Below, piece by piece: positions 1-64,000 of a stretch of 64,000 bases of DNA (position 1 is the stretch's first letter; each line of letters opens with the position of its first letter). The notes under the pieces are model-generated. The model had not been told where the DNA came from. It saw only the letters and a list, made by a program, of their open reading frames with translations, and made no database searches. Source of the DNA: Tragulus kanchil. Lineage: Eukaryota; Chordata; Mammalia; Artiodactyla; Tragulidae. A program made the position numbers and the translations under genes. Location: positions 135,666,831 through 135,730,830 of the forward strand of contig JAIOJX010000002.1 in NCBI GenBank assembly GCA_022376925.1, in the 5' to 3' direction.

Positions 1-1400
1 GTTTGCTCTTAGTCTCTGCACCAGATTGCCCTTTATAGAACACTTATTAGAAGCCACCAGGAAGCTACATACTTCACGTATGGCACTAGGTTACCTAAGC
101 AACCAGGCGAAGTAGGTTTGATCATACAGCTAGTGCAGAGAATCCAGCCGTGAATCTAGGCGTCTCTAGAGTTGCAGCCATGTTCTGAGCCACCTTGCCT
201 TTTTACCTAACGATGAATCCTGCTTTTCACACCTTATTTTCTACAACGTTTGAGCCTCTGTTTACACTTCCTCTGCAAAGTGAAGCTAATGCCCACTCTG
301 GGGTTGTTTCAAGGATTTGGTGACCACTTAGCACATGAAGGCCATGCTCCACAGTATCTATGAAAGAGGTTGCCGGCAGTGCAGGTGCTGGTCTGTTGGT
401 TGGCTTTTACCCATTGAGACTGATTTTCTGTGTCCTTTATTTCATGGGAAGAATCTTCCTCATGGCCACTGAAAGATGAAAAGGTTTACTTAGCAGCTTC
501 AAACTGGCAAATAATTTTTAGTCAGAGAGTAGAAGTCAGAGTCACTTAAAGAACTTTTAAGCAAATATGTGTATTTGGTGAATTGGGTATATATTTTTGG
601 TCCCTGTCTAGTCTTTTTTTTCTGCTACCCTTTCTAGCTCTTCACCCTTTGGTGCTTAACAGTTGTGCTTTGAGAGAAAATGGTGCATGATGAATCTGAT
701 TTTCCATATCAGCAATACCCTCATGAGTGACATTTACTTTCTGGGTTTATGGCACCTGGTGTTTGTTCCATTGTGTCTGGGACACAACTCAAGCATATGT
801 ATTACTTACAAACACTGTGTGTGATTCTGATTGCTACTGAAGTGAAGCACTACAGTATGAACAGCCTCCAGAAGACAGCCCAAATGCCCACTTACCTCTG
901 AAAATTTCTAACTTAGCAGGTCTTTCAACTGAATGAGAGTGATGAATTGGGGAAAATATTTTATAAGCATTAAAACTGCCTGCTCTAAAAACAAACAAAC
1001 AAACAAAAAAGAAAACAACTGCCCTGCGCCAGTAAAATAACTAGATGATAATACATAGCAGCAAGTCTAAGATTATATGACTAAGTCATTAATGTCCTCA
1101 GTGTCAGCATTGATGTTTTTTATCATAACTTTGATCTTCAGCATATCAGCCTTTTTTCTCTTTTTGTCTTCTAATAAACATGGCTCTTAAAAGACATCTT
1201 GTGTATAGTATTTTTCAGATTGAATGTGAGCATTTAGTGAAAAGGAAATATAATGGAAAAGGCTTTGTGATTCTTGTAAACTTGTTATAATACCCAAAAC
1301 AGTTGTGTGAAAAAGCTATTCTAAAAAGTGTGGCTAGAAAAGGATCCCTAGTATGTTTCTAGTGCATTTCAGCAAGTTCAGCCTGTTCACTTGCCCTTAG
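1..1400. other. TNRC6A intron (upstream part)
   Basis: No coding exon is recognised here. The stretch is AT-rich, with a short CAAA microsatellite near 988-1010. An AATAAA-like word occurs near 1172, but there is no sign of a gene end. It lies upstream of the large GW exon, so it is interpreted as intron between the N-terminal exons and the 1801 exon. Confidence 0.6.
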
Positions 1401-1508
1401 ACCCACTTACATCCCAACCCCTTCCTCCCCGAGGTTGGGCCTCCGAGCCTGGGAGCTCCATCATCCCAATACATCACCGTCAGATGACTCCAGATTCTCC
1501 ACTTGCTG
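1401..1508 (+). other. candidate in-phase cassette exon of TNRC6A
   Basis: A 108-base stretch is bounded by a pyrimidine-rich cttgcccttag acceptor and a CTG/gtacgt donor. It is open through 36 codons in exactly the phase (1 to 1) needed to sit between an upstream exon and the 1801 exon, whose first codon is split G/AT. The translation includes RGWASEPGSS, so it would add another GW dipeptide. I do not recall this segment in human TNRC6A, and no repeat family is evident in it, although an old repeat begins shortly after (about 1535). A chance open frame of this length is not rare, so this is only a candidate. Confidence 0.3.
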
Positions 1509-1800
1509 GTACGTTAGCCATTAATGACCTGTGTATTGAGGAGCTCATATGTTCCAGGTGTCGCTCTATGTCCTTAGAACAGCATCAGTGAAGAAAGCAG
1601 CAAAATTCCCTGCCTGTGGGGACTTACTGAATATGGAAAGTTAGTGGCTGGGATGTAACCAGTGCCCTGGTATTTATATTGCCAACTTTTTTTTTTTTTT
1701 GCCAAATATTATATCTTGTTGAGAAGCTGCACGCATTTATAATCTTTTTTTTTTTTTTTTCAAACACTTCATACATTTTTGTATTTCTTCTTTCTTCTAG
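1509..1800. other. intron 3' part with old repeat and poly-T tracts
   Basis: About 1535-1625 resembles a widespread ancient mammalian repeat (words like attgaggagct and tgttccaggtgt). Two T-runs follow (about 1687-1700 and 1745-1760). The stretch ends in a long pyrimidine tract and the ttcttctag acceptor at 1800 of the large exon. Confidence 0.5.
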
Positions 1801-4800
1801 ATATAAACCACAGTCCTTCAGGATCCCATTATGAAAATTCAGAGCGGGGACCTGTGTCTTCTGCAAGTGACTCTAATACAAACTGCAAGGATGCTGTTGT
1901 GAACGACTGCCCTGAGAAAGGAGCATGGCCCTCAGGCCCTGGCAGTGACGCTCCAGAGTCGGCGTCAGAATGTGTGGGTGCTGAGTCTGCCTCCAGCTCT
2001 GAGTCGGAGCGAACCATCACTATCATGGCTTCGGGGAGCACAGGGGGTGAAAATGATGGCCTTCGGAATAGCACTGGACTTGGATCCCAGAACAAGTTTG
2101 TGGTTGGTAGCAGCAGCAATAACGTGGGCCAGGGAGGTAGTCCTGGGCCGTGGGGGTTTTCCCATGGAGCCATAATAAGCACATGTCCGGTCTCTGTGGA
2201 TGCTCCTGAAAGCCAATCGGAAAGCAGCAACAGTAGAATGAATGCTTGGGGCACTGGAAGTTCTTCATCAAATGGAGGGTTAAATCCAAGCACTTTGAAT
2301 TCAGCTAGCAACCACGGTGCCTGGCCAGTATTAGAGAACAACGGACTTGCCCTGAAAGGGCCTGTAGGGGGCGGTAATTCTGGCATCAATATTCAGTGCA
2401 GTACCTTGGGCCAGATGCCTAACAATCAGAGTATTAACTCTAAAGTGGGTGGCTCTTCCACCCATGGTACCTGGGGAAGCCTTCAGGAAACTTGTGAATC
2501 TGAAGTAAGTGGTACACAGAAGGTTTCATTCAGTGGTCAACCTCAGAATATTCCCACTGAAATGACTGGACCAAATAACACTACTAACTTTATGACCTCT
2601 AGTTTACCAAACTCCGGTTCAGTACAGAATAGCGAACTGCCTGGTAATCCAGGGGCCTGGCGCGTGAGCACAATGAATCACCCTCAGATACCGGCTCCGT
2701 CCGTGGTGAATGGCACTTCCCTCTCTCACCTTAGCAACGGAGAGGCCAAGAGCGGAGCCTCGTACGGTACGACGTGGGGGGCCTACGGTTCTAACTTCTC
2801 TGGAGACAAATGTTCGAGCCCGGGCGGCCAAGCTAACGGTGACACTGTGAACGCAACTCTCATGCAGCCTGGCATGAACGGGCCCGTGGGCACTAACTTT
2901 CACGTCACCACCAACAGAGGCGGAGGCGGCGGCGTGTGGGAGTCAGGGGCCTTGAACCCCCAGAGCGCCTCGTGGGGCAACGGGGCGGCGGCTGGAGGAA
3001 GTCGACGCGGATGGGGAGCCCCTGCACAGAACACTGGCACTGACTCACCCAGCGTGGAATGGAGCAAACTGCCTGGCAATCAGCATTCCAACGACAGTGC
3101 CGACGGCAACGGGAAGAAGTTTACAAACGGATGGAAGTCTACTGAGGAAGAGGATCAAGGCTCCGCCACGTCTCAGACAAATGAGCAAAACAGTGTGTGG
3201 GCCAAAACGGGAGGGACAGCGGAGAGTGAAGGTAGCACAGAGAGCACTGGACGCCCTGAGGAGAAAGTGACTGGGGAAAATCAGAGTAGAGACAGAAGGA
3301 AAATTGATCAGCACACCTTACTCCAAAGCATTGTAAACAGAACTGACTTAGATCCGCGTGTCCTGTCCAACTCGGGTTGGGGACAGACTCCTATTAAGCA
3401 GAATACTGCCTGGGACACCGAAACGTCCCCCAGAGGGGAGAGAAAGACTGACAACGGGACCGAGGCCTGGGGAAGCTCTGCCGCACAGACTTTTAACTCA
3501 GGGGCGTGTGGGGAGAAGGCGAGCCCCAGTGGCAATGATACCTCATCTGTCTCGGGGTGGGGAGATCCCAAACCGGCTCTGAGGTGGGGCGATTCCAAAG
3601 GCTCAAGCTGCCAGGGGGGATGGGAGGATGGCTCTGCTGCTACAGGAATGGTCAAGAGCAATCAGTGGGGGGGCTGCAAGGAGGAGAAGTCCGCGTGGAA
3701 TGATTCGCAAAAGAGCAAACAGGGTGGGGCGACGGGTCAAGTCCAGCCAGGGCTGGTCCGTCTCTGCCAGCGATAGCTGGGCGAGACGTCGAGGAGTCAA
3801 CGCGTGGAATGATTCGCACCTAGCCGGCTCCGTCCGTGGTGAATGGCACTTCCCTCTCTCACCTTAGCAACGGAGAGGCCAAGAGCGGAGCCTCGTACGG
3901 TACGACGTGGGGGGCCTACGGTTCTAACTTCTCTGGAGACAAATGTTCGAGCCCGGGCGGCCAAGCTAACGGTGACACTGTGAACGCAACTCTCATGCAG
4001 CCTGGCATGAACGGGCCCGTGGGCACTAACTTTCACGTCACCACCAACAGAGGCGGAGGCGGCGGCGTGTGGGAGTCAGGGGCCTTGAACCCCCAGAGCG
4101 CCTCGTGGGGCAACGGGGCGGCGGCTGGAGGAAGTCGACGCGGATGGGGAGCCCCTGCACAGAACACTGGCACTGACTCACCCAGCGTGGAATGGAGCAA
4201 ACTGCCTGGCAATCAGCATTCCAACGACAGTGCCGACGGCAACGGGAAGAAGTTTACAAACGGATGGAAGTCTACTGAGGAAGAGGATCAAGGCTCCGCC
4301 ACGTCTCAGACAAATGAGCAAAACAGTGTGTGGGCCAAAACGGGAGGGACAGCGGAGAGTGAAGGTAGCACAGAGAGCACTGGACGCCCTGAGGAGAAAG
4401 TGACTGGGGAAAATCAGAGTAGAGACAGAAGGAAAATTGATCAGCACACCTTACTCCAAAGCATTGTAAACAGAACTGACTTAGATCCGCGTGTCCTGTC
4501 CAACTCGGGTTGGGGACAGACTCCTATTAAGCAGAATACTGCCTGGGACACCGAAACGTCCCCCAGAGGGGAGAGAAAGACTGACAACGGGACCGAGGCC
4601 TGGGGAAGCTCTGCCGCACAGACTTTTAACTCAGGGGCGTGTGGGGAGAAGGCGAGCCCCAGTGGCAATGATACCTCATCTGTCTCGGGGTGGGGAGATC
4701 CCAAACCGGCTCTGAGGTGGGGCGATTCCAAAGGCTCAAGCTGCCAGGGGGGATGGGAGGATGGCTCTGCTGCTACAGGAATGGTCAAGAGCAATCAGTG

Positions 4801-5519
4801 GGGGGGCTGCAAGGAGGAGAAGTCCGCGTGGAATGATTCGCAAAAGAGCAAACAGGGGTGGGGCGACGGGCCGAAGTCCAGCCAGGGCTGGTCCGTCTCT
4901 GCCAGCGATAGCTGGGGCGAGACGTCGAGGAGCAACCACTGGGGAGAGGCCAACAAGAAATCTAGCTCAGGAGGCAGTGACAGCGACAGGTCCGTCTCTG
5001 GTTGGAACGAACTCGGGAAAACTAGCTCTTTCACATGGGCAAATAACATAAATCCAAATAACTCATCAGGCTGGGATGAATCTTCCAAACCGACCCCTTC
5101 CCAGGGATGGGGAGACCCTCCAAAGTCCAATCAGTCTCTCGGTTGGGGAGATTCGTCAAAGCCGGTCAGTTCTCCAGACTGGAACAAGCAACAGGACATT
5201 GTCGGATCTTGGGGAATCCCGCCAGCGACCGGCAAGCCCCCCGGCACAGGCTGGCTGGGAGGACCCATGCCGGCCCCAGCGAAAGAAGAGGAACCCACGG
5301 GCTGGGAGGAGCCGTCCCCAGAATCCATTCGTCGCAAAATGGAGATCGATGACGGCACTTCCGCTTGGGGAGATCCCAGCAAATACAACTACAAAAACGT
5401 GAACATGTGGAACAGAAATGTCCCCAATGGCAGCAGCCGTGCAGACCAGCAAGCACAGGCACATCCGTTGCTGCCCTCTGCGAGTGCCATGGCGAGCAAG
5501 GAGGCGAGCGGCGGCTCCG
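1801..5519 (+). CDS. TNRC6A: TNRC6A large GW-repeat exon, with an internal 1133-base duplication
   Basis: The acceptor tttcttctag ends at 1800 and the donor CCG/gtgagt is at 5520. This exon encodes most of the Argonaute-binding region, with many GW/WG dipeptides ([40 protein letters not shown] and others). It includes the conserved hook-type segment [17 protein letters not shown] (near 4500) and later [13 protein letters not shown]. As assembled it cannot be translated through: 2691-3796 is a first copy of 3824-4932. The first copy loses frame near 3724 and stops at 3774-3776. Removing 2691-3823 leaves 2586 bases, a multiple of three, fully open and in the correct phase at both ends. The reading starts with D/INHS and ends GGSG joined to WGEPWG of the next exon. 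Confidence 0.95.
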
Positions 5520-8500
5520 GTGAGTCCTTGGTTCCTCGGGTCTCGGTCGTAGTTTCACAGGGCTTCGCAGCCCTGGTGTGGGCCTGGTTTCCCGTTTATT
5601 GCTCTCATAAGGTCTGTTAAACAGAGTGTGTGGAGGTGCACACCGAGCTTTTCTCTCTCTGTCACTCTAATCCAGGAGAAGTCTATAGGGAAGAAAATCA
5701 CGGGGATGGCGTTTACCACCGGGGAACGGCTCTGCCTGTGGCAGGATTGCTTATGAGTCCCAGTGACTCCAGTCTCTGCAGGAGGCTAGAGAAGGCAGAC
5801 CTGGACACGGGCTGTCAGGCGCAGTGCTTCTCTCAGCTCGGTTGTTCTGAGTGGAGCCAGTGTGATTAGTTGACCATCCCCAGAAATGAAAAAGTATCTA
5901 AAAGCACAATGCTCTCTAAAAACCTAAGTACTGTATTTGGCCTTAGAAGGGATTTATTTAAGTAAGCGTGAAATTTAAGTCTGCCGGATTCCGCGTGTAT
6001 GTGTGTGACAATGACATTTTTCATTAGTTGTCATTAAGATGTGTTGTCTTTGTGAATGGAGGTTTCATTGAATAATAATCCCACTAGATGTAGAAGAGAC
6101 AGAAGTGTTTTCATGAACTAACGTTTCAGCGCCTATTTCTTTTTTCTGAGTATTATTAGTTTATATTTAGTTCTTGGAATGAATGGGTGGGTATCTAAGG
6201 GAAAAACTTGTGGTTCCTTTAAGCAATGTCTTTATGGCTTGGCTTTGTCCTTTTGTTTATTATCGTTGGCTTTGGACGACTTAATAATTTTAAGAAGCGT
6301 TGTCCACAATATATAAGTAGGCTACTTGCCTATTGTTATTATTATATTAAATTGCATTTTCAAGAACAGTAACGTTGAAAAGTTATACTTAAAGTAAAAG
6401 GTTTATACACATACTGCTACCCAGCTTGATCATTTGCTTTAATTCACTAGGTTTGACTCAGAATGACTTAGCTTTTCTAGGAATCAAATTCATCCTCAAA
6501 GGAGGATGACATGCCATAATTAAGGTTATTCAGAAGAATCTGCTGTGCACCCAGAGACCGATTCTGAAATTAGAGATGAAAAAGATTCATACCATATAGT
6601 TTAATTATAAAAATGGGAAATTATTGGTCTTGCTTACATCAAACAGAGGCCTTCCTTTCTGCCCATTACAGCATTGTTATTTAATACATAAATATGAAGG
6701 TCTTCAAATATTCCTTATTGCCCCTTCCCCATGCTGATGACTTCTTTTCCTACACTCTCTAAAGGCTGGGGTGAGCCCTGGGGGGAGACCTCCACTCCAG
6801 CCACAACTGTGGATAATGGTACTTCAGCCTGGGGGAAACCCGTCGACAGTGGGCCCAGCTGGGGCGAACCCATGGCTGCAGCATCCGGCACATCCACGTG
6901 GGGCTCCGGCTCTGTTGGTCCACAAGCATTAAGCAAATCTGGTAAGTTTCTCATCATTCCTGGTTTCCGTTTTATAGCTGTGGTGATCTCACTGACTGTA
7001 ATTAAGCAATTGGGTAACATTTATGGTGTTGATAATGTAGCTTCATATTACCGTAATCATCAGCCACTTTCATGCTATCCAGCACAAGAGACCGAGTGGA
7101 ATAGTTATGAGGACACATATCCAGACTATCTGGCTCCGGTTCCAGGCAAGTCCCTCAATATTACACAAAAAAAATTTGGAAGAGAAAGTTTTCAAACCAA
7201 GGATACCGATCGGTTCATTATTAGAATGGAGGTTTCATTGAATAATAATCCCACTAGATGTAGAAGAGACAGAAGTGTTTTCATGAACTAACTTTTATTT
7301 TTTTAAAAGTTTATATTTAGTTCTTGGAATGAATGGGTGGGTATCTAAGGGAAAAACTTGTGGTTCCTTTAAGCAATGTCTTTATGGCTTGGCTTTGTCC
7401 TTTTGTTTATTATCGTTGGCTTTGGACGACTTAATAATTTTAAGAAGCGTTGTCCACAATATATAAGTAGGCTACTTGCCTATTGTTATTATTATATTAA
7501 ATTGCATTTTCAAGAACAGTAACGTTGAAAAGTTATACTTAAAGTAAAAGGTTTATACACATACTGCTACCCAGCTTGATCATTTGCTTTAATTCACTAG
7601 GTTTGACTCAGAATGACTTAGCTTTTCTAGGAATCAAATTCATCCTCAAAGGAGGATGACATGCCATAATTAAGGTTATTCAGAAGAATCTGCTGTGCAC
7701 CCAGAGACCGATTCTGAAATTAGAGGTGAAAAAAGATTCATACCATATAGTTTAATTATAAAAATGGGAAATTATTGGTCTTGCTTACATCAAACAGAGG
7801 CCTTCCTTTCTGCCCATTACAGCATTGTTATTTAATACATAAATATGAAGGTCTTCAAATATTCCTTATTGCCCCTTCCCCATGCTGATGACTTCTTTTC
7901 CTACACTCTCTAAAGGCTGGGGTGAGCCCTGGGGGGAGACCTCCACTCCAGCCACAACTGTGGATAATGGTACTTCAGCCTGGGGGAAACCCGTCGACAG
8001 TGGGCCCAGCTGGGGCGAACCCATGGCTGCAGCATCCGGCACATCCACGTGGGGCTCCGGCTCTGTTGGTCCACAAGCATTAAGCAAATCTGGTAAGTTT
8101 CTCATCATTCCTGGTTTCCGTTTTATAGCTGTGGTGATCTCACTGACTGTAATTAAGCAATTGGGTAACATTTATGGTGTTGATAATGTAGCTTCATATT
8201 ACCGTAATCATCAGCCACTTTCATGCTATCCAGCACAAGAGACCGAGTGGAATAGTTATGAGGACACATATCCAGACTATCTGGCTCCGGTTCCAGGCAA
8301 GTCCCTCAATATTACACAGAAAATGAAGAGAGTTTTCAGGAAGAACCCTCAGTGTTCAGACAAACATTGTCACTATTCCCATAGAGACTCCAAAGCCCAA
8401 GTATAGAGATTACTTTCTGTTATGACCATGGTACTTCTGGGCCATTCTCCTTTTAAAAAAATGTATTAATAATTTTTTTAAATTCCATTCAACCTCGTAG

Positions 8501-11500
8501 CCCTAAGCATACATGAGCAAGAATGCCACTGATGTTCCATGTTTAGGAATCCTCTGATTTGTAAAAGCATGAGAGGTATTTTATTGAAAATTTTATTAAA
8601 AATAAATTCTTGTTGAACTTTTAGCTTACTATAGAGCATACATTTTTGCCATGCAAACCTGGGAAGGGAAATAAAAGAGGATTTTCAGGTTCTCCCCCAA
8701 CTCTGCCCCCTTTTAATGAATGCTCCCCCACGGGAAAGAATTGTTTCACGACAGCGTGTTTTTTTTTGTCACAAATCTCCAATCAGGGCCAAAATCTATG
8801 CAAGAAGGCTGGTGCGGTGACGACATGCCGTTGCCTGGGAATCGCCCCACTGGCTGGGAGGAGGAAGAGGACGTGGAGATCGGAATGTGGAATAGTAACT
8901 CGTCTCAAGAGCTTAATTCATCTTTAAATTGGCCGCCATATACAAAGAAGATGTCTTCAAAGGTAAACAGTTCAGGGGCCAAGCCCTTGTCACTTTAAAT
9001 TCCACAGGTAGTTTGCCCACAGAAAATGAATGTTCTTGCCTGCCCGTTTATGGCCGTCAGTGTAGTCCAGGCAGCCCCCACCTTAGGTAGAGCCTCTTGT
9101 ATGGGCAACCACCTAGAAAAACGGAAGCCCCCAGGAACTTCCTTTCTCCCCACTGCTACAGCTTGGGATTTCTCTCCTCTTCCCCCTCCGCCAGTGCTGC
9201 CTGGGACAGCCCCCTGCCCCAGGGTGGCGCCTGCAGCGGGGAGGTTGAAGAGGAGAGCAAATCTCCACGTGGACTCCTCCCATCCCACTGCCAGTCCCTC
9301 TCCCATCCCACCGCCTCACCTGGAACCCCCAGCTTCCCCATTACCCAGAGTGACTGTGTTCCTCATTCATCCCCCATCTTCGTCCCTTCTCCACCCCAGA
9401 AGGTCCTGTGCCAGAAATCCCCAGGAATGAGCAGACTCCGGTTTTGGTTTTATATATGTGGGCAAATCTTACTCCAGACCTGGCTGCACGTCAGAACCGT
9501 ATAGCGTGTGCTAAAAGTATGATTTCCTGTACCCTGGGCCTACTGCTGTTTTGGAAATTGGACCAAGTTTTCTTGTCCCAATCAAGCTCTCCAAATGTCC
9601 CTCATGCAGAGCCGGTTTGAGAACACTGATCCCAGATTTTCTTGGGGAGCATTTTCAAAATATGTGCCTAGGCCCTTCGGTGGTTCTGATGTATTCTGTC
9701 CAACCGATTTGAGAGCAGTTTCTTTTTGAGGGACCTCAGAAGATACCAGATACCAGTAGCTCCTGGCCAGGGTCCCTCTCATTTGAGCCTGGATTTCTAA
9801 GTCTAGGACCTGCCGTTTTCATTTTGAAACCTTTTCATGTGGCTGCATTTGCCTGTTGCCTCACCGTGTAGCTTATGCATCACTTTCCTGTATTTTACAT
9901 AAATCATTTGATGCTCTTAACCTTCTGAGACAGAATACAGAATTTGAAACTGGAAAAACGTAGTGACTTGCCCAAAGTTTCATAGCTAGGAAGAGACAGA
10001 GTAAGGAATTAAGTTTAGGTCTCCCACTTCCAAACCCTGTGTTCTTCCCACTGGACCATGCTGTTTTGTGACTTTGTCTTTCCTTACAGGGTCTGAGTGG
10101 CAAAAAAAGGAGAAGGGAAAGGGTGTGTAGCCTTTTTACTCTTTCTCCTTTGTCTCTGCTAGTAAAAAATCTGTTAGAAAGCAACTGCAAATATTTGCTT
10201 AGCCTCTGCTATGTGCCAGGTACTGTGCTTGCTGCTGGGGTTTCAGGAGTGCTAGGCTCAGGGCGTGCTCTGAGGAGCTCAGGGTCTCGTATGGGGCGTT
10301 AGGCGTGCTCTGAGGCGTGTTAGCGTGAGTTTGGAAGATGCCTGGGTGTGGGACGTGTCAGGGAGAGTGGTAGCCTGAAGCACAGGTGTTGGGGGGAGCG
10401 AGGTGACACCGACTCTTTGGTTAGCTGAGGGGCAGACACTGAAGTGTTCTCAGTACCATGCTAGAGAGTTTGAAATTTATGTAATATAAAGTATGGAGCC
10501 AATTAAATCAAATAGAAGGTGGCATCAATTTGGTTTTAAAAATTGGAACAGAGAAACCAGAGTTAGTGATCTTAGTTCGAAAGCGTCTGCATTCATTCAG
10601 GTTAAAAAGGACGGCCTAGAGTGGGAAGCAAGAATAACTATTCAGTAGAAGGGACTGATGTGAGAGACCCTTGGAATAAAAGAGACAGATCTCGGTCACC
10701 AGTTAGGCCTCGGGTGGGGGTGAAAGAGGAAAAGGAACCAAAGCCAACCTCAGAAGCCTTGGAAAGGGCTAGATGCTTGCTTCAGAGACGTGCGTTCAGG
10801 GGGAAGTTACAAGCTGTGTTCTGTTCTGCGGTCAGAAGGAATAGGTAGTAGCAATGGGAAAGGAAAATTTGGGCAACAAACTGAGAATGGCTCTGTGATC
10901 TTCACGTTACTGGGTGGCCTTGGTCCCTATGGCGTCCAGCCTCCCTGTCTACCATGCTGTGAATCGTGGACCGTTCATTCTCTCAGCTCATGTCTCCAAG
11001 TGGTTTCCGTGCCTCCCATACCCCAGCCAGCCACGGAAAGCCAGCACCAAGCAGGAGGAATTCCAGCGTTGGTTGCTGCTGGGAATATTGTGTTCTTGGC
11101 AACATAAATTGGAATTTTAAAATCCTTTTTCATATGGAAACATATGGTGTTTTTTTCTTTTTTTCAGTACAGTGCACATAGCATAATTAAATTACGGCTT
11201 TAATTGATTTCTTTGGACTAACCTAAGAGCCTAGTGGCTATTTTTCACTTTGGTTTGGTGTGAGAATTCTACACATCCAAATTATGATTGATTTTCTAGA
11301 ACACAGTCCATTGGAAACTGTTGCATGAATGGTTCTCCGTTATCCAGAGGACCTTTTTACTTTTGGTGGGTCGTCAAGGCCCTTTGCTTCTGTCTTTTCC
11401 TTCTGACTGCTTGCCCTTAGAGATTTCTCTGTGCATTACAGCTATACCAGAGGACTGGAGCAAAGGAAGTTGAAAATCAAATAAGTTGATTTTTTTAATT

Positions 11501-14500
11501 ATTAACAACTCTATGGAAAGAGTTGGTTGGAGGAGAAATGATTGGCTAAAAATGAGAGTTGAGAATTGTCTTGAAGTTTAATTAACCCATCACTATATAC
11601 CCAGATAAATAGAGATGGCCATGGCATCTTTCTACTCTTTTATTTTACAAAGGGAATGATGAAAGGTGGAAACAAACAAGAAGAAGCATGGATAAATCCA
11701 TTTGTAAAACAGTTTTCAAATATCAGTTTTTCGGTAAGTGTCTTAGCAACCTCTTCCTTTGTATGGTTTTCTTAAATTATTCTTTGAGTCCTTGTGAATA
11801 TGCTGAGATTAGAGTAAAATTTTTCATGAGGTCTTTATTTTTACAGTTTTAGCTAAAAATATCACATATCTTTTTTGTACTAGTTTTTACCATATTAGGC
11901 AGTGAAAACTATAGTTTTGTAATCCACTTAAATTTCACAAATAAGGAAATAAAGTAAAATTCTTCACTTTTATTTTCATTGATAAGTGAAAGTCAACTAA
12001 CAAGCTACTTTTTCCTTCTTCAGAGAGACTCACCAGAAGAAAATGTACAGAGCAATAAGATGGACCTTTCTGGAGGTAAGAACGGTTTGAGTTTTATATT
12101 CATCATTGATGGGGAGGCCTCTCTGTGGTATAATCCGACTGAAAGTGCCCTGGCCTCAACCAGGACCGGGAGGTCTGGGTCTCTGCGTCGGGGTTCCTGT
12201 GCTCGCCGGCATTTATTAGATTGTGGGGGTTATGTGATGTGGTGTGCTTTCTGAAGTGTAAGTCTCTGTGCACATCTAAGCTTCTGGTACTGTTGGTCTT
12301 TGGTTACCTCGGATTTTGTCCTGCCGAGAATGTTACCCAGGTTGGGTGATGCAGTCTCAGTTTAGGGGACTCTTGTTACAAAGGCCCAGATATATGACAG
12401 AGACATCTGAAACCATACTGGAGATACGACAAGTAACTCAGATAGTTAAGAATCTGCCTACAATGCAGGAGATCCAGGTTTGATCCTTGGGTCAGGAAGA
12501 TCCCCTGGAGAAGGGCATGGCAACCCACTCCAGTATTCTTGCCTGGAGAATCCCATGGACAGAGGAGCCTGGCAGGCTACAGTCTGCAGGGTTGCAAAGA
12601 GTTCAACTATCACATCACATCGTGAGATCACAAAAGAATGAGAGTGTGGTGATGGTGACTAGCTGTACCAAGGTGGAGTTGCTAGAAAACTAGCTAGGTG
12701 CTAAACCATTTCTACTCTTTTATTTTACAAAGGGAATGATGAAAGGTGGAAACAAACAAGAAGAAGCATGGATAAATCCATTTGTAAAACAGTTTTCAAA
12801 TATCAGTTTTTCGGTAAGTGTCTTAGCAACCTCTTCCTTTGTATGGTTTTCTTAAATTATTCTTTGAGTCCTTGTGAATATGCTGAGATTAGAGTAAAAT
12901 TTTTCATGAGGTCTTTATTTTTACAGTTTTAGCTAAAAATATCACATATCTTTTTTGTACTAGTTTTTACCATATTAGGCAGTGAAAACTATAGTTTTGT
13001 AATCCACTTAAATTTCACAAATAAGGAAATAAAGTAAAATTCTTCACTTTTATTTTCATTGATAAGTGAAAGTCAACTAACAAGCTACTTTTTCCTTCTT
13101 CAGAGAGACTCACCAGAAGAAAATGTACAGAGCAATAAGATGGACCTTTCTGGAGGTAAGAACGGTTTGAGTTTTATATTCATCATTGATGGGGAGGCCT
13201 CTCTGTGGTATAATCCGACTGAAAGTGCCCTGGCCTCAACCAGGACCGGGAGGTCTGGGTCTCTGCGTCGGGGTTCCTGTGCTCGCCGGCATTTATTAGA
13301 TTGTGGGGGTTATGTGATGTGGTGTGCTTTCTGAAGTGTAAGTCTCTGTGCACATCTAAGCTTCTGGTACTGTTGGTCTTTGGTTACCTCGGATTTTGTC
13401 CTGCCGAGAATGTTACCCAGGTTGGGTGATGCAGTCTCAGTTTAGGGGACTCTTGTTACAAAGGCCCAGATATATGACAGAGACATCTGAAACCATACTG
13501 GAGATACGACAAGTAACTCAGATAGTTAAGAATCTGCCTACAATGCAGGAGATCCAGGTTTGATCCTTGGGTCAGGAAGATCCCCTGGAGAAGGGCATGG
13601 CAACCCACTCCAGTATTCTTGCCTGGAGAATCCCATGGACAGAGGAGCCTGGCAGGCTACAGTCTGCAGGGTTGCAAAGAGTTCAACTATCACATCACAT
13701 CGTGAGATCACAAAAGAATGAGAGTGTGGTGATGGTGACTAGCTGTACCAAGGTGGAGTTGCTAGAAAACTAGCTAGGTGCTAAACCATGAGGAGCTTGG
13801 GTGTCTGGGCTTTGTTCTGAAAGTGTGGGATTAAAGAATTGTAAGCAAGAGAGTGAAATGATCTGGATTTGTGTTTTAGAAAAATAATCATGGCTGTAGA
13901 TTTAAACTATCTTGGGACAGAAAACACTGGCAGCAGAGGAACTCTAGAAGATGCTAAACATAGAAACCAGTTAGAGGTTTGTTGTTATAGCCAGTGAGAA
14001 TTTTCAGAGCTCTAAACTAAGATGATTGGTGGGAAGAATCTTAATTCAGTGGCGATAATAGGAATCAGAATAAAAGTTGATAGCTGGTTTGAACCAATTT
14101 GTTAAGGAGGATGAGTCTGAGGGTGTTGTAGAAGATAATTCCCAACCTTCTTGCCTGGACAGTTTTGCAAGTGGTAGCGTGACTGTGTTAGTCTGAGTCA
14201 GGGCGCAAGAGAGAAACTGCATAGTAATTTGAATAGGGAGCGTATAGTACAAATGTAGAGAGTTACTGTTAGACTGATGAGGGACTGGCTAGGGAGAGAT
14301 AATGAGAGGACCTCTCAAGAGTATATGAATAGCAGGTGTAAGAAGTAACCTACATTAAAAAAAAATGAATATATAAAAATGAAGTAACTTACAGACTAAA
14401 TTGTGAAGTCAACTTTTAGCAGCTTAAAAAATTGCAAAAAGGGAAGTGAAAGAAAATGGCCTATACAGATGACAGATAAGTAACATGCAGAACTATTGCC

Positions 14501-17500
14501 GTCCTTACTTCTATAATTGATCACAAGCTCTCGCTGATGTCTTTGGCTTTCTTCTTGTGTATCCGTTCATCCTTCCCCACCGTCAGCCAGCACCTCAGCG
14601 GCTCGGGGTTCTTTGGCTGATGGAGTGGATCCAGACCTTCATGCCTGCAGGGTCTGAGCCCTCATTCAGCTTGTCTTTTTTGGTTGCTATAGTTTTTCAT
14701 TAACCTTTTCTGCCGGGCATGGAATTACCCTAGAAGTGTGTGCACACACACACACGGCCTGGGTTCTAGAGCCTTCACTTTTCTCCTGGGCCATCAGAAT
14801 CAGTCACTCCAGCTAATAGATGGGCCAGTCTGACCCCCGGCCCCTTTGCCTGCTGGTTCAGTGGCTTAAGCACTGTGGAGTGTCCTTTGGTGGTTTTCGT
14901 CTTCCCCTTCAGTGGAAGTATTTTTCTCTCTTGAGAGCTAAGATCTCTCTAAGCCTGCCGAGTTGCTAGAAGAGGAAGTAAGGATTTTCTGGGGGGTTTA
15001 TCAAGTGAAATAGTGAGAGAAGCCCCTCCTACTTTCACCTTTTGATTCTTATTGCATCCTTTCAGGATATTGTCTCTCAGCTTGCTTTGTAACTGAGTCT
15101 TCAGTAGCCAGTTGTACCCATCAGTTTGGCTGCCTGCTTGAGGGTGACGCATGTGGCAGGACCTGTTAAGACCATTACTACTCCGTTTCCTTTGCTATGA
15201 AAGGAGTTCTTTGATCGCAGTGCTTGAAGAGGGGTGGGTGAGGCCTCCGTGTGAGACCGTGGGTGGCAGTCAGTGGAGGGGAATCCACATCTAGAATGTG
15301 TGTCTGTCCCCATGGGCACAGGGGTCTGCCTTCCGCATGGCTCACTGAATGGCAGCAGAGTTGCTGGGGCTGTGCTGTTGGAGCTGGCTGGAAATCTACC
15401 CTGCTGGGTGCTGGGCAGAGCTGCTCATGGAGGGATACTTCGCTGAGTCACTCTGCTACAGAACTGCTTGGAAGGCTGTGGGATTACCGGGAGAAGCTGA
15501 CCTCTGAGTGAGGCTGGCCACCCGCAAGAGTCGGGCACAGGAGAAGCTGTAAGTGCGACCAAAGCCTCCAGGAACAAGTAGGCAAGACGTCTGCCTGCAG
15601 TGGCTCTCCAGCACCCTCTTGTCAGCAAAGCCTCAGTGCCCTTTGGCACAGGAAAAAAATGCAGAGCCCAGATACAGCTTCATAGAGCAGTCAAAAAGGG
15701 CAAATTTGGAGCTAAGAGACAATAAATCAATAACTGGCCATTATTTGAGATAGGACATAATAGTAAGAATAATAGGTTGGATAGACAAGGTTGCTGAATT
15801 TAAAATTGCTATGAAAACCGCATGATGGTGTCCAGTATACAACAAAATACCTGAATGTGGAGCTCAGACAAGGTAGGGCTGGAGATAACAAGTGTAACTG
15901 ATTAGACATTGATGGTAGTACAGCCTCAAAAATGGGTTGCAGGCTTCCCTGGTGGTCCAGTGGGTAAGGACACTGCCTTGCAGTCCAAGTGGTGCCGGTT
16001 CGATCCCTGGCCTGGGAAGATCCCACGTGCCGGGGAGCAGCTGGAATGGTGTGTCCGGCCACCAAGCCGGAGCTCTGGAGCGCATGTACTCAGAGCCAGT
16101 TCTCTGCAGCGAGAGAGGCCACTGTGGTGGGAGGCCCACAAAGGCCGAAGAACAGGGATGGAAATGAATGAAAAATCAATAGAAGTGCCCCCCCCCCCCA
16201 AAGGATTGCCTAGGGAGTTCCCTGGTGGTCCAGCAATTAGGACATTTTAAGTTTCAAAAAAAGGGGGGCGGGGTGTTGACTAGCACTGCCTTTTGTTAAA
16301 AATGTTGCCTGCAAGGAGGGTCGTAAGGGTGTCATGGTGGCTGCAGAAGCAGGCCTCTCGAGAAGGGCAGCACTGAGAAGCTGTGGGTGAGAATGGAGGA
16401 GGCGCCTCAGGAGGCAGTGGCGTGAGCGAGGTGCTGGGGCTGTGCTGTTGGAGCTGGCTGGAAATCTACCCTGCTGGGTGCTGGGCAGAGCTGCTCATGG
16501 AGGGATACTGCTGAGTCACTCTGCTACAGAACTGCTTGGAAGGCTGTGGGATTACCGGGAGAAGCTGACCTCTGAGTGAGGCTGGCCACCCGCAAGAGTC
16601 GGGCACAGGAGAAGCTGTAAGTGCGACCAAAGCCTCCAGGAACAAGTAGGCAAGACGTCTGCCTGCAGTGGCTCTCCAGCACCCTCTTGTCAGCAAAGCC
16701 TCAGTGCCCTTTGGCACAGGAAAAAAATGCAGAGCCCAGATACAGCTTCATAGAGCAGTCAAAAAGGGCAAATTTGGAGCTAAGAGACAATAAATCAATA
16801 ACTGGCCATTATTTGAGATAGGACATAATAGTAAGAATAATAGGTTGGATAGACAAGGTTGCTGAATTTAAAATTGCTATGAAAACCGCATGATGGTGTC
16901 CAGTATACAACAAAATACCTGAATGTGGAGCTCAGACAAGGTAGGGCTGGAGATAACAAGTGTAACTGATTAGACATTGATGGTAGTACAGCCTAAAAAA
17001 TGGGTTGCAGGCTTCCCTGGTGGTCCAGTGGGTAAGGACACTGCCTTGCAGTCCAAGTGGTGCCGGTTCGATCCCTGGCCTGGGAAGATCCCACGTGCCG
17101 GGGAGCAGCTGGAATGGTGTGTCCGGCCACCAAGCCGGAGCTCTGGAGCGCATGTACTCAGAGCCAGTTCTCTGCAGCGAGAGAGGCCACTGTGGTGGGA
17201 GGCCCACAAAGGCCGAAGAACAGGGATGGAAATGAATGAAAAATCAATAGAAGTGCCCCCCCCCCCCAAAGGATTGCCTAGGGAGTTCCCTGGTGGTCCA
17301 GCAATTAGGACATTTTAAGTTTCAAAAAAAGGGGGGCGGGGTGTTGACTAGCACTGCCTTTTGTTAAAAATGTTGCCTGCAAGGAGGGTCGTAAGGGTGT
17401 CATGGTGGCTGCAGAAGCAGGCCTCTCGAGAAGGGCAGCACTTGCGTAGAAGCTGTGGGTGAGAATGGAGGACGGCGCCTCAGGAGCAGTGACGTGAGCT

Positions 17501-20500
17501 GACAGGGTGTTTCCACACGTCGAACGCCAAGGTCTCGAGGCCGTGTGACCATGAGAGTGAAGATGCCATTGCGGAGCCCCTTGAAAACCCAAGGGCAGTG
17601 TCCTGCTTGGTTTCACAGTTAGAAGTGACCGAGGGGCGTTCACGTGGCCGTGCCCGGCAGGCAACTAAAGATGAGCGACTGAGCACAGGCCTGAAATCAG
17701 AGTAGACGTATTTGAGGGTTGCCTTGGTGATGCCCTCAGCCTAAGGGAAGCCATTTTGAAGAGAGAAGACTGACCTTGAACATGCTGAGTACCTTCCAGC
17801 ATTGAAGAAACACAAAGAAATGGACTCAGCTATGGAGAGAGGAGAAGCCAGAACAGGCATGATATGATAAGAGTATGAAGATTTGTTTAGGACGGTGACT
17901 GGGAGCTGACTGTTTTGAGCAAAGATTTTTGCTAGAGAGGGTACCGTGAGACAGGGTCATGTTGATTGCAGAGAAGTCAGAATGAGGAGGGCAGAACAAG
18001 CCCTTAGGGAGGGAAGATCTTTCCCGGATGCTGAATGGGGAGCTGATAGTAGCGTTATAAGCATTAAAGGAGAATGCACAGTCAGAATAGGGCCTGGCTC
18101 ATTGTGAATATCTGCTGGATGATGATTTGTCTGGTGCTGTTTCTGTTTTTTACTGGAAACAGTTGCTACAAAATTAAGCAGATGAGAGATGACCAAAGAT
18201 GGATTGTTTCTCTTCACTAGTCTGTTTTCAGGTTATTTGGTTCAATGAAATCATAGTATCTGCTAAACCCAGCTTGTGAGGAATCTTAAATGCTAGTGTA
18301 TTCTTCACGTGTCCTTGTCAAGGCAGAAGTCATTTTGGTTTGGAAGCAGGTATTTCTCTTGTAAATTTATCTGAAACCAGATAGGTTAATTATCTTCCTA
18401 CTTGATGACATAGTCTCCTGCATTTATTAGGAATGTTACAAGACAAACGAATGGAGATAGATAAACATAGCCTAAATATTGGTGATTACAATCGAACGGT
18501 CGGGAAAGGCCCTGGTTCTCGGCCTCAGATTTCCAAAGAGTCTTCCATGGAACGCAGTCCTTATTTTGATAAGGTAAGTTGTTTGTTATGTTCTCTGTCT
18601 GTTTTAACCCCTGTGGCCAAGAAAGCAATACACTTAATAGTATAATTTCTCATTAATAGTCTAGAACATTTAATATAATATAAAGTGTTATAACCCAGTG
18701 CCAAATATCATTGAACTTGTAGTTCGTTGTCCTTTTATGTCTCAATTTATCATAGGGGTCGTATTTATATTTTCCTCTTAATCCCATAAAATATGTTTGG
18801 TTCTTTTTTGTGTGCTCTAGAATTAACACTAATCTGATCTCTTCTGTTTTCTGCCTGTTTCCTGTTGGTGCTGGAATGTCATGTGACTTCTCTCCTGTTC
18901 CTGCCATGGTTTCTCCCTTCCACTTGTTTGCTTGGCTGGTGTTGCACATCTTTCTGTCTGTCCAATCAGGATGGCATTGTAGCAGATGAATCCCAAAACA
19001 TGCAGTTTATGTCCAGTCAAAGCATGAAGCTTCCCCCTTCAAATAGTGCACTACCTAACCAGGCCCTGGGCTCCATAGCAGGGCTGGGTATGCAAAACTT
19101 GAATTCTGTTAGACAGGTAAGTCCACGCTGTATTTCAGGCTCTCTGTTAACAATTTGTATAAGTAGTAAGATCTCTCTTGCCTGTTAGTTGCTGTGTTTA
19201 AATCAGTATTACAGTGTGGTAAAGAGGTACGACCCCAAAGAACCCCAGTGTTACTGTGGTGGTGGTTTGTTTCACAGTGTTTTCCTTGTCTTTAAGGCAG
19301 AAACAATTTCCAAATTGTGAGGAATCTTAAATGCTAGTGTATTCTTCACGTGTCCTTGTCAAGGCAGAAGTCATTTTGGTTTGGAAGCAGGTATTTCTCT
19401 TGTAAATTTATCTGAAACCAGATAGGTTAATTATCTTCCTACTTGATGACATAGTCTCCTGCATTTATTAGGAATGTTACAAGACAAACGAATGGAGATA
19501 GATAAACATAGCCTAAATATTGGTGATTACAATCGAACGGTCGGGAAAGGCCCTGGTTCTCGGCCTCAGATTTCCAAAGAGTCTTCCATGGAACGCAGTC
19601 CTTATTTTGATAAGGTAAGTTGTTTGTTATGTTCTCTGTCTGTTTTAACCCCTGTGGCCAAGAAAGCAATACACTTAATAGTATAATTTCTCATTAATAG
19701 TCTAGAACATTTAATATAATATAAAGTGTTATAACCCAGTGCCAAATATCATTGAACTTGTAGTTCGTTGTCCTTTATGTCTCAATTTATCATAGGGGTC
19801 GTATTTATATTTTCCTCTTAATCCCATAAAATATGTTTGGTTCTTTTTTGTGTGCTCTAGAATTAACACTAATCTGATCTCTTCTGTTTTCTGCCTGTTT
19901 CCTGTTGGTGCTGGAATGTCATGTGACTTCTCTCCTGTTCCTGCCATGGTTTCTCCCTTCCACTTGTTTGCTTGGCTGGTGTTGCACATCTTTCTGTCTG
20001 TCCAATCAGGATGGCATTGTAGCAGATGAATCCCAAAACATGCAGTTTATGTCCAGTCAAAGCATGAAGCTTCCCCCTTCAAATAGTGCACTACCTAACC
20101 AGGCCCTGGGCTCCATAGCAGGGCTGGGTATGCAAAACTTGAATTCTGTTAGACAGGTAAGTCCACGCGTGTATTTCAGGCTCTCTGTTAACAATTTGTA
20201 TAAGTAGTAAGATCTCTCTTGCCTGTTAGTTGCTGTGTTTAAATCAGTATTACAGTGTGGTAAAGAGGTGTACGACCCCAAAGAACCCCAGTGTTACTGT
20301 GGTGGTGGTTTGTTTCCGTAGAATGGCAATCCCAGTATGTTCGGTGTTGGAAACACAGCAGCACAACCCCGGGGCATGCAGCAGCCTCCAGCACAACCTC
20401 TCAGTTCATCTCAGCCTAATCTCCGTGCTCAAGTGCCTCCTCCATTACTCTCCCCTCAGGTAAATACCCTTCCGTTACAGTCTCTGCTGTTCACCGGGGG

Positions 20501-23500
20501 AAGAGCCTTGACCGAACTAATGCTCGAATGAGGTGACTCGTCGGTCATTAGCGTGTATATTGGCGGCTCTGAGGTGCGGCTCATGCTGAGTGAGGTGTCA
20601 GTACGAGGGAACGGGTATGGCGAGGCGAGTGAGCGCACAAGTGAGAGTCGCTCGGTCAGGTCCGACCCTTGGCGGCCCCGTGGACCCCGTGGCGAGCCCT
20701 TCCGGGCTCCTGTCCATGGGGTTCTCCAGGCAAGAAGACACTCCAGGAGTGGGCGGCCATCTCCTCCTCCAGGAGAAAATGAGTCAAAGACCAGTTAAAT
20801 ATTCAGTGTATCGTTCTCTGTCATAAAATACCTTGAGGGGAGGACAACAGTAGCAACATAAGTTAACTGAGATTAACGTATGACATCTCTGAGCATTCTT
20901 AACCGTTGTGATCCTCAGGTTCCAGTTTCATTGCTGAAGTATGCACCAAACAACGGTGGCCTGAATCCGCTCTTTGGCCCTCAACAGGTAGCCATGCTGA
21001 ACCAGCTATCCCAACTAAACCAGCTTTCTCAGATCTCCCAGTTACAAGTGAGTAGAATAATAGCCGTTTTCATTTATTATCTGCTGTGTGCTACCCACTA
21101 GAGTCTGAGCAGGAAGTGTCAGTAAACAAAGCAGGCCTAGTCATGGCCCACTGGGAGCCAGCCCAGACTCGGGAGCAGGTTGGTCAGGAAACAACCTGAT
21201 AAAGTGTAAGTTTAGATTTGAGCAAAGGACAGAGTTTACCAGAAAGGCTGGAGGCCAGAGAGTCCAGCCAGGAGAGATCCTGGAGGAGGCGGGCACATCA
21301 GCTCGGACTAGATGGAGACGCGCCTTGTGCCGCAGTCACCGAGGCACACTCGTCCACGATGGTGGGCTCCTGACGCCCTGTTTGCATGCTTCCTTCCAGC
21401 GATTGTTAGCGCAGCAGCAAAGGGCGCAGAGTCAGAGAAGCGTGCCTTCTGGGAACCGGCAGCAGCAAGACCAGCAGGTAGGTGCGGTCCTCCCCCTTGC
21501 TTTGCTTGCACTCAGCTTAGATTGGTGCCACTGTGACCAGACTGTCAAAATGCCCTTATTAAGATAGGAGGGGAAACGTCGTTAAGTCTTCCGTCTGCCC
21601 AGAATCACTGGTACGCAGTGGTTCTTCCCTTCCTGATGAGGAGGGAGTGAATTCACAAAGGGGAACGGAGGTGTCTGTAAAGGCTGCTGTAGTTTCTCCC
21701 AATCCTTGTGTCTTTCACAGGGTCGGCCTCTTAGTGTGCAGCAGCAGATGATGCAGCAGTCTCGTCAACTCGATCCAAACCTGTTGGTGAAGCAGCAGAC
21801 CCCGCCATCTCAGCAGCAGCCACTCCATCAGCCAGCCATGAAGTCTTTCCTTGAAAACGTCATGCCCCACACTACACCCGAGCTGCAAAAAGGGCCATCA
21901 CCAATAAATGCTTTCAGCAACTTCCCTATAGGTGGGTTTCGCCTCAGCCGGTGCCTGGTGTTCAGAGCTGGATGTCTTGCTTGCCTCCCCATCCAGTCAT
22001 TCTCTCATGAGCTCCATGTCTTCTTTAGCTGTTCCGTCCATGGTGGCCATGCTTCTTCTAGTGCTGGCCTCTCTTCGTGCTTCGAAAGGGCCTCTCTCTC
22101 TTTTTAGGAAAGCCACAAACCCCATGCCCAGGTGGAGCAGTGGTAAAGAGTCCACTTGCCAGCACAGGAGACATAAAAAGGCGAGGGTTCGATCCCTGGG
22201 TAGTGAAGATCTCCTGAAGGAGAGGAGAGCATGGCAGCCCATTCCACTATTCTTGCCTGGATGATCCCACGGACAGAGGAGCGTGGTGGGCTAGTCCGTG
22301 GGGTCGCCCAGCATCAGACACAGCTGAAGCAGCAAGCACACATTGAGAGGTTTGGTCTCCCTAGTGAAAGGAAGTGACTCTCACTGTTTGATTACATATA
22401 GGGCATAGAAATTGGGCCACTGAGGAGATCAGTCTCTAACTAAGGAGTTCCCTGTCCTGGCTGGCCTTCCAGCGAGAGACTTTTCCCTGATTAAGAAAGC
22501 CTGCCTAACCCAGGCAAGCTCCAGTGTGACTGTCTAAACTGGGCATTGACAAATTGCAGCTCATTGGTCAGATTTGACTAGCTGCCTGATTTTGTAAATA
22601 AAATTTCACTTTAACACATTGCTGCCCTTCTGTTCCTGTATCTCCTGTGGCTGCTTTTGTACCCCAATAGGGTCTCCCAGAGACACTCACACCACCTGAC
22701 CCACTGAACCCCAGAGATTTACTGTCTGACCCTTTACAAAATAACTTGCCAACTACTGGGTCTAATGGGTGAGTCTAGAGAGCAGTAAATTTCATTACTT
22801 TGTCCAAATAGGGGTGCCATTACCGAATGTACATTATTAAAGTCTTTAGCTTGACCTGGTATCACATGGCCTTTCCATCAGACCCAGAATCTAAAAACCA
22901 TTTATTTTGAAACTTTAGATTAAGGATCACTTGGATGTGTATTATGAAGATTTTGGCTCTCACTGAAAAGTTTCTTTCTTACTTTCTTTTTTCTTTCCTT
23001 TTTGTGGCAATTAGAATCTTAGTGTGAATTTCAGCACTGTTAAGTATTTAAACAGAGAAGTAATAGACCCTCACATACTTTTTAAGGACTCACCGGACTT
23101 ACCTTTTCACTGTGTGCCCATTTATATGCTTTTAATTTCTTATCCTGTGCATACTTCAGCTAAAGAAAACATCTGTTATCGATGCTTCTTCTTTGGAGTC
23201 ACTGTGTGACTTGTGGTGTGTGTGACTTGTGGTGTCCCAACCAGGGATCAAGCTCATGCCCCTGCAGTGGAAGCAGGGAATTTGGAAGTTTTCATTTTTA
23301 ACAAGCATCTCAGGTTATTCTGTTACTGATGGTCCCCAGGATCACACTTGAAGAAACACTGGCTTAATGGTCAGTTGCCTGACTGTAGTGACTAAGAAAG
23401 AAATGTCTCTTTGTTCCAAGAGAATATCTGAGTCTGGTATGTGTCATTACCAGATCAAGTAAGTTGCACCTTGGGATATGAGAGTCTTGCCTTCAGGTTC

Positions 23501-26500
23501 AGTCCTGCCCTTCAGGCAGGACAGTTTTACTTTTAAATGACAGTATCCCTTGTTGACTCAGGCAGCTGAAAATTGTTGTTTATAAACAAAAGTTAGCAGC
23601 TGAATGTGTTCCTTTCTAATTCTTCATGCATGAGTACTCTTGGAAATTACCTCAAGAGGTAATATTTTAATAGATAAAGACCAGTCTTCTACAAGTAGTG
23701 CTGTGACAGTACTAACATTGCTGCCCTTCTGTTCCTGTATCTCCTGTGGCTGCTTTTGTACCCCAATAGGGTCTCCCAGAGACACTCACACCACCTGACC
23801 CACTGAACCCCAGAGATTTACTGTCTGACCCTTTACAAAATAACTTGCCAACTACTGGGTCTAATGGGTGAGTCTAGAGAGCAGTAAATTTCATTACTTT
23901 GTCCAAATAGGGGTGCCATTACCGAATGTACATTATTAAAGTCTTTAGCTTGACCTGGTATCACATGGCCTTTCCATCAGACCCAGAATCTAAAAACCAT
24001 TTATTTTGAAACTTTAGATTAAGGATCACTTGGATGTGTATTATGAAGATTTTGGCTCTCACTGAAAAGTTTCTTTCTTACTTTCTTTTTTTTCTTTCCT
24101 TTTTGTGGCAATTAGAATCTTAGTGTGAATTTCAGCACTGTTAAGTATTTAAACAGAGAAGTAATAGACCCTCACATACTTTTTAAGGACTCACCGGACT
24201 TACCTTTTCACTGTGTGCCCATTTATATGCTTTTAATTTCTTATCCTGTGCATACTTCAGCTAAAGAAAACATCTGTTATCGATGCTTCTTCTTTGGAGT
24301 CACTGTGTGACTTGTGGTGTGTGTGACTTGTGGTGTCCCAACCAGGGATCAAGCTCATGCCCCTGCAGTGGAAGCAGGGAATTTGGAAGTTTTCATTTTT
24401 AACAAGCATCTCAGGTTATTCTGTTACTGATGGTCCCCAGGATCACACTTGAAGAAACACTGGCTTAATGGTCAGTTGCCTGACTGTAGTGACTAAGAAA
24501 GAAATGTCTCTTTGTTCCAAGAGAATATCTGAGTCTGGTATGTGTCATTACCAGATCAAGTAAGTTGCACCTTGGGATATGAGAGTCTTGCCTTCAGGTT
24601 CAGTCCTGCCCTTCAGGCAGGACAGTTTTACTTTTAAATGACAGTATCCCTTGTTGACTCAGGCAGCTGAAAATTGTTGTTTATAAACAAAAGTTAGCAG
24701 CTGAATGTGTTCCTTTCTAATTCTTCATGCATGAGTACTCTTGGAAAATACCTAAAGAGGTAATATTTTAATAGATAAAGTCTAGTTTTCTACAATTAGT
24801 GCAGTGACAGTACTAACAGTTTTGTCATTTGAAAATGTTATGCTGTTGAGTATTAGCGAGCTCTTTAGAAGTTCTGGGTGTGGCTTTCTCTGCTGCCCTA
24901 GCCAGGCTCTTGTCGCCTGACAGTGTCCGCGTGGCCTCGGCCAGGAGCCCGGAGCATCTGCCATGCCCGCCCACCTTTGTCTGTAATTATTTGATTTTGC
25001 CACTTTTGCAGTGTTATTTATTTGGGAATATTAGGCAGGACTGAAAACATTAACTACGTATGTTTTTCTAGAAAATGAAAGTTGTCATACCAGGAGGAGA
25101 GTGTGCTCTGTTTTTGTAAAGTGCTTGTTTAAAATTATTATGTGTTTTTAGGCTTGAACTCAAACTTGAATGTAAATATGGACATGAACAGTATTAAAGA
25201 GCCCCAGTCACGACTAAGGAAGTGGACTACAGTGGACAGCATCTCTGTGAACACATCTTTGGATCAAAACTCCAGCAAACATGGTATGAAACACATTCGT
25301 GTACTCTCACTTTTGTAAAAAAAAAAAAAAAAAAAAACTAGAATACTAAATTTAGGCATTATTATTATATATTTTCGTAGCTAAATTATTCTCTTTAAAA
25401 CCTTTCCTCATTAAAAAGTGCTTTGCTGGGGCTTCCCCTGGTGGTCCAGTGGGTAAGGACACCGCCTTGCAGTGCAAGGGGCGCCGGTTCGATCCCTGGC
25501 CTGGGAAGATCCCACGCGCCGCGGAGCGGCTGGACCGATGTGTCCAGTCACTGAGCCGGAGCTCTGGAGCGCATGTGCCCAGAGCCGGTGCTCTGTGACA
25601 ACGAAGGCCACTGCGATGGGAGGCCCACAAGGGCCGAAGAACAAAGATGGATGAAAATAGAGAAATGAAAGAGCAATAGAAGTGGCCCGCCCGCTCCCCT
25701 CCCTCCCCAACCCGACCCCTGCCCCCCCCCCCCAAAAAAAAGAAGAAAAAAAAGTACTTTGCTAGTTATTGAATCTTAGTTAAAATAAAAGACCTTTATT
25801 GTGTTGTTGTGAAAACTAGAGGTCAGGGTACACATTTATGTTTGTACTTATTTCCTCTTAGATGGTCCTTTAGTTTCTTGCTCTTATTTTACTGTTCTAA
25901 TGTTCTACTTTACTCAGTTTAATCTGATACAAGCCGTTTAAAAACTTCCATCATTAAAAAAAAAAAGAACTTGGGAAAAAGAAAAGAACTTAGTTTCTAA
26001 CAGTTTCTCCTCCATTCATTCAGTAAATGTTAATGGAATATTTTCTGCTTTCCAAGAACTGTACTAGGCCACCTGGAATACACAGATACATGTGTACGTA
26101 CATGCGTACAATTGAGTAAGCAGGTAAAAATATTTGCCTGGAAGGAGCTCATTGTTCAGTAACAAAAATCATGTGAACAGCTTTCGTTCGCTGTGACAGG
26201 TGTTATAAGAGTTAACACATATAATAGGATAAACAGTATAAGAATGTGAAATGCGGTTGAGAAGTGAGTCAGAAATAACTCATGGGTGTGGCCGGGATGC
26301 CTCTGAACCCCAGAGTCTTGGCGATTACCCAAGGAATGGAGAAAGAACCACGTGGAGAAAATACCATGCCAAAAGGTCAAAGACAGGCTGGCTGGCGGGT
26401 CCTGCTGCTGGCGGGTCCTGCTGCACAGGCATGTCTCAGGGTGAGGGCCCACGCGAGAGAAAGGGAGAGGCCGCAGCTGCAGTGGTAGGCGTGCGGCAGT

Positions 26501-29500
26501 CATGGGAAATTTCCGTGCCTGAAGATCCCTCGCAACATGAGAATGGTGGCTACCTGCAGTTTCCTAAGGCTGAACGGAGTCAGAGCAAGGAAGAGGCAAA
26601 CAGACATGAGAGAGGGAGTGCACTGAAGAGAGTGCTCGCACTGGGGCCGGAGGGGCTGGGCGGCCAGCTTCGCTGACTCTGCACATACATGACGGCCTGT
26701 CGTGTGCCACCTGCCAGTCGCCTTCCTCATCCAGCGCTGTGCGTTCCCCGGGGCTCGAGGGGACTGGTGCCAGGACGCTTCCTCCAGGCTTTCGGCCTGA
26801 ATAGCACCCCTTAGGCAGGTCTGTCTTCTAGCAGTATCCATTTTGGCCTGTCTTCCTCCCAGGGAGGAGCGATTCTGGGCTTTGCTCTCCAGCAGCCCCA
26901 TTGAGCACATGGCAGTGCTCCGCAGACCTCGGCTAGGTGAACCACATGGGCATTAATGCACTAGCTGGCGGAGGAAATGTAGGAACTGAGGGCTTGCTGG
27001 CACAGATAATGGATGGATTTTAGAGTGTGGCATTAGTATTTTGGGAATAGCCCCCCCCCCCAAATTTTGTGTGTGTGGAAAAAGCCCAGGAGAGGCCTAG
27101 TACATCAGAAGAAAAACCTGGGCTAGAGTAAGATTGGGCATTCATCAGAAGGTTGATGTCATGGATGTGAACCTGGTCGCCCAGAGCGCTGAAGCCTAGA
27201 AGGGCATGAGGAGAACATCTTGGAGCCAGCAGGCGGAGAGAAACCTGGGGCAGAATGAGTGGACAGAGAGGGTGTGGAGACCCAGAGAAGTGTTTCAACC
27301 GAATGGTTGTCTGTCTGCTCAGATTAAGACGAATTTTTCCATGTCTCCTTCACATGTCCGAGCCTCCGTTTCTTTGTAAAAATGAAAGGTTTCCTTCCGT
27401 GCGCTTCTGTGGTAGGTGTAATGTGTATCATGTTCTCAGGCGCTTGGTGTGCCTGTCTGGGGCACCTGGCACGGAGCATGCGTTACGTGAGTGGCATGTC
27501 GTTATGCAGCGTAGGCTTGGAGGTCAGGCCTGAGGTTCCTTCCTGGTCCCTTCTGTAGTGTTTGCATCTGTTACGTGGAAAGAAAACCTGTAGAACTGCT
27601 GCGGGTTGAATGAGGCCGCACTCGACTCCTGTCTCGTTGCCTGGCATGAGACGTGCAGGTCGTGGGAGGTGGTGTCTTCTGTTACCATAAGCTTGCTTTT
27701 CATTCAGTTCAGTTCGTAAATTTATATTTTAATTTTGTATTTTATCTTCTCTTTTTTTATCATATTTTTCACCCTGTATTTTGTTGTTAGATTCTTCATA
27801 TATCGAATGTGAACAGTGAAATTTTTAGTAATTAGCTTAAACGATAAGTGTTTTTATTCCTGTGTACATAGCCGTCTAGCAAACATTTTCTAGTAACATT
27901 CTCTTCTTCAGAATGAAGAGGCAGTTGATACTTTCCCTTTACTTCAGTGTACTGTTCTCCTTTTTTTAATTAATACAGAGTTGATATACAGTATTATAAG
28001 TTTCAGGTGTACAATATAGTGATTCAGTTTTTAAAGATTAGACTCCAAATATAGTTATTGCAAAATATTGGCTGAATTCCTTGTATTGTACAATTTATGC
28101 TTACAGCTTGTTTTATTACCTAATGGTTTGTACCACTTCCTCCCTACCTGTATCTTGCCCTTCTCCCTGCTGTAACCACTAGTTTGTTTTGTTATGTTCT
28201 CTGGTTTGTTGTGTTTTTTAGGTTTCATATGTAGGTTGTTATACAGTATTTTTCTTTCTCTGACTCATTTTACTTAGTGTAATGCCCTTAAAGTTCACCC
28301 ATGTTGTTGCCTGTGGCGGAGTCTTCATCTTGGCTCTTGGAATAATGCTGAAGTAAACGTGGAAGTGCGGACACCTTTTTGATACCTTGTTTTTGTTTCT
28401 CTTGGATATATACCCAGAAGTGGAATGCTGAGTTGGTCTTCATGTTTTGAGAAGCCTCCATACTGTTTTCCGCTGTGGCTGTACCACCTGCCACTCCCCC
28501 CAGCAGTGTGTCCTCCTTGCCACATCCTCAGCAGCCCTGGTTGGTTGTGGTCTTTCTGACGATAGCAATTCTGACAGTGGGAGGTGTGGTACCTCATTGT
28601 GATTTTGCTCGTTATGCAGCGAGGCTTGGAGGTCAGGCCTGAGGTTCCTTCCTGGTCCCTTCTGTAGTGTTTGCATCTGTTACGTGGAAAGAAAACCTGT
28701 AGAACTGCTGCGGGTTGAATGAGGCCGCACTCGACTCCTGTCTCGTTGCCTGGCATGAGACGTGCAGGTCGTGGGAGGTGGTGTCTTCTGTTACCATAAG
28801 CTTGCTTTTCATTCAGTTCAGTTCGTAAATTTATATTTTAATTTTGTATTTTATCTTCTCTTTTTTTATCATATTTTTCACCCTGTATTTTGTTGTTAGA
28901 TTCTTCATATATCGAATGTGAACAGTGAAATTTTTAGTAATTAGCTTAAACGATAAGTGTTTTTATTCCTGTGTACATAGCCGTCTAGCAAACATTTTCT
29001 AGTAACATTCTCTTCTTCAGAATGAAGAGGCAGTTGATACTTTCCCTTTACTTCAGTGTACTGTTCTCCTTTTTTTAATTAATACAGAGTTGATATACAG
29101 TATTATAAGTTTCAGGTGTACAATATAGTGATTCAGTTTTTAAAGATTAGACTCCAAATATAGTTATTGCAAAATATTGGCTGAATTCCTTGTATTGTAC
29201 AATTTATGCTTACAGCTTGTTTTATTACCTAATGGTTTGTACCACTTCCTCCCTACCTGTATCTTGCCCTTCTCCCTGCTGTAACCACTAGTTTGTTTTG
29301 TTATGTTCTCTGGTTTGTTGTGTTTTTTAGGTTTCATATGTAGGTTGTTATACAGTATTTTTCTTTCTCTGACTCATTTTACTTAGTGTAATGCCCTTAA
29401 AGTTCACCCATGTTGTTGCCTGTGGCGGAGTCTTCATCTTGGCTCTTGGAATAATGCTGAAGTAAACGTGGAAGTGCGGACACCTTTTTGATACCTTGTT

Positions 29501-32500
29501 TTTGTTTCTCTTGGATATATACCCAGAAGTGGAATGCTGAGTTGGTCTTCATGTTTTGAGAAGCCTCCATACTGTTTTCCGCTGTGGCTGTACCACCTGC
29601 CACTCCCCCCAGCAGTGTGTCCTCCTTGCCACATCCTCAGCAGCCCTGGTTGGTTGTGGTCTTTCTGACGATAGCAATTCTGACAGTGGGAGGTGTGGTA
29701 CCTCATTGTGATTTTGATTTGCATTTGCCTGGTGGTTGGCACCGTGGAGTCCCTTTTCATTTGCCTGGTGGTCATCTGCATGGCTCTTTAAAAAACAGTT
29801 TATTCAGATCTTCTCATTTTTAAATTCGGTTGTTTGTTTTTTTTTTATGTTGAGTTGTGAGCTGTTGTATATTCTGGATATTAACCCCACATCCATCGTA
29901 GCATTTACAAATACAGCTCACGATTGTCTTCTCATTGTCCATGGTTTTCTTTGCTATTCAAAAGCTTTTAAGTTGTATTGAGCCCCATTTGTTTGTTTTT
30001 GCTTTTATTACCTTTGTTTTAGGAGACAAATTCAAAAAATACTGCTCTGTTTTATGGTGGAGTGTTCTGCCTGTGTTTTCCTCTAGTTTTATGGTTTCTG
30101 GTCTCGTATTTTAGGTCTTTAATCAGTTTTGAGTTTATTTTTGTATATGGTATTATAGAAAGTTCTTGGTTTCATTCCTTTTTTCTTTTTTTTTTACATG
30201 AGCTGTCCAATTTTCTGAAACACCTTATTCAACACTGTCTTTTCTCCATTGTATGTCCTTGCCTTCTTTGTCTTAGATTAATTGGCCATAGGTACATGGG
30301 TTTATTCTGTTCTTCATTTACTTAACTTGGCATCTTGAAAATTGTCATTGTTTTTTTAATTATATTTTCTACAGTTAATACAAATTACTAATATTTTATG
30401 TTTCCTTGCCCCCAGAATGTTCTCCTTTTCTTTAACAGTTGCCATAACTAATCCAAACCAGCCTAAGACTAGTCGTCTTCCCTTCGTGAATGTTATTTTG
30501 AGATGTCCAGGCTTTTTGCTTTATCCCAGTAAAATCAAGAACGTTTGATAGAATTTCTTCTCTTTAGTTGCTTTTATTTTCTTCATTTTCCTAGTTTGTA
30601 AAGAAAATGTCAAAACTATGGTGTGGTTTCGGTCTTCATCTTTAGAAAGAAAGGCCAGGCTAGTTGTATTTTGGTGTAGAAGAGCCCTAAATGTCATGTC
30701 TTAAAAGGTTGTGGTTTTGTTTCTAAGCTTTTCAGTCTGTTTAAAGAAAGTGCATTCTCTTACCCTCGTAACTCTGGCTGTTTCAGCTCTCGTTTTCCTC
30801 CTGAACTGCTCCTCCTTGCTCCGTGGATCTTGTCCTTCTCTTACTCTTTGTCTTCTTCCTGGTAGAGATTTAGAATTTTCTCAGGCACATTCCTTCTGTT
30901 TGGTTGGTTTTCTGATTTTCTTATATTAGAGGATAAATATTAATCCTTTCATTTCCATTATTAATATTTTGGTGCTATTTGTTTCGCTTATAAAAATAAA
31001 ATCAGCATCTAACTGCATATTTTCTAGGAGATATCCAGAATTGCTGGTCTGTGTTACATTCCGTTTGACCCTATTTTGAAAATATTTTTTTTTAAACCAA
31101 CCTCAGTGTAAACATTGAGGAAATTTCATGTACAGATTCAGATTTCTGGCATCTCTGTAGAAATGTGAAGACCTGCCAGCACCAGGCTCCAGAGCGGTCA
31201 CCGCCCAGAGTGGAGTGGCTACGGTCCTATGCTCACCGGCTCGTTCTCCCCGCTCCCCTCACGCCTGTACGGTCCCTCCCTTTGGTGGAGAAATACTAGT
31301 CTGTGCTCCCTCACCAGAGGAGTATTTCCCTGACGTGTTTCTATTTGAGGAAGGACTCAAATAGAGTGGGATTTTTTTCTATAGGCAGCTCTCGTCACGT
31401 GTTTATGAAACCTGATTGCCCCCATTGGTATTTCTGTGTGGTAGAAACCGGGGGCTGTTTTTCTGTAGTAGCAGAGGAGTGTTGAGATCTTTATTTTTTT
31501 AAGGGGAAATGATCTGATAGCAGTATTCGGTTTCACAGGCCTGTGGGGAGGATTTGGCTGGCTCTCATGACTTGCGTCACTGTCTTCCACGGGTTCTATT
31601 TTTATCTCCATCTGGTGAGTGTCGAGGGCTAGAAAGAGGGTTGAGGAGCTGAGAAGAAAGGGCAGACTCGAGGACAGTCCGTGTCAGAGGTCTCCCAAGT
31701 GCACTCGCTTGCCTGAAGAGCTCGCAGAACTCAGGAGAGCCATGGTACTCACGCTCATGGTGGTGACAGCAAAAGAATGCAGATGAAAATCAGCAAAGGA
31801 TAAAAGTGCACAGACCAGAGTCCAGGAGACACTGAGAGAAGCTGTCTGTGGTCTTCTCTCAGCACGGCTCTTGGACTTCATTCTCCCGGCACCAGGCGTC
31901 AGCTGTGTAGTCACGGAGCACACCTGCCCGTCCGTCTCCAACCCCTGCACGCCCGCCATCCATAGTCGAGACACACGCAGCATGACCCGAGCCCCACGCA
32001 CAGGAGAACAGGCATTCCCACAGTCCCGTTGTGATCATCCACGTCTCTGCCGCGGCCGTGGCCCACTGCAGAGGGCCTCTGGCCTGGCGGGCTCTCCCGT
32101 GAGCCACAGGGGGCGAGCGGCCGTCGAGGGCCCGTCCTGGAGCTCTCTGCCGCGTGCAGCCTAGCCCTGCCGTGCCGGCTCTTCACTGCCCGCTCCCACA
32201 GGCCGCACACCTGGCAAGTGCAGTGGAGACAGGGCGTTTAGCCCGGGCAGTGGGGTGGCCAGGGCTGGACTGGGCTCCAGGATGTTTGTAGTCCCTTATG
32301 GTCCTACAATTCTGTGACTTCACCGGGTTATAAATCCCTTTCACCTCATCACCCAGAGAAAACTATGGGAATAGTTAGGAATAGCAGGAATAGATTTTTT
32401 TACTCTTAGAGTTGAGGGCATTTGCTTATAAAGAAATAAAAGGCATCATATAAACTCATATGAGAGAAGTTAAACCAAATATATATATATATATAATATA

Positions 32501-35500
32501 TGTATATTAGTTTGATTAATAGAAGTGGGTCAAACTGATTTATTAAAATAAAAATTTCATATTGAATCATAAAGCAAAATCTGACTGTATACTGTATATA
32601 GGGGACCCAGAACAAAATGATTCAGAGATGTTTGCAATCTCAGGAGGAGATTAAAAAAAATAATTATGTAGGAAGCAAAATTGGCACGATTTAGTGATTT
32701 GTAAGATAATAAGAAAGAGCCAGGAGAGACTTTTGTTTCTGCCTTAAGTAACATCAAATCTATGTTCTCCCAATTAGTATTAAAAGGATTTTGTGACATC
32801 GATTCTTTTACTTTTTGACTTTTGTCTTGAAACTTTAGCTAACCTTGGCTTAAAAGTCCGTTTTCTGCTTTATGCACATTGGACTGGTGTTTATCCAAAA
32901 TTGAAGGTGAGCTTGTCATGTAACTGAAGGAACTGGAATATGCAAAGGATAAAAGTGCACAGACCAGAGTCCAGGAGACACTGAGAGAAGCTGTCTGTGG
33001 TCTTCTCTCAGCACGGCTCTTGGACTTCATTCTCCCGGCACCAGGCGTCAGCTGTGTAGTCACGGAGCACACCTGCCCGTCCGTCTCCAACCCCTGCACG
33101 CCCGCCATCCATAGTCGAGACACACGCAGCATGACCCGAGCCCCACGCACAGGAGAACAGGCATTCCCACAGTCCCGTTGTGATCATCCACGTCTCTGCC
33201 GCGGCCGTGGCCCACTGCAGAGGGCCTCTGGCCTGGCGGGCTCTCCCGTGAGCCACAGGGGGCGAGCGGCCGTCGAGGGCCCGTCCTGGAGCTCTCTGCC
33301 GCGTGCAGCCTAGCCCTGCCGTGCCGGCTCTTCACTGCCCGCTCCCACAGGCCGCACACCTGGCAAGTGCAGTGGAGACAGGGCGTTTAGCCCGGGCAGT
33401 GGGGTGGCCAGGGCTGGACTGGGCTCCAGGATGTTTGTAGTCCCTTATGGTCCTACAATTCTGTGACTTCACCGGGTTATAAATCCCTTTCACCTCATCA
33501 CCCAGAGAAAACTATGGGAATAGTTAGGAATAGCAGGAATAGATTTTTTTACTCTTAGAGTTGAGGGCATTTGCTTATAAAGAAATAAAAGGCATCATAT
33601 AAACTCATATGAGAGAAGTTAAACCAAATATATATATATATATAATATATGTATATTAGTTTGATTAATAGAAGTGGGTCAAACTGATTTATTAAAATAA
33701 AATTTCATATTGAATCATAAAGCAAAATCTGACTGTATACTGTATATAGGGGACCCAGAACAAAATGATTCAGAGATGTTTGCAATCTCAGGAGGAGATT
33801 AAAAAAAATAATTATGTAGGAAGCAAAATTGGCACGATTTAGTGATTTGTAAGATAATAAGAAAGAGCCAGGAGAGACTTTTGTTTCTGCCTTAAGTAAC
33901 ATCAAATCTATGTTCTCCCAATTAGTATTAAAAGGATTTTGTGACATCGATTCTTTTACTTTTTTTGACTTTTGTCTTGAAACTTTAGCTAACCTTGGCT
34001 TAAAAGTCCGTTTTCTGCTTTATGCACATTGGACTGGTGTTTATCCAAAATTGAAGGTGAGCTTGTCATGTAACTGAAGGAACAATGGAACATGGATCAA
34101 GCAGCCCAGACTCTAAGCTAATTTGCCACTCGGTGAGGTATCACATTTGGAATTTTCCTTAAAGAGTGGCAGCTGAGACAAGGGTGACATGTCTCAGTAC
34201 GGACCCTAGAATCAGCACTTAGCTCTGCTCCATATTAGCTACTGGCAAATAGCTTACCCTTTCTGAACTTCAGCCCCTCACCTGCTAGATGGAAATAATA
34301 ATAGTACTGTTTGGGGCTTCCCTGGTGGTCTAGTGAGTAAAGAGTCCGCCTTGCAGTACAAGGGGTGCCAGTTCAATCCCTGGCCCGGGAAGATCCCACG
34401 TGCCACGGAGCGGCTGGACCTGTGCGTCCAATTATGAGCCAGCGCTCTAGAGCACATGCGCCCAGAGCTGGTGCTCTGCAGCGAGTGAGGCCACTGCAAT
34501 GGGAGGCCCACACAGGCCAAAGAATAAAGATGGATGAAAATAGGTAAATAAATTGGTTAACCGATAAAAGAGGCCAAATAGTACCCCTTGTGATGTTTTG
34601 AGGATGAATAAGGCAGTACCTCTGAAACACTTCAGTACTAACCAGGGTTAGACAGACGAGTGGCCAGCGGGTCTCAGCCTCCATCGTTTAGTCTCTCGCC
34701 ATCATTGTTAGGTCATGGGCCTTGCCTCTGAGACAGAGCCACTTCTCCAGTCTAAATCCAATGCCGTTTGCTTAAACTAAAACCTACCACCTAAATTTGA
34801 CATTGCATTTTTCCAGTGTTCTCTCATACAGTGACTAATAGAGTGTGATTGGACCGTGGCTGCCACTTAAGTCACAGCTGTTTTCCTTTTTAATAAAATG
34901 AAGTTTTAATAAGTAGAAATTGTTTCCTTTTAAAAAGTGGGGCGGGCTGGGGAGCTTGTGTCATCCCTGGTTCTCGCATAGGAATTCTTCACCTGAAATT
35001 GGGCAGTCGTGCTTCCTTGCTGTATTATTTATAACTACTACTTTATATATCCTGCTTTATTTCCAAGTGGCTTTAACTGAGCCTAGATGCATAGTTCACT
35101 CAGATAAAAATAGTAACTAGAGGAGGAAGCCAGCAAAGAGAGGGAAATGGAATTGAAGGAATAATGAATCAAGTCAAGGATGGGTTAGTGCCCACCAGGG
35201 AGTGGCATGAGGCCCTGTGTTTTGTTTTGTTTTGTTTTTCTTTTTTTTTTTTTTTTTTGGCTACTTCTATCAGTCTTTCATTTGTTTATCTTTGTTCTTT
35301 GGCCCGCATGGGCCTCCCATCGCAGTGGCCTCTTGTCGCAGAGTGCCAACTCTGGGCGTATGCGCTCCAGAGCTGTGGCTCAGTAGTTGGACACACCGGT
35401 CCAGCCGCTCCGCGGCACGTGGGATCTTCCCAGGCCAGGAATTGAGCTGGCGCCCCTTGCACTGCAAGGTGGTGTCCTTACCCACTGGACCACCAGGGAA

Positions 35501-38500
35501 GCCCCATGAGGCCCCGTGTTTTACCAGAAGCTCACAGCTGGTGCAGCGTTGAGTCCATGAGCCAAAACATTCTCTTTATATCTAATTCAAACCCTGCAGT
35601 GGACAAGACACTTGGCTTTTCTTCCGTTGTCAAATCCAAGTTTGTGTGTCTAATGCACAGTGAGGCCCACCGAACTGAAATATCAGGGTTTGGATTTGAG
35701 AAAAGTGTATTGTAAGAGCAAGCAAGGAAGATGTTCAGCTTGTGCTCAAAAAGCCCAAACTCCCCGTGGTTCTCGGGGGAGGAGTTGCTAATAGGTAAAA
35801 TTGGACGTGGGTCTACTGGGGTGTGACCTTTCTCTGATTGGTGGCAGAGTAGCAGGTGGTGTCTGAGGACTTTCAGCCTTCTGGCCCCACCCTCTGGGTC
35901 CAGCCTGTTCTCAGCCTGGAGTCGCCATCCTCCACCTGCACAGGGCGGTTATGGGTGTATCCTTCGCAGGGGAAGCAGGGCCCGGCCCATGGCTGTCCTG
36001 TGGTTCCTGACTGCCCTCCCTAGGTTTGGCATTCCCTCCCTCCCCTAACTGAACCAGCCTTGCCGAACTCAAGGAAGGTCCGGAAGGCCAAAACCTTTTT
36101 TCTACGAACGAGATCGGGGGCATGGAAAGGCTGTTGTATGCGGGAGGGCCCCAGAAGAACCTGCTCGGTTTCGCTTTCTTCACCCTTGCAGAATTTCAGT
36201 TTCTTCACCCCATTCCAAAAATTGAATCTAGAAATTAAGAGGCATTTTCTTTTTTAAAAAGTTTATTGTGACAGTTTACGTATAATACAACTCTCCTTTT
36301 AAAGGGTCCAGTCCTGTGGCTTTCGGTGCTTTCTCAGAGTTGCGGACCCATCACACGGTGTTTGAACGGCTTCCTCACCCTGGACAAACCCCTTGGGTGT
36401 CATTCCTCCCACCTCCGTGCTCCCGTCTCTCCTAGCCATGAGTGAAAACCAGAATGTTTTTGCTTTGTATAGATCTGTCCATATTGGACATCTCCTATGA
36501 GTGGGAGTGTGTCGTACCTGGTCTTTTATGACGGGCATTGCTGGCGCAGCGTGGCGTCTCCAGGGGCATCCGTGCTGTAGCATGGGCTGTCTCAGAGTTC
36601 CTCTTCATAGTTAAAGCGGATGCCATGTTGTGTTTACAGTACATAAACATCAGCTGCTGGATATTCAGGCCTAAGAGATGTTCTCAGTTTCTTTCTTCAG
36701 TCTGCACATCCAGTCCATCTAGGAGTGGTGCCTGTTTTGCTTCCAGAATTCGCAATTTGTGCATCCACTGTGTGTCTTCTGCTGATCTCCCTGCTACGGT
36801 GCTAGCCTGCCTTCCATTTTCCACACTGCAGCAAAAGCAACCTCAAAACAAATGGGATTGTATTAATAATTACTTCCCGGGCTTCCCCCGGTGGTCCAGT
36901 GGGTAAGGACACCGCCTTGCAGTGCAGGGGGCGCCGGTTCGAGCCCTGGCCTGGGAAGATCCCGCGTGCCGCGGAGCGGCTGGACCGATGTGTCCAATTG
37001 CCGAGCCAGAGCTCTGGAGCACATGCGCCCAGAGCCGGAGCTCTGCAACGACAGACGCCACCGTGATGGGAGGCCCACAGGAGCCGAAGAACAAAGACAG
37101 ATGAAAATGGAGAGATGAAAGACCAATAGAAGTGGCCCGCCAGCTCCCCTCTCTCCCCAACCCGACCCCCACCCAAAATAAATAAGTAAATAAATCTTTT
37201 TTTAAAAAAAAAAAAAGAAAGTATACAAATAATTAGCTCCTGGACAGGCAGGGGAAATTTATAAAAAAAAAAAAAAAGTTACCTCCCTTCCTAAAACCCA
37301 TTGATAAAATAAATGAACTCTTTCCCCAAGTCCTAGAAAGCCCTGTCTAAGGGTCTTACCTTTGGGCTGCCCATGTGGCACTAGTGGTAAAGAGCCTGCC
37401 TGCCTGTGCAACGTAAGAGACATGGGTTCAACCCCTGGGTTGAGAAGATCCCCCGGAGGAGGCAATGGCAACCCACTCAAGTGTTCTTGCCTGGAGAATT
37501 CCATGGACAGAGGAGCCCAGCGGGCTATAGTCCATGGGGTCCCACAGTTGGACACGACTGAGCGGCTTAGCACTCATGTACGCAAGGGTGTGGCCAGTTC
37601 TGCGGGCTTCAGGGGACAGGCAGGGCATCGGCGGGTCTGGAGTGGCCGGGCCCGGGGCAGCCAGCGCGCACACGCCCCACTTCAGGATCTCCAGACTCCA
37701 AGCATTTGAAACAGAATGTACTCAGTCATGCCCGCCCTGGTCATCCCCGCCCTTCAAGATCAGGGCCCCACTCCTTCATGGTGTTCACTCTCCTGTTTAT
37801 TATTTTTCAGACAAAATGATCTTTCAGTTCCTGAAATGTGCCTCACAGTTTTCTCGTCTTGTCTTCGTGCAGGCCTCGCCCAGTAGCTAGAATCCTTTCC
37901 CCCAAACTCCTTCCACACGGGCCCTGCCCCTCCTCACACACACTCCTTCCGCGCGCCGTCCTTTCACTTGACTTTATGTAAGACTGTACCGTGGTTGAGG
38001 GCAAGGCCCCCATCTGAGAGGAGCAGTGATTGAAGTCATGAAGGAAGCCCAGGGCTTGCTTTCCTCCTGACATTGTCACTTGATCTACAAAACACCGTGT
38101 GGAGCCCACTGATCTAATTAAAAAGTTTTCTTGCTGTATTTGGCAGACTACAAGAAATAAATGTGCTGGTCTGTTTTGCTCACGCTTCCCTGCCATTTTC
38201 TCTCTTTAGGTGCTATTTCAAGTGGTTTCAGGCTGGAAGAGTCTCCGTTTGTTCCCTATGACTTTATGAACAGCAGTACTTCACCAGCCAGTCCTCCAGG
38301 CTCCATAGGAGATGGCTGGCCACGTGCCAAATCGCCTAACGGCTCTAGCAGTGTTAATTGGCCACCAGGTAAAACGCTGGCTGCTGCTTTTATGAGAATG
38401 TGTTTCCATTAAGATTTCAAGACCTCTGGACACTTGAGTTCTTTGGTCCCGATTCTATGTGATTGGCCTGAACTACACAGAGGACGAGGGACAGCACAGA

Positions 38501-41500
38501 AATGGCAAGGGAGAAGTTGAGCATCGGGTTTGGTCTGATGAGAGACCGGGCCTGTTCCCGGCACCTGTGCGCTCTGGCCTGTGAAGGCGGGGTTAGTCAA
38601 CAGCACAGAGAAGGATTCAGACCTGCATTCCCTGTTCTTCCTCGGCTGTGTCTGGGGACTGACTGACTTTAGGACCAAGGGGTCACCACAAATGCACCCG
38701 TGGCCTTCTTTGTCCCTATCCAAGGGGCCGGGGCTTGGTGGTTTGTAAGAAGGCCCTTTAAAGTATACTTTCAAAAATATATAAACCCAGAGAAATTACT
38801 TCATGCAGAAAAGTGCAGGTTATTTATAAATAACAGCTTACGTTAATTGAAATACTGGGTCAGCCTGTTAGAGTGTTGGAAAATAATTTGAATATTGAGA
38901 ATATTGGGAAACATTGGAGCATTGCATGGACTTTAGGAATAAAGCTTCATAATGGATAGTTAATAATGGGTTTTTAGATGATGATGAAGCCTGAACTAAT
39001 TTAAAATTTGTCTTTCCAGAATTTCGCCCTGGTGAACCCTGGAAAGGTTATCCAAACATTGACCCTGAGACTGACCCTTACGTCACTCCTGGCAGTGTCA
39101 TAAACAATCTCTCAGTTAATACTGTGCGGGAGGTTGACCACCTCAGGGACAGGAGCAGTGGTAGGTGGACGGGGACGCCTCTGTGTCCTGGTGGGGCGGG
39201 GCGGTGGGGGCGGGCCCTGAGCAGACGGGACACGGGGTGCCTCGGGGTCCTGGTGGGGGCGGGCCCCGAGCAGACGGGACACGCCGAGCAGCAGGAGCCA
39301 CTCCAGCCAGCCCGGCCCCTGGCGTCCAGGGTAACAGGATTCTCCATCTCCATAGGGGACTTTTGGCCGCTTTATAGTGTTGAGGATTTATTATCACTTG
39401 ACATGGTGAACACATAGGCATTGACTTAGATAGCCCAAGGAACCAACAAACATTTGCTTTCCAGCAACTGTATTTACCAGTGGAGGTTGTTAACCTATTT
39501 TATACCAAGTTTCCATGTTGTCATTATTATGAAAGGGGTGTTTCTTACGCAAGATGCTTTACTATTATTTGTTTATGCCCTCTGGGTGTTAAAGAGCTTC
39601 CTAGAGAAGCATTTGGCGTTCTCGGTCTCTGAAAGTGCAATAAGTGAAAATAAGGACAACTTAAGGGTCTCTGCAGTCCAGATAACACTTTTTAATGGAT
39701 TATCGAATAAAATCTTCCTCCTCCTCCTCCCTACTGCTTGGTGGTTCTTCACCCCAGGCATGTACGGGAATTCCACGCACACAGTGGAGGAAAGGAAGAG
39801 AGACCTCCTTGATACCGCCATGAGCCTGATGAAGGGAGATATCTCTGTCTGTAACATATCCTCACCACCATCCCTTTAAACAGGTTGTAATAAAGAAAAT
39901 GTAAAACAGTCAACACTTTCTGCTAAATAGGTAGCGTGTTAACAAGTTTGCCGTTTCACAGTGGTAAGATAAGAATCCGCATCATTCTAAAAAGGCCGAG
40001 TTGAGCCAACAGCCGTGTGTAGAAACAGGTGAAGCCACTGCTTTCCTAGGAAAACCTGGGGACAGAGCCTCCCAGCCCAGTAGTCAGTGAAACGCTCCGG
40101 CAGCAGGCACTCTTGCCGGGGTCCGCGTGATGGTCAGGTCTGGAGCTAAACCGGAAGGTGCTCACGGGGCTCTTCTGGTAGGAGGAGGAAAGGCTAGGTT
40201 TTGAAGCCCGTGGGGGGTGGGGGGTATGGAGGCCTGGGGCGGGGGCGGGGCACTGGGGAGCTGCCCAGCAAGAAGTCAGGGAGCTCAGAGGCAGGCTGGG
40301 CCTCCCAGGACGAAGCAGGGTCGGGGTTGTCTCTTACGGGTCCAGTGGCTGGGCTGTCACCTCGCAGACAGGGGTGGGCGGGAGACCTCTTCTGCGCCGC
40401 GGTGGGAACGGTGAAGACTCCGCACGCCGCTCTTGAAGGCGAGAGCGCCGCGGGGGTGGGTCAGGGCCTGCGGCCTGGAGCGCACCTGTGTCCTGGCTGG
40501 TGAACTGCCCGTCTCGGTCACTGGGTGCCTTTGGCGGCTTCTCTCGTGCCGTGTCCCCTGCCACGAGGAGGACTAATGGGGCTCTTCCCCTGTGCAGGGT
40601 CATCCTCATCCTTGAACACCACGCTGCCTTCAACTAGTGCCTGGTCATCCATTCGTGCCTCCAACTACAACGTTCCCCTCAGCAGTACAGCACAAAGCAC
40701 TTCAGGTGGGCTGCTCGCCGGGCTCGGGCGGGGTGGCCTCAGTGCAAAAAAAAACAACTTAAGGGTCTCTGCGGTCCAGAGAACGCTTGTTAATGGAGTA
40801 TCGAATAAAATCTTCCTCCTCCTCCTCCCTACTGCTTGGTGGTTCTTCACCCCAGGCATGTACGGGAATTCCACGCACACAGTGGAGGAAAGGAAGAGAG
40901 ACCTCCTTGATACCGCCATGAGCCTGATGAAGGGAGATATCTCTGTCTGTAACATATCCTCACCACCATCCCTTTAAACAGGTTGTAATAAAGAAAATGT
41001 AAAACAGTCAACACTTTCTGCTAAATAGGTAGCGTGTTAACAAGTTTGCCGTTTCACAGTGGTAAGATAAGAATCCGCATCATTCTAAAAAGGCCGAGTT
41101 GAGCCAACAGCCGTGTGTAGAAACAGGTGAAGCCACTGCTTTCCTAGGAAAACCTGGGGACAGAGCCTCCCAGCCCAGTAGTCAGTGAAACGCTCCGGCA
41201 GCAGGCACTCTTGCCGGGGTCCGCGTGATGGTCAGGTCTGGAGCTAAACCGGAAGGTGCTCAAGGGGCTCTTCTGGTAGGAGGAGGAAAGGCTAGGTTTT
41301 GAAGCCCGTGGGGCGTGGGGGGGGGTATGGAGGCCTGGGGCGGGGGCGGGGCACTGGGGAGCTGCCCAGCAAGAAGTCAGGGAGCTCAGAGGCAGGCTGG
41401 GCCTCCCAGGACGAAGCAGGGTCGGGGTTGTCTCTTACGGGTCCAGTGGCTGGGCTGTCACCTCGCAGACAGGGGTGGGCGGGAGACCTCTTCTGCGCCG

Positions 41501-44500
41501 CGGTGGGAACGGTGAAGACTCCGCACGCCGCTCTTGAAGGCGAGAGCGCCGCGGGGGTGGGTCAGGGCCTGCGGCCTGGAGCGCACCTGTGTCCTGGCTG
41601 GTGAACTGCCCGTCTCGGTCACTGGGTGCCTTTGGCGGCTTCTCTCGTGCCGTGTCCCCTGCCACGAGGAGGACTAATGGGGCTCTTCCCCTGTGCAGGG
41701 TCATCCTCATCCTTGAACACCACGCTGCCTTCAACTAGTGCCTGGTCATCCATTCGTGCCTCCAACTACAACGTTCCCCTCAGCAGTACAGCACAAAGCA
41801 CTTCAGGTGGGCTGCTCGCCGGGCTCGGGCGGGGGGTGGTCCTCAGAGCGGGGCCGGGGGTCGTGTCGACCTCTTCTTTTGATCCAGAGTCATCTTTTCA
41901 GGGAGCTATGAGAGCACATTTCTCAGCTCGGGATGATATTTTAACACCGGCCTTCCCCTTTTAAAATGGACGGTGTTGTGGTCATTTATTAAAATAATCA
42001 GCTGTCACTGAGTAGCCGCTCTCATCTGAGATTAAATGTAGTTTAGTTCAGAGCAGTAGTTCTCAGCTGTCTGTAGTGAAGGACCTTTGTCTTTTTTTTT
42101 AATGCCCAGTTCTTAGCAAACTGATAGCTTTGCTACAGTACGGTAAACCTGATCTTGAAATTGCTAAAAAAATGATTCCGCCCTTGGGAGTCCCAGCAGT
42201 GTCAGCTTGCTCTTCGCCCTTACGAACGTTGGCTCTGCTTGTCAGTGCTCCGGCTGTCACGGACCGATGACACCCGAGGTGTGGGCAGCCGTCCTGTCCC
42301 ACCTTGAGACGCGCTGGCTCTGACCAGGCAGAAACACTCGTGGACGGCAGCAGGCGTTACAAAACTTTTCTTTCTGCTTCTGCTACCCGGGTTTTTTGGG
42401 GGTGGGGCTGGTTCAGTATTGTTTCTGATTTAGTTTCCTGTGCTCCTCGCTGTGCACGGGGCCCAGGGGCAGACGGCCTGCCCTCTCAGGACCTCAGTAG
42501 ACCGTGGGTGAGAGCTGGCGGGAGAGGGAGGCCAGGACCCGGCCGGCCAGCGCTCGGCACCAGGGCCACGTGGTGCCTGCCGAGGGGGCTCCCCGCGCCG
42601 GGGCTGCTTGTGTGCTCCCTCTTTGATGAATGACAGTGACACGGCCTGCATGCTGGTCGCGAGGGGCTTCATGGGGCTGGTGGGACGGAGGTCCGCTCAC
42701 TGGGTGCCTTTGGCGGCTTCTCTTGTGCCGTGTCCCCTGCCACGAGGAGGACTGATGGGGCTATTCCCCTGTGCAGGGTCATCCTCATCCTTGAACACCA
42801 CGCTGCCTTCAACTAGTGCCTGGTCATCCATTCGTGCCTCCAACTACAACGTTCCCCTCAGCAGTACAGCACAAAGCACTTCAGGTGGGCTGCTCGCCGG
42901 GCTCGGGCGGGGGGTGGTCCTCAGAGCGGGGCCGGGGGTCGTGTCGACCTCTTCTTTTGATCCAGAGTCATCTTTTCAGGGAGCTATGAGAGCACATTTC
43001 TCAGCTCGGGATGATATTTTAACACCGGCCTTCCCCTTTTAAAATGGACGGTGTTGTGGTCATTTATTAAAATAATCAGCTGTCACTGAGTAGCCGCTCT
43101 CATCTGAGATTAAATGTAGTTTAGTTCAGAGCAGTAGTTCTCAGCTGTCTGTAGTGAAGGACCTTTGTCTTTTTTTTTAATGCCCAGTTCTTAGCAAACT
43201 GATAGCTTTGCTACAGTACGGTAAACCTGATCTTGAAATTGCTAAAAAAATGATTCCGCCCTTGGGAGTCCCAGCAGTGTCAGCTTGCTCTTCGCCCTTA
43301 CGAACGTTGGCTCTGCTTGTCAGTGCTCCGGCTGTCACGGACCGATGACACCCGAGGTGTGGGCAGCCGTCCTGTCCCACCTTGAGACGCGCTGGCTCTG
43401 ACCAGGCAGAAACACTCGTGGACGGCAGCAGGCGTTACAAAACTTTTCTTTCTGCTTCTGCTACCCGGGTTTTTTGGGGGTGGGGCTGGTTCAGTATTGT
43501 TTCTGATTTAGTTTCCTGTGCTCCTCGCTGTGCACGGGGCCCAGGGGCAGACGGCCTGCCCTCTCAGGACCTCAGTAGACCGTGGGTGAGAGCTGGCGGG
43601 AGAGGGAGGCCAGGACCCGGCCGGCCAGCGCTCGGCACCAGGGCCACGTGGTGCCTGCCGAGGGGGCTCCCCGCGCCGGGGCTGCTTGTGTGCTCCCTCT
43701 TTGATGAATGACAGTGACACGGCCTGCATGCTGGTCGCGAGGGGCTTCATGGGGCTGGTGGGACGGAGGTCCGCTCACTCTCTGGAGCGGCTCAGGTCAG
43801 CGCCGAGGGCAGCTGTGTCGGCTGGACGGTGGGTCGGGCAGGTCTTGCAGTTACTCCTGAGCCAGCCTGTTTTGAGGCAGGGGAGCAGTTTCCTTTCGGT
43901 TCTTGTTAACTCTTCTCTGCCAGTTTTGTGTACTCGGGGATTTCGCTAAAGCTTCTTTTTGTTTCATTTGCTTTTAGTGGGTAAGGGGTATTGTCATCAG
44001 CGTTCTCTTCTCTGAAAGCGTTTCTCTCCCTTCTCCCCCACGTTGTTTCTTTCCCTTGGAGTAGCCAGAAATAGTGATTCCAAATTGACATGGTCTCCTG
44101 GTTCAGTTACAAACACCTCTCTGGCCCATGAGCTGTGGAAGGTCCCTTTGCCACCTAAAAACATCACTGCTCCGTCCCGCCCGCCTCCGGGCCTGACTGG
44201 TCAGAAGCCAGCCTTGTCTGCGTGGGATAACTCTCCCCTTCGTGTTGGTGGAGGATGGGGAAGTTCTGACGCCAGGTACACCCCAGGTGAGACGCCGCGC
44301 AGAAGGGGGCCCGTGGGTTGGTTTGCCGGCCGCTAACCAGCACCGCCGTCCGGTGTGACAGAGACCTGAACAGCGGGCGCTTGGCGTTAGCCTCTGCAGA
44401 GTAGGCCTGGAACTTAACGAAACCTCAGATGCCTAGGGCATGACTCTCTCCTGCCATGGTTTTGAGAGGCTTAGGCTTTACTTTACATTTTGCCCAGTTG

Positions 44501-47500
44501 ACTTCCCTTTCCTCAGAGACACGCACCAGCCAGTGGTGAAGTTAGTAAGATGGGGTGCCCTCCTTTCCGAAGCAGCGCAGCAGCTCACCTCATGTGGTGA
44601 TGAAGCTTCCTGCTCGCGGCAGACGGGTGGTGACCCCGTGTCACGTGGAGAAGTGTCTTCTGACAGGCCTGGGGACAGTGGGGGCCGGAAGAACGGAGCC
44701 TGTTTGGGAGTGAAAGCTTGGCCTGACTTAGGATTCTCGGAACATTTATTGATGAAACAGCAACGTTTGGGAGTGAAAGGGGGTGCTGTTCATTAACCAC
44801 GCAGGCCTAAACAGACTGTCCCCCGCCACCCCCCGCTCCTCCTCTCAACGGCTCGCGTGGAGCTCGTGCCGGCAGCCCGTCCACACTGCCTCCCCGGCGT
44901 CCACTCCACGCGGCCAGGGTCCAGCTCAGTGCTTACGCGCCAGCCCGTCCATTCTGCCCTGCCCCTCGAGGGCACCAGACTGTCTCATCTCCAGGCTGGG
45001 TATTGTAGTGAAACCTCATTCACCATTTCTGATCTTTAGACAGGTGATTGGTTGAAATAAAACTTGCTGTGTTTCCTTAGAGGGAAAGTTTTAACCACGT
45101 GAGAAGGAACACTCGAGTCTGTTCCAAGTCACTAGATACAAGTTAGTGTAATTGGTGTCACGTGTGAGGGGTTCTTTGAGGCCACAGGCGCCCCTGGGCA
45201 CCAGCTCACTGGCGGGGGTGCACGTTGAGGGGAGATCGAAACAGCGGCCTTGGAGCCTTCACCCTCAGAGGGGTCGGTGGGGTCGCTGGGGTCAGGAAGC
45301 CTGAAAGAGTCTGGTGGGCCAGCGGGGCTTGCAGCATAGGCCAGGGCTCCAGGACCTCGGGACGCACAGGGTTCCCTGGTGACGTCGGAGCTCGCTGGGG
45401 GGCAGTGTTCGGGGAGCGCTGAGGGGGCTGAGCCTGTGTCAGGCAGCCATTTGCCACTCGGATGTTTTTCTGAGGCAGTTTCATAGTTGTAGACTGGCAT
45501 GACCTGGTCACATCTTAAAACTTGGCTGCTGGGAGAAGGAGATGATGCCTTGGGGCTGGACAGGAAAGCCACTGCGGAGCCCATGTGGTAGCTCACACTG
45601 GAACAAGGGCCATCTGCGTGATGGCCAGCTCTTAAGTACCCCCGAACTCACACCCTGGGGGATGTGCAGAGTCCTCAGACCCCTGAGGTGACCATGAACT
45701 GAGGCTGTTGCGCAAAGGCACCTGGCTCTCAGTTCGCTTGCGCAGCAGTGATGAGCTGGCAGCCCTCTGCGCCCCTACCCCCGAGGCCGAGCTGCGTTCC
45801 CCAGGAAACAACACGCGGTCAGCGTGGTAGTGAGCCGGCCTCCTGGGCCTGCGGGGAAAACCCCCGGCAGCAGCAGAGGTGAGGAGGAAGGAAGAGAAGG
45901 ATGCCGTGAGCCCAGGGGAGCCTCCTGAATCCCTAGCGTGGCTGGACTGTGCGTGTCCCGAGCAGGCGTTGAGGCCACACCGTCTTGGAAAACTGACTTG
46001 TCTCGTTTGTTCCTTGTTTAGGTTCCAGCTGGGGTGAGAGCAGCTCAGGGAGAATAACAAATTGGCTTGTTCTAAAAAACCTTACACCTCAGGTAAGAAA
46101 GTCTGGTGTCCTGTTTCCGTGTAGCATAGGAGCAGAGGTTTCCGTTCTGGCTGAAGTCTGAGATGAGGACTACCCAGGGCGTCTTAGTGGTGCTCAGTAG
46201 GTGTGGAGGCCGGGCACAGGATGGTCTCCAGGTGCCTCAGGCAGGCTGGATACAATGCACGGGAGCTGATCAAAATTCAGAGTCCTGAACGTCACCCCAG
46301 AGACTCGGGGAGCAGGCCTGGGCTAGGGTCGAGGATCTGCATTTCTGAAACGGCGTCCAGATGGATTTGAGGCAGGTGGTCCTGCATCTGACGGGTCTGC
46401 CCGTTGAGATTAGAGCATCTTCCTAGTCCCCGGTCCGCCCCCTCCTCGGAGGCTGGGTGTTAAGAGCCCACCCCCCTCCTCCCCAGGGAGCAGTGCCTTG
46501 ATGAATCCTGTCCTCAGGGCAGGGAAGAGAGAAGACTTGAAGCCACAGCAGGGGCAATGGCTAACTAAGGAATTGGGGATCTGGGGAATGTCCAGGAGTC
46601 TAGAGGCCACGGAGGTACGGCTGTGGGACCAGTGGAGGTGGGGAGGGAGGCACCCCGTCACAGCAGCGAGTCCCAGTGAAGAGCGCACCAGCAGTGAAGC
46701 ACCTTGGGCAGGAGGCGGAGGACCAGCGTCCCAGCCCGGTCCTCCCGGCGGCCCGTCTCACAGGCCGCTCCCCCTCTCTGTTTCCCAGATCGATGGCTCA
46801 ACTCTGCGGACTCTGTGCATGCAGCATGGCCCTCTGATAACATTCCACCTGAACCTCCCACATGGAAACGCTTTGGTCCGTTACAGTTCAAAAGAAGAGG
46901 TAGTGAAGGCACAAAAGTCTCTGCACATGTAAGTGAGCCGTTCTGCGCAGGCGCCTGGGAGGTGCCCCCGGGGGTGCAGGTTTGGAGTTCTCACCCCAGG
47001 GTTCCCGTGTGTGGGTGGGGAGCACGCGGCAGGGGCCCGCAGTGAACACTTCCCGGCGGCTGCCGCCTCCTGTGTCTGGGGATCGGTGCGCAGCGTTCGG
47101 ATCCAGCTGGCTCCCGGAAGCCCCTTACAGCGCCGCTTAGGAGGCGAGGCGTGGTTTTGGCGCCGCACTGGCTCTGGGCCTGAGGCTGCCCTCGCCCCTC
47201 CATGGCAGCAGAGTGCCGCCTGACTGACCCCCCCCACAGCTAGCCGCGTCTTCACCCGGCCGCTTGTCTCTCCCTCCAGGTGTGTACTGGGGAACACTAC
47301 TATTCTTGCTGAGTTTGCCAGTGAAGAGGAGATCAGTCGTTTCTTTGCACAAAGTCAGTCTCTGACCCCTTCTCCCAGCTGGCAGTCTCTCGGGTCCAGC
47401 CAGAGCCGGCTGGGCTCCCTCGACTGTTCCCACTCATTCTCCAGCCGGACCGATCTCAATCACTGGAATGGTGCTGGGCTGTCGGGAACTAACTGTGGAG

Positions 47501-48813
47501 ACCTTCATGGCACTTCCCTCTGGGGGACCCCACATTATTCCACAAGCCTCTGGGGGCCTCCCAGCAGCAGCGACCCCCGGGGAATTAGCAGCCCATCCCC
47601 CATTAATGCTTTTCTTTCTGTTGACCACCTGGGTGGGGGTGGAGAGTCCATGTAACCGTGTAGACTAGACTCGACGAACTGCGACCTCAAGTGACGAAAG
47701 AAAGGAGCAAAGGTTGGGCTCGCCGCCTGCAGCCCGGGGCCACCTGTGGGAACAGCTCTTCTCTGCACATTCTCCACTTTGTTTTCCCTGAAACATATCA
47801 GTTTGAATACTTGAATCATGCAGGCCAATATTATAATGTGAAAAGGTATCTATTTACACTCCCAAATAGCGCCATACATGCTAAACCGTATAGAATGAGC
47901 TCACTTGTGTATATTCATCATGTTTAGCCTTTTGAGCTTTTTTTGCCCCCCCCTTCCCTTTCGACGACCCCTGTGCATGCAGCATGGCCCTCTGATAACA
48001 TTCCACCTGAACCTCCCACATGGAAACGCTTTGGTCCGTTACAGTTCAAAAGAAGAGGTAGTGAAGGCACAAAAGTCTCTGCACATGTAAGTGAGCCGTT
48101 CTGCGCAGGCGCCTGGGAGGTGCCCCCGGGGGTGCAGGTTTGGAGTTCTCACCCCAGGGTTCCCGTGTGTGGGTGGGGAGCACGCGGCAGGGGCCCGCAG
48201 TGAACACTTCCCGGCGGCTGCCGCCTCCTGTGTCTGGGGATCGGTGCGCAGCGTTCGGATCCAGCTGGCTCCCGGAAGCCCCTTACAGCGCCGCTTAGGA
48301 GGCGAGGCGTGGTTTTGGCGCCGCACTGGCTCTGGGCCTGAGGCTGCCCTCGCCCCTCCATGGCAGCAGAGTGCCGCCTGACTGACCCCCCCCACAGCTA
48401 GCCGCGTCTTCACCCGGCCGCTTGTCTCTCCCTCCAGGTGTGTACTGGGGAACACTACTATTCTTGCTGAGTTTGCCAGTGAAGAGGAGATCAGTCGTTT
48501 CTTTGCACAAAGTCAGTCTCTGACCCCTTCTCCCAGCTGGCAGTCTCTCGGGTCCAGCCAGAGCCGGCTGGGCTCCCTCGACTGTTCCCACTCATTCTCC
48601 AGCCGGACCGATCTCAATCACTGGAATGGTGCTGGGCTGTCGGGAACTAACTGTGGAGACCTTCATGGCACTTCCCTCTGGGGGACCCCACATTATTCCA
48701 CAAGCCTCTGGGGGCCTCCCAGCAGCAGCGACCCCCGGGGAATTAGCAGCCCATCCCCCATTAATGCTTTTCTTTCTGTTGACCACCTGGGTGGGGGTGG
48801 AGAGTCCATGTAA
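1801..48813 (+). CDS. TNRC6A: TNRC6A (GW182) gene, 3' nine-tenths of the coding region, spliced, with duplicated exons
   Basis: Cytoplasmic P-body scaffold of microRNA silencing. The N-terminal GW/WG repeats bind Argonaute; the C-terminal silencing domain (PAM2, P-GL, RRM, tail) recruits PABPC1 and deadenylases (established for the family). Twenty coding exons are recognised by translation and GT/AG junctions: 1801-5519, 7916-8092, 8787-8962, 10090-10122, 12733-12813, 13104-13155, 19472-19614, 20010-20156, 20322-20459, 20919-21047, 21400-21477, 21721-21931, 25152-25283, 38210-38368, 39020-39160, 40598-40705, 44065-44286, 46022-46092, 46789-46928 and 48438-48813. Extra copies of many exist because of the ~1.1 kb duplications. 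With 2691-3823 collapsed, the total is 5300 bases and the frame is open to TAA at 48811. The N-terminus (coiled coil, polyQ) lies upstream of the window. The paralogues TNRC6B and TNRC6C are excluded by close residue-level match to TNRC6A throughout (from memory of the human protein). Confidence 0.96.
2691..4932 (+). repeat. direct duplication 1 (offset 1133)
   Basis: Unit 1 is 2691-3796 and unit 2 is 3824-4932, both inside the large TNRC6A exon. The units are near identical for about 1030 bases. The end of unit 1 then carries single-base losses and a substitution cluster (near 3724-3740 and 3780). It finishes in a chimeric piece, where 3801-3818 repeats the 18 bases at 3692-3709. The offset is not a multiple of three, so the exon is frameshifted. 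Best explained as an unmerged contig overlap. Confidence 0.95.
5520..6764. other. TNRC6A intron
   Basis: AT-rich intron between the large exon and the WGEPWG exon. No repeat family is recognised with confidence. 6054-6122 and everything from 6162 recur at 7224 and 7312 (duplication 2). Confidence 0.7.
6765..6941 (+). CDS. TNRC6A: TNRC6A WGEPWG exon, first copy
   Basis: The acceptor tctctaaag precedes 6765 and the donor CTG/gtaagt follows 6941. The 177 bases run phase 1 to 1 and encode [21 protein letters not shown] and STWGSGSVG, a GW-rich stretch of the Argonaute-binding region. It is identical to 7916-8092 and is regarded as a duplicate produced by duplication 2. Using both copies would stay in frame (59 extra codons), so a gene predictor would accept it silently. 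Confidence 0.9.
7916..8092 (+). CDS. TNRC6A: TNRC6A WGEPWG exon, second copy
   Basis: Same 177 bases, splice sites and phase as 6765-6941. This copy is contiguous with the downstream intron leading to the 8787 exon, so I take it as the representative copy. Confidence 0.93.
8093..8786. other. TNRC6A intron
   Basis: Intron after the representative WGEPWG exon. It contains the end of duplication 2 (to about 8318), then unique AT-rich sequence. No element is recognised. Confidence 0.7.
8787..8962 (+). CDS. TNRC6A: TNRC6A exon ([12 protein letters not shown] segment)
   Basis: The acceptor ccaatcag ends at 8786 and the donor AAG/gtaaac starts at 8963. The 176 bases enter in phase 1 and leave in phase 0. 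They encode [19 protein letters not shown] and [13 protein letters not shown]. The EEEED acidic run and GW pairs are typical of TNRC6 proteins. Single copy. Confidence 0.95.
8963..10089. other. TNRC6A intron with old DNA-transposon and MIR fragments
   Basis: About 9440-9790 carries words of MER5-type hAT elements (for example gagaacactgatcccagattttc is close to that style of consensus). About 9890-10070 is a reverse-orientation MIR, with acttgcccaaagt and a reversed tRNA-like tail. The run of C-rich codon-like sequence at 9120-9430 matches nothing I recognise. Confidence 0.5.
10090..10122 (+). CDS. TNRC6A: TNRC6A 33-base basic microexon
   Basis: The acceptor tccttacag ends at 10089 and the donor AGG/gtgtgt starts at 10123. 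Exactly eleven codons, phase 0 to 0: [11 protein letters not shown]. It matches the corresponding [12 protein letters not shown] segment of human TNRC6A; the last G comes from the next exon. Skipping it keeps the frame, so it could be alternatively spliced. The KKRRRER run looks like a nuclear-localisation type basic cluster (inference). Confidence 0.9.
10123..11652. other. TNRC6A intron
   Basis: 10195-10300 contains an old mammalian repeat (ctatgtgccaggtactgtgct). The remainder is unremarkable AT-rich intron ending in the ttttacaaag acceptor at 11652. Confidence 0.6.
11653..11733 (+). CDS. TNRC6A: TNRC6[14 protein letters not shown] exon, first copy
   Basis: 81 bases, phase 0 to 0, encoding [17 protein letters not shown] and [10 protein letters not shown]. 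The acceptor is ttacaaag and the donor TCG/gtaagt. Identical to 12733-12813 through duplication 3. Confidence 0.9.
12024..12075 (+). CDS. TNRC6A: TNRC6[13 protein letters not shown] exon, first copy
   Basis: 52 bases after the ttcttcag acceptor, with donor GGAG/gtaaga. Phase 0 to 1, encoding [17 protein letters not shown] plus one base. Identical to 13104-13155. Confidence 0.9.
12431..12625 (+). mobile_element. Bov-tA type SINE
   Basis: Recognised by ggtttgatccttgggtcagg (B-box region), gatcccctggagaagggca and attcttgcctggagaatccc, and the GTTGCAAAGAG end typical of ruminant Bov-tA/Bov-A elements. Repeated at 13511-13705 because it lies within duplication 3. Confidence 0.8.
12733..12813 (+). 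CDS. TNRC6A: TNRC6[14 protein letters not shown] exon, second copy
   Basis: Identical to 11653-11733, with the same splice sites. Chosen as representative because it and 13104-13155 connect onward to unique intron sequence. Confidence 0.9.
13104..13155 (+). CDS. TNRC6A: TNRC6[13 protein letters not shown] exon, second copy
   Basis: Identical to 12024-12075. It ends in phase 1 and joins G/GA with the 19472 (or 18431) exon to give [10 protein letters not shown]. Confidence 0.9.
13511..13705 (+). mobile_element. Bov-tA type SINE (copy within duplication 3)
   Basis: Same sequence as 12431-12625. This is not an independent insertion. Confidence 0.8.
15942..16203 (+). mobile_element. CHR-type tRNA-derived SINE, lineage subfamily (insertion S1)
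   Basis: The tRNA-like head has an A-box-like gtggtccagtgggtaagg and a B box ggttcgatccctgg. The body then has gaagatcccacgtgccg, gagctctggagcgcatg and gggaggcccacaaagg, and the element ends in a C-run. This body is shared by all S elements in the window. It is homologous in layout to CHR SINEs but distinct from Bov-tA, which switches to BovB-derived sequence after the head. A further SINE fragment (ttccctggtggtccag) follows at about 16213-16260. Confidence 0.8.
17010..17271 (+). mobile_element. CHR-type SINE, duplicate copy of S1
   Basis: Copy of 15942-16203 carried by duplication 4. Not an independent insertion. Confidence 0.8.
18431..18573 (+). CDS. TNRC6A: TNRC6[14 protein letters not shown] exon, first copy
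   Basis: 143 bases between the tttattag acceptor and the AAG/gtaagt donor. Phase 1 to 0, encoding [32 protein letters not shown] and [15 protein letters not shown]. Identical to 19472-19614. Confidence 0.9.
18970..19116 (+). CDS. TNRC6A: TNRC6[12 protein letters not shown] exon, first copy
   Basis: 147 bases after ccaatcag, with donor CAG/gtaagt. 49 codons, phase 0 to 0: [31 protein letters not shown] and [17 protein letters not shown]. In this copy the following intron runs into the duplication junction and lacks the next exon. Identical to 20010-20156. Confidence 0.9.
19472..19614 (+). CDS. TNRC6A: TNRC6[14 protein letters not shown] exon, second copy
   Basis: Same as 18431-18573, with identical splice sites. 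This copy is followed by the DGIV exon copy that connects to the unique 20322 exon, so I use it as the representative. Confidence 0.9.
20010..20156 (+). CDS. TNRC6A: TNRC6[12 protein letters not shown] exon, second copy
   Basis: Same as 18970-19116. The intron after it (20157-20321) ends in gtttccgtag and leads directly to the NGNPSMFG exon, so this is the copy in correct genomic continuity. Confidence 0.92.
20322..20459 (+). CDS. TNRC6A: TNRC6[15 protein letters not shown] exon
   Basis: 138 bases, phase 0 to 0, acceptor tttccgtag, donor CAG/gtaaat. Encodes [18 protein letters not shown], then [19 protein letters not shown] and VPPPLLSPQ. It begins the proline/glutamine-rich middle region. 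Single copy. Confidence 0.95.
20460..20918. other. TNRC6A intron with Bov-A2 fragment
   Basis: About 20630-20790 contains reversed Bov-A2 words (tgtccatggggttctccagg, caagaagacactccagg). The rest is unique intron up to the atcctcag acceptor at 20918. Confidence 0.65.
20919..21047 (+). CDS. TNRC6A: TNRC6[15 protein letters not shown] exon
   Basis: 129 bases, 43 codons, phase 0 to 0, donor CAA/gtgagt. Encodes [20 protein letters not shown], then [18 protein letters not shown] and ISQLQ. The NQLSQ repeat starts the Q-rich segment associated with P-body targeting in this family. Confidence 0.95.
21400..21477 (+). CDS. TNRC6A: TNRC6[15 protein letters not shown] exon
   Basis: 78 bases, 26 codons, acceptor tccttccag, donor CAG/gtaggt. 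Encodes [20 protein letters not shown] and then QQQDQQ. Glutamine-rich. The upstream intron (21048-21399) is unique, with no recognisable element. Confidence 0.95.
21721..21931 (+). CDS. TNRC6A: TNRC6[14 protein letters not shown] exon
   Basis: 211 bases, phase 0 to 1, acceptor tctttcacag, donor ATAG/gtgggt. Encodes [57 protein letters not shown] and INAFSNFPI. End of the Q-rich segment. Confidence 0.95.
22128..22335 (+). mobile_element. Bov-tA type SINE
   Basis: ggtggagcagtggtaaagag, cgagggttcgatccctggg and attcttgcctggatgatccc, then a gtcgcccagcatcagacac tail. This is the Bov-tA layout (tRNA head plus BovB-derived body), in intron. Confidence 0.8.
22530..22770 (-). mobile_element. hAT-type (MER) DNA transposon fossil
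   Basis: The sequence follows the reverse strand of a common mammalian hAT fossil: attgcagctcattggtcaga, gattttgtaaataaaattt, tgtggctgcttttg, ctgaccctttacaaaataac, ttgccaactactgg. The same family appears on the other strand at 63464-63656. The exact family name is not asserted. The 3' half is repeated at about 23718-23867 through duplication 6. It fortuitously mimics an exon (see rejected list). Confidence 0.65.
22616..24818 (+). repeat. direct duplication 6 (offset 1099-1101)
   Basis: Unit 1 is 22616-23717 and unit 2 is 23715-24818. The last 40 bases of unit 1 differ from unit 2 at about five positions (aagaccagtcttctacaag against aagtctagttttctacaat). The T-tract near 24085 is two bases longer than in unit 1. 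Intronic; it includes a CHR SINE fragment (minus) at 23195-23280 and its copy at 24296-24380. Confidence 0.93.
25152..25283 (+). CDS. TNRC6A: TNRC6[15 protein letters not shown] exon
   Basis: 132 bases, phase 1 to 1, acceptor gtttttag, donor ATG/gtatga. Encodes [38 protein letters not shown] and NSSKH. Strongly conserved. The preceding intron, 21932-25151, holds a Bov-tA element, a hAT fossil and duplication 6. The following intron is 12.9 kb. Confidence 0.95.
25427..25752 (+). mobile_element. CHR-type SINE, lineage subfamily (insertion S2)
   Basis: Full-length copy with head gcttcccctggtggtccagt, B box ggttcgatccctgg, body gagctctggagcgcatgtg and gggaggcccacaaggg. The 3' extension (gagcaatagaagtggcccg) ends in long C and A runs. 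Flanked by aaagtgctttgct (25414-25426) and aaagtactttgct (25751-25763), a target-site duplication with one mismatch. Confidence 0.85.
27500..29716 (+). repeat. direct duplication 7 (offset 1110, then 1109)
   Basis: Unit 1 is 27500-28607 and unit 2 is 28610-29716. The junction cuts through an L1 element, which therefore appears interrupted and restarted. One single-base difference sits right at the start (gcgtaggc against gcgaggc). Confidence 0.93.
27960..30340 (-). mobile_element. L1 LINE, 3' part, reverse orientation, interrupted by duplication 7
   Basis: Read on the + strand it shows reversed L1 3' end and ORF2 words: agttgatatacagtattata, ggtgtacaatatagtgattc, ttcacccatgttgttgcctg, ggatatatacccagaagtgg, cctccatactgttttccgct. 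The reading frames are broken. 28610-29716 is a repeat of the preceding block, so the true element is about 1.1 kb shorter than it looks. Confidence 0.75.
31793..34082 (+). repeat. direct duplication 8 (offset 1149-1151)
   Basis: Unit 1 is 31793-32934 and unit 2 is 32942-34082. Length differences occur only in homopolymers (AAAAA near 32550, T-run near 33960). Each unit has a GC-rich half and an AT-rich half with a TA microsatellite (32478-32504 and the corresponding 33627-33653). No gene is seen. Confidence 0.93.
34180..34640 (+). mobile_element. MIR element split by a nested SINE
   Basis: MIR-like sequence (tagctactggcaaatagctt, agatggaaataataatagta) is interrupted at 34314 and resumes after about 34575 (tgttttgaggatgaataagg). 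The order fits a single MIR with the CHR-type SINE inserted. Confidence 0.6.
34314..34576 (+). mobile_element. CHR-type SINE, lineage subfamily (insertion S3, nested in MIR)
   Basis: gggcttccctggtggtctag, ggtgccagttcaatccctgg, gaagatcccacgtgcc, gagctggtgctctgc and gggaggcccacacagg. The 3' extension is shorter than in S2 and S7. More diverged than S2, S5 and S7. A possible target-site repeat aatagtac (34300 and 34577) is not exactly adjacent. Confidence 0.8.
35224..35504 (-). mobile_element. CHR-type SINE, lineage subfamily, reverse (insertion S4)
   Basis: Begins on the + strand with a T-tract and ends with ccaccagggaagcccc, the reverse of the tRNA head. It is flanked by catgaggccctgtgtttt (35206-35223) and catgaggccccgtgtttt (35505-35522), an 18-bp target-site duplication with one mismatch. 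This defines both ends of the element. Confidence 0.9.
36245..36660 (-). mobile_element. L1 LINE 3' fragment, reverse
   Basis: Reversed L1 3' UTR features: aagtttattgtgacagttta, a diverged copy of the region with ctagccatgagtg, gtccatattggacatctc and ggatgccatgttg. Old and short. Confidence 0.5.
36879..37225 (+). mobile_element. CHR-type SINE, lineage subfamily (insertion S5)
   Basis: gggcttcccccggtggtcca, ggttcgagccctgg, gagctctggagcacatgc, gggaggcccacaggagccga, and the long 3' extension (gaccaatagaagtggcccgc) ending AATAAATAAGTAAATAAATC plus an A-run. Flanked by taataatta and aaataatta words, consistent with a short target-site repeat. Confidence 0.85.
37364..37588 (+). mobile_element. Bov-tA type SINE
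   Basis: gggctgcccatgtggcacta, gacatgggttcaacccctgg, ggcaatggcaacccactcaa, attccatggacagaggagcc and ggacacgactgagcgg. Classic ruminant Bov-tA with BovB-derived body. Confidence 0.9.
38210..38368 (+). CDS. TNRC6A: TNRC6A PAM2 exon
   Basis: 159 bases, phase 1 to 1, acceptor tctctttag, donor CCAG/gtaaaa. Encodes [37 protein letters not shown] and [16 protein letters not shown]. The [11 protein letters not shown] run is the PAM2 motif through which TNRC6 proteins bind the MLLE domain of PABPC1 (established for the family). First exon of the C-terminal silencing domain. Confidence 0.96.
38369..39019. other. TNRC6A intron
   Basis: Unique sequence between the PAM2 exon and the EFRPGEPW exon. No repeat or exon recognised. 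Confidence 0.75.
39020..39160 (+). CDS. TNRC6A: TNRC6[14 protein letters not shown] exon
   Basis: 141 bases, phase 1 to 1, acceptor tctttccag, donor AGTG/gtaggt. Encodes [40 protein letters not shown] and HLRDRSS. The region following PAM2 carries tryptophans used in deadenylase recruitment in the family. Single copy. Confidence 0.95.
39161..40597. other. TNRC6A intron with G-rich tract
   Basis: From 39656 it is unit 1 of duplication 9. A dense G-run cluster lies at about 40208-40258. No transposable element is recognised. Confidence 0.7.
40598..40705 (+). CDS. TNRC6A: TNRC6[16 protein letters not shown] exon, copy 1 of 3
   Basis: 108 bases, phase 1 to 1, acceptor ctgtgcag, donor TCAG/gtgggc. 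Encodes [36 protein letters not shown]. Identical in all three copies (also 41699-41806 and 42777-42884). Each copy alone keeps the frame; using all three would insert 72 extra residues. Confidence 0.93.
41699..41806 (+). CDS. TNRC6A: TNRC6[16 protein letters not shown] exon, copy 2 of 3
   Basis: Identical to 40598-40705. It belongs both to unit 2 of duplication 9 and to unit 1 of duplication 10, so two adjacent junctions produced the triplication. Confidence 0.9.
42777..42884 (+). CDS. TNRC6A: TNRC6[16 protein letters not shown] exon, copy 3 of 3
   Basis: Identical coding sequence to the other two copies. The upstream flank shows three substitutions (for example ctcttgtgcc and gactgatgg) within 80 bases of the start of the unit. 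This copy is contiguous with the unique intron leading to 44065. Confidence 0.9.
42885..44064. other. TNRC6A intron
   Basis: Remainder of duplication 10 unit 2 followed by unique sequence. The acceptor ccttggagtag ends at 44064. No element recognised. Confidence 0.75.
44065..44286 (+). CDS. TNRC6A: TNRC6A P-GL motif exon
   Basis: 222 bases, phase 1 to 1, donor CCAG/gtgaga. Encodes [55 protein letters not shown] and [25 protein letters not shown] is the P-GL motif of vertebrate TNRC6 proteins. Compared with the human protein as I remember it, QKPPLSTWD reads QKPALSAWD here. Single copy. Confidence 0.95.
44287..46021. other. TNRC6A intron, GC-rich
   Basis: GC-rich, with several long but uninformative open frames. 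No transposable element, RNA gene or exon is recognised. Confidence 0.7.
46022..46092 (+). CDS. TNRC6A: TNRC6A RRM start exon
   Basis: 71 bases, phase 1 to 0, acceptor ttgtttag, donor CAG/gtaaga. Encodes [32 protein letters not shown] is the first beta strand of the TNRC6 RRM-like fold. Confidence 0.95.
46093..46788. other. TNRC6A intron
   Basis: About 46265-46390 resembles an old MER5-type hAT fragment (gagtcctgaacgtcacccc, ggatctgcatttctgaaacg). The rest is unique. Acceptor tttcccag ends at 46788. Confidence 0.55.
46789..46928 (+). CDS. TNRC6A: TNRC6A RRM core exon
   Basis: 140 bases, phase 0 to 2, donor CACAT/gtaagt. Encodes [38 protein letters not shown] and VKAQKSLHM (last M completed in the next exon). 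It forms the helix and RNP-like NALVRYSS strand of the RRM. In this family the RRM is reported not to bind RNA. A partial second copy at 47971-48086 lacks the acceptor and first 24 bases. Confidence 0.95.
47280..47655 (+). CDS. TNRC6A: TNRC6A terminal coding exon, first copy
   Basis: The acceptor tccctccag ends at 47279. Reads [38 protein letters not shown], then the C-terminal tail with [24 protein letters not shown] and the end GGGGESM, TAA at 47653. It is followed by only about 315 bases of 3' UTR before the duplication junction. Confidence 0.95.
47971..48086 (+). pseudogene. TNRC6A: partial duplicate of the TNRC6A RRM core exon
   Basis: Matches 46813-46928 but has no acceptor and lacks the first 24 exon bases, so it cannot be spliced normally. 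It is a by-product of duplication 11, not a true pseudogene. Confidence 0.9.
48438..48813 (+). CDS. TNRC6A: TNRC6A terminal coding exon, second copy
   Basis: Identical to 47280-47655, with stop TAA at 48811. It is continuous with the full 3' UTR and both poly(A) signals, so it is taken as the representative terminal exon. Confidence 0.95.
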
Positions 48814-50468
48814 CCGTGTAGACTAGACTCGACGAACTGCGACCTCAAGTGACGAAAGAAAGGAGCAAAGGTTGGGCTCGCCGCCTGCAGCCCGGGGCCA
48901 CCTGTGGGAACAGCTCTTCTCTGCACATTCTCCACTTTGTTTTCCCTGAAACATATCAGTTTGAATACTTGAATCATGCAGGCCAATATTATAATGTGAA
49001 AAGGTATCTATTTACACTCCCAAATAGCGCCATACATGCTAAACCGTATAGAATGAGCTCACTTGTGTATATTCATCATGTTTAGCCTTTTGAGTTCTTT
49101 TTTTTTTGCCCCTTCCCTTTCTACCCCTCCCCCCCATTCATTCTTTTTCTCTTCTTTTTTTTCTTTTTGCAAACAGTTGTTTTGGGCTGATAATGTATGA
49201 GCTTTTAACTTTGCACTGAAGGGTGTTCTCTCCGTCTAATCGGCAATATGGGGGGGCAGCTGTTCCAGTGTAAATGTTTACTCAAGGATGTTCTTAAGGT
49301 GTGCGCTCTCTACTATGCCTTGATGTTTGCCTACCTTATTGTGGTATCGTGGAGTTTAAAAGATCAAGTTATGATACTGACTTAGGAGTATAAATGAAAG
49401 TATTGCACCAGTTTTTTTCATGTTATAAAACTAAAGAATTTCACTCTGCAGTTTGAAAAACTGTGGCCACAGCTGTGACTTGCAGCCCACCTGCCACCCA
49501 GGACGGGCCCTGCACTTTGAATAGGCTTTCCATTTTGTTTTGAAGGTTCCCACGTCGAGCCTTCTTGTTTACAGATTTTTTTGTTTGTTTTTTGAGAAAA
49601 AAAAAAAATGTTTACTCTTCCATCATTTAAAAAAAATTTAAAAGACAAAAAAAAATGGAGGATGATTTAAAAGATGCTTTCTATCTCTGGGAAAAAGGAG
49701 CAGCATTTGGCCATGTTCTTTTGTTTTTCTATTCCTGTCCTAAATCCAAGAGCATGGTTCTCAGGAAAACCAGTTCCCCAGTTAAAAAAAACAAAAACAA
49801 AAAAAAAAACGCCTCGTAGTTTCTTATAGGAAAAAAGAAAAACCCCAACTTTTAGCACTGATACTACATACTGCTCTGTTAGAAGAATTTTCTCTGCCAA
49901 AAAGAAAAAAAAAGAAAAAAAACATACAAAAAAAACCGCTTAAAGCTGGAGTTTGAGGTTCTGCTTTCCGATGCTGTCTTTTTATTAGTGAGTGATGATG
50001 GTTTGCTGATGATCACTAGGTAATACTTTTTGTAATCCCATCAAGTGGCTCTACGTTTCCGCTCTCGTGACCGTGTTCATGTTTAACTGTTGTACCTTAA
50101 AGCCGAAATCAGTAACTATGAATACTGTAACCAAGATATTGGGCTTACAGAATTGTTCGTTGTATAAAGAAAATTTTAAATGTTGTTGCAGACTAACGAG
50201 TTACACCATTTTTAAGAACTTCTTTCTCTCCCCACCCCCCTTGTTTTGCCCACAAATGGTATTATAAGGCTTGCTTAGTCAAAGAAGAGACTAAGCAAGG
50301 GTAAAAAATTCTAACAGTACAGAATTTGCCATCATTTCATTGCCTTGATTCTAACTGTTTGTGTCCTAAGATGCAAAAGAAGTCAGTGGCTTTTAACTGT
50401 TTACAATAGAATGTGATTGTAAAATGTACAGTTTGGTTGTGTTTGAATTATGAACTTTCTTCAGATAT

Positions 50469-50474
50469 AATAAA
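50469..50474 (+). promoter_or_regulatory. proximal poly(A) signal AATAAA
   Basis: Canonical hexamer about 1.66 kb after the stop, followed by a T-rich stretch (gtctcttttttgtg) suitable as a downstream element. Confidence 0.6.
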
Positions 50475-51243
50475 CCATGACTTTTTGGCTGCTCAACATT
50501 AATTGTCTCTTTTTTGTGAATTTATTTGTACGCTCTTTTTTATAATGAAAGTTTCAAAGTTGCTATGTATGAGGGTTCTCATAAGAGCAACCGAGTAAAA
50601 AAAAAAATCTAAGCAAATATTTGAACATTTTATCTGAACTTATTCACAATTTCACCCTGAAATAATGTGAGAACAATGGGAAACTGTCGCTTGCTCCTTC
50701 CTACCCTCTTTGAGCATCTTTGGGATCTTGTTGCTCAAAACTCTTCTGTGACTTCATCTTCCCCACCATTCGTGCCCATCTCAAGCCTCAGCAAGAGACC
50801 ATTTGGAACATGAAGCTTAATGACTTGACAGTGTTCTAGTATTAACTCTCATACCTCTGTTACAAAATGAGAAACGCCACAGCCTGGACTGGCCTTTTCT
50901 TCCCCTCTTCACGGCCCTCGCTCCTCACTGCAGGAGCTCCGGGGCAGAACCTGTGTATGTATTTCAGTGTATGACTTCAGATCACGCTCCAACTTGCCAG
51001 GTGTAAGCTGATGTTGTTGGACACCTTAATATAAGCAAATGTTGTTCAATGCATTCAATGTATATTGACTTCCATACTGGTTTTTCCAAAAACCAAAGGT
51101 AGCTTTGAAAAACCACGTTTGGAAATGTTTGGAACGTTAAGCTGATTGACCTTTTGGGGCTTTGAGTAGAATATAATTGACTTCATAACGGCGTTAATTG
51201 TGTTGTTAAAGTGTTTGGGAGTTTTTTGCGCTTGTTATGTGGA

Positions 51244-51249
51244 AATAAA
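51244..51249 (+). promoter_or_regulatory. distal poly(A) signal AATAAA
   Basis: The hexamer in ggaaataaagtgtttgatt is followed within 35 bases by a GT-rich element (gtggtttgctgtgtgcctgg). Likely main 3' end of TNRC6A. Confidence 0.7.
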
Positions 51250-51270
51250 GTGTTTGATTTAAAAAATTAA

Positions 51271-52120
51271 AAAGTGGTTTGCTGTGTGCCTGGTCCTTAA
51301 ATAGTTCTAGTCCCTAAAGGACTGTGATACTCAAATCGTCCTTCATCTCAGCTGCCCTTGCCTTAATCCCCGCCGTTAGTTTGACCGTGACGTTCCCCGG
51401 GCTCAGTGGCCTTGAACGCAGCCCTGTGCTTACAAATACAGCTCCCAGGGGCTGCACAGCTCCTCCCTCAGGCCCTGGCCATCAGGAGCAGTTCTGTGTT
51501 GCTACTCTGGCTCCTCTCTCCTCCCCCGAGGGCTGCCTAGCACTGCCGTACCGCCCAAGACAGCCATCCACGGGGGTCCGCTTACCTGAAGTGGCAGCCA
51601 AACCCAGCCTCTACCCTGGGACCAAATTACATCTCACAGACAAGGTTTGGGGTGAGATCGAAAAGCATAGCTCTGTTGCTTTGCCAGGTAAAAGGGGACA
51701 CAGGAGGGCTAATGCCCTCAAGAGTCCTGTGTCCTAACCTGGAGGGGGCAGTGGGGAGTTTTATAATAATGGTTGCAAGAGGCTGTGATGTGCTCGTGAA
51801 CATTCTTCTGAGGTTGGTGGTGAGGCCATTGGGAGTCAGCGTCACCAACCTCCTTCCAGCCAGGCCGGGGTCTGTCCACTTGCAGCAGTATGGTTAGCTT
51901 CTCCCGCATAGTGAGGGTTTCATTATCAGCTCAGAGATACTCAGTGTCCTTTGAGAGAACTACAGCCCCGTCCTAAGGCTGCCCTTTGGTTTCCCGACTG
52001 TCCTTGTCTCTTAATCCTCCAGCGTCCCTAACAGTCATTTGAACCTGCCCTTTGGAACTCAGGCAAGGTCTTGGAGGCTGAATAAAATCTATTTTCTGCA
52101 AACAAGAAATGGAGGTGACA
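51271..52120. other. intergenic, unassigned
   Basis: Sequence downstream of the TNRC6A poly(A) site. A 137-codon open frame at 51324-51737 resembles no protein I know. No repeat recognised. Confidence 0.6.
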
Positions 52121-52328
52121 GGGCTTCCCTGGTGATCCACTGTGTAAAAAGTCTACCTTGTAGTACAAGGGGCACCGGTTCAATCCCTGGCCCAGGAAGA
52201 TCCCACGTGCCGAGAAGTGGCTGGGCCGGTGTGTCCACTTACGAGCCAGCGCTCTGGAGCGCATGCACCCGGAGCCTGGAAGGCCCACACAGGCCAAGAA
52301 TAAAGATGGGTGAAGAACAAAAAAAAGA
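52121..52328 (+). mobile_element. CHR-type SINE, lineage subfamily, diverged and internally deleted (insertion S6)
   Basis: gggcttccctggtgatccac, ggttcaatccctggcc, gaagatcccacgtgccg, gcgctctggagcgcatgc. It lacks the second gctctgcaac block and the long 3' extension. The most diverged member in the window. Confidence 0.75.
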
Positions 52329-52689
52329 CGACTTAGAAACAACAACAAAATTTTTAAAGGTTATAGAAAGGCTATTGTACCTAGGAATCCATTGAGTCCT
52401 GCTCAGTTTCACCATAACCCTGAACCATCTGAATTTTTTTTTCTGATTTTACAATTTCTGCAAAGCAACGCCTTACGTCAGTTTCTTGACAAAGTATAAC
52501 GATCTCATGACTGTGTGAAAAATCAGTGCCACTCACCATGAAAAAGAAAAAAGAAGTTAACGGCAAAACCTCAAAAGCCAAAACATACTCAGTTCTGGGT
52601 GGAGACTTACCTATCAAAGCTCAGGAGGAAGCTCGAAGGCTTTGCCGAGGGATTAAAGGCACAACGTCGCAGAGAGCCCACGCTTTATA

Positions 52690-53210
52690 AATCAATTTTT
52701 TTCTGTTTGGCTGCACTGGGTCTTCGCTGTGGCTCACAGCATCTTTTGTTGCGACAGACGAGTTGCAGTATGTGGAATCTAGTTCCCTCACCAGGGAACT
52801 ACCAGGGCCCCCTACATTGGGAGCTCAGCATCTCAGTCACCAGACTACCAGGGGAATCTCTGTTTCTTTTTTAATTTCATCTGGTTTTGATTGCACTGGG
52901 TCCTTATTAACTGCGCACAGACTTTCTCGAGTTGCAGCAAGTGAGAGCTTCTCGTTGCAGCAGCTCCTCTCGTTTCAGGACACTAGGCTTCGGAACGTGT
53001 GGGCGGCACATCCGCAGCCTGTGGAATCTTCACACCAGGGATCTAGCCTGGATCCCCTGCATTGGCGGGTGGGACCTCAACCCCTGTGCTGCCAGAGAAG
53101 TCCTGTTCATTTTCACTTTTTGGCTACACCTCGCAGCATGCAGGATCTTCGGGCTCAGAATTGAACACGTCCCCCTTGCCGTGGAAGCAGAGTCTGAACC
53201 ACATTAAAAA
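52690..53210 (-). mobile_element. cluster of three old reverse CHR-type SINE fragments
   Basis: Three successive reverse copies at about 52690-52860, 52880-53100 and 53110-53205. Each carries gctgcactgggtc-like sequence, a reversed B box, and an end such as ccaccaggg or agagaagtcc. All are strongly diverged. Followed by an AAT microsatellite (53205-53225). Confidence 0.6.
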
Positions 53211-53285
53211 TAATAATAATAATAATTGCAGGAGTACCCGCACTTCTGTCCGCGGTGTGTACAGCCAGTCAGGGACAACTCCCAG

Positions 53286-54014
53286 CCTTGTCCACTGGGT
53301 CCTGCCCTGAAGCCTTGACTCGATGTTCCCTGTCTCCACTGAGAAATGCTGCCATGACCCCTCCCGGCCTCGGCAGCTGGAATAAAACCCATGTCCTTCT
53401 GGATAGGGTGGCACTGGAGCAGAGCCCTACAGGCCGTGAAGCAGCAGCCAGGCCTGGGCAAAGAGCCGTCCTGCAGGCCGGGAGGGCCTCAGGGTGAGCC
53501 AGCGAGCTGACACAGGAATCCAGCCAGACAGAGGGTGAGGACAAGTGCTGGTTCCTCTGTGGCTGCTTACTAGCATTACGCAGGAGGTGGACACATGTTA
53601 CAATCTGACATCCCTCTGTCTTCCTGTTTTCTGTCTATCCCCAACTAGTGCATAAGACAGGAGCCTTGCTGGGCCCTCTCCCATTGTAGGCTCCACAAGG
53701 GACCCATCCCCCTTTTCTAAGTTTATTTACTTGTTTGACTGCATCAGGTCTTAGATGCAACACGCGAGATCTCAGTGTCCTCACGCGGGATCTTTCCGTG
53801 TGGCACAGGGACGCATGTGGGATCTTAGTTCCCCAACCAGGGACTGAACCCATGTCCCCTGCATTGCAAGGCAGATTCTTAACCACTAGACCACCAGGGA
53901 AGATCCCACAAAGAACCCTTGTGATGAGGACAGTCTTCAGTGTGTGGTGGGCACATCAACCCACACATGTGGTAAACTCAGATAGAGCTAAATGCCCGAA
54001 CACACACACACACA

Positions 54015-54046
<32 letters not shown>

Positions 54047-55483
54047 GTAAAACCGGGATATCTGAATAAGCTCGGGGTCCTGGTTGGGATACTGTACTGT
54101 AAGATGTTGCTGCTGCGGAAACCAAGTCAGGAGTCTATGAGATCTCTCTCTATTATTTCTTTCTTCTTTTTTTGGCCAAGACCATGGATCAAACCCTCAG
54201 AAGGAAAGTGCAGTCCTAAGCACTTGACCACCAGGGAATTCCTTCTGCATGATTTCTTATAGCTGTTTGTGAATCTACAATTATCCCCCCCAAAATGTCG
54301 ATCTAAAGAATGAGTTAAGCTCTTCCTAAAGCAGTAGTTGGTTTTATTTATGTTAAAGATTTATTTGTTTTTGCCTGTGCTGGGTCTCCTTGTCCACTGG
54401 GTCCTGCCCTGAAGCCTTGACTCGATGTTCCCTGTCTCCACTGAGAAATGCTGCCATGACCCCTCCCGGCCTCGGCAGCTGGAATAAAACCCATGTCCTT
54501 CTGGATAGGGTGGCACTGGAGCAGAGCCCTACAGGCCGTGAAGCAGCAGCCAGGCCTGGGCAAAGAGCCGTCCTGCAGGCCGGGAGGGCCTCAGGGTGAG
54601 CCAGCGAGCTGACACAGGAATCCAGCCAGACAGAGGGTGAGGACAAGTGCTGGTTCCTCTGTGGCTGCTTACTAGCATTACGCAGGAGGTGGACACATGT
54701 TACAATCTGACATCCCTCTGTCTTCCTGTTTTCTGTCTATCCCCAACTAGTGCATAAGACAGGAGCCTTGCTGGGCCCTCTCCCATTGTAGGCTCCACAA
54801 GGGACCCATCCCCCTTTTCTAAGTTTATTTACTTGTTTGACTGCATCAGGTCTTAGATGCAACACGCGAGATCTCAGTGTCCTCACGCGGGATCTTTCCG
54901 TGTGGCACAGGGACGCATGTGGGATCTTAGTTCCCCAACCAGGGACTGAACCCATGTCCCCTGCATTGCAAGGCAGATTCTTAACCACTAGACCACCAGG
55001 GAAGATCCCACAAAGAACCCTTGTGATGAGGACAGTCTTCAGTGTGTGGTGGGCACATCAACCCACACATGTGGTAAACTCAGATAGAGCTAAATGCCCG
55101 AACACACACACACACACTCTCTCTCTCTCTCTCTCTCCAAGTAAAACCGGGATATCTGAATAAGCTCGGGGTCCTGGTTGGGATACTGTACTGTAAGATG
55201 TTGCTGCTGCGGAAACCAAGTCAGGAGTCTATGAGATCTCTCTCTATTATTTCTTTCTTCTTTTTTTGGCCAAGACCATGGATCAAACCCTCAGAAGGAA
55301 AGTGCAGTCCTAAGCACTTGACCACCAGGGAATTCCTTCTGCATGATTTCTTATAGCTGTTTGTGAATCTACAATTATCCCCCCCAAAATGTCGATCTAA
55401 AGAATGAGTTAAGCTCTTCCTAAAGCAGTAGTTGGTTTTATTTATGTTAAAGATTTATTTGTTTTTGCCTGTGCTGGGTCTCC
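53286..55483 (+). repeat. direct tandem duplication 12 (offset 1102)
   Basis: 53286-54387 and 54388-55483 abut. Apart from a shorter AC/TC microsatellite in unit 2, the units read identically. Intergenic. Each unit contains an old reverse CHR SINE (53715-53905 and 54817-55007) and a second fragment (54165-54245 and 55262-55340). Confidence 0.94.
54000..54043. repeat. compound AC/TC microsatellite
   Basis: (AC)n followed by (TC)n. The counterpart at 55102-55137 is about seven bases shorter. This is the main difference between the two units of duplication 12. Confidence 0.9.
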
Positions 55484-55915
55484 CTTGCTGCACTCAGCTG
55501 TGGTAGGCTGGGCTACTCTGTCATGGTAGTGTGTGTTTCTCATCACAGTGACTTCTCTCATTGCAGAGCACAGGCTGTAGGGTGCGTGGTCTTCACGAGT
55601 TGCAGCTCACGGACTTAGTTGCTTCGCGACATGTGGGATCTTCCTGGAACGGGGATCGAACCCGTGTCCCCTGCATTTGGCCACACAGAGTCTTTACCAC
55701 TAAGCCACCAGGGAAACCCTCTTTGATTGTTTTAGAGAATCTTTTTAAACACTCTGCAGCTTTTTTTTTCTTTTTCTTTTTTTTTTTTTTTTTTTTTTTT
55801 GAGCTCGCCATGCAGCTTGCAGGATCTCTGTTTCCCAACCAGAAACTGAACCTGGGCCACAGCAGTGACAGCCTGGAATCCTAACCAACTGGGCCTCCAG
55901 GGAACTCCTCAAAAC
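55462..55915 (-). mobile_element. two reverse CHR-type SINE fragments
   Basis: 55462-55720 ends in ctaagccaccagggaaaccc; 55755-55915 starts with a long T-tract and ends gggcctccagggaactcc. Both show reversed B-box words (ggggatcgaacccgtgtccc; accagaaactgaacctggg). Diverged. Confidence 0.65.
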
Positions 55916-56151
55916 CTTTCTGAATGCCTGTCTGCTGGGATATTGGCAAAGGAGTAAATAAAAAATTGACAACAAAACAAAAATCAACTGTATAGCCATC
56001 CTAAGGCCCTCCTGGGATTCCCTGGCTGTGGTGGGTGTGACGGGCCAGGACCCTAGGCCCCAGTGCTCAGCAGAGGCCCCAGGCTGCCTCCAGGACTAAG
56101 GAACCAACCCCACGGATGCACCAGAGACTTCTAGCCCTTGCTTGTATTGCC

Positions 56152-56412
56152 TCAGTTCAGTTCATTTCAGTCGCCCAGTTGTGTTCGACTCATGGCAACC
56201 CCGTGGACTGCAGCACGCAAAGCTTTCCTGTCCTTCACCGTCTCCCAGAACCTGCTCAAACTCATGTCCATTGCCCCAGTGATGCCATCTAGCCATCTCG
56301 TCCTCTGTCGACCCCTTCTCCTGTGGCCTTCTACTTTTCCCAGCATCAAGGTTCTTCTGCAATGAGTCGTCTCTTGACATCAGGTGGCCAGCGTACTGGA
56401 CCTTCGGCATCC
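56152..56412 (-). mobile_element. RTE-BovB LINE 3' end, reverse
   Basis: cagttcagttcatttcagtc, tgtgttcgactcatggcaac, cccgtggactgcagcacg, ctcaaactcatgtccattg and gagtcgtctcttgacatcag are the reverse of the BovB 3' terminus (gcgaagagacgactca side). Reads on the minus strand as a frame with RQRTRWLDGITGAMDMSLS, typical of the BovB reverse transcriptase C-terminus. Confidence 0.85.
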
Positions 56413-56625
56413 GTCCTCCCAGTGGAAACAGAGCGCGAGATGGAGTCCTTCTCTGTCTCCTCTCCAGCCGCCAGCCCTAGGAAGCTGCTCATCTGCTTTC
56501 TGCCGCTATAAATCTGCCTGTTCTGCGTACTTTACATAAACGATCTGTATCATCCCATACATGGCCTTTCATGTCTAGTTGGTACCTCTGGAAGTTCTCA
56601 CTTCCCTGGTGGAACCGAGAACCCA

Positions 56626-56830
56626 GGGAGCTTCCCTGGTGGCTCAGCAGTGAAGAATCCACCTGTAATGTAAGAGACCTGGGTTCAGTGCCTGGGTCGG
56701 GAAGACCCCCTGGAGAAGGGAATGACAGCCCACTTCTTGCCTGGAACATCCCCGTGGACAGAAGAGCCTGGCGGGCTACAGTCCAGGGGGTCTCAAAGAG
56801 TCAGGCACAGCTGAAACGACTGAGCTCCTA
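56626..56830 (+). mobile_element. Bov-tA type SINE
   Basis: gggagcttccctggtggctc, gagacctgggttcagtgcct, agaccccctggagaagggaa, cccgtggacagaagagcctg, tcaggcacagctgaaacgac. Copy at 57785-57989 through duplication 13. Confidence 0.85.
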
Positions 56831-56929
56831 CAATGTCTAGCTTAGTGGAAATTTCACTTAGAGTAAGGCTTTAAGCATTCATCTGTAATGTTTAAAACAT
56901 CGTTGCATGTGTCAGAATTTCCTTCCTTT

Positions 56930-57060
56930 TTATTTTTATTTATTCATTTTTGGTCATGCTGCATAGCATGTACGATCTTAGTTCCCCAACTAGGGATCGA
57001 AACTGTGTCCCTGCAGAGGAAACTCGGAGTCCTAACTACTGGACCTAAGGAATTTCCGTC
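56930..57060 (-). mobile_element. old reverse CHR-type SINE fragment
   Basis: tttggtcatgctgcatagca, ttccccaactagggatcgaa, ctaactactggacctaagg. Copy at about 58087-58219. Confidence 0.6.
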
Positions 57061-57114
57061 TTCCTTTTGAAAACAGAATACACGGACTGTGTGATTAAGC
57101 TATTTCCTGCCTAG

Positions 57115-57360
57115 GCATTTGCTCAAGAGAAGAGAAGTGTATCTAATGTATGCTGTTGTTTACAGCACTATAGTTATAGTCAACCCCAAACTGGAAATAA
57201 CTGAAAGATTCACCAACAGACAAACAGAGAAATAAAGTGTGACATATCCACCCAATGGAATTATTATGTATATACATACTTATAACTGAATCACTTTGCT
57301 GTAAAGCAGAAATTAACATGACATTGCAAATCAACTAGACTTCAATTAATTTTTTAATTA
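57115..57360 (+). mobile_element. L1 LINE 3' end fragment
   Basis: Words of the artiodactyl L1 3' end: tgaatcactttgctgtaaag, acattgcaaatcaactagac, ttcaattaattttttaatt. Copy at about 58274-58520 through duplication 13. Confidence 0.7.
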
Positions 57361-58764
57361 AAGACTCAATGCAATGAAACTATCATAGATAAACCCAACA
57401 ACATGGATGAATCTCAAAATATGATACTGAGTGGAAAAAAAAGCCAATCAAAAAAAAGTGCATGCAACATAATACTGCTTGTGTAGAATTTAAAACATGT
57501 AAACTAGGCTATACTTCCTAAAATCAGATCAGTGACTGGGGAGACAGTAGGTGCCAGGAAACGTTGCAGGCTGTGGATGTTAACAGGTGACCACATATGG
57601 CCAGCGTACTCTGTCTCCTCTCCAGCCGCCCAGCCCTAGGAAGCTGCTCATCTGCTTTCTGCCGCTATAAATCTGCCTGTTCTGCGTACTTTACATAAAC
57701 GATCTGTATCATCCCATACATGGCCTTTCATGTCTAGTTGGTACCTCTGGAAGTTCTCACTTCCCTGGTGGAACCGAGAACCCAGGGAGCTTCCCTGGTG
57801 GCTCAGCAGTGAAGAATCCACCTGTAATGTAAGAGACCTGGGTTCAGTGCCTGGGTCGGGAAGACCCCCTGGAGAAGGGAATGACAGCCCACTTCTTGCC
57901 TGGAACATCCCCGTGGACAGAAGAGCCTGGCGGGCTACAGTCCAGGGGGTCTCAAAGAGTCAGGCACAGCTGAAACGACTGAGCTCCTACAATGTCTAGC
58001 TTAGTGGAAATTTCACTTAGAGTAAGGCTTTAAGCATTCATCTGTAATGTTTAAAACATCGTTGCATGTGTCAGAATTTTCCCTTTCCCTTTTTTATTTT
58101 TATTTATTCATTTTTGGTCATGCTGCATAGCATGTACGATCTTAGTTCCCCAACTAGGGATCGAAACTGTGTCCCTGCAGAGGAAACTCGGAGTCCTAAC
58201 TACTGGACCTAAGGAATTTCCGTCTTCCTTTTGAAAACAGAATACACGGACTGTGTGATTAAGCTATTTCCTGCCTAGGCATTTGCTCAAGAGAAGAGAA
58301 GTGTATCTAATGTATGCTGTTGTTTACAGCACTATAGTTATAGTCAACCCCAAACTGGAAATAACTGAAAGATTCACCAACAGACAAACAGAGAAATAAA
58401 GTGTGACATATCCACCCAATGGAATTATTATGTATATACATACTTATAACTGAATCACTTTGCTGTAAAGCAGAAATTAACATGACATTGCAAATCAACT
58501 AGACTTCAATTAATTTTTTAATTAAAGACTCAATGCAATGAAACTATCATAGATAAACCCAACAACATGGATGAATCTCAAAATATGATACTGAGTGGAA
58601 AAAAAAGCCAATCAAAAAAAAGTGCATGCAACATAATACTGCTTGTGTAGAATTTAAAACATGTAAACTAGGCTATACTTCCTAAAATCAGATCAGTGAC
58701 TGGGGAGACAGTAGGTGCCAGGAAACGTTGCAGGCTGTGGATGTTAACAGGTGACCACATATGT

Positions 58765-59858
58765 CAAAACTCATCCACGGTCTTTGACATAAATGGTAGC
58801 AGTATTTTTTTGGATTTGTCTCCTAAAACAAAGGAAATAAAAACAAAATAAACAAATGGGATTTGACTTTTGTACCACAAAAGAAATCATTGACAAAATG
58901 AAAAGATGACCTAGTGAAAGGGAGAAAATCTTTGCAAATGATATGAGTGACACGGGGTTAACATCCAAAGGATACACACAGTTCGTACCACTCAGCCTCA
59001 GAAAACCAACCACCTAATTTTAAAAATGGGCAGAGTACATGAATAGACATATTTTCAAAGAAGACCTGCAGGTGACCAATGCACATGAAAAGATGCTCAA
59101 CATCACCAGTCATGGGAGAAAGGTAAGTCAAAATCCCAGCGAGATAGCACTTCACATCTGTCAGCATGACTGCTTAATGTGTAATGCAGATGCACACTGC
59201 ACATTAAGGAAGTAAAAAGAAGGTCCAAACAAACACGGAGAGAACCACTTATGTTTAATTTCTTGTGTCTTGCCTTAAAATATAAATTTTATTTCAGCTC
59301 ATATGCTAGCCAAGACATGGACGCAATCTAAATGTCCAACAAATTGATGAATGGATAAGGATGTGGTGCATATACAATGGAATACTACTCAGCCATAAAG
59401 AAGAATAAAATGTTGCCATTTGTAACAACATGGATGAACTTCCTCAAGTTGTGCTCAGTGAAGTCAGACAAAGACAAATACTGTATGATATCACTTACAT
59501 GTGGAATATAAGAAATAGAACTAGTGAATATAATAAAAAAAGAAACTGACTCACAGATACAGGGAACCAATCGATGGTTACCAGAGGGGCAAGATACAGA
59601 TAGGGGATTAAGAGATACAAACTACTATTATAAAATAAATAAAACATACATGTTTGTGAACAACAAAACTCTAATACTTTTTTTTAAAGGCACAACAAAA
59701 ATAAATAAATAAGCTAAAGGATATATTACACAGCTCAGGGAATATAGCTAATATTCTCTAATAACTACAAATGAAGTGTAGCCTTTAAAATTGTGAATCA
59801 CTGTGTTGTACTTATATAATATTGTACGTCAATTGTACCTCAATATTTTAAAAAACAC
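58765..59858 (+). mobile_element. L1 LINE 3' part (ORF2 end and 3' UTR)
   Basis: aaaagatgacctagtgaaag, gaaaatctttgcaaatgata, gaaaagatgctcaacatcac, atacaatggaatactactca, ggtggcaaatgtg-like motifs and the terminal caattgtacctcaatatttt. The coding frames are broken. Truncated at the 5' end, partly by the duplication junction at 58763. Confidence 0.75.
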
Positions 59859-59862
59859 CTCA

Positions 59863-59960
59863 TCCAGGGACTTCCCTGGCAGCTCACTGTAGGGATGTGT
59901 GGGTCTAATTCCTTGTTGGGGAATGAAGGTCCCACATGTCGCATGACCAAAAAAACAAAG
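59863..59960 (+). mobile_element. old CHR-type SINE fragment
   Basis: gggacttccctggcagctca, gtctaattccttgttgggga, ggtcccacatgtcgcatgac, then an A-run. Directly after the L1 tail. Confidence 0.65.
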
Positions 59961-60693
59961 AGTATCCATTGGTATTTTATGTGTGCCTTATTGTACGTCA
60001 ATTGTGTTTCCATCTAGCCTCTTTGTAGGACTCCTTTTAGTCAGTCTTGCATTAGAATACTCTTGCAAACAGCCCTTTGTTAGCATGGCCATTACAGCAG
60101 TTCCAGTGAGGAGCTGCCCTGAAGCCACCCAGCCAGCCCTGGTGAGAGCATAATCCTCATTTGTTGAGGGTTTACTAACCCTTGGCAGGTTTGGGATTCC
60201 AAAGTCTTTTAGCCACCTGCCTGTAAATAAAGAAAACAACCACCGGGGGGCGTACCGGAATTTCTCTTTTTCTAGAAGAAACTGAGAGGTTAAGGTTTTC
60301 TGAGATGAGCAGAGCTTTTCTCACAAGAACCTTCTTAAATCTTTAAAAAAAAAAAAAAAAAAACCAAAACCAGCCAAACAAACAACCCTCAAAAACTCTT
60401 GTCAAGATCAATCTTCCACAGACCAGCAGTCCCACGCCTAGGATGTGACCTAGAGAGACTCCAGTCTAGGAGAGAACATCCACCACTTCGTCACTGCAAC
60501 CTTGCTTGTCATAGAAGACGGCAGACAGTGGAACCACCCTTCGTTAACGGTATGAGATCAATCCTTCTAAAACTATATGTGTGGACTTTGCTGGAGATTT
60601 TGTTAAAAGGCAGGGTCAGAGTCCCTAGGCCTGGGATGTGGCCAGATGATGTCAATAGTGCTGGTTAGCAGATCTCATGTTAAAGAGTATTGG
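59961..60693. other. intergenic, unassigned
   Basis: No coding exon. 60341-60363 is an A-run. Part near 60540-60660 resembles a degraded MER5-type element (aggtctgggatgtggcc-like). Nothing else recognised. Confidence 0.4.
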
Positions 60694-61625
60694 CTCACTG
60701 GCTGGACTAGAGTGACCCTAAAGAGTAGCCGTGAAATGAAAAGACGCTTGCTCCTTGGAAGAAAAGCTATGACAAACCTAGACAGCCCAGTAAAAAAGAG
60801 AGACATCACCTTGCCGATAAAAGTCCGTAGAGTCAGGGCTTCCCCTGGTGGTCCAGTGGGTAAGGACACTGCCTTGCAGTGCAAGGGGCGCCGGTTCAAT
60901 CCCTGGCCTGGGAAGATCCCACGTGCCGTGGAGCAGCTGGACCCATGTGTCCAATTACCGAGGAGCCGGAGCTCTGGAGCGCATGCGCCCAGAGCCGGCG
61001 CTCTGCAACGACAGACGCCACCGCGATGGGAGGCCTACAGGAGCCAAAGAACAAAGACGGATGAAAATAGAGAAATGAAAGACCAATAGAAGTGGCCCAC
61101 CCGCTCCTCTCCCTCCCCAACCCGACTCCCGCCCAGAATAAATAAATAAATCTTTAAAAAAAAAAAAAAAGGTCCGTAGAGTCAAAGCTATGGCTTTCCC
61201 AGTAGTCGTGTTTGGATGTGAGAGCTGGGTCATAAAGAAGGCAGAGCACCAAAGAAATGGTGCCTTTGAACTGTGGTGCTGGAGAAGGCTCCTGAGAGTC
61301 TCTTGGACTGCAAGGAGATCAAACCAGCCACTCCTAAAGGACGTCAACCGTGGAGAGTCGTTGGAAGGACTGATGCTGAAGCTCCAATATTTTGGTCACC
61401 TGATGCGAAGAGACGACTCACGGGAAAAGAGCTGATGATGGGAAAATAGAAGGCCAAAGGAGAAGGGGACGACAGAGGACGGGATGGCTGGATGGCAGTA
61501 CTGAGTCAGTGGGTATGAGTTTGAGCAAGCTCCGGAAGATGGTGAAGGACGGGGAAGCCTCGCGTGCTCTAGTCCCTGGGGTCGCAAAGAGTCAGCCATG
61601 ACTGAGCGACTGGCCTGAACTGGAC
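60694..61625 (+). mobile_element. RTE-BovB LINE 3' end split by a SINE
   Basis: The left part, 60694-60835, reads gtgaaatgaaaagacgcttg and ccttggaagaaaagctatga. The right part, 61172-61625, resumes with caaagctatggctttcccag and runs to the BovB terminus gactgagcgactggcctgaa. The right part keeps an open frame with VFGCESWVIKKAEHQRNGAF, ELWCWRRLLRVSWTARRSNQ and LKLQYFGHLMRRDDS, the C-terminal end of the BovB reverse transcriptase protein. Copy at 61829-62760. Confidence 0.92.
60836..61171 (+). mobile_element. CHR-type SINE, lineage subfamily, full length (insertion S7)
   Basis: Sits inside BovB and is flanked by gtccgtagagtca at 60823-60835 and 61172-61184, an exact 13-bp target-site duplication. 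Layout: tRNA-like head with ggttcaatccctgg, CHR body (gagctctggagcgcatgcgc, cggcgctctgcaacgacaga, gggaggcctacaggagcc), then a roughly 100-base extension (gaccaatagaagtggcccac, C-rich tract, aataaataaataaatc) and an A-tail. This is the best reference copy for the subfamily. Confidence 0.93.
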
Positions 61626-61970
61626 TGAAGGAGCAGTGGCTTCAACAACAGAACCCTGTGGCCGGGGCGGCTCCGTCACTGAGCCATATGGCTGTCAGGA
61701 GTCGGGGCTGCTTCCCCAGGTTTTTTCTATCCTTGTAGTGTTTCCCTCGTCTGCATGGCCTGAGACAGTTCTCTCCCATGGTGAATCCTTGCAGACATAA
61801 GCCAGAGCCCAGTAAAAGAGAGACTTTTCTCACTGGCTGGACTAGAGTGACCCTAAAGAGTAGCCGTGAAATGAAAAGACGCTTGCTCCTTGGAAGAAAA
61901 GCTATGACAAACCTAGACAGCCCAGTAAAAAAGAGAGACATCACCTTGCCGATAAAAGTCCGTAGAGTCA

Positions 61971-62306
61971 GGGCTTCCCCTGGTGGTCCAGTGGGTAAGG
62001 ACACTGCCTTGCAGTGCAAGGGGCGCCGGTTCAATCCCTGGCCTGGGAAGATCCCACGTGCCGTGGAGCAGCTGGACCCATGTGTCCAATTACCGAGGAG
62101 CCGGAGCTCTGGAGCGCATGCGCCCAGAGCCGGCGCTCTGCAACGACAGACGCCACCGCGATGGGAGGCCTACAGGAGCCAAAGAACAAAGACGGATGAA
62201 AATAGAGAAATGAAAGACCAATAGAAGTGGCCCACCCGCTCCTCTCCCTCCCCAACCCGACTCCCGCCCAGAATAAATAAATAAATCTTTAAAAAAAAAA
62301 AAAAAG
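61971..62306 (+). mobile_element. CHR-type SINE, duplicate copy of S7
   Basis: Carried by duplication 14, including the same target-site repeats (61958-61970 and 62307-62319). Not an independent insertion. Confidence 0.9.
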
Positions 62307-63118
62307 GTCCGTAGAGTCAAAGCTATGGCTTTCCCAGTAGTCGTGTTTGGATGTGAGAGCTGGGTCATAAAGAAGGCAGAGCACCAAAGAAATGGTGCCT
62401 TTGAACTGTGGTGCTGGAGAAGGCTCCTGAGAGTCTCTTGGACTGCAAGGAGATCAAACCAGCCACTCCTAAAGGACGTCAACCGTGGAGAGTCGTTGGA
62501 AGGACTGATGCTGAAGCTCCAATATTTTGGTCACCTGATGCGAAGAGACGACTCACGGGAAAAGAGCTGATGATGGGAAAATAGAAGGCCAAAGGAGAAG
62601 GGGACGACAGAGGACGGGATGGCTGGATGGCAGTACTGAGTCAGTGGGTATGAGTTTGAGCAAGCTCCGGAAGATGGTGAAGGACGGGGAAGCCTCGCGT
62701 GCTCTAGTCCCTGGGGTCGCAAAGAGTCAGCCATGACTGAGCGACTGGCCTGAACTGGACTGAAGGAGCAGTGGCTTCAACAACAGAACCCTGTGGCCGG
62801 GGCGGCTCCGTCACTGAGCCATATGGCTGTCAGGAGTCGGGGCTGCTTCCCCAGGTTTTTTCTATCCTTGTAGTGTTTCCCTCGTCTGCATGGCCTGAGA
62901 CAGTTCTCTCCCATGGTGAATCCCATTTAGTGAGAACAGCTACAGTGGCGTGCAGAGGACATAGCCCTTCTCTTTAAAGCCAGGACCCCCAAGTGGATGA
63001 CTCAACTATGGTTACCTCCCACGAGTTAGAACTTGATCTGACTCATGCCAATCTGGGAGGCTGTGACTTGTAGTCTTTTTTTGGAATGTCATGTCCTCAT
63101 CGAGAACGCCGAGTGTTC

Positions 63119-63330
63119 TGTGTTGTTGTTCAGTCACTCAGTTGTGTCCAGCTCTTCGCAACCCCATGGACGACAGCACGCCAGGCTTCTTTGTTCTTTA
63201 CCATCTCATCCTCTGTCATCCCCTTCTCTTGCCATCTATCTTTCTTTGTTGCCCAACCAGGCATCAGACCCATGCCTCTTACAGTGGAAAGGCAGAGTCC
63301 TAACTACTGGACTGGCAAGGAATTCCCCTG
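63119..63330 (-). mobile_element. BovB 3' fragment and CHR-type fragment, reverse
   Basis: 63119-63240 is reverse BovB end (ttcagtcactcagttgtgtc, gcaaccccatggacgacagc). 63235-63330 is a reverse CHR-type SINE (gcccaaccaggcatcagacc, gactggcaaggaattcccc). Confidence 0.7.
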
Positions 63331-63463
63331 GAGGGTGTCTGAGAATGGCTTATCTCTGTTACCAGAGAATTACCGGATCACATTATACTGTCTCCTGAGA
63401 AAGAAAGGATGAAAATCCCTGTGCTGCACCAGATGCTGTGAACGCTAACTCACTGGATGGTGT

Positions 63464-63656
63464 AGGTCAGGGAGCAGCAAAAGTTTCCTGTAAAGAACCA
63501 GATGGGTAAATACTTTAGGCTTTGCAGCCCACACGGTCTCTGTCACAAGGACTCAGCTCTACTATGGTAGCACATCAGCAGTCAGAAACAAAATGCAAAT
63601 AAATGGGCATGCCTGTGTTCCGATAAAACTTTATAAAAAACAATTTGTAGGGCCAT
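63464..63656 (+). mobile_element. hAT-type (MER) DNA transposon fossil
   Basis: aggtcagggagcagcaaaag, ctgtaaagaaccagatgggt, actttaggctttgcagccca, aatgggcatgcctgtgttcc, gataaaactttataaaaaac. Same family as the reverse element at 22530-22770. The family name is not asserted. Confidence 0.65.
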
Positions 63657-64000
63657 GAGTCGTGGAAGGACTGAGGCTGAAGCTCCAATATTTTGGTCAC
63701 CTGATGCGAAGAGACGACTCACGGGAAAAGAGCTGATGATGGGAAAATAGAAGGCCAAAGGAGAAGGGGACGACAGAGGACGGGATGGCTGGATGGCAGT
63801 ACTGAGTCAGTGGGTATGAGTTTGAGCAAGCTCCGGAAGATGGTGAAGGACGGGGAAGCCTCGCGTGCTCTAGTCCCTGGGGTCGCAAAGAGTCAGCCAT
63901 GACTGAGCGACTGGCCTGAACTGGACTGAAGGAGCAGTGGCTTCAACAACAGAACCCTGTGGCCGGGGCGGCTCCGTCACTGAGCCATATGGCTGTCAGG
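63657..64000 (+). repeat. duplication 15: partial extra copy of the BovB block, cut by the window end
   Basis: Matches 61357-61699 (offset 2301) and 62491-62834 (offset about 1166), from the BovB right part to the adjoining unique sequence. Only one or two changes are visible near its start (ctgaggctga against ctgatgctga). It continues beyond the window. Confidence 0.92.

What the first reader, a model, noticed from the sequence alone, without database searches (positions are those of the whole stretch)
2691..64000. Recurrent direct duplications of about 1.04-1.17 kb across the whole window
Fourteen pairs and one cut-off extra copy were found, with offsets 1133, 1150, 1080, 1070, 1041, 1099, 1110, 1149, 1098, 1078, 1158, 1102, 1158, 1135 and about 1166. 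They hit exons, introns, 3' UTR, L1, BovB and intergenic DNA alike, and new units start every 2-7 kb. No known biological process makes near-identical segmental copies of one size at this density regardless of content. The narrow size range fits unmerged overlaps of contigs, or gap-fill inserts that kept about 1000 bases of flank plus a variable gap of 40-170 bases.
Basis: partly seen in the sequence, partly recalled or inferred. Interest (0 to 1): 0.88.

Follow-up and report, generated by a model that had tools for sequence, protein, structure and literature searches.

The report
Assembly artefact: unmerged 1.1-kb overlaps
The repeated 1.1-kb copies in this mammalian TNRC6-gene region are most likely not real DNA duplications but seams where a genome assembler laid overlapping pieces end to end without merging them, which falsely doubles exons and breaks the gene model.

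Summary
Observation confirmed: 14 direct tandem pairs plus a cut-off fifteenth; offsets of the 14 are 1041-1159 (mean 1111, SD 37). The copies look artificial. (1) Differences between copies sit where one copy meets the junction: 56 of 2800 columns in the outer 100 at each end against 31 of 12587 in the middle, spacers left out. (2) In 6 of 10 tested pairs the stretch between the clean copies aligns to a flank better than all 200 shuffles. (3) A relative 90% identical to the TNRC6 exon carries residues 280-646 once; the window has them twice, and copy A breaks frame just before the junction. (4) Two pieces are shorter than their two overlaps, so some DNA occurs three times. Best guess at the maker: layout units of a wtdbg/wtdbg2-type long-read assembler sharing one ~1-kb node, concatenated instead of joined; this is inferred. 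A known kind of error (homotype false duplication). Reads and the source assembly could not be examined.

The parts
2691..4932 (+). Pair 1: copy A 2691-3796, copy B 3824-4932; inside the large GW-rich exon of a TNRC6 gene
6054..8318 (+). Pair 2: copy A 6054-7167, copy B 7224-8318 (clean part 6158-7167 / 7308-8318); Argonaute-hook exon doubled
11629..13789 (.). Pair 3: 11629-12709 / 12709-13789, head to tail, no spacer, no differences
15362..17499 (.). Pair 4: 15362-16427 / 16432-17499, differences at both ends
18274..20316 (+). Pair 5: 18274-19273 / 19315-20316; two exon matches to a TNRC6-type protein (P0029) doubled at 18427/19468 and 18964/20004
22616..24818 (.). Pair 6: 22616-23717 / 23715-24818; seven substitutions confined to the last ~70 bp
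27499..29716 (.). Pair 7: 27499-28607 / 28609-29716
31793..34083 (.). Pair 8: 31793-32933 / 32942-34083
39656..41834 (+). Pair 9: 39656-40733 / 40754-41834, differing head
41619..43779 (+). Pair 10: 41619-42701 / 42697-43779; overlaps pair 9, so 216 bp occurs three times (40518-40733, 41619-41834, 42697-42912)
46813..49104 (+). Pair 11: 46813-47944 / 47971-49104; ORF 47224-47655 doubled at 48382-48813 with identical translation
53286..55483 (.). Pair 12: 53286-54389 / 54388-55483; only difference is 8 bases in a CA/CT microsatellite
56451..58763 (.). Pair 13: 56451-57599 / 57609-58763
60694..62923 (.). Pair 14: 60694-61788 / 61829-62923; doubles a tRNA-Cys-like element
63676..64000 (.). Pair 15, cut by the window end: 325 bp identical to 62510-62834 and to 61375-61699, a second triple copy

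Best explanation
The copies are false (homotype-type) duplications made by genome assembly. The window is a chain of pieces of about 2-8 kb; each piece and the next share ~1.1 kb of the same genomic DNA, and both copies were written out one after the other instead of being merged. Piece ends are error-rich, probably because they were thinly covered and because true reads cannot align across a false junction, so polishing did not reach them (inferred). The constant overlap is best explained by consecutive units of a long-read layout that share one fixed-size node, as in wtdbg/wtdbg2, whose graph point is a 1024-bp read segment (PMC7506008, passages) and which writes layout and edge sequences for a consensus program (PMC8434745, passages); that adjacent edges share a node and are joined by aligning it is recalled. 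Shown: structure, error-rich ends, single copy in relatives. Inferred: the assembler, and why joining failed. The confidence below is for the assembly artefact; for the wtdbg-type maker I give about 0.55.
For: One offset class dominates, CV 3.3% against 35% for piece length. Spacers left out, 56/2800 end columns differ against 31/12587 in the middle; with spacers forced into the alignment 156/2800 against 47/12858, where 19 of the 47 continue one noisy head and 8 are one microsatellite change. Stretches between the clean copies align to a flank beyond all 200 shuffles in pairs 2 (76 vs 27.5), 4 (88.5 vs 33.5 and, to the other flank, 49.5 vs 30.5), 6 (55 vs 20.5), 9 (42.5 vs 16), 13 (20.5 vs 12.5) and narrowly 11 (15 vs 14). 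Relatives' exon has the doubled part once; copy A of pair 1 is frameshifted near the junction while copy B follows the relative. Two pieces (about 1.95 kb and under 1.9 kb) are shorter than the sum of their two overlaps, giving 216 and 325 bp in three copies, natural for chained layout units.
Against: No reads, depth or second assembly could be examined. Of the 10 stretches tested, those of pairs 1, 5, 8 and 14 do not exceed the shuffles, and pair 11 does so narrowly among 20 tests. Searches are not independent: in pairs 2, 4, 6, 9 and 13 the stretches include bases that one search aligns as copy ends. Of the 56 end differences, 21 come from pair 2; pairs 3, 8, 12 and 14 have none at the ends. 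The overlap averages 1111, not 1024, which needs net-deletion-rich reads or over-extension (not shown). A test for 256-base steps in piece length was negative (best R 0.42, P 0.74), though the expected blur is as large as the step. In the listings seen (45 of 86 rows shown) no paper stood out as describing this defect for wtdbg2.
Confidence: 0.95

Rival explanations
1. Same artefact class, another maker: independently built short contigs with ~1.1-kb overlaps (for instance one shared end read of ~1.1 kb) were placed edge to edge without merging.
For: Differences at both piece ends; the VGP paper says homotype duplications often occur at contig boundaries and are about read length (PMC8081667, passages).
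Against: [quoted passage not shown] two pieces are wholly contained in their neighbours, which an overlap assembler would normally drop (recalled).
Confidence: 0.3
2. Gap-fill inserts that kept ~1000 bases of flank plus a new gap sequence of 40-170 bases.
For: Sizes just above 1000; PMC9516828 mentions unsupported joins due to incorrect gap filling (passages).
Against: Duplicated part is 1000-1155 bp and variable, spacers -5 to 56 bp; in 6 of 10 tested pairs the in-between stretch continues a flank.
Confidence: 0.05
3. Real tandem duplications in the animal.
For: Copies are near identical and in tandem.
Against: One size, fifteen times in 64 kb; differences concentrated at ends; would double coding exons and frameshift a TNRC6 gene.
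Confidence: 0.01
4. Heterotype false duplication: two haplotypes placed in series.
For: Also gives near-identical copies in one assembly (PMC8081667, passages).
Against: Few isolated internal substitutions: 31 differing columns in 12587 in the middles, many of them indels; constant size unexplained.
Confidence: 0.02

Closest known systems
Homotype false duplications (Vertebrate Genomes Project; PMC8081667 and PMC9516828, passages seen)
   Same: Near-identical copies at piece boundaries, with errors and few candidate haplotype variants
   Different: Here one size recurs every few kb without gaps. The offsets of 14 pairs sum to 24% of this window; the homotype share tabulated in PMC9516828 is at most 2.7% of an assembly, though a window and an assembly are not directly comparable
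wtdbg/wtdbg2 layout with 1024-bp nodes (PMC7506008 passages; joining step recalled)
   Same: Chained units with a shared segment of ~1 kb; variable unit length
   Different: Mean overlap 1111; no 256-base periodicity detected; no account of this failure stood out in the listings seen

Membership tests
Homotype false duplication | Copies near piece boundaries with errors | tested here: met
   56/2800 end columns differ vs 31/12587 middle; the boundaries themselves are inferred from the junctions
Homotype false duplication | No haplotype-specific variation between copies | tested here: inconclusive
   Few internal substitutions, but no read k-mers to judge
Homotype false duplication | Reduced read depth over copies, no read spanning both | not testable with these tools
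   No reads available
wtdbg/wtdbg2 edge overlap | Constant overlap near 1024 read bases between units | tested here: inconclusive
   1041-1159, mean 1111, CV 3.3%: constant but 8.5% above 1024
wtdbg/wtdbg2 edge overlap | Unit lengths in steps of 256 read bases (recalled) | tested here: inconclusive
   Best R 0.42, P 0.74; blur as large as the step
Gap-fill insert with 1000-bp flank | Duplicate of fixed 1000 bp plus unrelated gap sequence | tested here: not met

The most novel reading that the evidence does not exclude
A systematic, genome-wide signature of one assembler or pipeline (unjoined fixed-size layout overlaps) that, if the whole source assembly is like this window, inflates it by about a third over its true length, and that could be screened for in other public genomes by its single offset peak.
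Probability: 0.4. Interest if true: 0.3.

Novelty: already known. Interest (0 to 1): 0.12.

Why it matters
As biology it does not. As quality control it does: such seams double exons, break reading frames and would feed false gene gains, false segmental duplications and inflated genome size into databases. The constant size makes them easy to detect by self-alignment.

Tried and rejected
Biological tandem duplication, haplotype duplication and gap-fill inserts were considered and rejected or disfavoured (see rivals). A test for 256-base steps in piece length gave no signal. Rfam had no match at gathering scores. A search of ORF 47224-47652 against solved structures found nothing. Pfam matched 3 of the 9 translations given. 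A crude motif search for a reverse transcriptase printed no hit. Paper searches: (listings and starts of abstracts seen). The wtdbg2 paper itself is not held. Passages only were seen of PMC9848057, PMC7506008, PMC6629541, PMC9516828, PMC8081667, PMC8434745, PMC10372904, PMC12037172 and PMC6377399; none is tied to this window, and three of them (PMC9848057, PMC6629541, PMC6377399) gave nothing used here.

Full report
What is there. The window holds 14 direct pairs and a fifteenth cut by its end. Offsets of the 14 are 1041-1159 with mean 1111 and SD 37, whereas the 13 junction-to-junction distances run from 1952 to 7807 (junction positions there were set by hand inside the spacers). Of 15,292 direct 24-mer pairs counted, 14,674 have offsets of 1030-1175, 438 have 2100-2320 and 180 have others; one shuffled window has no repeated 24-mer. 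There are no N runs. The 14 offsets sum to 15,559 bases, 24% of the window; the 26% printed counts the cut-off fifteenth in full.

Gene content. Pfam finds an Argonaute-hook match in both copies of pair 2 and a TNRC6-PABC-binding match in 38995-39414; 3 of 9 translations given had a match. The homologue search with the large exon gave 90 proteins from 7990 scored candidates, one of them named as TNRC6A-like of a bat.

Why it is not biology. First, differences between copies are concentrated where one copy meets the junction. In the local alignments, spacers left out, the first and last 100 columns of the 14 pairs carry 33 and 23 differences (56 of 2800 columns) and the middles 31 of 12587. Pair 2 alone gives 21 of the 56; ten of 14 pairs have at least one end difference, and pairs 3, 8, 12 and 14 have none. 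When the whole offset is aligned, which forces spacer bases in and so raises the end counts, the numbers are 93 and 63 (156 of 2800) against 47 of 12858, with nine pairs differing at the head and nine at the tail. Second, the stretch between the clean copies aligns to a flank better than all 200 shuffles in 6 of the 10 pairs tested: 2, 4 (to both flanks), 6, 9, 13 and narrowly 11; pairs 1, 5, 8 and 14 do not exceed the shuffles. One search took narrower copy limits for pairs 2, 4, 6, 9 and 13, so this overlaps with the first point. Third, relatives P0001 to P0005 cover the exon with one set of residues while the window gives two overlapping matches; for P0001, residues 1-646 match 1854-3797 and 280-896 match 3827-5713. 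Weaker matches at 20-24% identity also appear there, with low-complexity filtering off. Copy A of pair 1 leaves the frame shortly before the junction, where copy B continues as P0001 does. Fourth, the piece between junctions near 40738 and 42696 is shorter than the sum of its two overlaps, so 216 bp occurs three times, the first two identical and the third matching at 213 of 216. The last piece repeats the pattern: 325 bp occurs at 61375, 62510 and 63676, all identical.

Mechanism. Error-rich piece ends butted together, with one shared ~1.1-kb segment per seam, explain all of this. The constancy of the overlap points to an algorithmic unit. wtdbg2 uses 1024-bp points (PMC7506008, passages) and writes layout and edge sequences that a second program turns into consensus (PMC8434745, passages; PMC12037172, passages). 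That neighbouring edges share a node and are joined by aligning it is recalled, not from a call. If joining fails, each seam leaves one extra node. The mean of 1111 would need reads with net deletions, as in nanopore data (recalled). The test for 256-base steps was negative and weak. I put the artefact itself at 0.95 and the wtdbg-type maker at about 0.55.

Known kind. The Vertebrate Genomes Project papers describe homotype duplications near contig boundaries, often about read length, in one example from a bug in FALCON (PMC8081667, passages), and their gene-level effects (PMC9516828, passages). The present case fits that class by what could be tested; depth and read tests could not be done, and the tool for the source assembly did not answer in seven calls.

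Noticed in passing
window 36884-36958, 60840-60916, 61975-62051: ARAGORN calls three tRNA-Cys (GCA); they look like a CHR-type tRNA-derived SINE (recalled), and the third is the second copy of the second in pair 14.
   Followed up: partly
window 54015 and 55117: The only difference in pair 12 is 8 bases in a CA/CT microsatellite inside the copies.
   Followed up: no
window 23647-23702 and 39675-39700: End differences of pair 6 (7 substitutions, no indel) and the inner head of pair 9 (5 substitutions) are substitution-only, unlike the indel-rich ends of pair 2; two kinds of end noise may be present.
   Followed up: no
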